Shown here: piece by piece, positions 1 to 55,168 of the stretch | Layout of the letters: each line of letters starts with the position of its first letter | How positions within the stretch are numbered: the stretch's first letter is position 1 | Assembly (NCBI GenBank): GCA_009773455.1 | Contig: WSXU01000030.1 | Location: forward strand, 1-55,168 | Reading direction: 5' to 3' | Source of the DNA: Bacteroidota bacterium | GTDB taxonomy: Bacteria; Bacteroidota; Bacteroidia; Bacteroidales; Lentimicrobiaceae | DNA length: 55,168 nt | Made by a program: the position numbers and the translations under genes | Notes under the pieces: generated by a model | Seen by the model: the letters and a program-made list of their open reading frames with translations, nothing else | The model's database searches: none | What the model was told of the DNA's origin: nothing

Positions 1-6
1 AACAAA

Positions 7-32
7 AGAAGCGCTGTAAAAACAGCGCTTCT
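7..32 (-). terminator. Rho-independent terminator of the leftward DUF4402 gene
   Basis: Perfect 11-bp inverted repeat (7-17 with 22-32) and a 4-nt loop. Read on the minus strand it is followed by a T-rich stretch, as expected just downstream of the gene that stops at 53. Confidence 0.75.
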
Positions 33-52
33 TGTTAAGGGGCCTACAATGA

Positions 53-562
53 TTAGTTGTAGGCAAAGGTAAGACTGAAAGTTCCAGTGTACATACCTAC
101 GGGGTTATCTTGCATGGAGCTTACATAAAGAGTAGCTCCGATACTTACGATTTCAGAACCTCCTGCCAGAACGCCGGTGCCTGTGCCGGCGGGTGGGTCG
201 CTGACCCAGTCGTTGACCTGCATGGTTTGGCTGGTTGCCTGGTTCACCAGTTCGATTGGCCCGTCGGGCAGCTGAACTGAGAATGTGGCTTCCGGAGCGC
301 CTGTGATCAGGAATCTGCCGGGGGAAGAGCTTCCGCCGCCAAGGATCACTGAACCCTGGGCCGACCTAACTCCATCGGGAGAAACGATCACCTGTCCGCC
401 ATTGACCTCCGGGGAGAACTTACCGAAGTGCAGTTGTGCATTTTCGGTGGCGGTTAAGGCTGCAATCACCTCGGCGTGAGCCTGTGATGAAACTGCTGCC
501 TGTGACCAGACTTTGCAGGAAAAGAGCAGGAAAAAAAGAACTACGGCTGTGTTTCGTAACAT
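53..562 (-). CDS. DUF4402 family exported protein (copy 1)
   Basis: About 169 residues. I chose the ATG at 562 because the protein then opens with a clean signal peptide (MLRNTAVVLFFLLFSCKVWSQ, cleavage after WSQ); the upstream ATG at 625 would put a polar extension before it. After the leader come small residues and beta-prone sequence with 'LHFGKFSP', 'GGQVIVSPDGVRS' and the ending 'YTGTFSLTFAYN'. That pattern of an early FG.. strand, a G-V-R-S turn and a terminal aromatic-Tyr-Asn is the DUF4402 layout seen in exported Bacteroidota proteins of unknown function. It is paralogous to the next gene and to the one at 21711-22130. Possible surface or fimbria-like structural role, but this is inference. 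Confidence 0.8.
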   Translation of the reverse strand: MLRNTAVVLFFLLFSCKVWSQAAVSSQAHAEVIAALTATENAQLHFGKFSPEVNGGQVIVSPDGVRSAQGSVILGGGSSSPGRFLITGAPEATFSVQLPDGPIELVNQATSQTMQVNDWVSDPPAGTGTGVLAGGSEIVSIGATLYVSSMQDNPVGMYTGTFSLTFAYN

Positions 563-660
563 TATCGGTATCGATAAACTTAAGGAGCGTTTGAAAGAGA
601 GGCTGGAGAGCTGGTTTGAAAACATCGCTGTTATCCCCGCTTTTCAACGATCAATAAGAT

Positions 661-1170
661 TTAGTTGTAAGCGATGGTTACATCATAGGTACCTGAGTAG
701 TTACCTTTAGCCTGGCTTGCACCTACGTTGAGGGTTGCACCCACGTTGATGGTCTGTGAACCGCTACCGTTGAGAAGTCCTGTAGGAGTAGGATCAGACG
801 TGAAGTTATTAACGGTCATGCTGTTGGCGCCACTTGAAATGGTAATAGAAGCCGGCAGTGTGATTGAGTAGGTTGCATTGGGTTCGCCTGTGGCGGTATA
901 GATGGCATTGTTGTAAGTTCCGATGGCAGAAGGAGTAACGCCTCCGGTGTGTGACCTTACGCCGGCAGGAGTGATGGTTACTGTACCGACAGAGCTGCTT
1001 GAAGCGATGTTGCCAAAAGCGAGACCCTGGGTATTGGTGAGTGTGATCGGGGTGATGATGCGTGCGGTTGCGGTTGCATCGTCGGTGGCTGAAGTAGCCT
1101 GTGCGTTAACGTTAAGAGAAGCGATGGTCATCAGAATTACCCCCGTAAGAATGATAGTTACCTTTTTCAT
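661..1170 (-). CDS. DUF4402 family exported protein (copy 2)
   Basis: About 169 residues from the ATG at 1170 (MKKVTIILTGVILMTIASLNVNAQ, a textbook signal peptide cleaved after NAQ). The reading frame stays open further upstream, but that extension has no signal character and runs through the regulatory region. The mature part is Thr/Ala/Gly/Ser-rich with 'LAFGNIASS', 'GTVTITPAGVRSHTGG' and the ending 'YSGTYDVTIAYN', closely matching the gene at 53-562. The two lie head to tail and may share a transcript. Function is unknown; an extracellular beta-sandwich structural protein is the most I would infer. Confidence 0.82.
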   Translation of the reverse strand: MKKVTIILTGVILMTIASLNVNAQATSATDDATATARIITPITLTNTQGLAFGNIASSSSVGTVTITPAGVRSHTGGVTPSAIGTYNNAIYTATGEPNATYSITLPASITISSGANSMTVNNFTSDPTPTGLLNGSGSQTINVGATLNVGASQAKGNYSGTYDVTIAYN

Positions 1171-1370
1171 TGTTTTAAGTTTTTGAGTTGTTATTGTTTT
1201 GTTTGATAAGTCAGAAAACGTGCCACCGGTAGCAGACAGTTCGTGCCAGAATGCAACACGGCCTGAATCATTCTCTGTAACGAGCTGAAAAACAGATACA
1301 AAACATTCAATATTTTTCTCAGCATTTTTTTCTTCGACAAAACCAACCAAAATATTACCTAGCAAATTGT

Positions 1371-1455
1371 CTTTTCCGGGGACAGTTAATTCCCGGAATG
1401 GGACATTTTCCGGAAATAGAGCTGCTCTTTTCTTTGCTTTTATACATTCCGGAAT
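1371..1455. promoter_or_regulatory. Cluster of CCGGAA palindromes upstream of xdhC
   Basis: The 346-bp divergent gap between the DUF4402 gene and xdhC holds four related sites: a degenerate one at about 1373-1381, 1389-1399, a perfect palindrome TTTCCGGAAA at 1407-1416 and a perfect palindrome ATTCCGGAAT at 1446-1455. The last is 61 bp upstream of the xdhC start. They look like operator half-sites for a dimeric regulator, but no regulator is known to me for this motif. I found no full-consensus promoter here; a near-match to the -7 box (TAATTTAG) lies shortly before xdhC. Confidence 0.35.
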
Positions 1456-1516
1456 TTTGGCCAACTGTTGATTTTGCTGTTGTTTTTACTAATTTAGCCT
1501 GTTCTATCCGGATGTT

Positions 1517-2290
1517 ATGTTAGAAATAATCAATGAACTGATCAGTATTGAAAAGAACCGGATTCCGGCTGTGCTTTGTATTGTAACGGCAACCACCGGG
1601 TCGACGCCACGAAAGGCAGGGTCTAAAATGATTGTATTTCAGGATGGTACTTGCAGAGGGACCATTGGAGGGGGCAGCATCGAATTCCAGGTCATCAGGG
1701 AGGCACAGTCACTGATAAGTTCCGGTGGCAATATACAGGTCAGGAACTTTAAATTGCTCGAGGACCTGAATATGCAATGCGGAGGATCAATGGAGATTTA
1801 TTTTGAGCCCATTGCCTGTCAGCCAAAGTTGTACATATTTGGTGGAGGACACATAGGAAAGGCTTTGGCAGGGTATGCAACCGGTCTGGGATTTCATCCT
1901 GTGGTGATCGATCCCCGCCAGGGCATATTTGATGACTGGAACCTGTTTGCAGGTGAATTGATGAGTGGTGATTATCTTGATATGGCCGCTTCCCTTGATT
2001 TTAATGACAATACCTATATTGTTATTGTTACCCATCAGCATGAATCGGATGAGAAGTTGCTCCATTATTGCGCCCTGAAGGAATTTGCCTATCTGGGCAT
2101 GATCGGTAGCAAAAGAAAAGTCGGGGAAATCAGCAAGCGGGCCATCGAGACAGGAAAACTTACAGCTGAAATTCTTTCCGGAATAGACATGCCGATCGGA
2201 ATTCCTTTTGCAGCTGAAACACCTGCTGAAATAGCCATCAGTATCATTGCAAAAATGATTGATGTTAAAAATACCAGGAAAAAATCATGA
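1517..2290 (+). CDS. xdhC: XdhC/CoxI family molybdenum-hydroxylase maturation factor
   Basis: 257 residues. XdhC-type proteins bind molybdenum cofactor, help its sulfuration and insert it into xanthine dehydrogenase. The N-terminal half has the family signatures 'TGSTPRKAGSKM' and 'GTIGGGSIE' followed by 'MQCGGSMEIYFEP'. The C-terminal half is a Rossmann domain beginning 'LYIFGGGHIGKAL' (about residues 107-119), then 'THQHESDEKLL' and 'YLGMIGSKRK'. The gene overlaps the next start by 4 bp (ATGA at 2287-2290), so it is translationally coupled to the dehydrogenase subunits. In E. coli the related accessory genes of selenium-type hydroxylases are yqeB and yqeC; this is the only member of that kind I see in the window. 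Confidence 0.9.
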   Translation: MLEIINELISIEKNRIPAVLCIVTATTGSTPRKAGSKMIVFQDGTCRGTIGGGSIEFQVIREAQSLISSGGNIQVRNFKLLEDLNMQCGGSMEIYFEPIACQPKLYIFGGGHIGKALAGYATGLGFHPVVIDPRQGIFDDWNLFAGELMSGDYLDMAASLDFNDNTYIVIVTHQHESDEKLLHYCALKEFAYLGMIGSKRKVGEISKRAIETGKLTAEILSGIDMPIGIPFAAETPAEIAISIIAKMIDVKNTRKKS

Positions 2291-3733
2291 AAGGCAATGT
2301 TATAAGGTTTTTGCTTAACGAGAAGTTAATTGAACTTGATTTCAGCCTTTTTCCTGAACTCAAACCAACCACCACAGTCCTGAATTACCTCCGGTCCCCT
2401 GCCATTTCATAAAGGTGTCAAAGAGGGTTGTGCCGAAGGCGATTGTGGTGCCTGTACAGTGGTTGTTGCGGAAAATGTTGAAGGGAATCTTATCTATAGA
2501 ACCATCGATAGCTGCCTGGTTTTTCTTCCGATGCTCCATGGGAAACAGCTGATCACTGTTGAACACCTGGCCGATGGTGACAAACTCCATCCGGTTCAAC
2601 AGGCGATGGTTGACCGGAACGGAAGTCAATGCGGCTACTGTACGCCGGGTATCGTCATGTCATTGTTCGGATTATATAAGAATCACAGTAATCCCTCAAT
2701 GGACAGCATTGAAGATTCTCTTACAGGAAATCTATGCCGCTGCACAGGTTACCGGCCGATCATCGATGCGGCAGGTATTGCCTGTCAGGGAGGTGAACAG
2801 GATAAGTTTGCAGCCTCAGCACCCGGAATCGTTTCCAGACTGATTGAAATTACAAAAGATAAAACACCGGTCGGTATTTTAACCTCGCAACAAAAGTATC
2901 TGAAACCTTTGACGCTGACCGATGCCCTGCGTTTCAGAAAAGATTATCCGGAAGCCATTGTTGTGAGTGGTGCAACAGACATCGCCCTGCGTCAGACGAA
3001 GAAAAAGGAGCTGCTGAAAGAAATCATTGATCTTTCTGATGTTCAGGAATTGAAATATTTCAGGGAGGAACCGGATTATTTTCAGGTGGGTTCCGGCTAT
3101 CCGATCGAATCACTGAGAATGGCATCGGATGGAAAAATACCGGCATTAAAAAAGATGCTGGATATTTTTGGCTCACTTCAAATTAGAAACCTGGCAACTC
3201 TTGGAGGTAACATTGGCTCCGCCTCTCCGATCGGTGATACACTTCCATTCCTTATAGCCTGTAATGCTCAGGTTGAACTTAAGTCAACAAATGTAGTAAG
3301 ACGATGTAGCATTGAGGATTTCATCATTGGGTATCGCTCTGTTGATCTGTTTCCTGACGAATTAATTACTACTGTCTTTATTCCAAAGCCCACTCCAGGA
3401 GAATTCATAAGATCCTACAAGGTTTCAAGACGGAAAAACCTTGATATTTCAACAGTAAGCGCTGGTTTTTACCTTCTATCCGAAAACGGGACAACCACCG
3501 ATATCAGACTGGTTTTCGGTGGTATGGCAGCTCAACCCATCAGGGCTTTAAAGACAGAAAAGTTTCTGCGGGGTAAACCCTGGACTGATAAGAATGTGCA
3601 TGATGCTATGCAAATTCTTATCAGTGAGTTTACTCCACTGAGCGATGCCCGTGCCAATGCCGGTTACCGTAACCTGGTTGCCCGGAATCTGTTGCTTAAA
3701 TTCTTTGAAGAATCGAAAGGGCAGCCATCATGA
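2287..3733 (+). pseudogene. xdhA: Xanthine dehydrogenase 2Fe-2S/FAD subunit, frameshifted near its 5' end
   Basis: Translation from ATG 2287 gives a proper ferredoxin-like start (MKGNVIRFLLNEKLIELDF) but stops at 2410-2412. The +1 frame then continues without a break to 3733. Removing one C from the CCCC run at 2396-2399 joins them through 'NYLRSLPFHKGVKEGC', as expected for the family. The rejoined protein (about 481 residues) has the plant-type cluster CAEGDCGAC, the second cluster CGYC...CRC and then an FAD-binding domain with 'SGATDIALR' and 'RNLATLGGNIGSASPIGD'. It overlaps xdhC and xdhB by 4 bp each. If the shift is real, the intact part could only start near GTG 2459, losing the first iron-sulfur ligands and probably activity. 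A homopolymer sequencing error is the main alternative. Confidence 0.85.
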
Positions 3734-6039
3734 TACACGATAACCTGAAACACGACAGCGCACATAAACATGTTACCGGGAAGTCGGTCTATGTGAATGA
3801 CATGGATGTCAGCCCGTTGCAGCTTGCGGGTAGGGTTGTTTACAGCCCACTGGCACATGCAAGGATCAAATCGGTTGATTTTGCCGATGCGCTAAGGGTG
3901 CAAGGGGTTGCTTCGATTCTTTCAGCCGCGGATATTCCCGGAGCTAACCAGATGGGTCCGGTCATTCACGACGAACCCTGTCTGGCTGAAGCAGAAGTCA
4001 ACTTTATAGGTCAGGCGGTGCTGTTGATTGCTGCAGAGACGGATGAAATTGCCATAGAAGCAGAAAGCCTGATCCGGATTGAATATGAGGAAATGGAGGC
4101 TGTGCTTTCGCTGCGCGAAGCCATAGATAAGAATCTTCTGATTGCTCCTGTTCGATTTATAATCAGTGGCAATGCTGATGAAGCTTTGTTCAATGCCCCT
4201 TACCGGCTCGAAGGAGAGCTTGAAACAGGTGCCCAGGAACACTGGTACCTCGAAACCCAGTCTGCTCTGGCGGTACCCGGCGAAGGGAATGAAATGCTTG
4301 TTCATGCTTCGAGTCAGAACCCGGCTGAAACGCAGGCCATCGTAGCCGAAGTGCTGGGGATTTCCAAAAATGAGGTCGATGTTGAGGTCAGACGGATGGG
4401 TGGAGCCTTTGGTGGAAAGGAAACCCAGGCCAATCATGTGGCTGCATGGGCCGCTTTGCTGGCCAATGCAACAAAAAGACCTGTAAAAATCCACCTTTTC
4501 CGCGACGATGATCAGAAGATTACAGGAAAGCGGCACCGCTTTCTTTCAAAATATGCGATAGGCTTTGATAAGTCAGGGAAAATACTCGCATACAAAGTTG
4601 AGCTCAACAGTGATGCTGGTTCATCAACCGATCTGAGCCGCGCTATCCTGGAAAGGGCTATGTTTCATGCTGAAAATGCCTGTTACATTCCCGATATCAG
4701 TATAACCGGCAAAGCGTTCAGAACAAACCTTCCTTCCAATACGGCGTTCCGGGGATTCGGCGGGCCTCAGGGAATGGCCGTGATTGAACAGGCCATCGAC
4801 AAGGTTGCCAGGTTCCTGAGGAAAGATCCGGCAGAGATTCGAAAAATCAATTTTTACGGGATTGGTTCAGAAAATCGGACACCATATGGCAAAGTAGTTG
4901 AAAACAACCGCCTGCATGTGATGTTTGACAGGCTGATGGCTTCGTCCGACTATATGAAAAGACGTGCGGAAACCGATGCATTCAATGGCCTGAACCGGTT
5001 TATTAAAAAGGGGTTGGCGATCACTCCTGTAAAGTTCGGAATTTCATTTACAACTGCTTTTCTCAACCAGGCCGGGGCATTGGTGAATATTTATAAAGAC
5101 GGTACTGTCCTGGTTAATCATGGTGGTACCGAAATGGGACAAGGACTTTATACAAAAATCCATGGAGTTGCTTCGGCAGAACTGGGCATTGGTCCTGAAT
5201 TTATTAAGGTAACTCCTACAAATACATCCAAAGTTCCGAATACCTCTGCAACAGCGGCATCTTCAGGCAGTGACCTTAACGGGATGGCGGTTAAAGCAGC
5301 CATTGACACGTTAAAGTCCCGGCTGGTTCCTGTTGCCTGCACTGAATTACAGAAAGCCGGATTGAACAGGCCTGATCCTGATAAAATCGTCTTTATTGAA
5401 AATAAAGTCTTTCAGGCCGGTGAACCCGGTGTAAAGATTCCCTTTGACCAATTGATACAGTCAGCCTATCTGGCGCAGGTCAGCCTGAGTGCAACCGGTT
5501 TCTACAAAACCCCTGGTATCCACTTTGACAGGGATGCAGGCAAAGGAAACCCATTTTACTATTATGCCTATGGAATGGCAGTTTCAGAAGTCAGCGTGGA
5601 TGTGCTGACCGGTGAATATAAACTGCTCAGAACAGATATTCTGCATGACGTCGGTGATTCGCTCAACGAAGACATTGATATCGGTCAGATTGAAGGAGGA
5701 TTTATACAGGGCGTCGGATGGTGCTCCACGGAGGAGATCAAATGGGATAACAAGGGCAGGTTATTGACCCATTCACCCGATACCTACAAGATTCCAACAG
5801 TGAATGACATTCCGGGTGATTTCAGGGTTGAACTGCTGAAAGATTACCCCAATGAAGGCACAATCCGCAAGAGCAAAGCTGTTGGAGAGCCGCCGTTTAT
5901 GCTGGCATTTTCGGTATGGTTAGCCATCAAGGATGCTATCTCGGCAGTGGGTAACCACGAAGTTGAACCTGAATTCTCCCTGCCCGCTACCGCGGAAGTG
6001 GTTTTGATGAGTATCGAGAAAGTAAAAAGTAAGGAGTAA
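3730..6039 (+). CDS. xdhB: Xanthine dehydrogenase molybdopterin-binding subunit
   Basis: 769 residues, the usual size of the large subunit in two-component bacterial xanthine dehydrogenases. It hydroxylates hypoxanthine/xanthine at the Mo site and passes electrons to the 2Fe-2S/FAD partner encoded just upstream. Motifs in order: 'RRMGGAFGGKETQ' (the Glu corresponds to substrate-binding Glu802 of bovine xanthine oxidase), 'NTAFRGFGGPQ' (Arg equivalent to Arg880), 'GGTEMGQGLYTK', and 'SKAVGEPPFMLA' with the catalytic Glu of the GEPP motif. All key residues are present, so this is a true xanthine dehydrogenase by motif. The last codons (KVKSKE, stop) lie inside a 7-bp repeat, so the extreme C-terminus looks repeat-derived. 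Confidence 0.93.
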   Translation: MIHDNLKHDSAHKHVTGKSVYVNDMDVSPLQLAGRVVYSPLAHARIKSVDFADALRVQGVASILSAADIPGANQMGPVIHDEPCLAEAEVNFIGQAVLLIAAETDEIAIEAESLIRIEYEEMEAVLSLREAIDKNLLIAPVRFIISGNADEALFNAPYRLEGELETGAQEHWYLETQSALAVPGEGNEMLVHASSQNPAETQAIVAEVLGISKNEVDVEVRRMGGAFGGKETQANHVAAWAALLANATKRPVKIHLFRDDDQKITGKRHRFLSKYAIGFDKSGKILAYKVELNSDAGSSTDLSRAILERAMFHAENACYIPDISITGKAFRTNLPSNTAFRGFGGPQGMAVIEQAIDKVARFLRKDPAEIRKINFYGIGSENRTPYGKVVENNRLHVMFDRLMASSDYMKRRAETDAFNGLNRFIKKGLAITPVKFGISFTTAFLNQAGALVNIYKDGTVLVNHGGTEMGQGLYTKIHGVASAELGIGPEFIKVTPTNTSKVPNTSATAASSGSDLNGMAVKAAIDTLKSRLVPVACTELQKAGLNRPDPDKIVFIENKVFQAGEPGVKIPFDQLIQSAYLAQVSLSATGFYKTPGIHFDRDAGKGNPFYYYAYGMAVSEVSVDVLTGEYKLLRTDILHDVGDSLNEDIDIGQIEGGFIQGVGWCSTEEIKWDNKGRLLTHSPDTYKIPTVNDIPGDFRVELLKDYPNEGTIRKSKAVGEPPFMLAFSVWLAIKDAISAVGNHEVEPEFSLPATAEVVLMSIEKVKSKE

Positions 6040-6046
6040 GGAGTAA
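6021..6046. repeat. 7-bp tandem repeat running through the xdhB stop codon
   Basis: AGTAAAA, AGTAAGG, AGTAAGG, AGTAA in succession (6021-6046). The xdhB stop TAA at 6037-6039 is inside the array. The same AGTAAAA word forms the array upstream of the lycopene cyclase gene near 33987. Confidence 0.7.
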
Positions 6047-6149
6047 TACCTGCCGGTTTCCATTGTTTACAGAATAGTCATCGGATTGATAATCTGTATT
6101 ACAGGATCAGGTTGGATGCAATCGGAACAACATTTAATCAAAATAAAGA

Positions 6150-7337
6150 ATGAACGAAATTTTTGAAAAAATCAATGCATTGTCCCACAAATACAGGGAT
6201 TATACTGCGCAAAACCTGTCGAAACTTATACAGATCAAATCGACAAGCATGTTTGAAAAGGAGGTTCAGCTGGAGCTTAAACGCCAGATGGAAGAGGCCG
6301 GTTTCGATGAAGTACGCATCGACGGACTCGGAAATGTGATCGGACGGATAGGAAACGGAAAAAGAATCCTGGCCATTGACGGGCATATGGATACCGTTGA
6401 TGTGGGAAATGCCGCCAACTGGACCTTTGACCCTTTCAGCGGGGAGATTAAAGATGGCTTTGTTCATGGCCGGGGAACCGTTGACCAGAAAGGCGGTCCG
6501 GCAGCAGCCGTCACAAGTGGCAGGATATTGAAGGAACTCGGCTTTGACAGGGATCTGACCATTCTGGTCGTAGGCAGTGTGATGGAAGAAGACTGCGATG
6601 GTTTGTGCTGGAAATATATTGTAGAAGAAGAGGGCATCCGTCCCGATTTTGCGATCAGCACCGAACCCACTAACCTCAACATTTATCGTGGTCACCGTGG
6701 CAGGATGGAAATCCTTGTCCGTTTCAACGGCATCTCCTGTCATGGAAGTGCACCGGAGCGCGGAAAGAACGCCATTTATGCAGCCGCCCGTGCAGCCCTG
6801 GAGGTTGAGAAACTGAACGAACGTCTTCCTTTTGATGAATTTCTGGGAAAGGGCAGCATCACCATTTCAGAGATTAAATCAGGAAGTCCCTCATTGTGTG
6901 CCGTAGCCGATTATGCCCAGTTCCACCTCGACCGGCGTCTGACCTGGGGTGAGACCAAAGAATCGGCCTTAGCTGAGATTCAGGAAATCATCAAAGATAT
7001 GGATGCCTCGGTTGAAGTGCTTCATTACGATGAAGTTGCCTACACCGGACTGAAGTATGGTATGGAGAAGTATTATCCCACCTGGAAAATTCCGGCAGAT
7101 CATAAAGTCGTAACCACCGGAGTGGAAGCATTTACAGGACTCTTTGGTAAAGATCCGATCGTGGATAAATGGACATTCTCAACCAATGGTGTAACCATCA
7201 ACGGGTATTATGGCATCCCCATCATCGGCTTTGGCCCGGGAAATGAAGTGATGGCACATGCCCCGAACGAAAAAGTGAGAATCGACGATCTTGAAGTGGC
7301 GGCAGCATTCTATGCGGCTTATGCTTATTTAATTTAA
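6150..7337 (+). CDS. ygeY: YgeY family selenium-metabolism-linked M20 hydrolase
   Basis: 395 residues, matching the YgeY family of zinc amidohydrolases/peptidases that co-occur with selenium-dependent molybdenum hydroxylases. M20 metal motifs: 'IDGHMDTVDVG' (His, Asp), 'GRGTVDQKGG' (bridging Asp), 'VMEEDCDG' (catalytic Glu pair), 'ISTEPTN' and, near the end, 'VMAHAPNEKV' (metal His). It should cleave an amide or carbamoyl intermediate produced after purine ring opening; the exact substrate cannot be read from the sequence. It follows xdhB by 110 bp and precedes ygeW by 77 bp in the same direction, so it is probably in the xdhCAB-ygeYW transcript. Confidence 0.92.
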   Translation: MNEIFEKINALSHKYRDYTAQNLSKLIQIKSTSMFEKEVQLELKRQMEEAGFDEVRIDGLGNVIGRIGNGKRILAIDGHMDTVDVGNAANWTFDPFSGEIKDGFVHGRGTVDQKGGPAAAVTSGRILKELGFDRDLTILVVGSVMEEDCDGLCWKYIVEEEGIRPDFAISTEPTNLNIYRGHRGRMEILVRFNGISCHGSAPERGKNAIYAAARAALEVEKLNERLPFDEFLGKGSITISEIKSGSPSLCAVADYAQFHLDRRLTWGETKESALAEIQEIIKDMDASVEVLHYDEVAYTGLKYGMEKYYPTWKIPADHKVVTTGVEAFTGLFGKDPIVDKWTFSTNGVTINGYYGIPIIGFGPGNEVMAHAPNEKVRIDDLEVAAAFYAAYAYLI

Positions 7338-7341
7338 AGGA

Positions 7342-7373
7342 ATTAGCTAATTTGCTGATTAGCTAATTAGCAA
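7342..7373. repeat. Duplicated palindrome between ygeY and ygeW
   Basis: The 10-bp palindrome ATTAGCTAAT occurs at 7342-7351 and again at 7358-7367, followed by TAGCAAAT. It starts 5 bp after the ygeY stop. No T-tract follows, so it is not an obvious terminator; it belongs with the short-period junction arrays seen elsewhere in the window. Confidence 0.6.
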
Positions 7374-7414
7374 ATGAAGACATTGTGAAAAATTAAAATT
7401 GAAAAGAACCTTTT

Positions 7415-8602
7415 ATGTCAAATTTTACTCAACTGATTGAAGAACTTAAGAAATTAAAGTCAGGCCTTTTTGAAAAGGATTTCCTGCTTACCTGGGACAA
7501 AACCGAAGATGAACTCAGGCAGACCCTGCTGGTGGCTGAGGCCCTGAAACACCTGCGCGACCACAATATTTCAGCGAAGGTGTTCGACTCTGGCCTGGCC
7601 ATTTCAAATTTCAGGGACAATTCAACCCGTACCCGCTTCTCGTTTGCTTCGGCCTGCAACCTTCTGGGGCTCGAAGTGCAGGATCTTGACGAAACAAAAT
7701 CGCAGATCGCCCACGGTGAAACCGTTCGCGAAACGGCCAATATGATCAGCTTCCTTACCGATGTCATTGGCATCCGCGACGATATGTTCCTGGGCGAAGG
7801 CCATACCTATATGAAGGAAGTCGGCGATGCCCTCGACGATGGTTTTCAGCATGCCGTACTGCCTCAACGCCCCGGTATCGTCAACCTTCAGTGCGACATC
7901 GACCATCCGACACAATCCATGGCCGATCTGCTGCACCTCGTCAATTATTATGGCGGACTTGAGAACCTGAAAGGAAAGAAAATCGCCATGACCTGGGCCT
8001 ATTCGCCAAGTTATGGAAAGCCGCTTTCAGTGCCACAGGGGATCATCGGCCTGATGACCCGTTTCGGTATGGAGGTTGACCTGGCTTATCCGGAAGGTTA
8101 CACGCTTATTCCTGAAGTTGTTGAAATGGCTGGTAAACAGGCCTCTGCATCGGGAGGGAAGTTTCGTGTAGTGAACAGCATGGACGAAGCCTTTGCCAAT
8201 GCCGATATCGTTTATCCCAAAAGCTGGGCACCCTTTGCCGTCATGCAACAGCGTACCCAACTGCTGAAAACCTATGACAAGGATGGCCTTAAAGCCCTTG
8301 AACAGCAATGCCTTTCGAATAACGCCCGTTTTAAAGATTGGGAATGCACCGAAGAAAAGATGAAACTCACCAAAGGCGGAAAAGCCCTGTATATGCATTG
8401 CCTTCCGGCCGATATTTCAGATGTTTCCTGTAAAGAGGGCGAAGTAGCTGCCAGCGTGTTTGAGCGCTACCGCATCGAAACCTACAAGGAAGCAGGTTAC
8501 AAACCTTACATTATTGCTGCGATGATACTGAACAATAAGTTCAGCAATGCGGCAGAGATGCTGGAAAACCTTTATAAAGCAGGGAAGAAAAGGGTATTGT
8601 AA
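7415..8602 (+). CDS. ygeW: Knotted carbamoyltransferase YgeW
   Basis: 395 residues, the usual YgeW length (longer than ornithine carbamoyltransferase). Carbamoyl-phosphate site 'DNSTRTRFSF' (STRTR), then 'QIAHGETVRETANMIS', the 'DHPTQSMADL' motif and the 'MHCLPADIS' loop. This enzyme family sits in purine and allantoin-type degradation clusters and is thought to act phosphorolytically, releasing carbamoyl phosphate that a carbamate kinase could turn into ATP. No carbamate kinase gene lies in this window. ygeW is the last rightward gene before the convergent hyuA operon; a nested hairpin separates the two. Confidence 0.94.
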   Translation: MSNFTQLIEELKKLKSGLFEKDFLLTWDKTEDELRQTLLVAEALKHLRDHNISAKVFDSGLAISNFRDNSTRTRFSFASACNLLGLEVQDLDETKSQIAHGETVRETANMISFLTDVIGIRDDMFLGEGHTYMKEVGDALDDGFQHAVLPQRPGIVNLQCDIDHPTQSMADLLHLVNYYGGLENLKGKKIAMTWAYSPSYGKPLSVPQGIIGLMTRFGMEVDLAYPEGYTLIPEVVEMAGKQASASGGKFRVVNSMDEAFANADIVYPKSWAPFAVMQQRTQLLKTYDKDGLKALEQQCLSNNARFKDWECTEEKMKLTKGGKALYMHCLPADISDVSCKEGEVAASVFERYRIETYKEAGYKPYIIAAMILNNKFSNAAEMLENLYKAGKKRVL

Positions 8603-8611
8603 TAAAAGTAG

Positions 8612-8657
8612 GTGCGCATCTAACCCGCCAGAGGCGGGCAGGCTTTCTGATGCGCAC
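8612..8657. terminator. Nested hairpin between convergent ygeW and hyuA
   Basis: Outer arms GTGCGCAT (8612-8619) and ATGCGCAC (8650-8657) enclose a GC-rich inner hairpin CCCGCC (8624-8629), AGA loop, GGCGGG (8633-8638). There is no T-tract on either strand, so a classical bidirectional terminator is uncertain. It could be a cruciform or a transcript-stabilising structure. Confidence 0.45.
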
Positions 8658-8681
8658 TTCCATATCCCTGTATCAGTGCAA

Positions 8682-10001
8682 TTATAACAGCCTGCCACTG
8701 ATAAGCGTCATGTTGGGTTTACCAAATATCTCCATTCCCTCATAAATATCTTCATCACAAGTCTGCACATTGGTGGCTGCCGAAATCACCGAAGTACTTT
8801 CAGGGTCCCACATGACCAGATCTGCATCGGAACCAACCGCGATTTCACCTTTCCGGGGATAAATCCCGAAAATTTTGGCTGCATTGGTTGAAGTCAGTGC
8901 AACAAACTGCTGCAGACTGATTTTTCCGGTTAACACACCATAAGTATAAATGAGCTTCAAGCGATGTTCCACACCCCCGGCACCATTGGGAATCTTTGTG
9001 AAATCATTTATGCCCTTGTCTTTCTGTCCAAACGTGTTGAACGGACAGTGGTCGGTGGAGAGTACATCCACTGTGCCATCTTCTATGGCCAGCCATAAGG
9101 CATTCTGATCTGCTGTACTGCGGATGGGCGGACTGATCACATACTTCAGCGAATCGGGGAGAGGTTTGTGGTACACCGATTCATCCAGCAGCAGATACTG
9201 CGGGCAGGTTTCACAGTAAACCGGCAATCCTTCTTTCTTTCCCTGCCGGATATATTCCAGCGATTTCGCTGATGAGGTATGTACAATATAGGTTTTACAG
9301 CCTGTTTTCCGGCAAAGGTCAATTACTTTCCTTACGGATTCAGCTTCAGTTTCTGGTGGGCGGGAGAGAGTATGATATAGCGGGGCAGTTTTCCCCTGTT
9401 TCAGAAATTCCTGTTGTTTCTGAAGAATCAGGTCGCCTTCCTCACAATGCACCAGCACCAGTGCATTCAGACCGGCAGCGGCGATCATCACCTGCTCCAG
9501 TTCATGGTATTCAATGCCGATGTTTCCTTTGTAGGCCAGGTAAACCTTGAATGACCGGATGCCTGCTTCTTTCACACACCATTCCATCTGAGCGCGGATG
9601 GTCTCATCAAACCAGGTAATGCCCATATGAAGGCTGCATTCGGTCAGGCTGTTGCTGGCCTCTGCCTGTCTCAACTGCAGGGCGTCTTTCAGGGATTGTC
9701 CCTGGTAGGGTGTCACAAAATCAATGAAATAAGTAGTACCACCGGCCAGGGCAGCCCGGCTTCCGCTGAGGAAATCATCGCACGATGGGCCGGCAGGCGT
9801 GGGCAGGGCAAAATGGACATGGGCGTCAATGCCGCCGGGGAAAATCATTTTTCCTTCAGCCTCAATCATTGAGCAGTCCTTTAGATCTTCCTTCAGATGC
9901 AGACCGATTCCCGAAATTTTTGCTTCCTCAACAAGAATGTCAGCCTGGTATTTCTGATCGGCCGTTACAATGGTTCCGTTTTTAATGAGGATTGAGCCCA
10001 T
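8682..10001 (-). CDS. hyuA: Dihydropyrimidinase/hydantoinase-type amidohydrolase HyuA
   Basis: About 439 residues from the ATG at 10001 (MGSILIKNGTIVTADQKYQ); the frame is open to a TTG at 10019 but the ATG fits the family start. Cyclic amidohydrolase motifs: 'GGIDAHVHFALP' (first two metal His), 'RSFKVYLAYKG' (Lys expected to be carboxylated and bridge the metals), 'VLVHCEEGD' (His), 'TYIVHTSS' (His) and 'DVLSTDHCPF' (catalytic Asp). It should open a cyclic ureide ring, in line with the hyuA gene of anaerobic urate-degradation clusters. The upstream YgjV-like gene ends 47 bp away on the same strand, suggesting one transcript. Confidence 0.9.
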   Translation of the reverse strand: MGSILIKNGTIVTADQKYQADILVEEAKISGIGLHLKEDLKDCSMIEAEGKMIFPGGIDAHVHFALPTPAGPSCDDFLSGSRAALAGGTTYFIDFVTPYQGQSLKDALQLRQAEASNSLTECSLHMGITWFDETIRAQMEWCVKEAGIRSFKVYLAYKGNIGIEYHELEQVMIAAAGLNALVLVHCEEGDLILQKQQEFLKQGKTAPLYHTLSRPPETEAESVRKVIDLCRKTGCKTYIVHTSSAKSLEYIRQGKKEGLPVYCETCPQYLLLDESVYHKPLPDSLKYVISPPIRSTADQNALWLAIEDGTVDVLSTDHCPFNTFGQKDKGINDFTKIPNGAGGVEHRLKLIYTYGVLTGKISLQQFVALTSTNAAKIFGIYPRKGEIAVGSDADLVMWDPESTSVISAATNVQTCDEDIYEGMEIFGKPNMTLISGRLL

Positions 10002-10048
10002 AACTGAGTTTAATTTCAATGGTTAAGATACGCTTTCCGGCATTGATT

Positions 10049-10675
10049 TTAATCCACCAGGTTTTTTTCAAACAAGCCCGCAGAGTTTTCAGTAAATCCG
10101 AGCTTTTTCAGGTATTTGCCATATTTTTCACTTTTGCCTTCAGCGATCACTTTCTTAAAACCTTCCCCGATAAACCGGTTGCGCAACCTGAGGTAAATGA
10201 ATTTTCCATTCTTAAAATCGCGGTATTCTGGCAAAACAAAATCAAGGCCTACCACCAGGCAATGATCATGCTCCCTGTGAGCCAGGAAAATCCCGGCAAC
10301 AGCCATATCGCGCAGCACAAAGAAACTGATGGTGTTCATTTCAGGCTTGTAGGAGAAACCGGGAAAAAAACGCTGGATCTCCTTGTCGTGAAACTGAAGG
10401 AAACGGATCATATACCGGTTATCAGCCCTCACTTCAAGGATTTCGAATACTTCTTTCTTTGAATAAATCGTATAGAGATAATAGATATCGATACAGGCAA
10501 TAAAAGCGTTCAGAAATCCGACCGGCAGTGCTCCGATCAGAAAGCCGTAAAGCGAAAAGGTAAGCGCTCCGGCAAGGTTGATCCACCTGAATTTCAGGAT
10601 GGAGTTCATGGTCATCGAAATGGCTATAATAACCGAAGCCAGATATCCAATCCATTGTAAAAAGGTAATTTCCAT
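10049..10675 (-). CDS. YgjV-like membrane protein with a C-terminal extension
   Basis: 208 residues from the ATG at 10675 (MEITFLQWIGYLASVIIAISM). The first 85 or so residues hold three or four hydrophobic segments, including 'GYLASVIIAISMTMNSILKFRWINLAGALTF'-like spacing of an inner-membrane YgjV-type domain. The remaining 120 residues are soluble, charged and rich in aromatics ('MIRFLQFHDKEIQRFFPGF', 'FVLRDMAVAGIFLAHREHD', 'KKVIAEGKSEKYGKYLKK'). I do not recognise that part with certainty; it faintly resembles an acetyltransferase-like fold. It sits between ssnA and hyuA, an unusual insertion in a purine-degradation cluster. Function unknown. Confidence 0.8.
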   Translation of the reverse strand: MEITFLQWIGYLASVIIAISMTMNSILKFRWINLAGALTFSLYGFLIGALPVGFLNAFIACIDIYYLYTIYSKKEVFEILEVRADNRYMIRFLQFHDKEIQRFFPGFSYKPEMNTISFFVLRDMAVAGIFLAHREHDHCLVVGLDFVLPEYRDFKNGKFIYLRLRNRFIGEGFKKVIAEGKSEKYGKYLKKLGFTENSAGLFEKNLVD

Positions 10676-10696
10676 TAAAACCGGGTTTTTTATCTC

Positions 10697-10719
10697 ACGC
10701 AAGGACGCGAGGACGCAAT
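10697..10719. repeat. 8-bp GACGCAAG-type tandem repeat
   Basis: Three near-identical 8-bp units (ACGCAAGG, ACGCGAGG, ACGCAATG) in the leader of the YgjV-like gene, about 22 bp upstream of its start codon. Confidence 0.6.
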
Positions 10720-10833
10720 GTATTGATATTTAATTGTTTGTTAATTCAGAAGGGAAATTTTAAAAATCGAGAAATCATGGTTTAAAAAATCCTTACCGGA
10801 CCAACGTACTTTACCGACGTTGATTCATAAATG

Positions 10834-10841
10834 CAAAGTTA
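10834..10841 (-). promoter_or_regulatory. Candidate Bacteroidota -7 box for the YgjV-hyuA transcript
   Basis: On the minus strand 10841-10834 reads TAACTTTG, a perfect TAnnTTTG box, just after the ssnA stop and about 160 bp before the YgjV-like start. I see no TTG at the expected -33 distance, so this is tentative. A small inverted repeat (10802-10807 with 10817-10822) lies in the predicted leader. Confidence 0.35.
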
Positions 10842-10857
10842 GGATAAAGTGGTGAAG

Positions 10858-12123
10858 CTAACGCATCCGTTTCCAGAGTCGCTCTGCCTGTATATGAGCA
10901 TCTTTGAGTATCCGAGCCTCATCAACAGTGATGATTTTCCCGTTTTCAACAATCAGTTTTCCATTTGAAATCACATGAAGTACATGCCCGGCTTCAATCC
11001 CGAAAAGGAAATGACCCAGGAAATTACTGCTATTGAAGGGGGTGGGGGTATCATAATCCAGAACTAAAAGATTATTTTCACCATCACCTTTGAAGTTATT
11101 GGATTGCAGATAGTTGTGCACATTCCTGAAACGACGGTAGGTTTCTGCATAATCGATGCTGTCAAAGTTGTGCCCGGCAAAAAAAGCTGATTTGGCACTC
11201 CGCAGCATATCGCTGTGCATCCCGTCGGTGCCAAGCATAATCCTTTCTCCCAGTCCTTCTGAATTAAAAAAACCTACGGAATTGTTGAGATTACTTTCCA
11301 TATTCTGCACTATCCATGCCGGAGAACCGGCAACCAGCCTGCGCTCCGCCTCGTCGAGATGCAGGCAGTGGCCGAGAATGGTTTTCGGGAAGTCAAGCGC
11401 TCCGGCGTTGAACAGCCGGTTGACAACCCGTTCATTATAGGTCTGTAGGCTGTGTGCTTCATCAGAAACGTCTTCGGCAACATGGATGTGAATACCTGAA
11501 TTTGTTTCCCGTGCAAGATCGACGGCCTGTTTCAGTGTTTCTTTACCGACCGTGAAGGAAGCATGCAAACCAACCAGACCCTGCCTCTTTGAAAGATAAC
11601 CAGCGGTTTCTTCCAGCCCTTTCGTGGCAATGTCAAGGCCGTCGCGATCCGAAATCTCATAGCAGAGTAAATGGCCAACGCCGACTTCATCGAAAGCCTG
11701 TGCAATGGTTTCAAGGCTGCCTTTTACCGCGAAAGGCGAGGCATGGTGGTCGATGGCAAACGTAACCCCGCTTTTGGCGCAGGCCATGGCCGTTACCAGC
11801 GCACTCGACCTGATCATATCCGGGTCCAGGGCCTTGTCGAGCGTCCACCAGATGTATTCCAGGATTTCAGGGAAATTTTCCGGGTTTTTCTTCGGCGCAC
11901 CCATACCACGCGCCAGGGCCGAATACACGTGATGATGCCCGTTGGCAAAGGAATGGGTGATGTATTTGCCCCTGCAGTCAATAATGGTGTAATTGGACTT
12001 TTCAGGAATATAGTTCAGAAATTCGATTTCACCCTGAAATCCTTCATGAACCAATATATTGGTTAAAGTGAATTCGAGGGTTGTTGGATGAATGTATATA
12101 CCGTTGGTTAGTAATATTGTCAT
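10858..12123 (-). CDS. ssnA: Putative aminohydrolase SsnA
   Basis: 421 residues, an amidohydrolase-superfamily member of the SsnA group (guanine/chlorohydrolase-like deaminases). N-terminal beta-sandwich, then 'ITHSFANGHHHVYSAL' (first metal His pair), 'GLHASFTV', 'IHIHVAED' (metal His and catalytic Glu), 'TILGHCLHLD' (His) and 'IMLGTDGMHSDM' (metal Asp). The family is a fixed part of purine-degradation clusters in E. coli and Firmicutes; a deaminase or ring-opening role is inferred and the substrate is not certain. Same strand as xdhD upstream, separated by about 100 bp with a long inverted repeat. Confidence 0.9.
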   Translation of the reverse strand: MTILLTNGIYIHPTTLEFTLTNILVHEGFQGEIEFLNYIPEKSNYTIIDCRGKYITHSFANGHHHVYSALARGMGAPKKNPENFPEILEYIWWTLDKALDPDMIRSSALVTAMACAKSGVTFAIDHHASPFAVKGSLETIAQAFDEVGVGHLLCYEISDRDGLDIATKGLEETAGYLSKRQGLVGLHASFTVGKETLKQAVDLARETNSGIHIHVAEDVSDEAHSLQTYNERVVNRLFNAGALDFPKTILGHCLHLDEAERRLVAGSPAWIVQNMESNLNNSVGFFNSEGLGERIMLGTDGMHSDMLRSAKSAFFAGHNFDSIDYAETYRRFRNVHNYLQSNNFKGDGENNLLVLDYDTPTPFNSSNFLGHFLFGIEAGHVLHVISNGKLIVENGKIITVDEARILKDAHIQAERLWKRMR

Positions 12124-12154
12124 GGCTGAATTAGATTATCGAGTTTTTAATTTT

Positions 12155-12219
12155 ACCACAATAGTCACATAGGACACATTAGCGATAAGATCTATGTGAT
12201 CTATTGTGTCTATTGTGGT
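12155..12219. repeat. Imperfect 25-bp inverted repeat between xdhD and ssnA
   Basis: Left arm 12155-12179 begins ACCACAATAG and ends CACAT; the right arm 12194-12219 is its imperfect reverse complement (ends CTATTGTGGT). The loop is about 14 nt. Each arm is itself built from repeated 'CACA(A)TAG' words. It may modulate transcription between the two genes or be a copy of a dispersed intergenic element. Confidence 0.6.
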
Positions 12220-12224
12220 GGTTA

Positions 12225-14786
12225 TTATCTCTCTCGGTCAATTGGTAACTTGTACCTCCTGATTCCATCAAATGCCCAGATCGCGTTCGCTACCGCAGCG
12301 GCTGTAGGCACCAGCCCTATTTCTCCGAGTCCTTTCGCACCATAGGGCCCGACCGGATCTTTAACTTCGACCCCCAACACCACAATTTCCGGCATATCCT
12401 TTGCCCGGAGAATCTTCAGATCACGCATCTTCGACGAAACAAGCTGCCCGTCAACCATCGGCAGATCTTCCGACAGGGCATAACCCAGACCCATATGTAC
12501 TGCTCCCTCAATCTGACCCTCAAACATCACAGGGTTCATGATTTTTCCGGCATCATGGGCTGCATATACGGTTTCAATTTCGCCCGAGTCGTTGAGAACC
12601 ACGAGTTGGGTGGCATAGCCATAGGCAAAATGGGTGATGATTTCCTTCACCTCTGCGCCGGGTTTTGTGGTCAGGTCGTAGGAATAATTCCCTTTGTATG
12701 TTTTGCCTGAAAGTTCTTTCAACGAATGGCTTTTAAGGTCTTCACGGATTTTTTTCGAAGCATCAAGGATGGCATTGCCCAGCAAGGCTGTTGCCCTTGA
12801 TGAGGTTGTCATTCCAGTCGGGATTCCGGCACTGCTGTCAACAGTTACTTCAACAAATTCAGGATGAATGCCGGTTTCTTCAAAAAGCACCTGCTGGGCT
12901 ATGGTGTGCACACCCTGTCCCATTTCAGTCCAGCCATGCTGCAGATGCACCTTGTTCTCAGAGATAATGCTGATGATCACATCACTGTAATCAGCCATGC
13001 CGTTTCCCACACCGCTGTTCTTGATGCCGCAGGCCAGCCCTTTAATCCGGGATTTGTCATAGTATGGTTTAACTGCCTCGAGAGTAGCCCTGACACCAAC
13101 CCCTCCTTTCAGCACCTGTCCTGTAGCCGTCATTCTGCCTTCAGTCAGGGCATTCTCGTACCGGAACTGCCAGCGGTCAAAGCCTCCCTGATCGCAGAGG
13201 TCGTCGATACAGCCTTCAAGGGCAAAGCAAACCTGGTTGGCCCCGAATCCCCGCATAGCTCCGCTTGGGATATTATTGGTATAGACTGTTAACGCCTCAA
13301 GGTTCACGCAGGGGAAATGATAGGCACCGGTTGCATGTCCGGCCACCCTTTCCATCACCTTGGTACCGACCGAGGCATAAGCACCCGAATCTCCGACAGC
13401 ATAAAGCTTCAGCCCTGTAAGTTTTCCGTTTTTGTCGCAACCTACGGCAATATCCATATACACAGGGTGCCGTTTCGGATGCATGCGGATGGATTCTTCC
13501 CGGTTCAGCACCACTTTCACAGGTTGTTTCAATACCCGGGCAAACAGGGAAGCATGCCCCTGAACCGTCATGTCCTCTTTTCCACCAAAACCACCACCGG
13601 TAGAAACCAGCGTTACCCTCACCTTTTCCTCCGGAATTCCCAGCAGGGATGCTACCTGCCTGCGGTCAACATAGATGCCCTGCCCGTTTGAATACAAATG
13701 AACCCCATCGCCATCAGGCATAGCCACTGCCCCTTCCGTTTCAAGGAATGCGTGTTCGATCCGCTGGGTCCTGTAGATGCCTTTTGCAACAAAATCAGAG
13801 CCATTCAGCACTTGTTCAGCATCTCCACCACGGTATACCCTGCAGGTCTCCAGCAGATTTTCACGATCGGGATGAACTTTAGGCGAATCCGCTTTAATGG
13901 CTTCGTGGGGATCGATAACCGGGTCAAGTACTTCATAGGTAACTTCAATAAGTGCAGCAGCTTTTCTGGCAGTTTCATCTGTTTCTGCGACAACACCTGC
14001 CAGCACATCACCGATATAACGGGTAGTTTCACCCGGGCCGATCATCAACGGCCAGTCTTTAAAGATCAGTCCGACATAGCGGTCACCCGGAACATCTCCC
14101 GAAGTAAAAATCCTGATAACACCTTTAACCTGCAGCGCTTTACTGATGTTAATCTCCCTGATCATGGCCCTGGGATGGTCGGTAAAACGCAGGGCGCCGT
14201 AAAGCATTCCTTCAAATTGAAGGTCATTCACAAACTTTCTTTTACCAACAGCCATCTCATAGGCCTCATACTTAGGATACGAGGCACCAACCTTTCCTGA
14301 AACAGCTTTTATTTCGGACGTATGTTCCGCATGCAACCGGTTGGCCGCATCAGCAATGGCATCAACGATTTTAACATAGCCGGTGCACCGGCATAAATTC
14401 AGGGTAAGTGCCTTTTTGATATCATCCCGGGAGGGCTGAGGGTTTTTCTGAAGCAGAATCTTCGTTCGCATCAGAAATCCTGGCGTACAGAAGCCGCATT
14501 GAACAGCCCCTTTATCTACAAAGGCTTTGGCCAGTACATCCCTGATATTGTCCGGAATTCCTTCAAGGGTGTTGATGACTGCATTATCAAGTTTACCAAT
14601 TGTTGTCATGCACGACAGCTTTGCCTCCCCGTTGATCTCAACCAGGCAGGCCCCGCAGGCTCCCTGGCAGGAGCAGCCATCCTTTACCGAGGTAATCCCT
14701 TTCTCATTCCTCAGCAAATGCAACAGTCTTGTTTCCTGATTGCCTTTATAACTGACGGGTTTTCCATTCAGATTAAAGTGTATCAT
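12225..14786 (-). CDS. xdhD: Selenium-dependent-type xanthine dehydrogenase (2Fe-2S plus Mo domain)
   Basis: 853 residues in one chain: a 2Fe-2S domain (CSCQGACGAC about residues 38-47, then CGFC and CRC about 97-133) followed by a molybdopterin domain from about residue 165. Mo motifs: 'STGGGFGGKEDM', 'PSGAMRGFGANQ', 'GWTEMGQGVHT' and 'GAKGLGEIGLVPT' in place of the GEPP loop of classic xanthine dehydrogenase. There is no FAD domain, so electrons must leave through a separate partner; YgfK, encoded upstream, is the obvious candidate. In characterised relatives selenium is a labile cofactor at Mo and not selenocysteine, and I see no in-frame UGA. The gene starts 6 bp after the threonine-synthase-like stop, so the two are cotranscribed. 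Confidence 0.92.
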   Translation of the reverse strand: MIHFNLNGKPVSYKGNQETRLLHLLRNEKGITSVKDGCSCQGACGACLVEINGEAKLSCMTTIGKLDNAVINTLEGIPDNIRDVLAKAFVDKGAVQCGFCTPGFLMRTKILLQKNPQPSRDDIKKALTLNLCRCTGYVKIVDAIADAANRLHAEHTSEIKAVSGKVGASYPKYEAYEMAVGKRKFVNDLQFEGMLYGALRFTDHPRAMIREINISKALQVKGVIRIFTSGDVPGDRYVGLIFKDWPLMIGPGETTRYIGDVLAGVVAETDETARKAAALIEVTYEVLDPVIDPHEAIKADSPKVHPDRENLLETCRVYRGGDAEQVLNGSDFVAKGIYRTQRIEHAFLETEGAVAMPDGDGVHLYSNGQGIYVDRRQVASLLGIPEEKVRVTLVSTGGGFGGKEDMTVQGHASLFARVLKQPVKVVLNREESIRMHPKRHPVYMDIAVGCDKNGKLTGLKLYAVGDSGAYASVGTKVMERVAGHATGAYHFPCVNLEALTVYTNNIPSGAMRGFGANQVCFALEGCIDDLCDQGGFDRWQFRYENALTEGRMTATGQVLKGGVGVRATLEAVKPYYDKSRIKGLACGIKNSGVGNGMADYSDVIISIISENKVHLQHGWTEMGQGVHTIAQQVLFEETGIHPEFVEVTVDSSAGIPTGMTTSSRATALLGNAILDASKKIREDLKSHSLKELSGKTYKGNYSYDLTTKPGAEVKEIITHFAYGYATQLVVLNDSGEIETVYAAHDAGKIMNPVMFEGQIEGAVHMGLGYALSEDLPMVDGQLVSSKMRDLKILRAKDMPEIVVLGVEVKDPVGPYGAKGLGEIGLVPTAAAVANAIWAFDGIRRYKLPIDRER

Positions 14787-14792
14787 AATTGT

Positions 14793-16031
14793 TCAGATTT
14801 TACCTTTCAGGAATGATTCTACAGCAGCCATTTCAGGTCTGACAGGAGCCGAAATATTCAGCACAGGCTGAACTGCATTCAGGTCTTTCAGTCCGCTGCC
14901 GGTGAGCAGAACAACATTCACCGATTTACCTGGCAAACGATTCTGCCCCGAATAGGCTTCATATCCCGCAAAGGCCGCTGCTGCGGCAGGTTCAGCAAAT
15001 ATGCCTGTATTTTTTGCCAGTGTTGTTGAAGCTTTAATGATTTCGGCATCAGATACTTTAATGGTTTCTCCCTGATATTTCAGAAGATAACCTGCTGCCA
15101 TCCGGAAATTCCTGGGGATATCAACCGAAATGCTGTCGGCAATGGTATGCGAAGCGGATGCCTTAAAAGGACTCATACCCAGATTGTTGATGATGTTGCT
15201 GCTCCCTTCAGCCTGAACCGCTACAATGACAGGCATCCGGTCAATCAGACCCATTGTGAGAAGGTCCTCAAAACCTTTGTAAACACCGGATATGATTACC
15301 CCGTCACCAACCGGCACAAATATCCTGTCGGGCAGGCTTTGGTTCAGTTGACTATAGAGTTCCAGCGATACTGTTTTCTTTCCTTCGATGGTCAACGGGT
15401 TGTAAGCCGTATTCCGGTTATACCAGCCGAATCGTTTTGTTGCCTGAATACTCAGGTCAAAGGCGGCATCGTAATTACCGTCAACCGGGACCAGCGCGGC
15501 TCCATACATGAGAATCTGCGTAAGTTTCGCTTTGGGTGCAGCAGCCGGGACAAAGATCACAGCCTTCTGCCCCTGGGCGGCACACATGCCTGCCAGGGAT
15601 GAGCCGGCATTCCCCGTTGAAGCAGCCACTATGGTATCAATACCGTTTTCCCTGGCAAATGCAGAAACTATGGCAGAAGCCCGGTCTTTAAAAGAAAAAG
15701 TCGGGTTTTGTGAATCATCTTTCAGATAAAGCAGGTGCTCCTGACGTTTCCCATCGAGCCGGTCTATCCTGTAAAGCGGGGTATTTCCGACTTTCAGATT
15801 GGGCAGGCTACCCGGATCTTCGATAGGTAAGATGTCAAGAAAATGGTTTTGTTCCAGTGCTTCAAACGACCTGCCTGTTAGCAGTTCCGGATTATAAACC
15901 ACCTTGAGAATGCCCAGTGGAGGTTGATCTGCCACCTGTTTGTTACTGCATTCAGGACAAACATAGATTACACCGCTTCCGGGATAAGATTTCCCGCAGT
16001 CATGGCATTGGTAGGTGAATTTGGTAAACAT
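14793..16031 (-). CDS. Threonine-synthase-like PLP enzyme with zinc ribbon
   Basis: 412 residues. The N-terminus has a zinc ribbon (Cys9, Cys12, Cys25, Cys28). The catalytic part is fold-type II PLP: 'NPTFSFKDRASA' with the PLP Lys at about residue 115, 'AASTGNAGSSLAG' phosphate loop and 'VVLLTGSGLKDL' near the end. By motif it would be threonine synthase (L-threonine from O-phosphohomoserine). Its position, 6 bp before xdhD and inside a purine cluster with no other threonine genes, suggests instead a role on a downstream amino-acid product. That is inference. Confidence 0.82.
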   Translation of the reverse strand: MFTKFTYQCHDCGKSYPGSGVIYVCPECSNKQVADQPPLGILKVVYNPELLTGRSFEALEQNHFLDILPIEDPGSLPNLKVGNTPLYRIDRLDGKRQEHLLYLKDDSQNPTFSFKDRASAIVSAFARENGIDTIVAASTGNAGSSLAGMCAAQGQKAVIFVPAAAPKAKLTQILMYGAALVPVDGNYDAAFDLSIQATKRFGWYNRNTAYNPLTIEGKKTVSLELYSQLNQSLPDRIFVPVGDGVIISGVYKGFEDLLTMGLIDRMPVIVAVQAEGSSNIINNLGMSPFKASASHTIADSISVDIPRNFRMAAGYLLKYQGETIKVSDAEIIKASTTLAKNTGIFAEPAAAAAFAGYEAYSGQNRLPGKSVNVVLLTGSGLKDLNAVQPVLNISAPVRPEMAAVESFLKGKI

Positions 16032-16044
16032 GTTCAGGTAATTA

Positions 16045-16169
16045 CGATTTACGGTTTACGGTTTACGGTTTACGATTGACCATGACGATTTACGAATAAA
16101 TAATCTTTAATCCGAAATCCGAAATCCGAAATTGGAAATTAGACATTAGACATTAGACATTAGACATTA
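16045..16169. repeat. Three consecutive short-period arrays ending in a stop codon
   Basis: The gap between the two PLP genes is nearly all repeats: GTTTACG units (about 16047-16076), TCCGAAA units of period 8 (about 16111-16132) and TTAGACAT units of period 8, four copies (about 16139-16169). The stop codon of the leftward PLP gene (16167-16169) is formed by the last unit. I see no terminator or promoter in the gap. Confidence 0.8.
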
Positions 16170-17645
16170 AAGTCTCTTCAACACTCCGGTTTCCTCATTA
16201 AACTCATCGATCATCCCATCCCATCTTGCTGCCTGGTTGAACTGATCATCCCACAGGTTACGGTCGTACCACAACTGGTTCAGGTCTTCAATTTCCTTGG
16301 CCTGTTGTTCAACCCAGGTAAAATATTTAAGGTTATGAATCGCCTTACGGTCATAGTAGCCGAGTTCCTTCAGGTTGTCGGTTCCCTGTCCCATGATACA
16401 TTTCTCCATATCTTTTGCCGACTGAAGTGAAGTGTAGCCGCCCTTTTCTGCTGTCAGTTCCTCCAGCCTTGACTGATACATTTCGGCTGAATCGGTGGCG
16501 AGGGTGAAAATCATATCATCGCCGGTCATTTCATAATATTTTGCTGCTTTGATGGCTGAAAGCATATTGGAAACCCCTGAAATACCAAGCAGTTGTAACC
16601 GATCAATCAATGACTGATCTATGCCGCATGATTTCAGGCAGGCATGCCCTTCAGGTTCATTGAAAAGCCTGAATACCCGCATACAATCTTCATCATCGAT
16701 GGCCGTGATCATGTCGGTGTTTTTTGCATTGTGCACCCAGGGTACATGTTTGTCGCCAATGCCCTCGATGCGGTGGCCACCAAACCCGTTGTTGAGCAGT
16801 GTAGGGCATTGCAGGGCTTCCGAAGCCACAATCTTCATCTGCGGATACTGCTTTTTCAGGTAGTCGCCTGCCCCGATGGTACCTGCAGAACCCGTGGCTG
16901 AAACATAGGCGGCAAGACGACCTTCGGTAGATTTCAGTGATAGAAACACCTCTTCGATTGCAGGGGCGGTGACATTGTAATGCCAGGTTGGGTTTCCGAA
17001 TTCATCAAACTGATTGAAGATCACACAATCGGGCCTGTTTCGGCGGATGTCCCAGCATTTGTCGTAGATTTCCTTCACGTTCGACTCACAACCCGGTGTG
17101 GCAATCACTTCGGCGCCAATCTCCCTGAGCCATGAAAAACGCTCTTTGCTCATCTCTTCAGGCAGGATGGCTACGGCTGTTACACCCATCAGGTAGGAAT
17201 CAAATGCTCCGCCGCGGCAATAATTACCGGTTGAAGGCCATACAGCCTTATGGAAAGTCGGGTCAAATTCCCCGGTAAGGATACGTGGTGCCAGGCATCC
17301 ATAGGCAGCACCTACCTTGTGCGCCCCTGTAGGGAAATATTTGCCAATCAGCAGGACTATTCTTGCTTTAACGCCGGTTAGTGCCTCAGGGAGTTCGAGA
17401 TAATTTACCGGACCAAACTGACCACCCTTTTCAACAGGTTCATTTTTCCAGGTGATCCTGAACAGGTTGGCAGGGTGAAGTTCCCATAATCCAATGTTTT
17501 TAAGACTTTCTTTAATTTTTTCAGGAACAAGGTCCGGGTTTCGCATCTGTGCAAAAGTAGGCAGTACAATGCCCTTTTCCCGGAAACGTTCAATGGCTTT
17601 CTGCCTTACAGCAGGGTTAACAATGTGGTTGATGGTTGAGATCAT
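16167..17645 (-). CDS. Fold-type II PLP-dependent lyase of the purine cluster
   Basis: 492 residues. PLP lysine in 'GKYFPTGAHKVGAAYG' (Lys110), phosphate-binding loop 'WPSTGNYCRGGAF' and a Gly-rich 'SATGSAGTIGAGDYL' segment. It is a cysteine-synthase-superfamily enzyme much longer than YgeX diaminopropionate ammonia-lyase (about 400 residues) and does not share its sequence landmarks. By position (between the threonine-synthase-like gene and ygfK) it is the best candidate to replace YgeX by cleaving a 2,3-diaminopropionate-type or related amino-acid intermediate. Reaction not established. The upstream ygfK stop is 46 bp away on the same strand. Confidence 0.8.
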   Translation of the reverse strand: MISTINHIVNPAVRQKAIERFREKGIVLPTFAQMRNPDLVPEKIKESLKNIGLWELHPANLFRITWKNEPVEKGGQFGPVNYLELPEALTGVKARIVLLIGKYFPTGAHKVGAAYGCLAPRILTGEFDPTFHKAVWPSTGNYCRGGAFDSYLMGVTAVAILPEEMSKERFSWLREIGAEVIATPGCESNVKEIYDKCWDIRRNRPDCVIFNQFDEFGNPTWHYNVTAPAIEEVFLSLKSTEGRLAAYVSATGSAGTIGAGDYLKKQYPQMKIVASEALQCPTLLNNGFGGHRIEGIGDKHVPWVHNAKNTDMITAIDDEDCMRVFRLFNEPEGHACLKSCGIDQSLIDRLQLLGISGVSNMLSAIKAAKYYEMTGDDMIFTLATDSAEMYQSRLEELTAEKGGYTSLQSAKDMEKCIMGQGTDNLKELGYYDRKAIHNLKYFTWVEQQAKEIEDLNQLWYDRNLWDDQFNQAARWDGMIDEFNEETGVLKRL

Positions 17646-17691
17646 TTGAAAGAGTTTATAATAAAAAAAAGTGTGTTTTCAGGGAGATGCT

Positions 17692-20600
17692 TTATTTGAG
17701 AGCTAAATGACAAACCAGTGATGACCCGCCAAAAGTATCAATCAGAAATTTCATCTCAGCAGCTTTGTCCAGGCTGATGACAGCTTTGCCGGAACCCGTC
17801 AGGTTATATTTTCCCGGTATAAAATCAGTATTGAAGATTACATCCGCTTTATGATTTGAGAAATGATATCCTCCGGGGATTTTTTTCAGGAAGCTGACCA
17901 GTTCTCCCGAACGGTGTTTCAGCGTAATTGAATCATCTTTGTTTTCAAGGATGTAACTGTTGTCGGTCTGCAGGAAGCTTTTTTCGGTCAGGCAAAACCT
18001 TGGCTTGTCACGGAACGGAGCACCTGAAGAAGGGCAGAAAGTGGTACAATTACCGCATTCGTTGCAGAAATCGGCAATATTGAGCACCTGGATTTTCTGA
18101 TCAATAGCAAGGGATCCGGTCTGGCTAAACTGTTCTCCCGGATTGCCGGGGTTTATCTGCCAAACAGGAATGCTTACCGCTTCAGCATTGTAATAGATAT
18201 TTGCCCTGTTCGGACATACCGTTACGCAGACATTGCACACCTCATCACACTGAAGACAACGGTCTGCTTCAGCCTGAGCCTCTTCCGGACTCAGTCTTAC
18301 CTGGAATCCTTCAATGGCAGGGTTCATGTGAATTCTTTCCGATTTTCGGATCATCAACGCCTTCGGGTCAATATCCTTATCCGAAACCAGTGTTTCTGAA
18401 AACAAGGCAATACCTGCTTTTTCGGCTATACGACGGGCGGTTTTCCTTCCATCGCCCACTGCTTTCACAATGGTTGCTGCCCCGCGAAGGGCATCTCCAC
18501 CGATAAAGACACCATCCAGTGAAGTTTCGTTTGAGTTGTCCCTTGTTTTAAGATCAGCGGGTTTGATAAAGTCAAGCTCGGTTTCCTGTCCGAGTGCAGG
18601 AATCAGGGTGTCCACCTGAAAATCGATCAGGACACCACTGGTCCTGACAGGCGTTGGCCGGCCGCCGGCCGCCGGCTTCTCAAGTTTCATCTTTGCACAG
18701 GAAAGAGAAACGACCCGGCCATCGATCACATTGATCTTTTCGGGAGAAAGCAATTCGCAGAGCTCAATATTTTCAGAGAGGAGTGCTTCAATTTCTTCGC
18801 GGTCGGCCGGCATTTCGGCCCGGGTTCTGCGGTACAGCACTTTTACTGACCCATTGTCCCCGACTAGTCGTCTGGCAGTACGGGCAACGTCCATGGCTGT
18901 GTTTCCTCCACCGATGACAAGAACATGGTGGCCAGGATCCAATGCTTTTCCTTTTTTCGCGTCTTTCAGGAATTCGAAGGCATTCAGCACTCCCGTGGAA
19001 TTTTCACCCTCCATCTCCAGCGATTTAAAACGCTGTGCACCGGCTGCGATATAAACAAAATCGAAATCCCTGCGCAGTTCGCCAAACCGCTGACGGTCAA
19101 CCTTCACATTAAAATGAATCTTCACACCCAGTTTCAGAATTCTGTCAACATCCCTGTCGAGTAGTGCCATTTTCATCCGGAAACCAGGGATGGCATCATA
19201 CACCATTCCCCCAACGGCATCTTTCGATTCGAATATTTCCACCGAAAATCCTGCCTGCCTGAGGAAAAAGGCACAGGCAAGGCCCGAAGGTCCGGCACCG
19301 ATGATGGCAACATTTTTTCCGTTGTCGGGAGCCGTACTTATCCCGGTCTCCCTGCCATTTTCAGCAATAAAAAGCTTGATGTCCCTGATTTTCAGCGGCT
19401 CGTCATAATTGACCCTGGTGCATTTCGTCTGGCAGTTGTGGTCGCAGGCAGAGCCCAGCACGTGGGGAAACGGATTTTTTGCCAGGATCACATCCAGGGC
19501 TTTCTGATAATTGCCGGCGGAAGTATAATAAAGGTATTGGGGGATGTCCTGGCTGGTCGGGCATTCATCGACACAAGGTGCATGAATACAGTCAAAGGGC
19601 CCGAGATGTCTGGCCGATTTGATGTTTTTGTTCAGGTAAGGATCGTTTTTGTAGGCTTCATAATTTACGACTGCATCCGCGTATTCATTCAGAAACTGCA
19701 ATTCGTTTTTTTTCGCCTCATCCTTCAAAATACCTATGTTTTCAATGTATTGGTGTAACCGCCCGTAGCCTCCGGGTTTGAGCAGATCGGAACATACGGT
19801 AACCGGTTTCAGTCCGCAACGGATAACGTCCGTAATATTGAAACAATCTGCACCTGCCGAGAATGAAACGGTTAGCTTACCCTGAAATTCGTTCTGGAGC
19901 TTTCTGGCAACATTGATGCTGATGGGGTGCAATGCCCGGCCGCTCATATACATCATCTGTTCATTCGCAGGAAAGATGTTCTTATGATTCAGACTTTCAA
20001 GGGTATTGGTAAGTTTTACACCGAATACCCTGCCTTCCTGATCTGCGGTTTGTTGCAGACGGGTAATGATCCCGATGGCATCGGCATATTTTAGATCGTG
20101 CTCAAAGGCAATGTCAGGAACAGTGGTTTTGAAGCCGAGTCTGTTGTTCAGGATATCGCGCAATGCTTCTTTCCCTAGCAGGGTAGGGTTGAGTTTCACA
20201 AACGTATGGAGTTTCTTTTCGCGGAGCAGGTAGTGCCCTATTTTCTCTATCTCTTCGGGAGGGCAACCGTGCATGGTACTCAGGGTGATGTTATCAGAAA
20301 TGCAATCCGGTATTTCAACTTCTGATATCTCCGGATAGAGTGGCTTCAGGGCCGATATCATCCTGGTTTTTTCCTGTCCGGCATGGCGCATCTTTTCCAG
20401 GAACCACTGTACATTTTCACGAAGAATACCATCGTAATTATAGCCGACACTCATGTTGAAAACAATACCGCTTTTTCCTTTATCCGGCCAGCCGAACCTG
20501 TGTTGAAGCAGGTGGATGATGATCCATGCTTTCAGGTACTCTTCAAAGGATTCGTGAATCCGAAGCTCCTGAGACCATTCGCAGTTATAACCCTCATCCT

Positions 20601-20913
20601 GCATGTCGATACAGGGTTTAGAAACTTCAAGCTCATCAAGGGTCTGAATGGTTTTGAGTTCAATATAGCTTGCCCCGCACAACCAGGCAGTGATGATGTT
20701 CTGGGCCATTTGTGAATGTGGCCCGGCTGCAACGCCCAGTGGCGTGTTCAGGTTCTGCCTGAATATATTCATTCCCGGAATGGTGGATTTTCCGGGCTTA
20801 AAAAACAGTGCTTCAGGGATGCCAAAGATTTCATTTCTGCCAGAATACTCGGAATCAATCAGGTAATATAATTTTTCAATGGGAATGGTTGAAAATGCAG
20901 CAGAATGGGCCAT
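17692..20913 (-). CDS. ygfK: YgfK family iron-sulfur flavoprotein (putative selenate reductase subunit)
   Basis: 1073 residues, close to the usual YgfK length. Order of parts: an N-terminal TIM-barrel dihydroorotate-dehydrogenase-like region (about 1-430); a GltD-like Cys-rich segment (IHAPCVDECPTSQD, then CDHNCQTKCTR); an FAD Rossmann motif 'IIGAGPSGLACAF' near 530; an NAD(P)H Rossmann motif 'VIGGGNTAMDVA'; and two C-terminal ferredoxin clusters (CLQCDEVCNVC..CP near 885 and CNECGNCTTFCP near 950). This layout moves electrons between NAD(P)H and an iron-sulfur partner. The name reflects E. coli selenate phenotypes, but in purine clusters it is more likely the electron-transfer partner or a reductase for xdhD products. 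First gene of the leftward operon. Confidence 0.93.
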   Translation of the reverse strand: MAHSAAFSTIPIEKLYYLIDSEYSGRNEIFGIPEALFFKPGKSTIPGMNIFRQNLNTPLGVAAGPHSQMAQNIITAWLCGASYIELKTIQTLDELEVSKPCIDMQDEGYNCEWSQELRIHESFEEYLKAWIIIHLLQHRFGWPDKGKSGIVFNMSVGYNYDGILRENVQWFLEKMRHAGQEKTRMISALKPLYPEISEVEIPDCISDNITLSTMHGCPPEEIEKIGHYLLREKKLHTFVKLNPTLLGKEALRDILNNRLGFKTTVPDIAFEHDLKYADAIGIITRLQQTADQEGRVFGVKLTNTLESLNHKNIFPANEQMMYMSGRALHPISINVARKLQNEFQGKLTVSFSAGADCFNITDVIRCGLKPVTVCSDLLKPGGYGRLHQYIENIGILKDEAKKNELQFLNEYADAVVNYEAYKNDPYLNKNIKSARHLGPFDCIHAPCVDECPTSQDIPQYLYYTSAGNYQKALDVILAKNPFPHVLGSACDHNCQTKCTRVNYDEPLKIRDIKLFIAENGRETGISTAPDNGKNVAIIGAGPSGLACAFFLRQAGFSVEIFESKDAVGGMVYDAIPGFRMKMALLDRDVDRILKLGVKIHFNVKVDRQRFGELRRDFDFVYIAAGAQRFKSLEMEGENSTGVLNAFEFLKDAKKGKALDPGHHVLVIGGGNTAMDVARTARRLVGDNGSVKVLYRRTRAEMPADREEIEALLSENIELCELLSPEKINVIDGRVVSLSCAKMKLEKPAAGGRPTPVRTSGVLIDFQVDTLIPALGQETELDFIKPADLKTRDNSNETSLDGVFIGGDALRGAATIVKAVGDGRKTARRIAEKAGIALFSETLVSDKDIDPKALMIRKSERIHMNPAIEGFQVRLSPEEAQAEADRCLQCDEVCNVCVTVCPNRANIYYNAEAVSIPVWQINPGNPGEQFSQTGSLAIDQKIQVLNIADFCNECGNCTTFCPSSGAPFRDKPRFCLTEKSFLQTDNSYILENKDDSITLKHRSGELVSFLKKIPGGYHFSNHKADVIFNTDFIPGKYNLTGSGKAVISLDKAAEMKFLIDTFGGSSLVCHLALK

Positions 20914-20932
20914 GCCTTGCAGGATTAAATTT

Positions 20933-20948
20933 TACTTTTGTAAAAGTA
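20933..20948. promoter_or_regulatory. Palindromic promoter/operator between ygfK and mocA
   Basis: TACTTTTGTAAAAGTA is a 7-bp inverted repeat with a 2-nt centre in the 51-bp divergent gap. On the plus strand it contains a perfect -7 box TACTTTTG (20933-20940) for mocA. On the minus strand it reads TACTTTTA, one base from consensus, for ygfK. One bound dimer here could control both directions. No matching -33 TTG at 19-20 nt is seen. Confidence 0.5.
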
Positions 20949-20964
20949 GAAAAAATTGTGGTGC

Positions 20965-21513
20965 ATGCGCTCATTTGCCCGTATATCCTGTATAATCCTG
21001 TCGGCTGGTCACTCTGGACGCATGGGAATACACAAGGCCCTGCTCCGGTTCGGGAAACAGGATATTACTTTTCTTGAGAAAATTGCGTTGTCCTATTTGG
21101 AAGCGGGGATCAGTGAGGTTGTGGTGGTGGTTGGCAGAGATCTGGATGAAATTGTCAGGCAAAACCACATTGAATTGCCCGTAAATGTCCGGTTTGTTGT
21201 GAATGAACATCCTGAACTTGGTCGTTTCTATTCGCTGGCAACCGGTTTGAAACAGGTTCAGGAAGGGAATTCCGCTTTTTTTCAGAGTATTGATAATCCA
21301 TTCGTAGATCCGGATCTTCTGGCTGAGATGAGTTTGGTTTTGGGAAAAGGGGAGGTTGTGTCGCCTGTATACCGTGGCAAAGCCGGTCACCCGGTATTGA
21401 TCAGCCATAATGTAAGTAAGGCTGTCGTTGACAAAATAAATTCAGGGCTCAGGATTGACCATTTTCTGGCTAACTTCAACAAAATTCATATCCTGACAGA
21501 AAACCAGAACTGA
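20965..21513 (+). CDS. mocA: MocA/YgfJ-type nucleotidyltransferase, C-terminus altered by a 17-bp duplication
   Basis: The ATG at 20965 gives MRSFARISCIILSAGHSGRMG, with the NTP-transferase signature LSAG.SGRMG. Also 'VVNEHPELGRFYSLATGL', 'SIDNPFVDPDLL' and 'GKAGHPVLIS', typical of molybdenum-cofactor cytidylyl/guanylyltransferase-like MocA/YgfJ proteins. The frame stops at 21511-21513. Immediately before, TGACAGAAAACCAGAAC (21494-21510) is repeated exactly at 21511-21527. Deleting one copy extends the frame to 21581 with the family-typical ending 'VNINSPEDYAQAFPE'. So the present protein lacks the last 17 residues; the catalytic core is intact. It may make the modified Mo cofactor used by the neighbouring hydroxylases. 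Confidence 0.88.
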   Translation: MRSFARISCIILSAGHSGRMGIHKALLRFGKQDITFLEKIALSYLEAGISEVVVVVGRDLDEIVRQNHIELPVNVRFVVNEHPELGRFYSLATGLKQVQEGNSAFFQSIDNPFVDPDLLAEMSLVLGKGEVVSPVYRGKAGHPVLISHNVSKAVVDKINSGLRIDHFLANFNKIHILTENQN

Positions 21514-21527
21514 CAGAAAACCAGAAC
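21494..21527. repeat. Perfect 17-bp tandem duplication disrupting the mocA 3' end
   Basis: Two identical 17-bp copies, 21494-21510 and 21511-21527. The length is not a multiple of three, and the junction itself creates the TGA stop that ends the mocA frame. Confidence 0.95.
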
Positions 21528-21650
21528 ATTCTTGTAAACATCAACTCACCGGAGGATTATGCACAGGCATTTCCAGAATAGGGGTAAACGGGACCGAAGT
21601 AGATATTTCAGGGATTGATTCGCCGGAAAGGACGCGGACTGACATAAAAA

Positions 21651-21687
21651 AATCAGCTGCACCCCCTCTGATGGCTTGCAGCTGATT
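21651..21687 (-). terminator. Terminator of the leftward DUF4402 gene (copy 3)
   Basis: 11-bp perfect inverted repeat (21651-21661 with 21677-21687) followed on the minus strand by a run of T. It may also stop rightward mocA transcripts weakly. Confidence 0.75.
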
Positions 21688-21710
21688 AATAACAATTAGG
21701 TAGCCAAAGT

Positions 21711-22130
21711 TCAATTATAAGCAAACGTAACCCCATAGTTTCCTTGATACTGACCGCTTGCAAGCAATTCACCGGGACTGGCAATCAGGTTGAGTGAATG
21801 ATTTCCGTTTTCATCAGCAATCAGTGGCATTCCTGCTTCCGGAGTAGTGGTCTGAATAGTAAAGGACTCTCCTCTGTTGTTGCTGACATTTGCATTGCCG
21901 ATGATTAGTGAACAGGTCGACTTTGCATTTCCCGAGATACTGAAACTGCCAAGATCAAAATCTGTGATTTCCTGCGCGCTGAGTGTTATGTCAGTGTTGC
22001 TGCTGCAACTTGCTGAAACGGATTCTACCACTTCAGCACTGGCATGCCCGATTACCCTTACCTGACCACTACAAAACAACCCCGACAAGGTCAGTATCAG
22101 TGTAAATGAGATCAGACGAGCAGTTTTCAT
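21711..22130 (-). CDS. DUF4402 family exported protein (copy 3)
   Basis: 139 residues with signal peptide MKTARLISFTLILTLSGLFCSGQ. The mature protein has 'FDLGSFSISG', a Cys pair (VSASCSS and STCSLI) that could form a disulfide, and the ending 'YQGNYGVTFAYN' shared with the two DUF4402 proteins at the left edge. It is shorter and more divergent than they are. It marks the right boundary of the purine cluster. Role unknown; probably exported. Confidence 0.78.
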   Translation of the reverse strand: MKTARLISFTLILTLSGLFCSGQVRVIGHASAEVVESVSASCSSNTDITLSAQEITDFDLGSFSISGNAKSTCSLIIGNANVSNNRGESFTIQTTTPEAGMPLIADENGNHSLNLIASPGELLASGQYQGNYGVTFAYN

Positions 22131-22481
22131 GTAAAAAAATTAGTTTCTTTCCTGACTACTGGCTAAATATAAGGCAATCATTGATCGAAAGTCAAGTAAA
22201 ATGAGAAAATAATTTACTTTTATCAGAAAATAATTTTTTGATAGCAATCAAAATATTTATAAATAACATAAAATCAGCAATATACAATGGCATAATATAA
22301 AACATATTGAATGTAAAAATATTTTACAATTTTTTCATTTCGGGACACAATCGGTGAAATGGTTTTGTCGTGTGTAATAATTTTAACAAGCAAGCCGTTC
22401 ATAAATACAAATCCTGACCTTGGGAATGTTCAGTTTGATTTCACAGGATGAAACAAAACCTTTGAGAGGAGCAAAAAGAAA
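22131..22481. other. AT-rich intergenic region without genes
   Basis: 351 bp, strongly AT-rich, with the repeated word AAAATAATTT (around 22206 and 22226). It lies upstream of the leftward DUF4402 gene and downstream of the NtrC-type gene. I find no RNA gene, no consensus TAnnTTTG box on the minus strand and no coding potential. Confidence 0.5.
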
Positions 22482-22502
22482 GGCCCGGTCTGAAACCGGG
22501 CC
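22482..22502 (-). terminator. Terminator of the NtrC-type regulator gene
   Basis: GGCCCGGT (22482-22489) pairs with ACCGGGCC (22495-22502), and the minus strand continues into TTTCTTTTTG. It is 30 bp downstream of the gene's stop. Confidence 0.8.
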
Positions 22503-22531
22503 TGTTAACGAAAATTATGCGGAATCTTCTG

Positions 22532-23878
22532 CTAGTTGTGTCTGAGCCCGTATTTTTCAATTTTGGCATTTAAGGTAGGTCTGGTAATCTCAAGGATCCT
22601 TGAAGCCTCCTGTTTATTCCATTTAACTTTATCCAGCACTTTTTTGATGTGCACCTTTTCGATGTCGGCAATCGATTTTAATTCAAACATTTCACCACCG
22701 GCTCCTTCGGGAGAACTCATCAGAACAATGTGTTCTTTTTCAAGCACATCGCTGCGGGTCATAATGAAAGCCTGCATCAGGGTATTCTCAAGTTCTCTGA
22801 CATTGCCCGGCCATTCGTGATCTCTCAGCATATCAAGAACACCATCACCGATTTTCAGCACCCGCTTATTCAGCTTACGGTTGAGTTTACCCATGAGATG
22901 TTTCACCAGCTCTCCCATGTCTTCCTTACGGTTCCTGAGTGGTGGCAGGGCAATGGTAAATACCTTGAGCCTGTAATAGAGCTCTTCCCTGAATTTTCCG
23001 CTTCTGACAAGTGATTCCAGATCTTTGTTGGTGGCTGCAATAATCCGGGCTTTCATAGGCAGTGGTTCATCAGCACCCGGTTTTTCAAATTCAAGTTCCT
23101 GCAGAACCCTCAGGAGTTTTGTCTGAATATTGTCTGTCAGTTCCGAGATTTCGTCGAGGAAAAGCGTTCCTTCCCCGGCCTGCTCAAATTTCCCCTTCTT
23201 GTCGTTCATGGCACCCGGGAAGGCTCCGAGTGTATATCCGAACAATTCATGCTCAAGCAGGCCTTCATTCAGGTTTGAGCAATTGACAACAACAAGCGGA
23301 TGTTCCCGGGTGATCCCGCTGAAATGTATGAGACGCGCGATAAGTTCCTTGCCGGTTCCGGTTTCACCTGTAATCAGCACATTTACCTTATTGAGCGAAA
23401 TCCTTCCGATATTCTTGAAGATCTCACGCATCACCGGTGTTTTACCCACGAGCAGGTTGTCTTCAATCGCTTTCCTGATTTCCGGCGAGATGGCTTCGGT
23501 AAGGCTGCGGCTTTGCCTTGAAACTTCCAGACCGTTGCGGATAACATCCAGCAATTCCTGCATCTGGATTGGTTTTTCGATGAAATCATAAGCCCCAAGC
23601 TGGATCGACTTAATGGTCAGGGCTACATCACCGTGGGCTGTCAGAAGAATTACAGGCAATCCCGGTTGTGTCTTCTGCAGTTCTGTAACTACATCCAGAC
23701 CGGTAAGTCCGGGCATCTGGAAATCCGTAACAACAAGATCGGGATTGGTGGTTGCGGCCAATTCAAGCCCCGATTCACCATCAGAGGCTGTTACTACTTC
23801 ATATCCCGCTTTGGTGAGGATATTCGTCAACAATGTCCGGATGATGGAGTCGTCGTCAATTGCCAGGATTTTACTCAT
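22532..23878 (-). CDS. Sigma-54-dependent response regulator (NtrC family)
   Basis: 448 residues. Receiver domain with acidic pocket 'AIDDDS' and phospho-acceptor Asp52 in 'VVTDFQMPG'. AAA+ domain with Walker A 'GETGTGKELIAR' and Walker B 'GTLFLDEI'. C-terminal Fis-type helix-turn-helix 'NKQEASRILEITRPTLNAKI'. The sigma-54 contact loop, normally GAFTGA, reads GAFPGA here (about residues 216-222). No histidine kinase gene adjoins it. Its targets are not evident: I found no -24/-12 GG-N10-GC promoter in nearby gaps. It is alone on its transcript (terminator downstream, about 500 bp of gap upstream). Confidence 0.93.
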   Translation of the reverse strand: MSKILAIDDDSIIRTLLTNILTKAGYEVVTASDGESGLELAATTNPDLVVTDFQMPGLTGLDVVTELQKTQPGLPVILLTAHGDVALTIKSIQLGAYDFIEKPIQMQELLDVIRNGLEVSRQSRSLTEAISPEIRKAIEDNLLVGKTPVMREIFKNIGRISLNKVNVLITGETGTGKELIARLIHFSGITREHPLVVVNCSNLNEGLLEHELFGYTLGAFPGAMNDKKGKFEQAGEGTLFLDEISELTDNIQTKLLRVLQELEFEKPGADEPLPMKARIIAATNKDLESLVRSGKFREELYYRLKVFTIALPPLRNRKEDMGELVKHLMGKLNRKLNKRVLKIGDGVLDMLRDHEWPGNVRELENTLMQAFIMTRSDVLEKEHIVLMSSPEGAGGEMFELKSIADIEKVHIKKVLDKVKWNKQEASRILEITRPTLNAKIEKYGLRHN

Positions 23879-24325
23879 TTTCGGATAAATTGGTTTATTA
23901 TATTTCTAAAGAATAATTGCTAAAACTTAACAGAGAAACAGCTTTGTGCTAATTATACATGTGTAAAAGATTTTAACAGCGATAAATTTACTACAAAATA
24001 ATCTTTAAAAGCAAAAAAAAAGTGTCTGATTTTTTTATTTATTTACCACATGACACTCTAAATAATTGTAAATGAGAATATAAGGATCAGTAAAGTATTT
24101 TTACTGGATTAATACCCTTTTTCATTTTTCACAATGTTTTATATTCGGATTAAGTTCCGATAACAGAAAATAATTTGTACCAGATCCTCCTGTACTGTAA
24201 ACAATGCTTAAAAAAATATTTTACGGGAGTTTGATTTTCTGGTGCCGGTCCATCACATCCGGAGGCACACAGTCTATCAAGAGTTTATGGGCATTTTTAT
24301 CCGAAGCCCGGATTGATAAAAAAAA
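23879..24325. other. Intergenic region upstream of the NtrC-type gene
   Basis: About 450 bp, AT-rich. It should contain the promoter for the leftward regulator, but I see neither a TAnnTTTG box nor a sigma-54 site that I would defend. No RNA gene or ORF recognised. Confidence 0.4.
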
Positions 24326-24355
24326 CACCGGGACACAATATTTCGGGTCCCGGTG
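24326..24355 (-). terminator. Terminator of the citDE-citF transcript
   Basis: CACCGGGAC (24326-24334) pairs perfectly with GTCCCGGTG (24347-24355). On the minus strand it is followed by eight T residues. It lies about 25 bp past the citF stop. Confidence 0.9.
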
Positions 24356-24380
24356 AATTTTTTAAGTGAAATAAGTAAAA

Positions 24381-25943
24381 TCAGATAATAACTTTTCTGA
24401 CGGCATCGATTACTGTACCATCCACCCATTTGATGGCTGCAATGAATTCATCGCTGAGGACCGGAAGTGATGGCTTTCCGCAGATCCGTTCGGCTTCTTC
24501 CTTCAACTGATGGATCGATTTGATGGGCAGGGAGGATCCTTTGAGTTTATCAATCAGATCGGTACGTAACGGGTTGATGGCGATGCCCCTTTCTGTAACA
24601 ATCACATCAATCAATTCGCCCGGTCCGCAGATGGTAGTTACCTGATCGCGGATCACCGGCATACGGTCGCGGAAGAGCGGAATGGGCAGAATCACGCATT
24701 TCGAGAACAGGCAATTCATCCAGCCGCCGATGCCATGCAGCAGGTAGCCATCTGAATGGGTCACCACATTGGCGTTGAAATTGATGTCCACTTCGGTGGC
24801 ACCCAGGATAACCACATCAACCATCGAGGCAAAGTTTCCCTTGCCATGATAATTGTAACTGGTAAACGGACTGGTATTCAGGTGTCCGGGATTTTCGCGC
24901 ATCGACCTTACCCCTTCCAGATCGAAGGTCTGTCCGTCCAGGATGTAATCAACCAGGCCTTCTTCAAGCATTTTAACAAGGTACTTGTTGCTTCCGCCCC
25001 TGGCAAACCTTGCCTTCATGCCCCTTTTCCGGAGCATTTCAGCGAAATAGATACCAATGGAAAGGGCTGTGCCACCGGCACCTGCCTGGAAGGAGAATCC
25101 GTCCCTGACAATGCCGGTTTCATCGCAGAACTGTGCGGTGAGTTCAGCCAGCAGCAACCTGTCGGGGCTTTTGGTGATTTCGGTCGTGCCGGAAACTATT
25201 TTCTCAGGAATTCCCACCCTGTCGAGGACCACCACATGATCGACATAGTTTCCGTGAATCTGCCAGGGTACACAGGGGAAGGGAACCAGATTATCGGTCA
25301 CCACGATAACCTTATCGGCATACTGTGAATCGGCGAGGGCAAAACCAAGGAGTCCGCAGGCTGCGGGGCCACGGTCACCGGTAGCATTGCCGAAAGCATC
25401 GGCAGTCGGGGCGGCGATCACGGCAATATCAACATGCAGATCACCATCCTGGATGGCCTGGTAGCGTCCACCATGAGAGCGAAGAATACCCATGCCCAGC
25501 ATGCCTCCCTCGGTGGTAAATTTGCCGAGGGCACCGTTCATACTTCCTTCAATATGATGTATGGTTCCATCCTCAAGGTATTTGATCAGCGGACTATGAC
25601 ATTCGAACGAGGCGGAAGGAGCCCAGGTCAGGTTTTTTACACCCAGTTCTGCGGCTGCATCAAACACCTGGTTGCCAACCAGGTCGCCGTTGCGGAAATG
25701 ATGGTGTGTCGAAATGGTCATGCCATCTTTCAACCCGCATTTTTCGAGTGCTTCCCTGATCGATCCGGTGACTTTGTTGCCGTCTTCGGGATAATCGGCA
25801 CAGGTGCTGATGAGAGGAGCGTATTTGCGGCCGGTGGGTCTGAATTTTCCAACTCCCAGATATGGTACCGCTTCTTTTCCGTTGATGATTTGTGGTACTA
25901 CCCGCCCGATGGCATTGGTAGTCAGTTTATCGTATTTTGACAT
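24381..25943 (-). CDS. citF: Citrate lyase alpha subunit (citrate:acetyl-ACP transferase)
   Basis: 520 residues, the usual CitF length. It moves citrate onto the acyl-carrier thioester, releasing acetyl groups. Recognisable stretches include 'GKFRPTGRKYAP', 'STHHHFRNGD', 'GGMLGMGILRSHGGRYQ', 'GRGGSNKYLVKMLEEGLVDY'-type CoA-transferase core sequence and the conserved end 'VTERGIAINPLRTDL'. The gene follows the fused citD-citE gene by 40 bp on the same strand and is closed by a strong terminator. Citrate lyase indicates anaerobic citrate cleavage to acetate and oxaloacetate, or formation of acetyl groups in a reductive direction. Confidence 0.93.
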   Translation of the reverse strand: MSKYDKLTTNAIGRVVPQIINGKEAVPYLGVGKFRPTGRKYAPLISTCADYPEDGNKVTGSIREALEKCGLKDGMTISTHHHFRNGDLVGNQVFDAAAELGVKNLTWAPSASFECHSPLIKYLEDGTIHHIEGSMNGALGKFTTEGGMLGMGILRSHGGRYQAIQDGDLHVDIAVIAAPTADAFGNATGDRGPAACGLLGFALADSQYADKVIVVTDNLVPFPCVPWQIHGNYVDHVVVLDRVGIPEKIVSGTTEITKSPDRLLLAELTAQFCDETGIVRDGFSFQAGAGGTALSIGIYFAEMLRKRGMKARFARGGSNKYLVKMLEEGLVDYILDGQTFDLEGVRSMRENPGHLNTSPFTSYNYHGKGNFASMVDVVILGATEVDINFNANVVTHSDGYLLHGIGGWMNCLFSKCVILPIPLFRDRMPVIRDQVTTICGPGELIDVIVTERGIAINPLRTDLIDKLKGSSLPIKSIHQLKEEAERICGKPSLPVLSDEFIAAIKWVDGTVIDAVRKVII

Positions 25944-25983
25944 ATTGCCTGTTTTTAAATCAGAATTCTCCTGATACCAAAAA

Positions 25984-27249
25984 TTAAACTGTCAGAAACT
26001 CATTGCGCCAGTCGGCATTCAGTTTTCCCATGCTTACCGCGAGGTTGATGGTATGCTGGGCCCGTTTCACCACAGGAGGATCGATCATTTTGGTCCCCAG
26101 GGATACGACACCAAGCCCCTTCTCAGTTGCTTCTATAAAGGCATTGACGATTTTCTTTGCTTTATCGATCTCGGCCTCATCGGGAGCGAAATTGTCGTGG
26201 ATAACCCTGATCTGCCTTGGATGGATACAGCCCATACCATCAAATCCAAGAGCCTTGGATCTGAGAACGGTTTGCTTCAGGGCTTCCATGTCGGCTATAT
26301 CCGAGAATACGGAATCAATGGCCTGCACTCCGGCAGCTTTGCATGCATTGACCACCATGCTGCGGGCAAAGAACGATTCGTTGCCTTCGTTGGTCCTGCG
26401 GGTACCCAGGTCAGCGGTATAATCTTCAAGGCCAATGGCCACCGACACAACATTGGGCGATGTAGCAATTTCCAATGCTTTCAGTACACCCAGGGCGCTT
26501 TCAATAATCGGCATCAGCCAGACGTTGCCGCCGATACCTTTCTCTTTTTTGATTTTCTCAATATTTTCATTCACCAGCTTCAGCTGCTCTGCACTTTCGC
26601 ACTTCGGAACGAGTACAAGATTCACATTATGTGGAATAATATAGTCAAGATCGGCCAGGCCCGCAGGTACCTGGTTGATCCTCACCATACGCTCAGCACC
26701 ATAAAAATCAAGGCTGCGGAGGGCATTGCGGACAAGAAACCGGGCTTCGGCTTTTTTCGAAACAGCGACGGCATCCTCAAGATCAAGGATAATCCCGTTG
26801 GGCTTGTGAATCCCCGCATTGATCATCAGGCTGGGGCTGTTGCCCGGCAGATAAAGCCTCGAAAACCGGTCACGGTCCCTGGCGGTCTGGTAATTATTCT
26901 GTGGAAGGAATTCAGGGAGGTACTCTTTGGTATTCCCTGTAAGTTGCCTGATGGCTGCTTCGAGCCTGGCGGCGATGACCAGTTCCAGCGCTCCTGAATC
27001 TTCGAGCAGGAGACTGGCATCAGAAATGTTGTAGAATCTGAAGATTTCGTTGCACAACCTGAGGATAGAATCCCCATACATGGCTTTTACCTTACTTACC
27101 AGCTGGATTTCGATGCCTCCGCTTTGCCTGATTTCGAGTGTTACATGGCAATCGGATCGGATTCCCTTACCCTTATTGCCAGTCGTTGCTATTGTTGCCA
27201 CATCAGCCTCCGGTTTTATATTTAATACTGTGTTGTCATTCCCGTGCAA
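25984..27249 (-). CDS. citE: Citrate lyase acyl-carrier (gamma) and beta subunit fusion
   Basis: 421 residues. Residues about 18-105 resemble CitD acyl-carrier protein ('GIRSDCHVTLEI', 'GGIEIQLVSKVKAMYGDSI', 'EDSGALELVIAARLEAAI'); the Ser in RSD is near the expected prosthetic-group site. From about residue 125 it is an HpcH/HpaI-type CitE ('RLYLPGNSPSLMINAG', 'ILDLEDAVA', 'RINQV', 'LMPIIESALGV', 'IGLEDYTADLG', 'GCIHPRQI'). No ATG opens the frame: the outermost start is TTG at 27249, and a GTG at 27201 lies closer to the domain start. No citC, citX or citG (prosthetic-group synthesis and activation) is present in the window. Gene symbol given for the larger domain. Confidence 0.88.
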   Translation of the reverse strand: MHGNDNTVLNIKPEADVATIATTGNKGKGIRSDCHVTLEIRQSGGIEIQLVSKVKAMYGDSILRLCNEIFRFYNISDASLLLEDSGALELVIAARLEAAIRQLTGNTKEYLPEFLPQNNYQTARDRDRFSRLYLPGNSPSLMINAGIHKPNGIILDLEDAVAVSKKAEARFLVRNALRSLDFYGAERMVRINQVPAGLADLDYIIPHNVNLVLVPKCESAEQLKLVNENIEKIKKEKGIGGNVWLMPIIESALGVLKALEIATSPNVVSVAIGLEDYTADLGTRRTNEGNESFFARSMVVNACKAAGVQAIDSVFSDIADMEALKQTVLRSKALGFDGMGCIHPRQIRVIHDNFAPDEAEIDKAKKIVNAFIEATEKGLGVVSLGTKMIDPPVVKRAQHTINLAVSMGKLNADWRNEFLTV

Positions 27250-27893
27250 AGTAACATCAGGTGAAGTTAAAAAAAAAGCAATACCGTGAAAATATTACCG
27301 GTCACCGGAACGGGGGCGGCCAAAAGCTGAAAACCCTGGAATACTGAAGATTTCGGCGGTGGAGTACCGGAATGAAGAGCGGGGGTTAATAGTTACCTCC
27401 TTCTGAAACCACTTTCAGAATGGCTGACAACCACCAGTGGTTTATATGAACCAGTGACAAAATGTCCTGTGGAATTCAACATTTTTAATTTTAAAATCTG
27501 AACCCGCACAGGCTAAATCGGCATGTTTCCATAATAGAATAAAACGATTGATATTCAATGATATAAATAATTATGCGAAAATCCCTAAGTTGATTGAAAA
27601 GGGTGGATATATTTCTTTATTGGGTTCATAAATATGTTGATAATCAATATCATAAGCATAATATATTCATTGAGATTTATATGAACCTGGTTGGTTTCAA
27701 AGGTTCTGTCATTACCTTTGATTATCTGATCACATTTTTGAACTTAATTCACTGTTTGAGTGTTTAGCCGGTGCTTTCCGGTGAAATGGAATAACTTTTG
27801 ATAAAGAAACACGTTAAATGTTTTTATAATTTTGTTCTGTTTTTCGGCTGAAATCCTGAACAGACAATATAAACCAACCAAAATTCAACAACC
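27250..27893. promoter_or_regulatory. 644-bp AT-rich gap with a -7 box for the lipoprotein gene
   Basis: No ORF or RNA gene recognised. A perfect TAATTTTG box at 27837-27844 lies 50 bp before the lipoprotein start, without a clear -33 TTG. The middle (27540-27700) is very AT-rich with repeated ATATTCA/GATAATCAATAT words, which may be a curved or protein-binding stretch. Promoter for the leftward citrate lyase genes must also be here but is not recognisable. Confidence 0.45.
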
Positions 27894-28778
27894 ATGAAAA
27901 AACTGAGTTATCTTTTTGCAGCATTGTTAATGAGCGTTACCGTATTTGTATCATCCTGTACAGACGACGGAACAGAAACCGATCCGGGACCATCACTCAC
28001 CCTGAAAGGCGGAGCTGGTTATACTTCTGATGATGCAGTTATCCTGATCGGTAGTACTGTTAAAGTTGGCGTTGTAGGCGGAAAGAGCAGTGTTTCCGGA
28101 AACAAACTCACACGATTCAAATTTATCTTCACCTCCAACAACATTCCAACAACCCTGCTGGATACCACCCTGAATACCGATTCATTCAACTGGGAAACAG
28201 AAATTGAATTCAACAGCATCGGAACAGGCAGACTTTCTTTTGAACTTACCGACAAGGGTAATATGATGACTGAGAAAGGCTTCAATATTACAGTTCAGGG
28301 TCCTGAAACAAAGAAATGGTCAAATGTTGAGTTGGGCTCATGGAATGATGCTATTGGTAGCTTCTTCTCCTCATCTGAAGGTTTTACCTATACAGTAACC
28401 CAGACATTCAACACACCCGCCAACCAGTCAAAGATTGACTTCCTTTTCTTCAAGGGTGTAACTTATCAGAACACAATTGCATCTCCGGATGACGCTGATG
28501 CAAATACGATCAATGATCTGAAACTTTCAGCCTGGACCAATAAAAACCAGACCCGTTTCAATCCTTCATCAATCACCGCGGCACAGTTTGATGCCATCGG
28601 CGCCAACTATCAGTTCCCGGCATTTGACCTGGGTCAGGTAAGCACCAAAATGGATCACCTCGAACCGGGTGATGTGTTCCTCTTCAAGACAGCAACCAAT
28701 AAGGTTGGTCTTGTGAAGGTGATCAGCACATACACCAAGGGCGACAAGATGAAAATTGATGTTGTTATGGAAAAGTAA
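27894..28778 (+). CDS. Exported lipoprotein of unknown function
   Basis: 294 residues with a lipoprotein signal (MKKLSYLFAALLMSVTVFVSSC, lipobox VSSC) followed by an acidic linker 'TDDGTETDPGPS'. In Bacteroidota an acidic stretch after the Cys often means surface exposure. Residues about 35-140 look like an immunoglobulin-like beta domain; the rest has 'FTYTVTQTFNTPANQSKIDFLFF' -type beta sequence and an end 'DVFLFKTATNKVGLVKVI'. I do not recognise a family. It has its own -7 box and its own strong terminator, so it is monocistronic. Confidence 0.8.
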   Translation: MKKLSYLFAALLMSVTVFVSSCTDDGTETDPGPSLTLKGGAGYTSDDAVILIGSTVKVGVVGGKSSVSGNKLTRFKFIFTSNNIPTTLLDTTLNTDSFNWETEIEFNSIGTGRLSFELTDKGNMMTEKGFNITVQGPETKKWSNVELGSWNDAIGSFFSSSEGFTYTVTQTFNTPANQSKIDFLFFKGVTYQNTIASPDDADANTINDLKLSAWTNKNQTRFNPSSITAAQFDAIGANYQFPAFDLGQVSTKMDHLEPGDVFLFKTATNKVGLVKVISTYTKGDKMKIDVVMEK

Positions 28779-28798
28779 TTTTTTCTGAATTTATAGAA

Positions 28799-28827
28799 AG
28801 GCTGCCATTTTTGGCAGCCTTTTTTTA
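28799..28827 (+). terminator. Terminator of the lipoprotein gene
   Basis: AGGCTGCCA (28799-28807) pairs with TGGCAGCCT (28812-28820), followed by seven T residues. Confidence 0.95.
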
Positions 28828-28954
28828 TGTCTTTCATGCGCTGTAAACAGGATCATGTGTTTTAATTTTTAAAATATCCGGGATTATAATTACATGAAAA
28901 GATATGACCGATAAACAGTAAGCATTATAGAACGGGAACAAGCCTTCAAATTCG

Positions 28955-28962
28955 TATTTTTG
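28955..28962 (+). promoter_or_regulatory. -7 box for the lipid kinase operon
   Basis: TATTTTTG (28955-28962) matches TAnnTTTG. It lies 37 bp before the ATG at 28999 and overlaps the alternative in-frame start at 28960, which argues for the downstream start. No clear -33 TTG. Confidence 0.5.
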
Positions 28963-28998
28963 CAGCCTTATTTCAAACAACCATTGTATTTCTGCAAG

Positions 28999-29889
28999 AT
29001 GGGGGGCAAAAAAAAACGGATCCTGTTTATTGTAAATCCTGTTTCCGGTGTAAACCAGGCCAGGAAGTCCATGCTTGCTGAACTGGTTGAAACTGTGTTT
29101 GATCCTTTTCTGTTTGAATGGGAAATCAGGACATCCGAATCGGCAGAACATTTAACGGAACTCAGCCGTGAAGCAGCAGCAGCGGATACTGATATTATTG
29201 TCGCGGTTGGCGGTGACGGCACTGTAAACAGGGTGGTGAAAGGAATGATCGGCAGCAACGCCGCACTGGCTCTGGTGCCCGCGGGTTCAGGCAATGGTCT
29301 GGCCAGGCACCTTGGTATTCCGGTTGATATCATTCAGAGTTTAAAACTGATCACAGAGGGTAAAACGCACATCATTGATACTGTCAACCTCAACAATGAC
29401 CTGTTTGTTTCAATTGCAGGGGTGGGGTTTGATGCCCTGGTGGCTAAGCGGTTTTCGCAGGGCACACGCAGGGGTTTCTTTTCATATTTCAAAATCGTTA
29501 CCAACGAATATAACTATTACCGTCCCCGGAAATACCGGATGGAGATCGACGGAAAGCAGGTAACCCGTCAGGCTCTGTTTGTCAGCTTTGCCAACACCAA
29601 TCAGTTCGGATACAATACCATCATTTCTCCTGATGCAAGAATAGATGATGGGCTGGTTGATGTCTGTATCGTAAAAAAGGTACCTTTACTTTATGCGCCG
29701 CATGTGGTTGGTCTTCTGCTGACACGAAGGATCGACAGTTCCGGGTTTGTTGAGATCATCCGGGCCAGGCAGATAAAACTGACCAGGAATAAAAACCGGG
29801 TAGTCAACATTGACGGGGAGCCGGTTAAGCTTACCAAAGACCTCGAGATAACTGTCAATCCACTGTCATTGAAAGTTATAGTGCCATAA
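28999..29889 (+). CDS. Diacylglycerol kinase family lipid kinase (YegS/BmrU-like)
   Basis: 296 residues from the ATG at 28999 (MGGKKKRILFIVNPVSG). Diacylglycerol-kinase catalytic motif 'VAVGGDGTVNRVV' and 'ALVPAGSGNGLARHL' for nucleotide and metal binding; the C-terminal beta domain ends 'RVVNIDGEPVKLTKDLEI'. It would phosphorylate a membrane lipid such as diacylglycerol or a sphingoid/ceramide lipid; Bacteroidota make sphingolipids, so the latter is possible. It is followed 12 bp later by the SUI1-like gene, probably in one transcript. Confidence 0.9.
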   Translation: MGGKKKRILFIVNPVSGVNQARKSMLAELVETVFDPFLFEWEIRTSESAEHLTELSREAAAADTDIIVAVGGDGTVNRVVKGMIGSNAALALVPAGSGNGLARHLGIPVDIIQSLKLITEGKTHIIDTVNLNNDLFVSIAGVGFDALVAKRFSQGTRRGFFSYFKIVTNEYNYYRPRKYRMEIDGKQVTRQALFVSFANTNQFGYNTIISPDARIDDGLVDVCIVKKVPLLYAPHVVGLLLTRRIDSSGFVEIIRARQIKLTRNKNRVVNIDGEPVKLTKDLEITVNPLSLKVIVP

Positions 29890-29901
29890 TACTGACAAAA
29901 G

Positions 29902-30255
29902 ATGAATTCAAAAAATAAAAGCCAGAACCGCCCGCAGGGAGTAGTGTATTCGACCAATCCGGATTACAGGTACAATATGGGTGAAAGCGCAGAAAGGACC
30001 ACACTTCCGCCGCAGCAGCAGGACCTTCGGGTGATGCTTGACAAGAAACTGAAGGGTGGCAAGAAGGCAACCCTGGTTACCGGTTTTATTGGAACAGAAA
30101 AGGATCTGGCCGATCTGGCAAAGCAGTTGAAAAACCTTTGTGCAGCCGGTGGTTCTTCTTCGGATGGTGAGATTCTGGTTCAGGGTGAATTCAGGCAGAA
30201 GATTATGGATTTCCTGGTAAAGAAAGGGTATAAGGTAAAACTGGCTGGCGGATGA
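29902..30255 (+). CDS. SUI1/YciH-like translation initiation factor
   Basis: 117 residues. The C-terminal 75 residues form the SUI1/eIF1-like fold: 'LDKKLKGGKKATLVTGFIG', 'LAKQLKNLCAAGGSSSDGEI' and 'LVQGEFRQKIMDFLVKKGY'. The N-terminal 40 residues are polar and probably unstructured. Bacterial YciH-type proteins can influence start-site selection, but their physiological role is not settled. Follows the lipid kinase gene by 12 bp. Confidence 0.92.
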   Translation: MNSKNKSQNRPQGVVYSTNPDYRYNMGESAERTTLPPQQQDLRVMLDKKLKGGKKATLVTGFIGTEKDLADLAKQLKNLCAAGGSSSDGEILVQGEFRQKIMDFLVKKGYKVKLAGG

Positions 30256-30294
30256 AAAACCCGGTTACTGTTTTTTAAAGCCGGAAGATTATTT

Positions 30295-30334
30295 CACAGA
30301 GAAACACAGAGAATTCACAGAGGTTCGCAGAGAA
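30295..30334. repeat. CACAGAGA-type repeat before the glycosyltransferase gene
   Basis: Four degenerate copies of CACAGAGAA (period about 10-11) fill most of the gap between the SUI1-like gene and the glycosyltransferase. Similar degenerate words are common in Bacteroidota intergenic DNA. Confidence 0.65.
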
Positions 30335-30378
30335 TATAATGTTTTTGATTGAAGAACATATCAACAGCTACATACCAT

Positions 30379-32019
30379 ATGTCTATAAAAGTGCTTGACT
30401 TCCTGAAGCGAAACCCCTGGTTTTTTTATGCTTTCTGCGTAGCCATGCTTTTCCCCGCGTTGTTGTGGCACCTTGGTTTTCTGGCCATCAATTTCCCCAC
30501 CGATGAGCCGACCCGGGCGCTGGTGGCCATGGAAATGATCGTAAGCGACAATTACATTACCCCTACCATCAACGGTGAGTTCTATTACAACAAACCACCG
30601 CTGTATAACTGGATCATCATCGCCTTTTACAGGATGGCAGGCAACTACTCGGAATTTACCCTGCGCCTGCCGATGGTCATTTCACTGCTCCTGTTCGGCC
30701 TGACTATTTTCCTTTTTGTCAGGAAGCACCTGGGCAACAAACAGGCATTTATTGTAGCCATTCTTTTCGTCACTTCAGGCAGAATCCTCTTCTGGGACTC
30801 TTTTCTCGGATTGATCGACATCACCTTCTCCTGGCTGGTGTACAGCTCTTTTATGCTGATTTATCACCTCCATGCACGTAAAAAGTATCTTGCCCTGTTC
30901 CTGGTATCTTATCTGCTCACAGCGATAACTTTTATGATGAAAGGGCTGCCGTCACTGGTGTTTCAGGGAATCACCCTGTTGGTTTTCTTCAGTTATAACA
31001 GGGAGTTTAAAAAGCTGTTCAACTGGAGGCATTTTGCAGGTATCGGGTTGTTTCTGATTATTGTCGGGGCCTATTACCTGGCCTATTTCAGGTACAATTC
31101 GCTCGACAATGTGTTTACCACCCTGTTCAGTGAGTCAGAGAAGCGGACCATCGTCAATTACGGCTGGGTAAGGTTTGTTACCCACCTGTTTACCTTTCCG
31201 CTGGAGATGTTTTATCACTTCTTCCCCTGGTCAGTTCTCTGGATTTTCTTTTTTACACGCAAATTCAGGAAAGGACTGCAGGAACATCCTTTTCTCAGGT
31301 TCAATTTCCTGGTGTTTATTTTCAACATCATCATTTACTGGACTTCTCCTGAATCCTATCCGCGGTACATTTTTATGCTGTTTCCCCCGCTTTTCACCAT
31401 CCTTGTTTTTATGTTTTTTGAGGATCTTTCGAAAAAAGGCATCCGGAGTAAGATTGTGGAATACTTCCTGCTTGGTGTCATGATTCTGGGTGCCATTGCG
31501 GCGATCCCCATGCCCATGCTCAGGCAGACAGGTTTTGTTGATCATGCATGGCTGAAAGCCGCGATCATGTTTGTTACCATGCTGATTCTAGCGTTCTTCT
31601 ATCTAAAATTAAGGGATCAGCGGATGATCATCTTTGCAGCCGGAATGCTGATGCTCAGGATAGGATTCGACTGGTTTATCATTCCGCCGCGTTACGATGA
31701 TTTTCAGGTACACAAGGAGATGTCGGTAAGGGCCGCTGAAGTTACCGGTGAAGACAAGCTGTTCATTTACAGGCACTCTGAAACCGAACACGCCACTACT
31801 TTTTACATTACCATGACCAAACAGCAGTTGCTGATGCGAAAAAACGAGGGTTTCAATACAACGGATTATTATTACCTTGATCCGAGGCTGATGCCTGAGG
31901 ATCATTATGAAACCATCTACGATTTCCAGCTTTACAGGCACGATCAGCCGTTGAAAATTGTCAGGTTAAACCAGAAAGGGGTTGAATATAACGGCCCTTT
32001 CATTGAAATAAATCCATAA
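30379..32019 (+). CDS. ArnT/PMT-like glycosyltransferase (GT39 type)
   Basis: 546 residues from the ATG at 30379 (MSIKVLDFLKRNPWFFYAF). First transmembrane segment, then the catalytic periplasmic loop motif 'FPTDEPTRALVAMEM' with the acidic pair and 'YYNKPPLYNWIIIAFYR', characteristic of ArnT/PMT glycosyltransferases that use polyprenyl-phosphate sugars. About ten further hydrophobic segments to residue 440, then a soluble C-terminal domain. The acceptor (lipid A, glycolipid or protein) is not identifiable. The MscS-like gene starts 1 bp after its stop, so the two are coupled. Confidence 0.88.
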   Translation: MSIKVLDFLKRNPWFFYAFCVAMLFPALLWHLGFLAINFPTDEPTRALVAMEMIVSDNYITPTINGEFYYNKPPLYNWIIIAFYRMAGNYSEFTLRLPMVISLLLFGLTIFLFVRKHLGNKQAFIVAILFVTSGRILFWDSFLGLIDITFSWLVYSSFMLIYHLHARKKYLALFLVSYLLTAITFMMKGLPSLVFQGITLLVFFSYNREFKKLFNWRHFAGIGLFLIIVGAYYLAYFRYNSLDNVFTTLFSESEKRTIVNYGWVRFVTHLFTFPLEMFYHFFPWSVLWIFFFTRKFRKGLQEHPFLRFNFLVFIFNIIIYWTSPESYPRYIFMLFPPLFTILVFMFFEDLSKKGIRSKIVEYFLLGVMILGAIAAIPMPMLRQTGFVDHAWLKAAIMFVTMLILAFFYLKLRDQRMIIFAAGMLMLRIGFDWFIIPPRYDDFQVHKEMSVRAAEVTGEDKLFIYRHSETEHATTFYITMTKQQLLMRKNEGFNTTDYYYLDPRLMPEDHYETIYDFQLYRHDQPLKIVRLNQKGVEYNGPFIEINP

Positions 32020-32020
32020 T

Positions 32021-33292
32021 ATGATGTTGTTACAGATAGGTGTAAGGGTAAAGGAACTGTTGAAAAATCAGGGGTTCTCGGAAGACTTTTCAGCCGGGAT
32101 GCGCGATATTACCGACTTTATCATTGTCTTTATCCTCATTGTAATAAGCTATTATGCAATCAAATATATCGTGCTTGGGGTGGCGAGGCGGATTTCACGC
32201 CGGTCGTCCACGACCTGGGATGATGCACTATACAGCAACCGGGTATTTCATAAGGCCGTTCTGTTTGTTCCCGGGTTATTGCTGGGTTCGCTGGCTCCTT
32301 ATACCCTGGATGAGTTTCCTTCGGCCCTGGTCTGGGTGACGAACATTACGCAGATTTTCCTGGTTTTTGTAACCCTGGCTACGATCAATGCATTCATGAA
32401 TGCCCTTTACGATATCTATCAGGGTTTTGAAGTTTCAAAGTCAAAACCCATCAAAGGTTATCTTCAGGTCATCAAAATCATTTTTGTCATCATTGGAATC
32501 ATCATTGTCATTTCGATGTTGCTCGGTAAATCTCCTCTTTATCTTCTGGGTGGACTGGGCGCATTTTCGGCTGTGCTGCTGTTGGTTTTCAAGGACCCGA
32601 TCCTGGGTTTTGCGGCAGGTATCCAGATATCGGCCAACGATATGGTGCGGCCGGGTGACTGGATTGTGATGGGCAAATCGGGGGCCGATGGCGTGGTAAC
32701 CGATATTTCACTGACCACGGTGAAGGTTCAGAACTGGGACAAGACCATTACCACCATTCCTACCTATTCACTGGTTTCAGAAAGCTTTGTCAACTGGAGG
32801 GGCATGGAAGAATCGGGAGGCAGGCGCATCAAGCGATCAGTCAGTATCGATATGAACAGTGTGAAATTCTGTACCCCGGAAATGATCAGTAAATTCTTAA
32901 AGATCAGTCTTGTTAAGGATTATGTGGAACAAAAAGAGGCAGAGCTTCAGGCCTATAACAGGCAGCAGGCCATCGACAATTCAATCCTTGTGAATGGTCG
33001 CAGGCAGACCAATCTCGGTATTTTCAGGGCTTACCTTTCAGCCTATCTCAGGAACAATCCGAACATCCGCACCGATATGACCTTCCTGGTCAGGCAGCTG
33101 CAACCGGCCGAAAGCGGCATTCCCATGGAGATTTATGTATTCAGCAAGGAACAGGAATGGGCTGTGTATGAAAACATCCAGTCCGACATTTTCGACCACA
33201 TCCTTGCTGCGATCCCTGAATTTGAGCTGATGGTATTCCAGAACCCATCCGGGGCTGATATGAGGCAGATCAGGACGCTGCTGAAGGATTGA
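32021..33292 (+). CDS. MscS family mechanosensitive ion channel
   Basis: 423 residues. Three to four transmembrane helices in the first 190 residues, with the MscS pore-helix type sequence 'LLGGLGAFSAVLLLVFKDPILGFAAGI'-like pattern, then the beta domain 'VRPGDWIVMGKSGADGVVTDI' and 'TTVKVQNWDKTITTIPTYSLVS'. The last 130 residues form the cytoplasmic vestibule. It would open under membrane tension to protect from osmotic downshock. Its 3' end overlaps the convergent lycopene cyclase gene by 23 bp. Confidence 0.93.
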   Translation: MMLLQIGVRVKELLKNQGFSEDFSAGMRDITDFIIVFILIVISYYAIKYIVLGVARRISRRSSTTWDDALYSNRVFHKAVLFVPGLLLGSLAPYTLDEFPSALVWVTNITQIFLVFVTLATINAFMNALYDIYQGFEVSKSKPIKGYLQVIKIIFVIIGIIIVISMLLGKSPLYLLGGLGAFSAVLLLVFKDPILGFAAGIQISANDMVRPGDWIVMGKSGADGVVTDISLTTVKVQNWDKTITTIPTYSLVSESFVNWRGMEESGGRRIKRSVSIDMNSVKFCTPEMISKFLKISLVKDYVEQKEAELQAYNRQQAIDNSILVNGRRQTNLGIFRAYLSAYLRNNPNIRTDMTFLVRQLQPAESGIPMEIYVFSKEQEWAVYENIQSDIFDHILAAIPEFELMVFQNPSGADMRQIRTLLKD

Positions 33293-33980
33293 TTTTATCG
33301 GGACTCCGGGAACGTAGCCATTCATAAACAGTTGTGTTCATCAGCAACATGAGCAGTCCGTAAACCGAATCCTCCACCGGAATCGTTCCCAGCCTGATGC
33401 CGAGATTTCTTGCGTCATCATACCACACAACCGGTTCCGGGGTAAAACTTCCGGTCAGCGCGCCATTTACAATAAAAAAGGGAATCAGGGTAACGAAATA
33501 CATCACATAAAACCTGCCAAGGTAGTCTGCTCTGAAAACAAACAGGTGGAGCGTCAGGAAAACTGCCGCTGCAAGAAAAGTCACGAAAGTATAAGTACGC
33601 ATCGGATTCAAAACGGCTACTATAAGCAGGATCAGAATCAGCGCTGCCGTGATTGCTTTGGCGTAAGGGCCCAGATAATCCTTTTTTATCAGGTATCCGA
33701 ACGAATGGTATGTGAACAGACAGGCATAGGGAATGGCAATGAAAAACAGCCACTCTTCCACAGGCAGGTTGATGATGTAGTATCCCTGAAGATAATCCGG
33801 ATTGAAACCCCATACCCCCGAATCGGTTTTATACACATCCCAGGGAATGAACACAGCCATGGTTGCCAGCATGGCCGGGAAAAGGAATTTCCAGTTCTTG
33901 TGAAACCTCAGCCTGCGGTCGAAACTGACAATCAGCGGAACCAAAATGGAGAGCAGGTTGATCCAGAAGTAATAAGACAT
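33270..33980 (-). CDS. Lycopene cyclase domain protein (CrtYcd type)
   Basis: 236 residues with about seven transmembrane helices. Contains two tandem lycopene-cyclase (CrtYc/CrtYd-like) domains: 'FIPWDVYKTDSGVWGFNP' and 'INLPVEEWLFFIAIPYACLF' (the PVEE motif) in the first, 'VWYDDARNLGIRLGTIPVEDSVYGLLMLL' type sequence (PVED) in the second. It should convert lycopene to beta-carotene. It is the last gene of the leftward carotenoid operon, and a low-complexity repeat array sits directly upstream of its start. Confidence 0.92.
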   Translation of the reverse strand: MSYYFWINLLSILVPLIVSFDRRLRFHKNWKFLFPAMLATMAVFIPWDVYKTDSGVWGFNPDYLQGYYIINLPVEEWLFFIAIPYACLFTYHSFGYLIKKDYLGPYAKAITAALILILLIVAVLNPMRTYTFVTFLAAAVFLTLHLFVFRADYLGRFYVMYFVTLIPFFIVNGALTGSFTPEPVVWYDDARNLGIRLGTIPVEDSVYGLLMLLMNTTVYEWLRSRSPDKINPSAAS

Positions 33981-33986
33981 GGGTTA

Positions 33987-34128
33987 AGTAAAAAGTAAAA
34001 AGTCTAAAGTAAAAAGTCTAAAGTAAAAAGTTAAAAAAATAGCAGTTAGTGGATTGGAAGTCGGAAGTCGAAAGTCAGATAGTTGAATTAGAAATTAGAA
34101 ATTAGAAATTAGTTATTAGTTATTAGTT
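33987..34128. repeat. Short-period repeat arrays between crtZ and the lycopene cyclase gene
   Basis: Three arrays in a row: AGTAAAAAGTCTAA units of period 14 (33987-34036), GAAGTCG-type words (about 34058-34076), then ATTAGAA of period 8 and GTTATTA of period 7 (34087-34128). The first array begins 7 bp upstream of the cyclase ATG, so it replaces the usual ribosome-binding region. Confidence 0.8.
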
Positions 34129-34152
34129 TCTCATTGTCTCCTTGTCCCTGCT

Positions 34153-34620
34153 TCAGTTTCCGGCTTTCCGTTGCTTCGAAAACTCTTCATAATAATATTT
34201 CATCGGTGCAATCAGAAATCCATAGTTATAATGGGCATGCGGGTTGTGGTGCTCCAGATGGGCCTTTACCGTTGCACGCAGGTATCGGTTCGAGAAATTT
34301 TTCAGGACGGGGATACGCTGGTGAACGTAAACATCATGAAACATAAAGTAGGCAAAACCATAAAGGAATATTCCGATGCCTGTGCTGAGCAGGTAACTGT
34401 CGGGTTTCATCACTCCGATGTATATAAGAAGAATACTGGGGATGGCGAAAATCACAGCAAACACATCGTTCCATTCGATCTTACGCCCATCTCTGACATG
34501 ATGATCCTTGTGGAGAATCCACAGAAAACCATGCATGACATATTTGTGGGTAAACCACGCCATGAATTCCATAAAAAGGAAGGCGCTGATAACAATTATG
34601 ATATTCAGAAGAAGCTCCAT
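34153..34620 (-). CDS. crtZ: Beta-carotene hydroxylase (CrtZ type)
   Basis: 155 residues, a fatty-acid-hydroxylase-superfamily membrane protein. Iron-binding His motifs: 'HKYVMH', 'HKDHHVRDGRK', 'HDVYVHQR' and 'HLEHHNPHAH'. CrtZ adds 3-hydroxyl groups to beta-ionone rings, giving beta-cryptoxanthin and zeaxanthin, and needs O2. Located in the carotenoid operon between idi and the cyclase. Confidence 0.93.
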   Translation of the reverse strand: MELLLNIIIVISAFLFMEFMAWFTHKYVMHGFLWILHKDHHVRDGRKIEWNDVFAVIFAIPSILLIYIGVMKPDSYLLSTGIGIFLYGFAYFMFHDVYVHQRIPVLKNFSNRYLRATVKAHLEHHNPHAHYNYGFLIAPMKYYYEEFSKQRKAGN

Positions 34621-34727
34621 TGGAAAACAATTAATTCGTTGAACAGATTGGTATAAAGTGTTTTAGGTCTATAACAAACCAGTTGATTGATTTGTTGACC
34701 GCGGATTGGGAATTGGACATCTTAATT

Positions 34728-35249
34728 TCAGGCAACAGAGTTCATGTATTTTTCAACCCGGTCGAAGGCAATCCTGAACCAGATAGTGAATTTATCAGGA
34801 TCAGCAGTCATTTCTTTCCTGATTTCAGGAATGGAAGCAAACCTGTAAGCGGCAGCTTCTTCTGTATTCAATACCGGCAAACTGCCGGAGGTTCCGATGA
34901 ACACATGGTCATACTCATGTTCTGTAAGGTCGTTGTCAAAGGCAGCCTTGTAAACAAAGCTGAATACTTCCTGAAATTCACAATCGAAACCCATCTCTTC
35001 CACCATCCTGCGATGAGCTGCATCCGGGGTGGTTTCACCCGGTCTGGGGTGGCTGCAGCAGGTATTTGTCCACAGGCCCGGTGAATGATACTTTGAGAAG
35101 GCTCGTTGCTGAAGCATGAGTTTTCCGTCCGGATTAAAGATAAAAACAGAAAAGGCGCGGTGAAGCACTGCCTCCCGGTGTGCCTGCATCTTTTCCATGG
35201 ACCCTGTTTCCAGGTCATTTTCATCCACGAGTATCACAAATTCTTCCAT
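34728..35249 (-). CDS. idi: Isopentenyl-diphosphate delta-isomerase, type 1
   Basis: 173 residues, Nudix-fold type 1 isomerase that interconverts isopentenyl and dimethylallyl diphosphate. Signatures: 'HRAFSVFIFNPDGKLMLQQRA', 'WTNTCCSHPRPGE' (catalytic Cys in TNTCCSHP), 'RRMVEEMGFD' (Nudix Glu residues) and 'EHEYDHVFIG' (EYxxxF catalytic Glu). It is set in the carotenoid operon, 5 bp after the unknown exported protein gene. Confidence 0.95.
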   Translation of the reverse strand: MEEFVILVDENDLETGSMEKMQAHREAVLHRAFSVFIFNPDGKLMLQQRAFSKYHSPGLWTNTCCSHPRPGETTPDAAHRRMVEEMGFDCEFQEVFSFVYKAAFDNDLTEHEYDHVFIGTSGSLPVLNTEEAAAYRFASIPEIRKEMTADPDKFTIWFRIAFDRVEKYMNSVA

Positions 35250-35254
35250 AGTAC

Positions 35255-35797
35255 TTAGTCTGCTTTTAATGAGGCATGCCTTACCACGGCTTTTTCACCG
35301 GCGTTGAGACTGCCTGAAGCGATCATAAATTCAAGCATCAGGACGAAGATGCGTTTGTTTGATACCGCCTTGCGTCCTGTTTCAAGATTGGCCAGCAGAA
35401 AACGCTTATCCTCTCCGATGTGCTGGTCGTAATCCAGAAATGAAGGGGCTTTGCTCTGTGTGGCAAACCTCAGGAACCGGATTTCAAAGTTATCCGGTTC
35501 CATTTTTACTGCTTCGGCTATCAACGCTTTGCCCCGGCGAAAATAACCAATTTTTTTTGCCGGGTTGCCCAGACATTCAGGAGCCGCGGCAGAAGATGCT
35601 CCAAAATAGGCTTTCATTAGTGCATCTTGTGGTGAATTTTTTTCAAATTCAGCACAAAGCCTAAGTGCATTGCAGATATCTTCGCTCATTCCGAACCAGG
35701 CTTCCCTGGCATAATTCAGACTGACTTTTCCTGAATTTGCATAACCTGCCGAAAAGACAAAGGTGAAGATTGCGAGGAGACGTATTTGCCTGATCAT
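35255..35797 (-). CDS. Unknown exported protein of the carotenoid operon
   Basis: 180 residues. Signal peptide MIRQIRLLAIFTFVFSAGYANSG, then an alpha-helical protein with 'ARKAWFGMSED'-like start, 'FRRGKALIAEAVKMEPDNFEIRFLRFATQ' (TPR-like helix pair) and 'DKRFLLANLETGR'. It overlaps crtB by 4 bp and idi follows 5 bp on, so it is translated with them. I do not recognise a named function. A small TPR-like periplasmic protein is plausible. Confidence 0.8.
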   Translation of the reverse strand: MIRQIRLLAIFTFVFSAGYANSGKVSLNYAREAWFGMSEDICNALRLCAEFEKNSPQDALMKAYFGASSAAAPECLGNPAKKIGYFRRGKALIAEAVKMEPDNFEIRFLRFATQSKAPSFLDYDQHIGEDKRFLLANLETGRKAVSNKRIFVLMLEFMIASGSLNAGEKAVVRHASLKAD

Positions 35798-36630
35798 AGC
35801 AGATTGAGCTGATGTCTGATGTATGAAGTTACCAGCAACTGATATTTTATCCTGTTTGGTATCCTGATGCGTTCACGCATTATCTGTGATGACCGGGTTC
35901 GCTTAATTTTCAGGAACAGGTTGTAAAAATAGACATAAGCCATATATACCCCGAAACGGGCACCACGGGGCAGCCTTCTGATGCCTTCGAGACCGCTGGA
36001 AAAGTCTGATGCAATGTCATCTTCGATCTTACATTTGGTCTCATCGTCGAATTTCTTCAGATCAATACCCGGGAAATAGGAACGACCCAGCCCCTGGTAA
36101 TCTGCCTTAAGGTCCCTCAGGAAGTTGATCTTCTGGAAGGCTGAACCAAGCTTCATGGCCGATGGTTTAAGGTCCTGATAACGCTTCCCGTCTCCTTCGC
36201 AGAATACCCTCAGGCACATGAGCCCAACGACTTCGGCCGAGCCCAGTATGTATTCCTCGAATGCAGGCTGGTCATATTCGATGTCGCGCAGATCCATCTC
36301 CATACTATAGAGGAATTTTTCGATCAGCTCGTTCTCAATGTGGTATTTGTTAACAGCCCACTGGAAATTATTCAGGATCGGGTTCAGGCTGATTTTCTCC
36401 TCAATCGCCAGAAAGGTATCTGTTTTAAATCTGGCGAGCAGTTTTGCCTTGTCGAAATTATGGAACGAGTCAACAATTTCATCGGCAAACCTGACAAAGC
36501 CATAGATGGCGTAAATCGGGTCGTGGAACCTTTTGCTGAAAAACCGGATGCCCAGCGAAAAGGAGGTCGAATAAGCAACCGTAGTAAGCTTGCTCGACTT
36601 CTTCGAGATCATATCAAACAAGTCTTTCAT
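35794..36630 (-). CDS. crtB: Phytoene synthase
   Basis: 278 residues. Squalene/phytoene-synthase fold with the two Asp-rich substrate sites: 'YGFVRFADEIVDSFH' (first DxxxD) and 'FLRDLKADYQGLGRSYFP' (second). It condenses two geranylgeranyl diphosphates to phytoene. It overlaps crtI upstream by 4 bp and the unknown gene downstream by 4 bp. No geranylgeranyl-diphosphate synthase (crtE) is in the window. Confidence 0.96.
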   Translation of the reverse strand: MKDLFDMISKKSSKLTTVAYSTSFSLGIRFFSKRFHDPIYAIYGFVRFADEIVDSFHNFDKAKLLARFKTDTFLAIEEKISLNPILNNFQWAVNKYHIENELIEKFLYSMEMDLRDIEYDQPAFEEYILGSAEVVGLMCLRVFCEGDGKRYQDLKPSAMKLGSAFQKINFLRDLKADYQGLGRSYFPGIDLKKFDDETKCKIEDDIASDFSSGLEGIRRLPRGARFGVYMAYVYFYNLFLKIKRTRSSQIMRERIRIPNRIKYQLLVTSYIRHQLNLL

Positions 36631-38117
36631 ATCGTAACAGTTTTACTGAGTTTGTAAATTTCTTCCGCAGCCATCTGTCCCGAGATGATGGCCGGTGGAA
36701 CACCGGGCCCAGGAACTGTAAGCTGTCCGGCATACATCAGGTTCTTTATTTTCGGGTTTTTCATTGAAGGCTTCAGAAAAGCGGTCTGCATTAAAGTATT
36801 GGCAAGTCCGTAGGCATTTCCTTTGTAGGCATGGTAGTCGTTTTCGAAATCCCTGTGTGCATAGCTTCTGACAAACACCAGGTGATCTTTCAGCGGCTGA
36901 CCGGTGTAGCGTTCGAGCCTGCTCATAACCATCTGCTGGTAATGATCGCGGATTTCGCCGGTGTCTTCGAGTCCGGGAGCTACTGGAATCAGCACGAAGA
37001 CGTTTTCATGTCCGTCGGGAGCAACACCCTTGTCGGTTTTAGAGGTACAACTGATATAAATGGAAGGATTTTCAGGCCATGCAGGTTTTCCGTAGATGGA
37101 TTCTGCGTGATCACGAAAGTCTTCGTCAAACAGCAGGGTATGATGGCTGAGACCTGGTATGGATGTGTTGAAACCCATAAAAAAGATGAGCGATGAAGGT
37201 GACAGAACCCTCTTGTCCCAGTATTGTTCCCTGTATTTCCGGTGTGATTCGGGAAGCAGTTGCTGCTCAATATGGTGATAATCGCCTGAAGCAACGACAA
37301 AGTCCGCCTCCAGGGTTTCTGCGACAGTCGAAAGGGAGACAATCCGGTTGTCTGTAATCTTAACTTCCTTAACCTCCGCGTTGTAGATAAACTTCACACC
37401 CTGCTCAAGAGCCAGGTTTTCCATGGCTTCAACTACCCTGTACATTCCTCCCCTTGGGTACCAGGTGCCCTGGACCATATCACTGTAGTTCATCAGACTA
37501 TACAGGGCCGGGGTAGTTTCGGCCGTTCCCCCGAGGAACAGTACCGGAAATTCGAGCATCCGCCTGATTTTTGCACTCCTGAAATAACGACGCGTATAGG
37601 CACCGAAAGAACTGAACATATTCAGTTTCAGTCCTGCCTTCAGGATTTCCCAGGAAAAATATTCGGTGACCGAATGGCTGGGTTTTCTGACAAACTTACC
37701 CATGCCGGTCTTGTATTTGTATTCGGATTCACTGAGGAATTTTTCCAGGTTTGCAGCACTGCCGGGCTCTAAGGATTCATAGAGTTTATAAATGTCCTCA
37801 AGCGAAGCCGGAAGAATCACTTCATCGTCTTTCCCAAAGCAGATTTTATAGGAAGGGTCGAGACGGTCGAGCGTGTAGTAATCAGAAACTTTTTTGTTGA
37901 ACAGGGCAAAGTAATCCTCAAAGACTTCCGGCATCCAGTACCAGCTGGGGCCCATATCGAAAGTAAAGCCATGGCTGCTGAACTGTCTGGCCCGGCCTCC
38001 CGCCATACTGTTTTTCTCGAGCACAGTTACCTCAAAGCCTTTTGCCGCCAGGCAGGCTGAAGCTGATAAGCCGGAAAAGCCGGCTCCAATGACGAGCACC
38101 TTTTTTTTTATTCCCAT
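36627..38117 (-). CDS. crtI: Phytoene desaturase
   Basis: 496 residues. FAD-binding Rossmann start 'VLVIGAGFSGLSASACLAAKG' and 'LEKNSMAGGRARQFSSHGFTFDMGPSWY', plus the C-terminal carotenoid-desaturase motif 'NLMYAGQLTVPGPGVPPAIISGQMAAEEI'. CrtI-type enzymes turn phytoene into lycopene. It is the first gene of the leftward carotenoid operon, overlapping crtB by 4 bp, and faces a 389-bp divergent gap shared with the LytTR regulator. Confidence 0.96.
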   Translation of the reverse strand: MGIKKKVLVIGAGFSGLSASACLAAKGFEVTVLEKNSMAGGRARQFSSHGFTFDMGPSWYWMPEVFEDYFALFNKKVSDYYTLDRLDPSYKICFGKDDEVILPASLEDIYKLYESLEPGSAANLEKFLSESEYKYKTGMGKFVRKPSHSVTEYFSWEILKAGLKLNMFSSFGAYTRRYFRSAKIRRMLEFPVLFLGGTAETTPALYSLMNYSDMVQGTWYPRGGMYRVVEAMENLALEQGVKFIYNAEVKEVKITDNRIVSLSTVAETLEADFVVASGDYHHIEQQLLPESHRKYREQYWDKRVLSPSSLIFFMGFNTSIPGLSHHTLLFDEDFRDHAESIYGKPAWPENPSIYISCTSKTDKGVAPDGHENVFVLIPVAPGLEDTGEIRDHYQQMVMSRLERYTGQPLKDHLVFVRSYAHRDFENDYHAYKGNAYGLANTLMQTAFLKPSMKNPKIKNLMYAGQLTVPGPGVPPAIISGQMAAEEIYKLSKTVTI

Positions 38118-38506
38118 GATGACTGGTGAAATTCAGGTATTGAATGACTAATTAACAAGCACTTCTGTTAATTTGTTTAGCTTTTCCTAATTATTATTAA
38201 ACATAAATAATATTAAGATCTTGGTTCATTGAATTATATTATTATCCTATTGAATATCAAATTAATATATGTTCATTTTTTTGTTCTGTTGAAAGGGGCT
38301 TGATAGAATGTTGTTTTTCTGACAGAAGGATACATTTCAAGGAAGGGCACTGTGAGGTTCGAGGAAAACTATGATTTTTCCGGATTATATGTTTAGCATT
38401 GGTTTATTTGGAAATTTTGGGATAATAAGTTGAATATCAGAAAATAACTATAAAATAATTTTTCTTTGGGCCGGGTTTTTTGTATATTTGTGAGAAAAGA
38501 TAAAAA
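38118..38506. promoter_or_regulatory. Divergent promoter region of crtI and the LytTR regulator
   Basis: 389 bp, AT-rich. For the rightward gene there is a perfect TATATTTG box at 38483-38490, only 17 bp upstream of its start; an upstream TTTG (38465-38468) is spaced too closely to be a standard -33. No minus-strand TAnnTTTG box for crtI was found. Confidence 0.5.
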
Positions 38507-39250
38507 GTGATCAAGGCAGTTGTCATAGATGATGACCCGACTGTATACAGGCTGGTCGCCAGGGCTGTTGAATCTCACTGTCCCTTTATTTCAATTGTTG
38601 CTAAGGCTTCAGGTGTTACCGAAGGTATCAGGATGATCAATGAACAGAATCCGGATCTGGTGTTTCTCGACATTCTGATGGCTGATGGCAGCGGATTTGA
38701 CCTGATTGAGCATTTTTTCAAGCCAGATTTTAAAGTTATCCTGATTTCGGGTTTTAATGAATACGCACTGAAAGGTTACAAATTCAACGCGATTGATTAT
38801 ATCATGAAGCCCATCAGGGAAGATGAACTTGTTACAGCCATTAACAAAGCTGCTGAAATTATCAAAACTGATAACAGGCTCAGGTCAAGACTCTCCGAGG
38901 AGGAAGTTGATTCAATGAGAAACCATCATAAAATGATCCTGAAGACCTTCGACCAGATACATATTATAAATACCTCGGATATCCTCCATATTGAATCTGA
39001 CCGGAATTATTCCACACTATATCTTGAACAAAGCCGTAAACTGGTCGTTTCCAGATCAATCAAGGAATTTGAAGATGCTTTATACGAAAAGGGATTTCAT
39101 CGTATCCATAAGTCGCACATTATCAATATAAACAAAGTGAGCTTTTTCAACAGACCCGAAGGTGGATCAGTCGTCCTTAAAGACGGATCCATCGTTCCGG
39201 TTTCCTCCCGTAAAAGGGATTTCCTGATCAGCCTTTTCAATAATCTATAG
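38507..39250 (+). CDS. LytTR-type response regulator (orphan)
   Basis: 247 residues. Receiver domain with 'VVIDDDP' and phospho-acceptor Asp55 in 'LVFLDILMADGSG', then 'DYIMKPI'. C-terminal LytTR DNA-binding domain: 'HIINTSDILHIESDRNYSTLYL', 'VVSRSIKEFEDAL' and 'FHRIHKSHIININKV'. The start is GTG at 38507, because the frame has no upstream ATG and the -7 box ends at 38490. No kinase is adjacent. It is divergent from the carotenoid operon, so a role in its control is possible but unproven. Confidence 0.92.
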   Translation: MIKAVVIDDDPTVYRLVARAVESHCPFISIVAKASGVTEGIRMINEQNPDLVFLDILMADGSGFDLIEHFFKPDFKVILISGFNEYALKGYKFNAIDYIMKPIREDELVTAINKAAEIIKTDNRLRSRLSEEEVDSMRNHHKMILKTFDQIHIINTSDILHIESDRNYSTLYLEQSRKLVVSRSIKEFEDALYEKGFHRIHKSHIININKVSFFNRPEGGSVVLKDGSIVPVSSRKRDFLISLFNNL

Positions 39251-39483
39251 ACTTTATATATAGAATATCAGGCAGCTGGTTTACTGTTTATACAATTGTT
39301 ATGCAGTTTCATGTATAAGCTGGCTTCTGTTTTTCGTTCCGTATTTTCCGATCAAACAAATCTTTCCCGGCGGTAAACCTCCGGAACCGGGCATAAATAC
39401 ATCTGTTACAGGCGTTCATTCATCCTTCCCATAAATGGTTTTCTGATATTCTAAATTTATGTTTCCATAAAAGCGGAGGTATT

Positions 39484-42219
39484 ATGAAAGCAAAAAAATT
39501 ACTGATGATTATGAGTGCATTATGCTGCTTATCTTTTATTGCAACCATCGGGCTGTCACAATCACAGATACAAATTTCGGGTCTGATCGGTGATAACCAG
39601 GGGATTGCTTTGTGGAACGCCGGGACGACCGGTGCAGAGCCAATAGCCTCAGGACACATGATTCCATGGGGTGATTACGGCGAAATGCTCTATTACGGGG
39701 CTTCACGCGATTATGTCCTGCCAATGGATTATGAGGATCCGGACCTGCCTGCCGGGTTTCACTTCACCGGTGAGATGTCAGGTTTTCCGCTGTTTACTCA
39801 GGCATTAGCCACAGCCGGATATTCTCCTGAAGATGTCACTGCCAAATGCGGTTTGTACAGCCTTGGTAATGATACTGAAGGAGATGACTGGTTTATCCTT
39901 GGCAATTCTCATTATTCCAACTATTACAGTTTAAATTACACCTTCTTTCTCTCAGGTTATCCGGTTTTTAGCTGTGTATTTCCATATCAGGTTGTTTATT
40001 TTAATAATGGTGCCAATCTGATGGAAGTTGAAAGCAGCTACGCCCGGGTTTTCAGGGCGCAGGTTTCGGTTCCGCCTGTGATTTCCGAGATTGCAGAAGC
40101 CTTCATACAGGATATGGGAATCCAGGAGATGAGGCTGAAAATGCAGCTCACCCCGGTAGGGGAATTTTTATATGACAATGGAAGAAGGGGGATCTATTTT
40201 AATACAACAGGTGTCCTGGAAACCGGGAAACCCAGACTCCCGCTTTCAGGGCTTCTTGACGAACACTTTGGATTCGCTGCGTGGAATACCGATGGTTCGG
40301 GACCTGAACCAAGGAAAACAGGTCATGAACTTCCGGACTGTGTAGCCTTTTATTACTTATCCTCCAGGGATTATGACCAGATTGATCCGGCTCCGGACGC
40401 TGGTTTGGCGGGCATCGTCAGTGAAGGAACAGATGGTTACTTTAACCTTATGCTCCAGCTTGCCTACAGGGGCTTTTCAGCCGGTCAGCTCGCCCTTTCA
40501 ATGGGCCTTTCCGATATTGAAGAGGATATTGAGAATGAAGACTGGAGTTATACCGGTGATATCAATTCAAGCAATTATTACCACTCCTGGATCAGGGTCA
40601 GCCTTAACGGTGAACCACTCTTCGGAATGGTGTTCGATACACTGGTCAGTAACGTAAGTATGACGGAGACAACGCCATCACGTAACATCAGTTCATCAAT
40701 GGCCTATGTATATGATGCTTCAGGTGGCAGTTCATTCGGAGTAAGAATGGTTGCGAAATCCTTTTTCAGGGATCTGGCAGACAGGCAAATGGCGATTGAT
40801 ATCACCAGCAGCGTTGCATCGGCCGGGGTTATCAACTCGGAAGGGCGCTGTGGTGCTTTCTGGCAGGTTAATGAAGGTGCACTTACTGCCGCAGATGGAC
40901 CGGGAACTATCATTTCTGCGGGTGATATTGCGGGTACCTTTGGAATCAGCGGCCATCCATACTATGTAAAAGGTGAAGTCACCGTTCCTGACGGTCAGAC
41001 CCTCACCATCGAGCCGGGAGTCTGGATTAAATTTGCAGATCGGTTCAGATTTAATATCAAAGGGAGGATACTTGCCGAAGGAAATGCTGAAAATTCGGGG
41101 AGTATCGTATTTACTGCAGCCAATCCGGAAAGGGGATGGGGGCACCTGGTTATGAATGACATCGGGCTGGCCAACGAACAATCACGACTTGATTATTGTC
41201 TTTTCGAAAAGGGATATGCAGCCGTTGAGCCAGAAAATTCCGGAAGCGGTGCAATTTTTATCAGGAATTCAAATAATATTGTCATTAACCATTGCCTTTT
41301 CCGTGAGAATGATGCCATGACAGAAATTGGTCAAAGGCCCAATGGAGGTGCAATAGGTATCAGCAACAGCAGCCCCGTTATCAGCCATTCGGTATTTTAT
41401 GGCAACAAGGCAATGTATGGGGGAGCCATTGATCTTGACCAGAACTCTTCACCCAACATCAGCCGTTGTCTTTTTTATAACAATGAAGCAGTGGTATGCG
41501 GTGGTGCCATAGTGATCAACAAGCAATGCAATCCAATCCTCGTAAACAATTCAATAACGGAGAATTCGACGCATCATTTCGGGGGTGGAATCATCGTATC
41601 GGATAATTCGAATCCACAGCTTGTAAATAATATCCTTTGGGGGAATACAGCCTCTGTTGGAAGTCAGATCAGCGTTAAAACAAACAACTGCAATGTGTTT
41701 ATGTCCTATTGCGATCTTCAGTTCGGAACAAAGGATATTCAGCCATACGGCATCGGAAACGGAACTTTTATCAATAGTTATCTTGAGGATCCGCTCTTTG
41801 CTGATGAGCCGGCAGATATTTTCGTGCTTGACAGCATCAGGCCATCGGTATGTATCGATGCCGGTGATCCATACCTTCCGCCTGACCCTGACGGCTCCCG
41901 TTGCGATATCGGCGTTTATTGCCAGACCATCGCCGGCATAACCACAAGCCAGCCCATCGCCATCCGCGAAGTGAAGTTTAGCCCGAATCCATTTACCGAT
42001 TATACAGGAATCACTTTTGCACTTCCCGGAGATGCCAGGGCAGAAGTTGACATATACAATGCACTCGGCAACCGGGTTGCAAAACCTGAGATTATTTCAG
42101 GGTCAAGCGGAGAATTCAGGTTGGTCTGGAATGCAGGGGGATTCCCTGAGGGTATTTACCTGATCAGGATCAGGTACGGAAACGATGAAATTATACGTAA
42201 AGTAGTGAAAGTTCATTGA
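39484..42219 (+). CDS. T9SS-secreted right-handed beta-helix protein with duplicated N-terminal domain
   Basis: 911 residues. Signal peptide MKAKKLLMIMSALCCLSFIATIGLSQ, preceded by a good GGAGGT ribosome site. Two homologous N-terminal units (about 28-215 and 255-430) share 'GIALWN/GFAAWN', 'GxMIPWG/GHELPD' and 'SNYY'. A parallel beta-helix follows (about 490-770) with rungs such as 'GGAIGISNSSPVISHSVFYGNKA', 'GGAIDLDQNSSPNISRC' and 'GGGIIVSDNSNPQLVNNILWGN'. It ends with a T9SS type A sorting domain 'SPNPFTDYTGITFALPG..IYNALGNRV..EGIYLIRI'. Likely a surface or secreted protein; no catalytic motif is clear. Confidence 0.9.
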   Translation: MKAKKLLMIMSALCCLSFIATIGLSQSQIQISGLIGDNQGIALWNAGTTGAEPIASGHMIPWGDYGEMLYYGASRDYVLPMDYEDPDLPAGFHFTGEMSGFPLFTQALATAGYSPEDVTAKCGLYSLGNDTEGDDWFILGNSHYSNYYSLNYTFFLSGYPVFSCVFPYQVVYFNNGANLMEVESSYARVFRAQVSVPPVISEIAEAFIQDMGIQEMRLKMQLTPVGEFLYDNGRRGIYFNTTGVLETGKPRLPLSGLLDEHFGFAAWNTDGSGPEPRKTGHELPDCVAFYYLSSRDYDQIDPAPDAGLAGIVSEGTDGYFNLMLQLAYRGFSAGQLALSMGLSDIEEDIENEDWSYTGDINSSNYYHSWIRVSLNGEPLFGMVFDTLVSNVSMTETTPSRNISSSMAYVYDASGGSSFGVRMVAKSFFRDLADRQMAIDITSSVASAGVINSEGRCGAFWQVNEGALTAADGPGTIISAGDIAGTFGISGHPYYVKGEVTVPDGQTLTIEPGVWIKFADRFRFNIKGRILAEGNAENSGSIVFTAANPERGWGHLVMNDIGLANEQSRLDYCLFEKGYAAVEPENSGSGAIFIRNSNNIVINHCLFRENDAMTEIGQRPNGGAIGISNSSPVISHSVFYGNKAMYGGAIDLDQNSSPNISRCLFYNNEAVVCGGAIVINKQCNPILVNNSITENSTHHFGGGIIVSDNSNPQLVNNILWGNTASVGSQISVKTNNCNVFMSYCDLQFGTKDIQPYGIGNGTFINSYLEDPLFADEPADIFVLDSIRPSVCIDAGDPYLPPDPDGSRCDIGVYCQTIAGITTSQPIAIREVKFSPNPFTDYTGITFALPGDARAEVDIYNALGNRVAKPEIISGSSGEFRLVWNAGGFPEGIYLIRIRYGNDEIIRKVVKVH

Positions 42220-42234
42220 CATGGTCACCGCTGG

Positions 42235-42270
42235 AACCCGGCCGGCCGCATAAAGGAGTCTGGCCGGGTT
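42235..42270 (+). terminator. Hairpin downstream of the beta-helix protein gene
   Basis: AACCCGGCC (42235-42243) pairs with GGCCGGGTT (42262-42270). Only a short T run follows, so termination may be weak. Confidence 0.55.
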
Positions 42271-42308
42271 TACGGTGCCGTTAAATAATTGATTTAAATT
42301 CAGAGATT

Positions 42309-42827
42309 ATGAAAAGGTTACTGGTTTTCCTGCTGATTATTCTGGCCACCTTCAGGCTGATGGCCCAGGTTGGGACCTTTAGCGGAACCAATCTGCGTGA
42401 CCTTAACGGAAAACTGGTGCCGGTGTCTGCCATTGTTGAACCCGGGCACCCTTTGGTAATGGTGTTCTGGAAATCAGGAAATTCAAGATGTTGCGAAAAT
42501 CTGGAAACCTTACAATCGGCATGGATGACCAGCCTGAAGGATAGGGGTGTGAATTTCATTGCCATTTGCGAAGATTGTTCAGGTTCCTGGGCTCATGTGA
42601 AACCCATTGTTAAAGCCAATGACTGGGATTTTGATGTTTTCATTGATGTAAACGGTGACCTGAAAAGGGCATTGGGCGTGACAGCAATCCCGTCAACACT
42701 TCTTTTTGGCAGAGACATGTTTCTTTTATGCAGGCATCCGGGCTGGTGTTCAGGGAACGAAGAATTGTTGTGTAAGAAAATTCTGGGTCACCTGGAAGCG
42801 ATGGATGCTCAGGTGCCACTGGAATGA
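42309..42827 (+). CDS. Exported thioredoxin-fold protein with atypical active site
   Basis: 172 residues with signal peptide MKRLLVFLLIILATFRLMAQ. Thioredoxin/AhpC-TSA-like pattern: 'GHPLVMVFWKSGN', then 'WMTSLKDRGVNFIAICED', 'FDVFIDVNGDLKRALGVTAIPSTLLF' (cis-Pro region). The usual CxxC is replaced by SGNSRCC: the first Cys is Asn, and two adjacent Cys (CC) stand at and after the second Cys position. Two further Cys lie at 'ICEDCSG', one at 'LLCRHPG', one at 'GWCSG' and one at 'LLCKK'. A classical disulfide exchange is doubtful; a vicinal disulfide or metal-binding role is possible. It sits after the T9SS protein and before rpsO. Confidence 0.82.
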   Translation: MKRLLVFLLIILATFRLMAQVGTFSGTNLRDLNGKLVPVSAIVEPGHPLVMVFWKSGNSRCCENLETLQSAWMTSLKDRGVNFIAICEDCSGSWAHVKPIVKANDWDFDVFIDVNGDLKRALGVTAIPSTLLFGRDMFLLCRHPGWCSGNEELLCKKILGHLEAMDAQVPLE

Positions 42828-42907
42828 TTTTTATTCCGGCTTCGGTTTACCCGTTGGAAATGCTGATATATGCTTATTTTAAAATTAGGATGTTGGATCG
42901 GCAAATT

Positions 42908-42943
42908 CCGTCCCGGCAAAATACCGGGGCGGATTTTTTTTTT
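42908..42943 (+). terminator. Terminator of the thioredoxin-fold gene
   Basis: CCGTCCCGG (42908-42916) pairs with CCGGGGCGG (42924-42932, one G-T pair), followed by ten T residues. Confidence 0.9.
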
Positions 42944-42974
42944 GGTATCTGGGCGTAACTGTATTCTAAAACCT

Positions 42975-42982
42975 TACTTTTG
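42975..42982 (+). promoter_or_regulatory. Distal -7 box upstream of rpsO
   Basis: TACTTTTG at 42975-42982, a perfect -7 match, without a -33 TTG at normal distance. A transcript from here would carry about 165 nt before rpsO, including a TGCTT/AAGCA mini-stem near 43030. Confidence 0.35.
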
Positions 42983-43091
42983 CATTCCTTTGCATCCGGG
43001 CTGTTTTGTGCCGGCTAACACCCTGATTTGCTTGCATAAAGCCCGTAAGCAGGATGTTACAGAAAAATTGCAAGAAAAAATGTTTAAATGG

Positions 43092-43122
43092 TTGCGCATA
43101 TTAAAATAAAGTTCTATTTTTG
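43092..43122 (+). promoter_or_regulatory. Full-consensus promoter of rpsO
   Basis: TTG (43092-43094), 20 nt, then TATTTTTG (43115-43122). The rpsO ATG is 34 bp further on. Confidence 0.8.
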
Positions 43123-43155
43123 CAGCCCGTTTCAAAAGATTCAAATTTTTCTATC

Positions 43156-43425
43156 ATGTATCTAACTTCAGAAGTAAAGACAAATATTTTCAGTGCATAT
43201 GGCAAGACAGCCACTGATACCGGATCAGCCGAAGGTCAGATTGCGCTTTTCACCCACAGGATCCAGCATCTTACCGAACACCTGAAAATCAACAGAAACG
43301 ATAAGGTTACCGAGCGTTCACTTGTACGCCTGGTAGGTAAGCGCAGAAGACTGCTTGATTATCTGAAGGAAAAAGAAATTGAGCGTTACAGGGAGATCAT
43401 CAGGAAACTGAACATCAGGAAGTAA
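43156..43425 (+). CDS. rpsO: 30S ribosomal protein S15
   Basis: 89 residues from the ATG at 43156 (MYLTSEVKTNIFSAYGK), the standard S15 length; the in-frame extension to 43120 overlaps the promoter. Motifs 'DTGSAEGQIALFTHRIQHLTEHLK' region and 'SLVRLVGKRRRLLDYL' bind 16S rRNA. S15 assembles the platform of the small subunit. Own promoter and terminator; pnp follows 174 bp later, an order conserved in many bacteria. Confidence 0.98.
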   Translation: MYLTSEVKTNIFSAYGKTATDTGSAEGQIALFTHRIQHLTEHLKINRNDKVTERSLVRLVGKRRRLLDYLKEKEIERYREIIRKLNIRK

Positions 43426-43450
43426 TTCCCTGTATCATCACGATAGTTGA

Positions 43451-43477
43451 GAGGCAATTTTTTAATTGCCTCTTTTT
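43451..43477 (+). terminator. Terminator of rpsO
   Basis: GAGGCAATT (43451-43459) pairs with AATTGCCTC (43464-43472), then five T residues. Confidence 0.9.
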
Positions 43478-43533
43478 GTATCATTTAAATTCAATTATTT
43501 CTGATTGTTTCTCAACCCTATCTATTTAAACAG

Positions 43534-43541
43534 TAATTTTG
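43534..43541 (+). promoter_or_regulatory. -7 box of pnp
   Basis: TAATTTTG at 43534-43541, 57 bp upstream of the chosen pnp start. The nearest TTG upstream is 26 nt away, so the -33 part is poor. Confidence 0.5.
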
Positions 43542-43598
43542 CAACCGTTTATGCGGAGATCCCGCTGAATGCTTAAATACCAATTTTCAAATATTTTT

Positions 43599-45731
43599 AT
43601 GCAAGGAATAGTAAAAACTTTCGACATTGGAGATGGAAGGACCATCTCAATTGAAACCGGTCGTCTTGCCAAACAAGCTGATGGATCCGTAGTAGTAAGA
43701 ATGGGTGACACCATGCTGTTGGCAACTGTGGTTGCCCGCAAAGAAGCCGGCGAGAATGTCGACTTTATGCCTCTCTCGGTTGAATACCGCGAAAAATATG
43801 CCGCTGCCGGGCGATTCCCCGGTGGTTTTTTCAAACGCGAAGCACGGCCTTCCGATTATGAAGTGCTGATTTCACGTCTGGTCGACAGGGCTCTCAGACC
43901 TTTGTTTCCTGATGATTTTCATGCAGAAACCCAGGTGCTGATCACACTCATCTCATCGGATGAAAACATCCTTCCCGATTCTCTCGCCGGCCTGGCTGCA
44001 TCAGCTGCACTGTCTGTTTCCGATATCCCTTTTCACGGTCCGATCTCTGAAGTACGCGTAGCACGCATCGACGGGAAATTTATTGTAAATCCGCCTACCA
44101 AGGATATTCCCAACGGTGACATAGATATTATTGTTGCCGCCTCCATGGACAACATCATGATGGTTGAAGGCGAAATGAAGGAAGTTTCAGAAGCCGATAT
44201 GGTAGAAGCGCTGAAGTTTGCCCACGATGCCATCAAAATTCAATGCAGGGCTCAGCTCGAACTGGCCGAAATGGTTGCCAAAGCCAGCCCGAAACGTGAA
44301 TATAGTCACGAAACCAACGATCCCGAACTGAAGGTGACGCTGCATAAATTTGCTTATGACCGGATTTTCGAAGTGGCCAGCAATCCTACCTCAAAACAGG
44401 AAAGAACCGATGCATTCAAAGCCATCAAAGCAGATTTCATAGCTACCCTTGACCCGGAAGAAGCCAAGACCAAAGAGTTCATGATTTCGCGTTACTATCA
44501 TGACATTGAAAAAGAGGCTGTCCGGAATGTGATTCTTGACAAACGTCAGCGTCTTGATGGACGTAAGCTTGATGAGATCCGTCCGATCTGGTGCGAGGTT
44601 GACTACCTGCCTGCTGTGCATGGTTCTGCCATCTTTACCCGCGGCGAGACGCAATCGCTCACCACGGTTACCCTTGGTTCAAAGCTTGATGAGCAGATGA
44701 TCGACGGTGTTGTGATCGAAGAAAAGATCAACTTTATTCTGCATTATAATTTCCCGCCGTTTTCAACCGGTGAGGTAAAAAGAATCACCAGTACGGGCCG
44801 CCGCGAAATCGGTCACGGTAACCTGGCCATGCGCGCCCTGAAACCGATGATCCCGGGTGGTGAGGAAAATCCATATACCATCCGTGTTGTCAGTGATATC
44901 CTTGAATCGAACGGATCGTCATCGATGGCCACCGTTTGTGCCGGAACCATGGCACTGATGGATGCCGGTGTAAAGCTGAAGAAACCTGTTTCGGGCATTG
45001 CCATGGGACTTATTTCAGATACAAAAAACAACCGTTTTGCCGTACTGAGCGACATCCTGGGCGATGAAGATCACCTTGGTGATATGGACTTCAAGGTAAC
45101 GGGAACTGTTGACGGAATTACCGCCTGCCAGATGGACATCAAGGTTGATGGTCTGCCGCACGAAGTGCTGGCACAGGCGCTGGAGCAGGCCCGCAGGGGA
45201 CGCCTCCACATTCTCGGTGAAATGGCAAAGACCATTACCACGCCGCGCGAAGATTACAAACCATTTGTTCCCCGCATTGTCAAGATTACCATTCCGAAGG
45301 AATTCATCGGTGCCGTGATCGGACCAGGTGGCAAGGTTATCCAGGAGATGCAGCGTGAAACCGGTTCAACCATCGTTATTGAAGAGGTGGGCGAATTCGG
45401 TATCATCGACATCGTCTCCAACAATAAAGCCTCCATTGATGCCGTCAGGGATAAAATCAAACGCATTGTTGCCATTCCTGAAATCGGCACCATCTATCAT
45501 GGTGTTGTTAAAAACATTACCACATTCGGTGCCTTTGTTGAAGTACTTCCCGGCAAGGACGGCCTCCTGCATATCTCGGAGATCGACTGGAAACGTCTGA
45601 AGGATGTTGAAAGTGCACTGAAGGTAGGCGATGAAATCGATGTCAAGCTGATTGAAATTGACAGTAAGACCGGCAAATTAAAACTTTCAAGAAAAGTTTT
45701 ATTACCAAAACCTGAACCTGAGATTAATTAA
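43599..45731 (+). CDS. pnp: Polyribonucleotide nucleotidyltransferase (PNPase)
   Basis: 710 residues from the ATG at 43599 ([21 protein letters not shown]); the frame is open to an ATG at 43569, but the family starts at the later one. Two RNase PH-like domains, the second with '[15 protein letters not shown]' and '[20 protein letters not shown]', separated by an all-helical linker. They are followed by a KH domain '[20 protein letters not shown]' and an S1 domain '[26 protein letters not shown]'. It degrades RNA 3' to 5' using phosphate. All domains are intact. Confidence 0.98.
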
Positions 45732-45791
45732 TGTAACATTTCTCTGGATTTTGCGTAAAAGGGTTCACTGTTAAAATTTTATCGGAAGAAA

Positions 45792-46655
45792 ATGAGGCAA
45801 CTAAAGATTACAAAACAGGTTACCAACCGCGAAACTGCATCCCTTGACAAATACCTGCAGGAGATCGGTAAAGTTGAATTGATTACAGCGGATGAAGAGG
45901 TAGCACTGGCACAAAAAATCAAACAGGGTGACCGGGCTGCACTTGAAAAGCTGACTAAAGCAAATCTCAGGTTCGTTGTTTCTGTTTCAAAACAATACCA
46001 GAATCAGGGTTTAAGTCTGCCCGACCTTATTAACGAAGGAAATCTTGGCCTGATCAAGGCCGCCCAGCGTTTCGATGAAACCAGGGGATTTAAGTTTATT
46101 TCCTATGCTGTTTGGTGGATCAGGCAATCGATTCTTCAGGCTCTGGCTGAGCAGTCACGTATTGTCAGGCTCCCGCTGAATAAGATCGGGTCGATCAACA
46201 AGATCAACAAGGCTTACGCCAAGCTTGAGCAGGAATATGAGCGTGAACCGAATTTCGATGAGATTGCCGGTTTGCTCGAAATCAGCGAGAATGAGGTAAA
46301 GGAATCGATGCGTAACTCGGGCCGTCATGTATCCATGGATGCTCCGCTGGTCCAGGACGAAGACAATAATATGTACGACGTTCTGCGCAGTGAAGATGGC
46401 CCGACTCCTGAAACCGAACTGCTCTATGAATCACTCCGCAAGGAAATCGAACGTGCTGTTTCAACCCTGACCCCGCGTGAAGCCGATGTTATCAGGCTTT
46501 ATTTCGGACTGGGTGGTGAGCATCCACTAACCCTCGAAGAGATTGGTGAAAGGTTTGACCTGACCCGCGAAAGGGTACGGCAGATCAAGGAAAAAGCCAT
46601 CCGGAGGCTGAAACATACCTCCAGAAGTAAAATTCTGAAAACTTATCTTGGATAA
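45792..46655 (+). CDS. rpoD: Primary sigma factor RpoD/SigA (Bacteroidota type)
   Basis: 287 residues, the short form typical of Bacteroidota, lacking the long N-terminal region 1.1. Region 1.2 '[22 protein letters not shown]', region 2 '[31 protein letters not shown]' and '[14 protein letters not shown]', region 3 '[15 protein letters not shown]', region 4 '[24 protein letters not shown]'. It directs RNA polymerase to the TTG/TAnnTTTG promoters seen throughout the window. It lies 60 bp after pnp and ends at a strong terminator. Confidence 0.97.
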
Positions 46656-46662
46656 AAAAACT

Positions 46663-46691
46663 GAGCGGACTAACCTCCGCTCTTTTTTTTT
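46663..46691 (+). terminator. Terminator of rpoD
   Basis: GAGCGGA (46663-46669) pairs with TCCGCTC (46676-46682), followed by nine T residues. Confidence 0.93.
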
Positions 46692-46759
46692 GAATGAAGT
46701 CCGGAATTATTTTCAGGTTGCAGATTTACATAAAAAATGGTTCGTTATCCTGACACCTC

Positions 46760-47060
46760 ACGGTAAAGCATCCGGAATAAGGCCCGAACATCAGGCTGCC
46801 CTGTTAATCCTGTAAATCCTGTCAAAAAATTGTGTGTAATGCTGTGTTAATTGAAAATATATTACGGTGTACCTGCCGGTATAGCGTCCGGGGCAACACC
46901 CGAACATCAGGCTACCCTGTAAATCCTGTAAATCCTGTCTAAAAATTGTGTGTAATGCTGTGTTAATTGAAAATACATTACGGTGCGCCTGCCGCTAAAG
47001 CGTCTGTATTAATGCCCGGACATCAGGCTACCTGTAAATCCTGTAAATCCTGTCAAAAAA
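46760..47060. repeat. 116-bp tandem repeat between rpoD and rpe
   Basis: Anchor word GAACATCAGG starts at 46786 and 46902 and, with one change, at 47018: an exact 116-bp period. A degenerate partial copy precedes it (CGGTAAAGCATCC near 46760) and the third copy breaks off near 47060, giving about 2.5 units. Each unit holds 'AATCCTGTAAATCCTGTC' and 'ATGCTGTGTTAATTGAAAAT'. Units differ by scattered substitutions. No coding potential seen; no other gene is found in the 532-bp gap. Confidence 0.93.
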
Positions 47061-47187
47061 TTCTCTGAAGCTGGAGGAATATTTCAAAATTTGTGTAAGT
47101 TAATAGGTGCAGGGGTCGATTTCTTTCTTCAATGAATTGCCCTGCTGATTTTACAATAAATGACTAACTTCGCATAAAATTTCAGCT

Positions 47188-47844
47188 ATGAGCCAACATC
47201 TGGTTGCCCCATCACTGCTTTCAGCCGATTTTACCCGCCTGGGTGACGATATTGAAATGGTCAACCGGAGCGAGGCCGACTGGTTTCATATTGATGTGAT
47301 GGATGGGGTGTTTGTTCCCAATATTTCATTTGGGATGCCCGTCATCAAAGCCATCGGCAAAACCGCAAAGAAGCCTCTCGATGTGCACCTGATGATTGTT
47401 AAGCCTGAACGTTATTTTGAAACTTTCCGTGATCTGGGAGCTGCTTACCTGAGCATTCATTATGAAGCGGTCACCCATCTGCACCGGGCTGTTCACCAGA
47501 TCAGGGAACTGGGCATGAAAGCCGGCGTGGTGCTGAATCCCCATACACCCGTTCAGTTACTCGAGGGAATCATCGCCGATGTTGACCTTGTTTTGCTGAT
47601 GTCGGTAAACCCTGGCTTTGGCGGACAGAAGTTCATCGAATCAACCTATGAAAAGATCGTTAAGCTGAAAAAACTGATCGGTGAAAAGCATTCACCGGCA
47701 CTGATCGAAATTGATGGCGGGGTTGACCTGAAGAATGCAGGTAAACTGCTGGCCGCCGGGGCTGATGTGCTGGTCGCCGGGAATACAGTTTTTTCATCAC
47801 CGGATCCACCAGCCACCATCAGGGCACTGAAGCATACAGTATAA
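47188..47844 (+). CDS. rpe: Ribulose-phosphate 3-epimerase
   Basis: 218 residues, TIM-barrel enzyme interconverting ribulose 5-phosphate and xylulose 5-phosphate. Signatures: 'APSLLSADFTRLGDDI', 'WFHIDVMDGVFVPNISFG' (metal His and Asp), 'DVHLMIVKPERY', 'LLMSVNPGFGGQKFI' and 'IEIDGGVDLKNAGKLLAAGADVLVAG'. All catalytic parts are present. A near-match -7 box (TAACTTCG at 47165-47172) lies just before it. Confidence 0.97.
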   Translation: MSQHLVAPSLLSADFTRLGDDIEMVNRSEADWFHIDVMDGVFVPNISFGMPVIKAIGKTAKKPLDVHLMIVKPERYFETFRDLGAAYLSIHYEAVTHLHRAVHQIRELGMKAGVVLNPHTPVQLLEGIIADVDLVLLMSVNPGFGGQKFIESTYEKIVKLKKLIGEKHSPALIEIDGGVDLKNAGKLLAAGADVLVAGNTVFSSPDPPATIRALKHTV

Positions 47845-47988
47845 TCCGTTTTTATAAAATTCCGAAGGCAAAGGACGCTCCGATTGCCGGTAATCCAATG
47901 TTTTCATCTGCTGATATCTCCCCTTTATCACCTGCACTATCATAAAAAAACAATTGCCGGTTTATTTTTTTTTGATTTTTACAAATCC

Positions 47989-47996
47989 TACTTTTG
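47989..47996 (+). promoter_or_regulatory. -7 box of the choice-of-anchor-J protein gene
   Basis: TACTTTTG at 47989-47996, 19 bp before the start at 48016. No TTG at 19-20 nt spacing. Confidence 0.45.
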
Positions 47997-48015
47997 GCTC
48001 AGGTAAAAATCACAT

Positions 48016-49704
48016 ATGAAAAGAGTTTACTTATTACTACTTGTGGTAGGATGTGTCCTGCGACTGAATGCTCAGATAACTGAATTTCCCTGGAACGAAG
48101 GATTTGAAGATTTGCAGTTTCCTCCAACCGGATGGACCGGCTACCCTATAGTTGCAGGTGATATGGAATTTGTGAGGGCTACCATAGGCGAATGGCCGGA
48201 GTGCTTACCACACGACGGAAGTGAAGCGATGGCGAAATATGGTTCATTCAATGCTTCTGCAGGGGAACAGGCTGTTCTGATCAGCCCGGAAATGACGTTG
48301 ACTGATGATAATGTGCTGCGGTTCTGGTTTTTCCGATCCGAAGATCCCAGCAACAACCGTCACGATAGAATTGAAGTGTATTACAATACCTCTCCGGGGC
48401 TGGCTGGCGCTACCTTCCTTGATTCTGTTAACAGGGCCATAAATTTTTATCCTGTGGTTTCGCAGGAAGGCTGGTATCAGTATGAATTTGCATTTGATCA
48501 TCCGGGGAGCACATACATTATTTTTAAAGCCATCAGCGCATATGGATGGAATATGTATCTGGACGATGTTGAGGTAAACACCAGCAGCATTGATCAGGAT
48601 CCGCCGGTGGTTATTTCGCTCGGTGGAACACAGGTTTACGCGCAGCAGACGATGAACCTGGAACTGGTTGTACGTGATGTTTCTGATATGCCGGAAACAC
48701 TCAGCGGAGAACTCATCATTAACGGGCAATCCCAGGCAGTTGTCATGACAAAGACCAACGGAACCCAGGGCGATTTTACCTATGAGGGAACGATAGCCGG
48801 CCAGCCTGATCATACCCTGGGGGATATCAGGTTCTGGCTGACCGATGAATTCAATAATAACGCCTGGTCTGAGTATTTTGCACTGCACTGGGACTGGATT
48901 CAACCAATTCTTGAAGAAGGCTTTGAAGGAGAGGTTTTTCCTCCGGCAAACTGGACAGTTACCGGTGAGCCACTCACCTGGCTCTCCTGGGACGATTATG
49001 GTTTGGTTTATTACACCGACAGCGACGAGGTTGACTGGGAAGTATATCCTCCTGAAGGTGAACGGCAGGCTGCCGTGGAATGGGACTTCCAGGGAAACGC
49101 ACAGAATGAATGGCTGATTTCACCTGAAGTACCGATTACAGAGAATTCAGTGCTCACGTTCAAGACTTTTGTCCGTTTGAGAAGCTACGACTACGATGAA
49201 TACCTGGTTAAGGTTTCGACCGATGGGTTTAACTGGGAAACCCTGTGGAGTGCTTATGATTTCCCCGCGGGTGTAAGTTCATATGAAGATGACGTTGAAC
49301 TGAGTCTCAATAACTATGTTGGTGAGGATATCCGAATTGCCTGGCATGCCTATAACCTGTATGGGACTAATCTGTGGTATTCATGGTTTGTGGATGATGT
49401 TAAAATCAGGGTAACGGATACCATTATAAGTGCGAATCAAACGTGTGATTTATCCATCTCCCGTGTATTCCCCAATCCTTTTACAGCCATGGCCACCATT
49501 GATTTTCAAATGCAGGGCGACGGTCCGGTTTCGCTGAGTGTGTTCAATTGTACCGGGACAGAAGTTTATGGTCAGGTGCAGGAACTATCTGCTTCAGGCA
49601 GAAACGAAATTGTAATTGATGGAACCAATTGGACTTCAGGACTATACTTTTATAGGCTTTGCACCCGAACGGGTACAGCATTCGGAAAAATCATCCGTGA
49701 GTAG
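48016..49704 (+). CDS. T9SS-secreted protein with two choice-of-anchor-J-like domains
   Basis: 562 residues. Signal peptide MKRVYLLLLVVGCVLRLNAQ. Two carbohydrate-binding-like (jelly-roll) domains: about 22-195 ('WNEGFEDLQFPPTGW..LISPEMTLTDDNVLRFWFFRS..MYLDDVEV') and about 297-472 ('EEGFEGEVFPPANW..LISPEVPITENSVLTFKTFV..SWFVDDVKI'). Between them is an Ig-like stretch. It ends with a T9SS type A sorting domain ('ISRVFPNPFTAMATIDF', 'SGLYFYRL'). Probably a surface binding protein; ligand unknown. Confidence 0.9.
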   Translation: MKRVYLLLLVVGCVLRLNAQITEFPWNEGFEDLQFPPTGWTGYPIVAGDMEFVRATIGEWPECLPHDGSEAMAKYGSFNASAGEQAVLISPEMTLTDDNVLRFWFFRSEDPSNNRHDRIEVYYNTSPGLAGATFLDSVNRAINFYPVVSQEGWYQYEFAFDHPGSTYIIFKAISAYGWNMYLDDVEVNTSSIDQDPPVVISLGGTQVYAQQTMNLELVVRDVSDMPETLSGELIINGQSQAVVMTKTNGTQGDFTYEGTIAGQPDHTLGDIRFWLTDEFNNNAWSEYFALHWDWIQPILEEGFEGEVFPPANWTVTGEPLTWLSWDDYGLVYYTDSDEVDWEVYPPEGERQAAVEWDFQGNAQNEWLISPEVPITENSVLTFKTFVRLRSYDYDEYLVKVSTDGFNWETLWSAYDFPAGVSSYEDDVELSLNNYVGEDIRIAWHAYNLYGTNLWYSWFVDDVKIRVTDTIISANQTCDLSISRVFPNPFTAMATIDFQMQGDGPVSLSVFNCTGTEVYGQVQELSASGRNEIVIDGTNWTSGLYFYRLCTRTGTAFGKIIRE

Positions 49705-49806
49705 TTTTTAAAACTGGTCAATACATGGCAACAGAGTTGTGGTGCCGATGAAATTGATTTAATTTTTGTTATCCCGTTTTTGTTTCTTCGAATTCTTTAA
49801 CGGGAT

Positions 49807-49837
49807 TTGTGATTTCTTATAAAAACATGTAGGTTTG
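49807..49837 (+). promoter_or_regulatory. Full-consensus promoter of pepD
   Basis: TTG (49807-49809), 20 nt, then TAGGTTTG (49830-49837). The pepD start is 37 bp downstream. Confidence 0.75.
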
Positions 49838-49873
49838 TAAAAGAAAAATTTTCACCAATAGCACAAAAATAAA

Positions 49874-51343
49874 ATGAGCAAAGAACTTGACAATTTGCAG
49901 CCCGCGGGGCTTTGGAAGTATTTTCAGGAAATCTGTAAAATTCCGCGTCCTTCAAAAAAAGAGGAAAAAATAGCTGCTTACATTGTGGCTTTCGGTGAAA
50001 AACTGGGCCTGGAAACGATTGTTGATGAGATTGGGAATATCCTGATCAGAAAGCCGGCAACCAGGGGCATGGAGAAGATTCAGACAGTGGTGTTGCAAAG
50101 TCACATCGATATGGTTTGCGAGAAAAACAGCGATACCCTGCACGATTTCGATGTAGATCCCATACAGCCATACATCGATGGTGAATGGGTGAAAGCCCGC
50201 GGAACAACGCTGGGCGCTGACGACGGGATCGGCATTGCCGCGCAGCTTGCCCTGCTCGAAGCTACCGACATTCCTCACGGACCGATTGAGTGCCTCTTTA
50301 CCATTGATGAAGAGACCGGGCTTACCGGCGCTTTCGGACTTAAACCGGATCTGCTGAAAGGCAGGATTCTGCTTAACCTCGATTCGGAAGATGAAGGCGA
50401 GATTTTCATTGGCTGTGCCGGTGGAAAGGACACGGTAATCACCATGAATTATTCGAAGGTTCCTGTCGGATCAGGTTGCGTGGGATATATCATTAAAGTC
50501 AGCGGGCTGAAAGGAGGTCATTCAGGCGATGACATCAACAAAGGGCTGGGCAATGCCAATAAGATTCTCAACCGCCTGTTGTGGGAAGCCAACCGTCGTT
50601 TTGAGCTCCGTCTTTCGAAATTTGATGGCGGAAATCTCCGCAATGCCATTGCTCGTGAAGCCATGTCAGTGGTTATCGTTCCGAAGCGATTTGCCACTGA
50701 TTTTGAAAAATATGCCAGGTCATACGCCGAAATAGTAAGAAAAGAGTTCAAGGTTACCGAACCGGGACTCAATGTCCAGTTTAAACCTGCCGATCTGCCC
50801 GATTATCTTTTCGATGTTGCCACTCAGGAGCGGCTGCTTAATGCCCTTTATGCATGTCCTCATGGGGTTATCGCCATGTCGGCCGATATCCCGAATTTCG
50901 TGGAAACCTCAACTAACCTGGCTTCTGTGAAAACATTCGACAAGCACATCGAGATTACAACAAGTCAGCGCAGTTCTGTGGAATCTGCCAAGGATGATGT
51001 GGGCAATATGGTGGTTGCCGTATTCAATCTTGCCGGTGGCAAGGCGGTTCATTCTGACGGTTATCCGGGATGGACACCAAATCCGGAATCCGCAGTGCTG
51101 GATATTTCAAGGGCAGCTTATCAGCGCCTGTTCATGACCGAACCCAAAGTTCTTGCCATTCATGCGGGGCTCGAATGTGGTCTGATCGGTGAAAAATACC
51201 CGGGAATGGACATGATCTCCTATGGGCCAACCATTAAAGGCGCCCATTCACCCGATGAGCGGCTGAAAATCGATACCGCCCTTAAATTCTGGGATCTGAC
51301 CATTGAGATACTCAGGCATATTCCCGAAGAAGAAATTGCATAA
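49874..51343 (+). CDS. pepD: Aminoacyl-histidine dipeptidase (M20 family PepD)
   Basis: 489 residues, the usual length. M20C metal motifs: 'VVLQSHIDMVCEKN' (His, Asp), 'TTLGADDGIGIAAQLALLE' (bridging Asp), 'LFTIDEETGLTGAFGL' (catalytic Glu pair), 'AIHAGLECGLIGEK' and 'TIKGAHSPDERL' (last metal His). Hydrolyses Xaa-His and other dipeptides in the cytoplasm. It has its own full promoter and a strong terminator, so it is monocistronic. Confidence 0.95.
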   Translation: MSKELDNLQPAGLWKYFQEICKIPRPSKKEEKIAAYIVAFGEKLGLETIVDEIGNILIRKPATRGMEKIQTVVLQSHIDMVCEKNSDTLHDFDVDPIQPYIDGEWVKARGTTLGADDGIGIAAQLALLEATDIPHGPIECLFTIDEETGLTGAFGLKPDLLKGRILLNLDSEDEGEIFIGCAGGKDTVITMNYSKVPVGSGCVGYIIKVSGLKGGHSGDDINKGLGNANKILNRLLWEANRRFELRLSKFDGGNLRNAIAREAMSVVIVPKRFATDFEKYARSYAEIVRKEFKVTEPGLNVQFKPADLPDYLFDVATQERLLNALYACPHGVIAMSADIPNFVETSTNLASVKTFDKHIEITTSQRSSVESAKDDVGNMVVAVFNLAGGKAVHSDGYPGWTPNPESAVLDISRAAYQRLFMTEPKVLAIHAGLECGLIGEKYPGMDMISYGPTIKGAHSPDERLKIDTALKFWDLTIEILRHIPEEEIA

Positions 51344-51352
51344 CAGAATATA

Positions 51353-51380
51353 ACGGCCTGAAAACAGGCCGTCTTTTTTT
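51353..51380 (+). terminator. Terminator of pepD
   Basis: ACGGCCTG (51353-51360) pairs with CAGGCCGT (51365-51372), then C and seven T residues. The next gene starts only 16 bp later, leaving no room for a full promoter. Confidence 0.93.
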
Positions 51381-51396
51381 TGAAAAGGGAGAATGT

Positions 51397-52710
51397 ATGA
51401 AAAGACTTTTTACATTGCTTTTTCTTTGTATCAACCTGGCTGTTTCCGGGCAGGAAAGGCTGCCTGAAAGCAAGCTCAGGTGGTTCAATGACGCGAAACT
51501 GGGAATTTTTATTCACTGGGGAATTTATTCGGTGGATGGGATCAGTGAATCGTGGTCGTTTCATAACCGGCGGATTTCACATACCGGTTATATGAAACAA
51601 CTCGGCGGTTTTACAGCTGCAGACTATAATCCCGGTGAATGGGTGAAACTGATAATGGAAAGTGGCGCAAGGTATGCCGTGATTACCTCGAAACATCATG
51701 ATGGTGTTGCACTCTGGCACACGAAAATGAACGACCTGAGCATTCCTGTCCGCACTCCTGCCGGACGCGATGTGCTCACACCGTTTGTGAAAGAGCTGCG
51801 AAAGGCCGGACTAAAAACAGGACTTTATTATTCACTGATCGACTGGACCCATCCCGATTACCCGGGCTTCCTGCGCGACTCGGCAAGATACGTGATGAAG
51901 GAGCATCCTGAAAAGTGGGCAAACTTCCTTTCGTTTATGAACGGTCAACTTGATGAACTGATGAAAGGGCTTAATCCCGATCTGTGGTGGTTCGACGGTG
52001 ACTGGGAGCATAATGCAGATGAATGGCAGGCTGCTGCTATCCGGAAAAAACTGTTGTCACACAACCCGGATGTCATCATAAATGGAAGACTGGCCGGTTT
52101 CGGGGATTACGATACCCCTGAGCAGAATTTTCCGGTGACCAGGCCCGATCTCCCGGCCTGGGAGCTTTGCATGACGATGAACGACTCCTGGGGTTACCAG
52201 GGGAATGACACTGCTTACAAAACGCCCTATGAGATCATTTCCATCTTTGCAGATGTGATCGGCTTCGGGGGTAACCTGCTGCTCGACATCGGTCCGAAGG
52301 CCGATGGCACCATTCCGGCTGCCCAGGTTCACATCCTGAAGGAACTCGGAAAGTGGACTGGGAAACACAGTGAAGCCATTTTCGGCACCCGGGCCGGGTT
52401 ACCGCAGGGTCATTTCTACGGACCCTCAACATTGTCGGCCGATTCACTCAGCCTTTACCTTTTTGTGAGTGGCGGTTCCTTTGGTCAGGTTGTGGTCAAA
52501 GGGTTAAACAATTCAGTGAAAAATGCTGCTATACTGGGTACCGGCGTTAAACCGGAGCTTAAGGTTGTGGGTAAAATATCGTGGAGCCCTGTGCCGGGAC
52601 TGTTGTTTATCGACATTCCTGAAGGGCAGGGTGACAAATACATGACTGTGGTTAAGCTTACATTTGAGAAACCGGTTTCATTATACAGAGGTAAAGGAGG
52701 ATTGCAATGA
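51397..52710 (+). CDS. Alpha-L-fucosidase, GH29 (first of pair)
   Basis: 437 residues with signal peptide MKRLFTLLFLCINLAVSGQ. GH29 pattern: 'WFNDAKLGIFIHWGIYSVDG' near the start, 'YAVITSKHHDGVALW', and 'PDLWWFDGDWEH' carrying the expected Asp nucleophile (about residue 206). It should release L-fucose from glycans in the periplasm or outside. The C-terminal beta-sandwich is short. It overlaps the next fucosidase gene by 4 bp, so they are cotranslated. With pepD's terminator just 16 bp upstream, its promoter is unclear; read-through or a promoter inside the terminator region is needed. Confidence 0.92.
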   Translation: MKRLFTLLFLCINLAVSGQERLPESKLRWFNDAKLGIFIHWGIYSVDGISESWSFHNRRISHTGYMKQLGGFTAADYNPGEWVKLIMESGARYAVITSKHHDGVALWHTKMNDLSIPVRTPAGRDVLTPFVKELRKAGLKTGLYYSLIDWTHPDYPGFLRDSARYVMKEHPEKWANFLSFMNGQLDELMKGLNPDLWWFDGDWEHNADEWQAAAIRKKLLSHNPDVIINGRLAGFGDYDTPEQNFPVTRPDLPAWELCMTMNDSWGYQGNDTAYKTPYEIISIFADVIGFGGNLLLDIGPKADGTIPAAQVHILKELGKWTGKHSEAIFGTRAGLPQGHFYGPSTLSADSLSLYLFVSGGSFGQVVVKGLNNSVKNAAILGTGVKPELKVVGKISWSPVPGLLFIDIPEGQGDKYMTVVKLTFEKPVSLYRGKGGLQ

Positions 52711-54155
52711 AAAACTTTAAGGGCTTCGTGCTGCTAACACTGATATTTCTGGGAAGTACCATAAGTATAAAGGCCCAGCATCACGAGGACAGGGTTTACT
52801 TCTGGCCTGAGGATTCTCTGGTCAGAAATAAGCTGGCCTGGTGGCAGGATCAGAAATTCGGTCTTCTGATGCATTGGGGGCCATACAGCGAATGGGGAGT
52901 GGTGGAGAGCTGGAGCCTATGTCCGGAAGATGAAGACTGGTGTACCAGGCGAGGGCCCTATGCTGAGGATTACAATGAATACAGGAAAGCATACCAGCGG
53001 CTGCCTGAAACATTCAATCCGGTGAAATTCAATCCGGAACGATGGGCCAAAGCTGCGAAGGATGCCGGCATGAGGTATATGGTTTTCACCACCAAGCACC
53101 ACGATGGCTTCTGTATGTTTGATACACGGCAGACCGACTACCGCATTACACACTCGGGTTGCGCTTTTGCAGGAAATCCGAGGGCAAATGTGGCTTTGGA
53201 GATTTTCAATGCTTTCAGGCAGCAGGACATGGGCATAGGCGCCTATTTCTCGAAGCCCGACTGGCATTGTCCCGATTACTGGGATCCTTACTGGCCGCCG
53301 CTCGATCGCAATCCGAATTATGATCCGAAAAGGTATCCTGAAAAATGGGAGCGGTATAAAAACTTCACCTGGGCCCAGATCAGAGAATTGCTGACCGGTT
53401 ACGGGAAAGTGGATATCCTATGGCTTGACGGCGGGTGGGTGCGCAAAGCGCCTGAAAAGGAAGGCGTTGCTGTCAATCCCAGGGCAAATCAGGACATTGA
53501 CATGGATGGGCTGGCAGCGATGGCACGGCAGTTGCAGCCCGGAATCCTTGTTGTTGACAGGGCTGTGGAAGGGCCGAATCAGAATTATCTGACCCCCGAA
53601 CAGCGGATACCCGGTAAACCCCTGTCATTTCCCTGGGAAACCTGCATGACCATGGCCAATTCGTGGAGTTATGTTCCGGGCGATACCTATAAATCGGGCA
53701 GGGAACTCATTCATTTGTTGGGCAGGATTGTATCGAGGGGAGGCAATCTGCTGCTGAACATTGGTCCGGGCCCTGACGGGGAATGGGCTCCGGAGGCGTA
53801 TCAGCGGCTTGAGGAAATCGGTAGCTGGATGAAGGTGAACAGTGAAGCGATATACAACACCAGGCCTGTTGCTCCTTATGAAACAGAGAATGTTGTTTAT
53901 ACATCAAGGGGGAACACGGTATACGCGGTTTACCTGTTTAACGGGAATGCTGATCAGCTTCCTGAAACCATTGAAATTCAGCTTCCGGAAGGCAAAGCAC
54001 CCAGGTTGGATATGCTTGGTTATAGAGGCAAAGTGGCTTTCAGCATTGATAGGTCCGTGACCGGCGGAGGGTTATTGAAGATCAGGATGAATCAGCAGCT
54101 CAGGGAGATGTTTCTGAAATCCTGTGCTCCTGTTTTCAGGATTACCTTCAGATAG
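52707..54155 (+). CDS. Alpha-L-fucosidase, GH29 (second of pair)
   Basis: 482 residues with signal peptide MKNFKGFVLLTLIFLGSTISIKAQ. GH29 motifs: 'WWQDQKFGLLMHWGPYSEWG', 'RYMVFTTKHHDGFCMF' and 'KVDILWLDGGWVRK' with the nucleophile Asp (about residue 237). It differs clearly from its upstream partner and has a longer catalytic insert ('SKPDWHCPDYWDPYWPP'), suggesting a different linkage or glycan. Neither a SusC/SusD pair nor fucose-catabolic genes are in the window. Confidence 0.93.
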   Translation: MKNFKGFVLLTLIFLGSTISIKAQHHEDRVYFWPEDSLVRNKLAWWQDQKFGLLMHWGPYSEWGVVESWSLCPEDEDWCTRRGPYAEDYNEYRKAYQRLPETFNPVKFNPERWAKAAKDAGMRYMVFTTKHHDGFCMFDTRQTDYRITHSGCAFAGNPRANVALEIFNAFRQQDMGIGAYFSKPDWHCPDYWDPYWPPLDRNPNYDPKRYPEKWERYKNFTWAQIRELLTGYGKVDILWLDGGWVRKAPEKEGVAVNPRANQDIDMDGLAAMARQLQPGILVVDRAVEGPNQNYLTPEQRIPGKPLSFPWETCMTMANSWSYVPGDTYKSGRELIHLLGRIVSRGGNLLLNIGPGPDGEWAPEAYQRLEEIGSWMKVNSEAIYNTRPVAPYETENVVYTSRGNTVYAVYLFNGNADQLPETIEIQLPEGKAPRLDMLGYRGKVAFSIDRSVTGGGLLKIRMNQQLREMFLKSCAPVFRITFR

Positions 54156-54179
54156 ATGATCGTGGTGACCATCTTCAGA

Positions 54180-54773
54180 TTACATCCCCAGTACTACCCC
54201 CATTCTGAGTACCGGATTTGTATAGGGGGATAGGGAACTGTCGTTCAGGTTCCACAGGGCCATGATAAAGAAGTAGGAGCCACTGGTGATCCTTTGCCGG
54301 TATCCGCCACCGACGAAGATGCTGTTGATGAAGGCGGTTCTTCTTTCGGAAAAGACGACGCTTCCTGAATTATAGAAATCATCGTAGGAATACCGCAGGC
54401 GCTCAAATTCGGCATGGGCGAATATGTTTTCAAGTATATGGTACCTGGCGAAGATGCTGCCTCCGAGGATGTTGCTTTTCAGGTCGTATCCGATGCCGGT
54501 ATTGTAATCGATGTAGTAATCTTTGTACCTGTAGTATTTATAGGTGAATCCCAGTCCGGTTTCGAATTTTTCGGTTACCCGGTAACCAACTACTGGCGAG
54601 ATATCGACGAGTGTAACAGTTCCGAACTGCAATCCCAGGCCTCCGCCGAAGAAGAGTTTATCGGTAAAGCGGCTTTTTTCTGACGGTCTGTTTTCCTGTG
54701 CAGCGATGAAGGAGGGGGAAAACAGGAAGACCAGCAGGGCGAGTATGGGCAGGAATCGGATCTTTTTTTGCAT
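54180..54773 (-). CDS. Outer-membrane beta-barrel-like protein
   Basis: 197 residues from the ATG at 54773 (MQKKIRFLPILALLVFLFSPSFIAAQ, clear signal peptide); the open frame extends further but without signal character. Mature part shows alternating aromatic beta strands: 'FFGGGLGLQFGTVTLVDISP', 'FETGLGFTYKYYRYKDYYID', 'GGSIFARYHILENIFAHAEFE', 'NSIFVGGGYRQRI', ending 'PVLRMGVVLGM'. This is the look of a small 8-stranded outer-membrane barrel. Family not recognised. Convergent with the fucosidase gene, 24 bp apart. Confidence 0.82.
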   Translation of the reverse strand: MQKKIRFLPILALLVFLFSPSFIAAQENRPSEKSRFTDKLFFGGGLGLQFGTVTLVDISPVVGYRVTEKFETGLGFTYKYYRYKDYYIDYNTGIGYDLKSNILGGSIFARYHILENIFAHAEFERLRYSYDDFYNSGSVVFSERRTAFINSIFVGGGYRQRITSGSYFFIMALWNLNDSSLSPYTNPVLRMGVVLGM

Positions 54774-54994
54774 TCTTTTTCTGAATTTATCTGCTAAAAT
54801 ACAATAAAGCCCGGTAAACCGGAGAAAAGGCCGTTTTTTTTTAGCCATTGGAAATTAGATGGTTGTAAATCCGGAAGCACTTTTCATGGTAACGAGAAAA
54901 TGGGGTCAATATTTTTTTGAAATTATTTTTCACCTGAATGTTGTTAATAATGAATGGTTTAACCTGTGGTATAAAAAAAAGTTTGTTCAGGTTC

Positions 54995-55024
54995 TTGTCA
55001 GAATAAAAAAAGGTTCTACTTTTG
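54995..55024 (+). promoter_or_regulatory. Full-consensus promoter P1 at the right edge
   Basis: TTG (54995-54997), 19 nt, TACTTTTG (55017-55024), followed by CAATCCCG. The AATAAAAAAAG spacer is shared with P2 124 bp downstream. Confidence 0.85.
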
Positions 55025-55118
55025 CAATCCCGTTAGACGAAAAGGCTGGTAAAAAAGCTTTCGGGTGAAGGGGAAAGTACATTGAGAAGATCGTTTGAAA
55101 AAATATTTTTCAAAAATG

Positions 55119-55148
55119 TTGCAGGAATAAAAAAAGTATTTACTTTTG
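55119..55148 (+). promoter_or_regulatory. Full-consensus promoter P2 at the right edge
   Basis: TTG (55119-55121), 19 nt, TACTTTTG (55141-55148), followed by CAACCCC. Same core, spacing and A-rich spacer as P1. Such a tandem pair suggests a strongly expressed target just past 55168. Confidence 0.88.
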
Positions 55149-55168
55149 CAACCCCAAACGAGAGGAAA

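Follow-up and report, generated by a model that had tools for sequence, protein, structure and literature searches.

A probable second ending of bacterial reductive uricolysis, with a threonine-synthase-like enzyme and a cysteine-synthase-like partner in the place of YgeX

Introduction

Many bacteria with uricolytic genes lack YgeX, the 2,3-diaminopropionate (DAP) ammonia-lyase, and have a constant pair of other PLP enzymes, so that the pathway probably possesses a second ending that relies on this pair. The reductive uricolytic pathway and its E. coli enzymes have already been published (PMC12507026). In the window (the whole stretch of DNA analysed here, 55,168 nucleotides), a reductive uricolytic cluster comprising XdhD, YgfK, SsnA, HyuA, YgeW, and YgeY occupies positions 1517-20913 without YgeX, and contains a threonine-synthase-like enzyme (TSL) and a 492-residue PLP enzyme (P492). 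Co-occurrence, synteny, and active-site changes, all of them read from sequences, speak for the variant ending. We consider it fairly likely that the step from DAP to pyruvate is carried out by this fold-type-II pair, with TSL removing the β-amino group and P492 performing a neighbouring step.

The uricolytic locus

The source genome of the window measures 4.8 Mb and is 95.4% complete, and its nearest named relatives by P492, among the best 80 loci, are Bacteroidales MAGs, one of which is titled Lentimicrobium. The cluster is divided between the two strands (Table 1), with XdhC, XdhA, XdhB, YgeY, and YgeW on the + strand, and HyuA, a 217-aa protein, SsnA, XdhD, TSL, P492, and YgfK on the - strand; the XdhD-TSL, TSL-P492, and P492-YgfK spacers are 6, 135, and 46 bp long. 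XdhD, YgfK, HyuA, YgeW, YgeY, and XdhB pass curated NCBIfam cut-offs, and SsnA, XdhA, and XdhC do not. The XdhA reading frame joins its model only at position 49, the three-frame view placing the N-terminal part in a different frame. The window YgeW is 71% identical to E. coli YgeW and the window SsnA is 33% identical to E. coli SsnA; SsnA is assigned to the pathway because its best model is SsnA, though below the cut-off, and because its position is kept in relatives. The 217-aa protein has no match in a Pfam search and is kept near SsnA and HyuA in several Bacteroidales, and the carbamate kinase YqeA has no match within the window.

Table 1. Genes of the uricolytic locus and its flank, with the matches on which the assignments rest
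Feature	Position	Strand	Evidence
XdhC-family molybdoenzyme maturation factor	1517..2290	+	Pfam XdhC_C and XdhC_CoxI above cut-off; NCBIfam xdhC below cut-off
XdhA, xanthine dehydrogenase small subunit	2459..3733	+	TIGR02963 454.7 bits, cut-off 467 (missed)
XdhB, xanthine dehydrogenase molybdopterin subunit	3730..6039	+	TIGR02965 1044 bits, cut-off 849.5
YgeY, ureido hydrolase (yielding DAP in the known pathway)	6150..7337	+	NF009555 529 bits, cut-off 321
YgeW, carbamoyltransferase (ureido phosphorolysis)	7415..8602	+	NF005538 723 bits, cut-off 453
HyuA, D-hydantoinase family	8682..10019	-	TIGR02033 508 bits, cut-off 393
217-aa protein, family not recognised	10049..10702	-	62-86% identity in 7 loci
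SsnA aminohydrolase	10858..12123	-	best model NF005540 364 bits, cut-off 444 (missed)
XdhD, selenium-dependent xanthine dehydrogenase family (urate to yanthine in the known pathway)	12225..14786	-	TIGR03311 893 bits, cut-off 830
TSL, threonine-synthase-like PLP enzyme with N-terminal Cys motif, 412 aa	14793..16031	-	PALP 239 bits
P492, PLP enzyme, CysK/CBS-like core with N- and C-terminal extensions, 492 aa	16167..17645	-	PALP 63 bits
YgfK, yanthine reductase	17692..20913	-	TIGR03315 945 bits, cut-off 835
MobA/MocA-like molybdenum cofactor nucleotidyltransferase	20956..21513	+	PF12804 88 bits; 25% to E. coli MocA
NtrC-type sigma-54 response regulator, candidate regulator	22532..23878	-	40% over 327 aa to E. 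coli YgeV

A first-pass annotation of this DNA had held that every cluster member except ygeX is present and that two PLP enzymes sit inside the operon. The profile scores confirm the former, with SsnA entering through its best model at a score below the cut-off, and the position of both PLP genes between XdhD and YgfK confirms the latter. The same annotation had drawn the cluster from 1517 to 21581; the start stands, but the cluster proper stops at 20913, and an end at 21581 would also include the MobA/MocA-like gene on the + strand.

Absence of YgeX and the PLP enzymes of the genome

A ygeX elsewhere in the genome, which the first-pass annotation had named as counting against its proposal, was not found: a search with the TIGR03528 profile detected no YgeX in the window or in the rest of the 95.4%-complete genome, where the top match, an IlvA, scored 59 bits against a cut-off of 532, with a slight chance, given that completeness, that YgeX was missed in a gap. 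Eight proteins of the genome carry PF00291, namely TSL, P492, IlvA, a BhcB-like dehydratase, a CysK-type enzyme, a TrpB-like enzyme, cysteate synthase, and ThrC. The separate ThrC shows that the housekeeping threonine synthase is a protein other than TSL, and the CysK-type enzyme shows that P492 is not the sole cysteine-synthase-like enzyme.

TSL and P492 share with YgeX the PLP fold-type-II superfamily (PF00291) and a similar place in the cluster, but neither reaches the YgeX cut-off of TIGR03528, TSL scoring 38.7 bits and P492 not being listed. They also differ from YgeX in a motif that reads TDGN in YgeX and STGN in both TSL and P492; the Asp120-type TDGN occurs in all 10 YgeX sequences compared and is absent from the two enzymes. 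Lys77 and Asp120 have been described as potential catalytic residues of YgeX (PMC4000059).

Co-occurrence of the pair with uricolysis

Two samples were chosen on the YgeW cut-off and not on P492. Among 395 genomes of the Bacteroidota phylum, six exceed the YgeW cut-off, the window's own genome included, and each of the other five contains P492 and TSL and has no YgeX over its cut-off (best 48 bits). Among 291 Clostridia, 15 exceed the YgeW cut-off, one of which (G480) had entered via P492. With YgeX defined by the TIGR01747 cut-off, nine of these 15 have YgeX, four have the pair (G480, G583, G611, and G779), none has both, and two, whose uricolytic clusters run off contig ends, have neither. 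The opposition of pair and YgeX in the YgeW-positive Clostridia gives a Fisher p of 0.011, or 0.027 without G480, kinship being ignored in both values. The 30 YgeW-negative Clostridia include none with the pair and one with YgeX. The first-pass annotation had proposed to look for co-occurrence of the two PLP proteins with ygeW in genomes lacking ygeX, and this is what the samples contain: the pair turns up in YgeW-positive genomes devoid of YgeX, and all 10 YgeX-positive Clostridia that were searched lack it.

Across the 70 genomes searched for both enzymes, 20 of them YgeW-positive, 11 carry P492 and TSL together, and the remaining 59 have neither. Of these 11, G090 and G110 are Bacteroidota-phylum genomes that stay below the YgeW cut-off; in them, TSL is directly next to cluster genes, one of which encodes a diverged carbamoyltransferase. 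Both genomes stand outside the YgeX counts. The pair lies among YgeY, YgeW, XdhD, or YgfK in three of the four pair-bearing Clostridia, as YgeX does in the three YgeX loci compared, with the orders TSL-YgeY-YgeW-P492 in G583, YgfK-YgeY-P492-TSL-XdhD in G611, and XdhD-TSL-P492-YgeY-YgfK in G779. In G480, P492 and TSL are on different contigs, and TSL is beside XdhD, YgfK, and SsnA.

Full-length P492 orthologues (at least 58% identity) were found in 18 of 59 relatives, and 17 of these 18 have a full-length YgfK (16 above the cut-off and one at 826 of 835 bits); full-length YgfK and TSL were each found in 0 of 12 relatives tested that lack P492. A scan of named genomes found at least 592 places encoding P492 relatives, and among the best 80 loci, which were kept, at least one uricolytic marker is present in 49, TSL in 41, YgeX in two, and both TSL and YgeX in none; in 26 of those 41, no more than 600 bp separate TSL from P492. 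The order P492-TSL-XdhD-SsnA, often adjoining YgfK, is found again in relatives as well as in named MAGs, and is thus not due to chance.

The first-pass annotation had presented the arrangement as a feature of a Bacteroidota genome, a framing that does not stand, as the pair occurs in MAGs of many phyla: their titles name Bacteroidota, Clostridia, Elusimicrobia, Ignavibacteria, Planctomycetota, Chloroflexi, Cloacimonadota, Spirochaetes, and others, and those of the P492 loci among the best 80 also name Acidobacteria, although some of the MAGs may be misbinned.

We also considered whether P492 might be unrelated to purines, as 31 of the 80 P492 loci have no marker. This was rejected, since TSL was found elsewhere in 13 of 15 such genomes (those whose loci have neither marker nor TSL and that were searched for TSL, with L095, which resembles G053, left out). 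TSL stands beside uricolytic genes in nine of the 13, in G490 and G492 by low-identity matches, and has no clear marker beside it in G464, G469, G470, and G486. Pfam domains of the P492 neighbours in Elusimicrobia and Clostridia include polyA polymerase, FtsW, and PGI, among others.

Which enzyme exchanges with YgeX

YgeX-like proteins were searched for in 49 genomes, from 50 of the 80 P492 loci with L120 left out, and the identical rows G489/G287 and G491/G152 were each counted once. Both enzymes were searched for in 44 distinct P492 genomes, of which 35 contain TSL and nine a YgeX-like protein (at least 249 bits); TSL occurs in four of the nine genomes with a YgeX-like protein versus 31 of the 35 without one. 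Five of the nine P492 genomes without TSL contain a YgeX-like protein (G043, G456, G461, G462, and G466), and four of the 44 have neither (G057, G467, G471, and G474). The YgeX-like proteins of the five TSL-less genomes cluster together (support 97/95), apart from canonical YgeX (98/97). In the four P492 genomes with both TSL and a YgeX-like protein, the latter falls on the canonical side of the tree (G460 and G475) or in a third group (G473 and G476). The exchange is also visible in gene order: one Bacteroidetes MAG with a diverged YgeX reads YgfK-P492-YgeX, where Bacteroidales otherwise mostly read YgfK-P492-TSL. As 39 of the 44 genomes (all but five, which were drawn on YgeW) entered via P492, this comparison cannot show TSL or a diverged YgeX without P492.

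From these distributions, TSL and YgeX look interchangeable, and P492 appears to accompany either TSL or a diverged YgeX. P492 as a plain replacement of YgeX was rejected, as it also adjoins YgeX-like genes (L102 and L105). The idea that the YgeX partners of P492 have lost Asp120 was not borne out; all of them keep TDGN. The first-pass proposal that two PLP enzymes jointly replace YgeX survives in part. In its favour, no YgeX was found elsewhere in the genome, and the pair is found in YgeW-positive genomes without YgeX; against it, nine of the 44 P492 genomes hold a YgeX-like protein. The two enzymes are moreover not equivalent: TSL exchanges with a YgeX-like enzyme, and P492 also stands beside one.

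TSL, a diverged threonine synthase

The structural model of TSL (pLDDT 92) has the threonine synthase fold, with the B. subtilis enzyme 6NMX as its best Foldseek match (E 6.6e-30). TSL resembles the solved threonine synthases (ThrC) of B. subtilis (6CGQ/6NMX), A. aeolicus (2ZSJ), and T. thermophilus (1UIM) in fold (target TM 0.87-0.90) and in its PLP lysine, at 31-32% identity. In the NCBIfam search, it passes the loose thrC model TIGR00260 (175 bits, cut-off 167) and stays below PRK08197 (219 versus 303). It differs from threonine synthase in two motifs, R-x-EGQKT and VGN in the latter being T/L/M/S-x-EGKKT and VGDG in TSL.

The alignment comprised 69 TSLs and 11 other relatives, after four of the 41 locus TSLs (one with X and three outside the length filter) and exact duplicates had been dropped. 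All 69 TSLs have K218 and D243, with T, L, M, or S and never Arg at position 214 (T214/K218/D243 in the window), and the Arg or Asn of ThrC is found at those sites in none of them, whereas the four aligned chains of solved ThrC all keep Arg, Gln, and Asn. Among the 11 other relatives, five have R, Q, and N and are taken as true ThrC, two have Arg, Lys, and Gly, and four are otherwise. The same EGKK and GDG motifs occur in seven further TSL loci, two of them from genomes already counted. In a tree that took 38 of the 69 TSLs, these 38 lie on one side of a branch (99/98) and the 11 other relatives on the opposite side, so that the phylogeny that the first-pass annotation had called for separates TSL from ThrC.

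The ThrC Arg and Asn are R160 and N188 in T. thermophilus numbering, and we take them to be ligands of the substrate phosphate. As TSL has lost these putative phosphate ligands, O-phosphohomoserine, which the first-pass annotation had named as a substrate to assay, is unlikely to be used. The invariant Asp243 in the pocket would suit a cationic leaving group, such as the β-ammonium of DAP. We infer from these changes that TSL is a neofunctionalised threonine synthase, and propose it as a DAP ammonia-lyase.

P492, the accompanying enzyme

The model of P492 (pLDDT 92.7) matches, as its best Foldseek folds, β-cyanoalanine synthase, CysK, and CBS, and O-ureidoserine synthase is among the further matches; the match covers about 330 residues (some 310-355 aligned columns; query TM 0.55, target TM 0.83) and leaves the N- and C-terminal parts unmatched. 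P492 thus shares the catalytic core and the PLP lysine with cysteine synthase, CBS, and β-cyanoalanine synthase, but is only 22-28% identical to them and has extra N- and C-terminal parts. The PLP lysine, Lys110, is invariant in 60 of 60 P492 sequences, and no NCBIfam equivalog cut-off is reached (117.6 of 350.95 bits). P492 might be an obligatory partner performing a neighbouring PLP step, perhaps the inversion of D-DAP.

Proposed pathway ending and alternatives

In the proposed scheme, the cluster would follow the known reductive urate pathway down to DAP, and the conversion of DAP to pyruvate would be performed by two fold-type-II PLP enzymes in place of YgeX. TSL, with its phosphate subsite altered (Arg to Thr/Leu/Met/Ser and Asn to Asp), would release the β-amino group of DAP as ammonia, with Asp243 placed where the cationic β-substituent would sit; in the five P492 genomes that have a diverged YgeX and no TSL, that YgeX group would perform the YgeX step. 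P492 would contribute an indispensable PLP-dependent reaction of this same three-carbon acid, either ahead of TSL or in concert with it. The first guess for this step is the inversion of D-DAP to L-DAP, which is suggested because the intermediates have been proposed to have the R configuration (PMC12990295), YgeX accepts either DAP isomer (PMC12507026), and the TSL residue at the Asp120 position is Thr; the chief competing idea is that P492 would β-eliminate the ureido group. A racemase leaves unexplained the presence of P492 beside YgeX-like proteins that keep ATDGN (Asp120). The fuller statement, in which a neofunctionalised threonine synthase acts as a new DAP lyase and requires a hitherto undescribed cysteine-synthase-like partner such as a DAP racemase, in a phylogenetically wide ending that may be the usual one outside Pseudomonadota and part of the Clostridia, is put forward tentatively.

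The roles of the two enzymes could also be reversed, with P492 as the DAP ammonia-lyase (or an albizziin urea-lyase) and TSL as a helper that inverts or pre-processes the substrate. The P492 core is of the β-substituted-alanine-synthase type, its matching folds include O-ureidoserine synthase, and the enzyme is found with TSL as well as with the diverged YgeX group; yet TSL is the gene missing beside diverged YgeX, being absent from five of nine P492 genomes with a YgeX-like protein versus four of 35 without one, while sampling mostly via P492 would hide any loss of P492 beside YgeX, and TSL without P492 was found in none of 70 genomes. We regard this reversal as unlikely. It is also rather improbable that the pair diverts DAP to a product other than pyruvate, for example by β-replacement to cysteine or another β-substituted alanine: both lineages do perform β- or γ-replacement, and two enzymes are more than a simple lyase requires, but the neighbours compared, for which the references were pathway genes only, included no gene recognised as supplying an acceptor. 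That TSL, with its threonine synthase fold and TIGR00260 score, and P492, with its resemblance to cysteine synthase, are ordinary biosynthetic enzymes sitting in the cluster by chance is very improbable, as the genome already has its own ThrC and CysK-type enzyme, the distribution of the pair follows that of uricolytic genomes (59 of 70 genomes lack it, and TSL is missing from 12 of 12 relatives lacking P492), and the diagnostic ThrC residues are lost in all 69 TSLs.

Should the pair act as we propose, through TSL as the lyase and P492 in a neighbouring step, there would be more uricolytic lineages and two new enzyme activities, and the finding would bear on the stereochemistry of the pathway, raised as an open question in a commentary (PMC12990295).

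Comparison with known uricolytic systems

A literature search, with subscription papers mostly outside it, found no description of a TSL/P492 ending. The terms "threonine synthase" and "cysteine synthase" are absent from the main texts of PMC2276186, PMC4016543, PMC12542679, and PMC6615313, and "threonine" and "cysteine synthase" from the main text of PMC12507026. The detection rule for uric acid gene clusters in PMC12542679 uses six markers including ygeX and may miss the pair ending. Bacteroidota is not among the six phyla of the network legend in PMC12507026, where PF00291 is the sole mark of YgeX, so that a pair variant would count as YgeX and the pair ending would be hidden.

The cluster in the window shares XdhD, YgfK, SsnA, HyuA, YgeW, and YgeY, in clustered form, with the E. 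coli, C. difficile, and C. sporogenes clusters as these are presented in PMC12507026 and PMC12990295. It differs from them in having no YgeX, in containing TSL and P492 instead, and in giving no match to YqeA.

Genes within and beside the uricolytic cluster

The 217-residue protein encoded between HyuA and SsnA had no match in the Pfam search, and its sequence is 62–86% identical across seven Bacteroidales loci. The first part of XdhA, including the [2Fe–2S] region, is split over two frames 5′ of the called start; this arrangement of the reading frames suggests a frameshift, either real or due to an assembly error.

Three short proteins of secreted appearance are encoded on either side of the cluster, the first being a DUF4402 protein, while the other two, judged by eye, resemble each other and gave no match in the NCBIfam search. 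Citrate lyase genes of the alpha and beta types lie past the gene for the NtrC-type sigma-54 response regulator.

Features within and around the cluster (window coordinates)
Feature	Position	Strand	Remark
Short secreted-looking protein	53–625	-	
Short secreted-looking protein	661–1464	-	
Split first part of XdhA	2272–2640		
217-aa protein	10049–10702	-	Conserved near SsnA and HyuA
Short secreted-looking protein	21711–22130	-	
Citrate lyase alpha- and beta-type genes	24381–27249	-	CitF; HpcH/HpaI with ACP domain

The PLP enzymes and their relatives in other loci

A cysteate synthase is encoded elsewhere in the genome that contains the window (locus L006, C20), passing the NCBIfam cut-off of 325 with 468 bits; it may point to sulfonolipid synthesis. 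The YgeX-like proteins of L258 and L178 (genomes G473 and G476) form a third, outlying group, and both genomes also carry the threonine-synthase-like enzyme (TSL) and the 492-residue cysteine-synthase-like enzyme (P492).

ABC transporter genes adjoin TSL in the Chloroflexi P492 loci L128, L153, L155, L157, and L161; in L155, the only one of the five scanned, the matches of these genes are to a substrate-binding protein of the BMP/PnrA type and an ATPase, along with two permeases. In two loci of the phylum Bacteroidota, L301 (G090) and L302 (G110), the TSL–P492 pair is accompanied by a diverged carbamoyltransferase, which adjoins TSL and YgeY and, at 32–35% identity to YgeW, takes the place of that enzyme.
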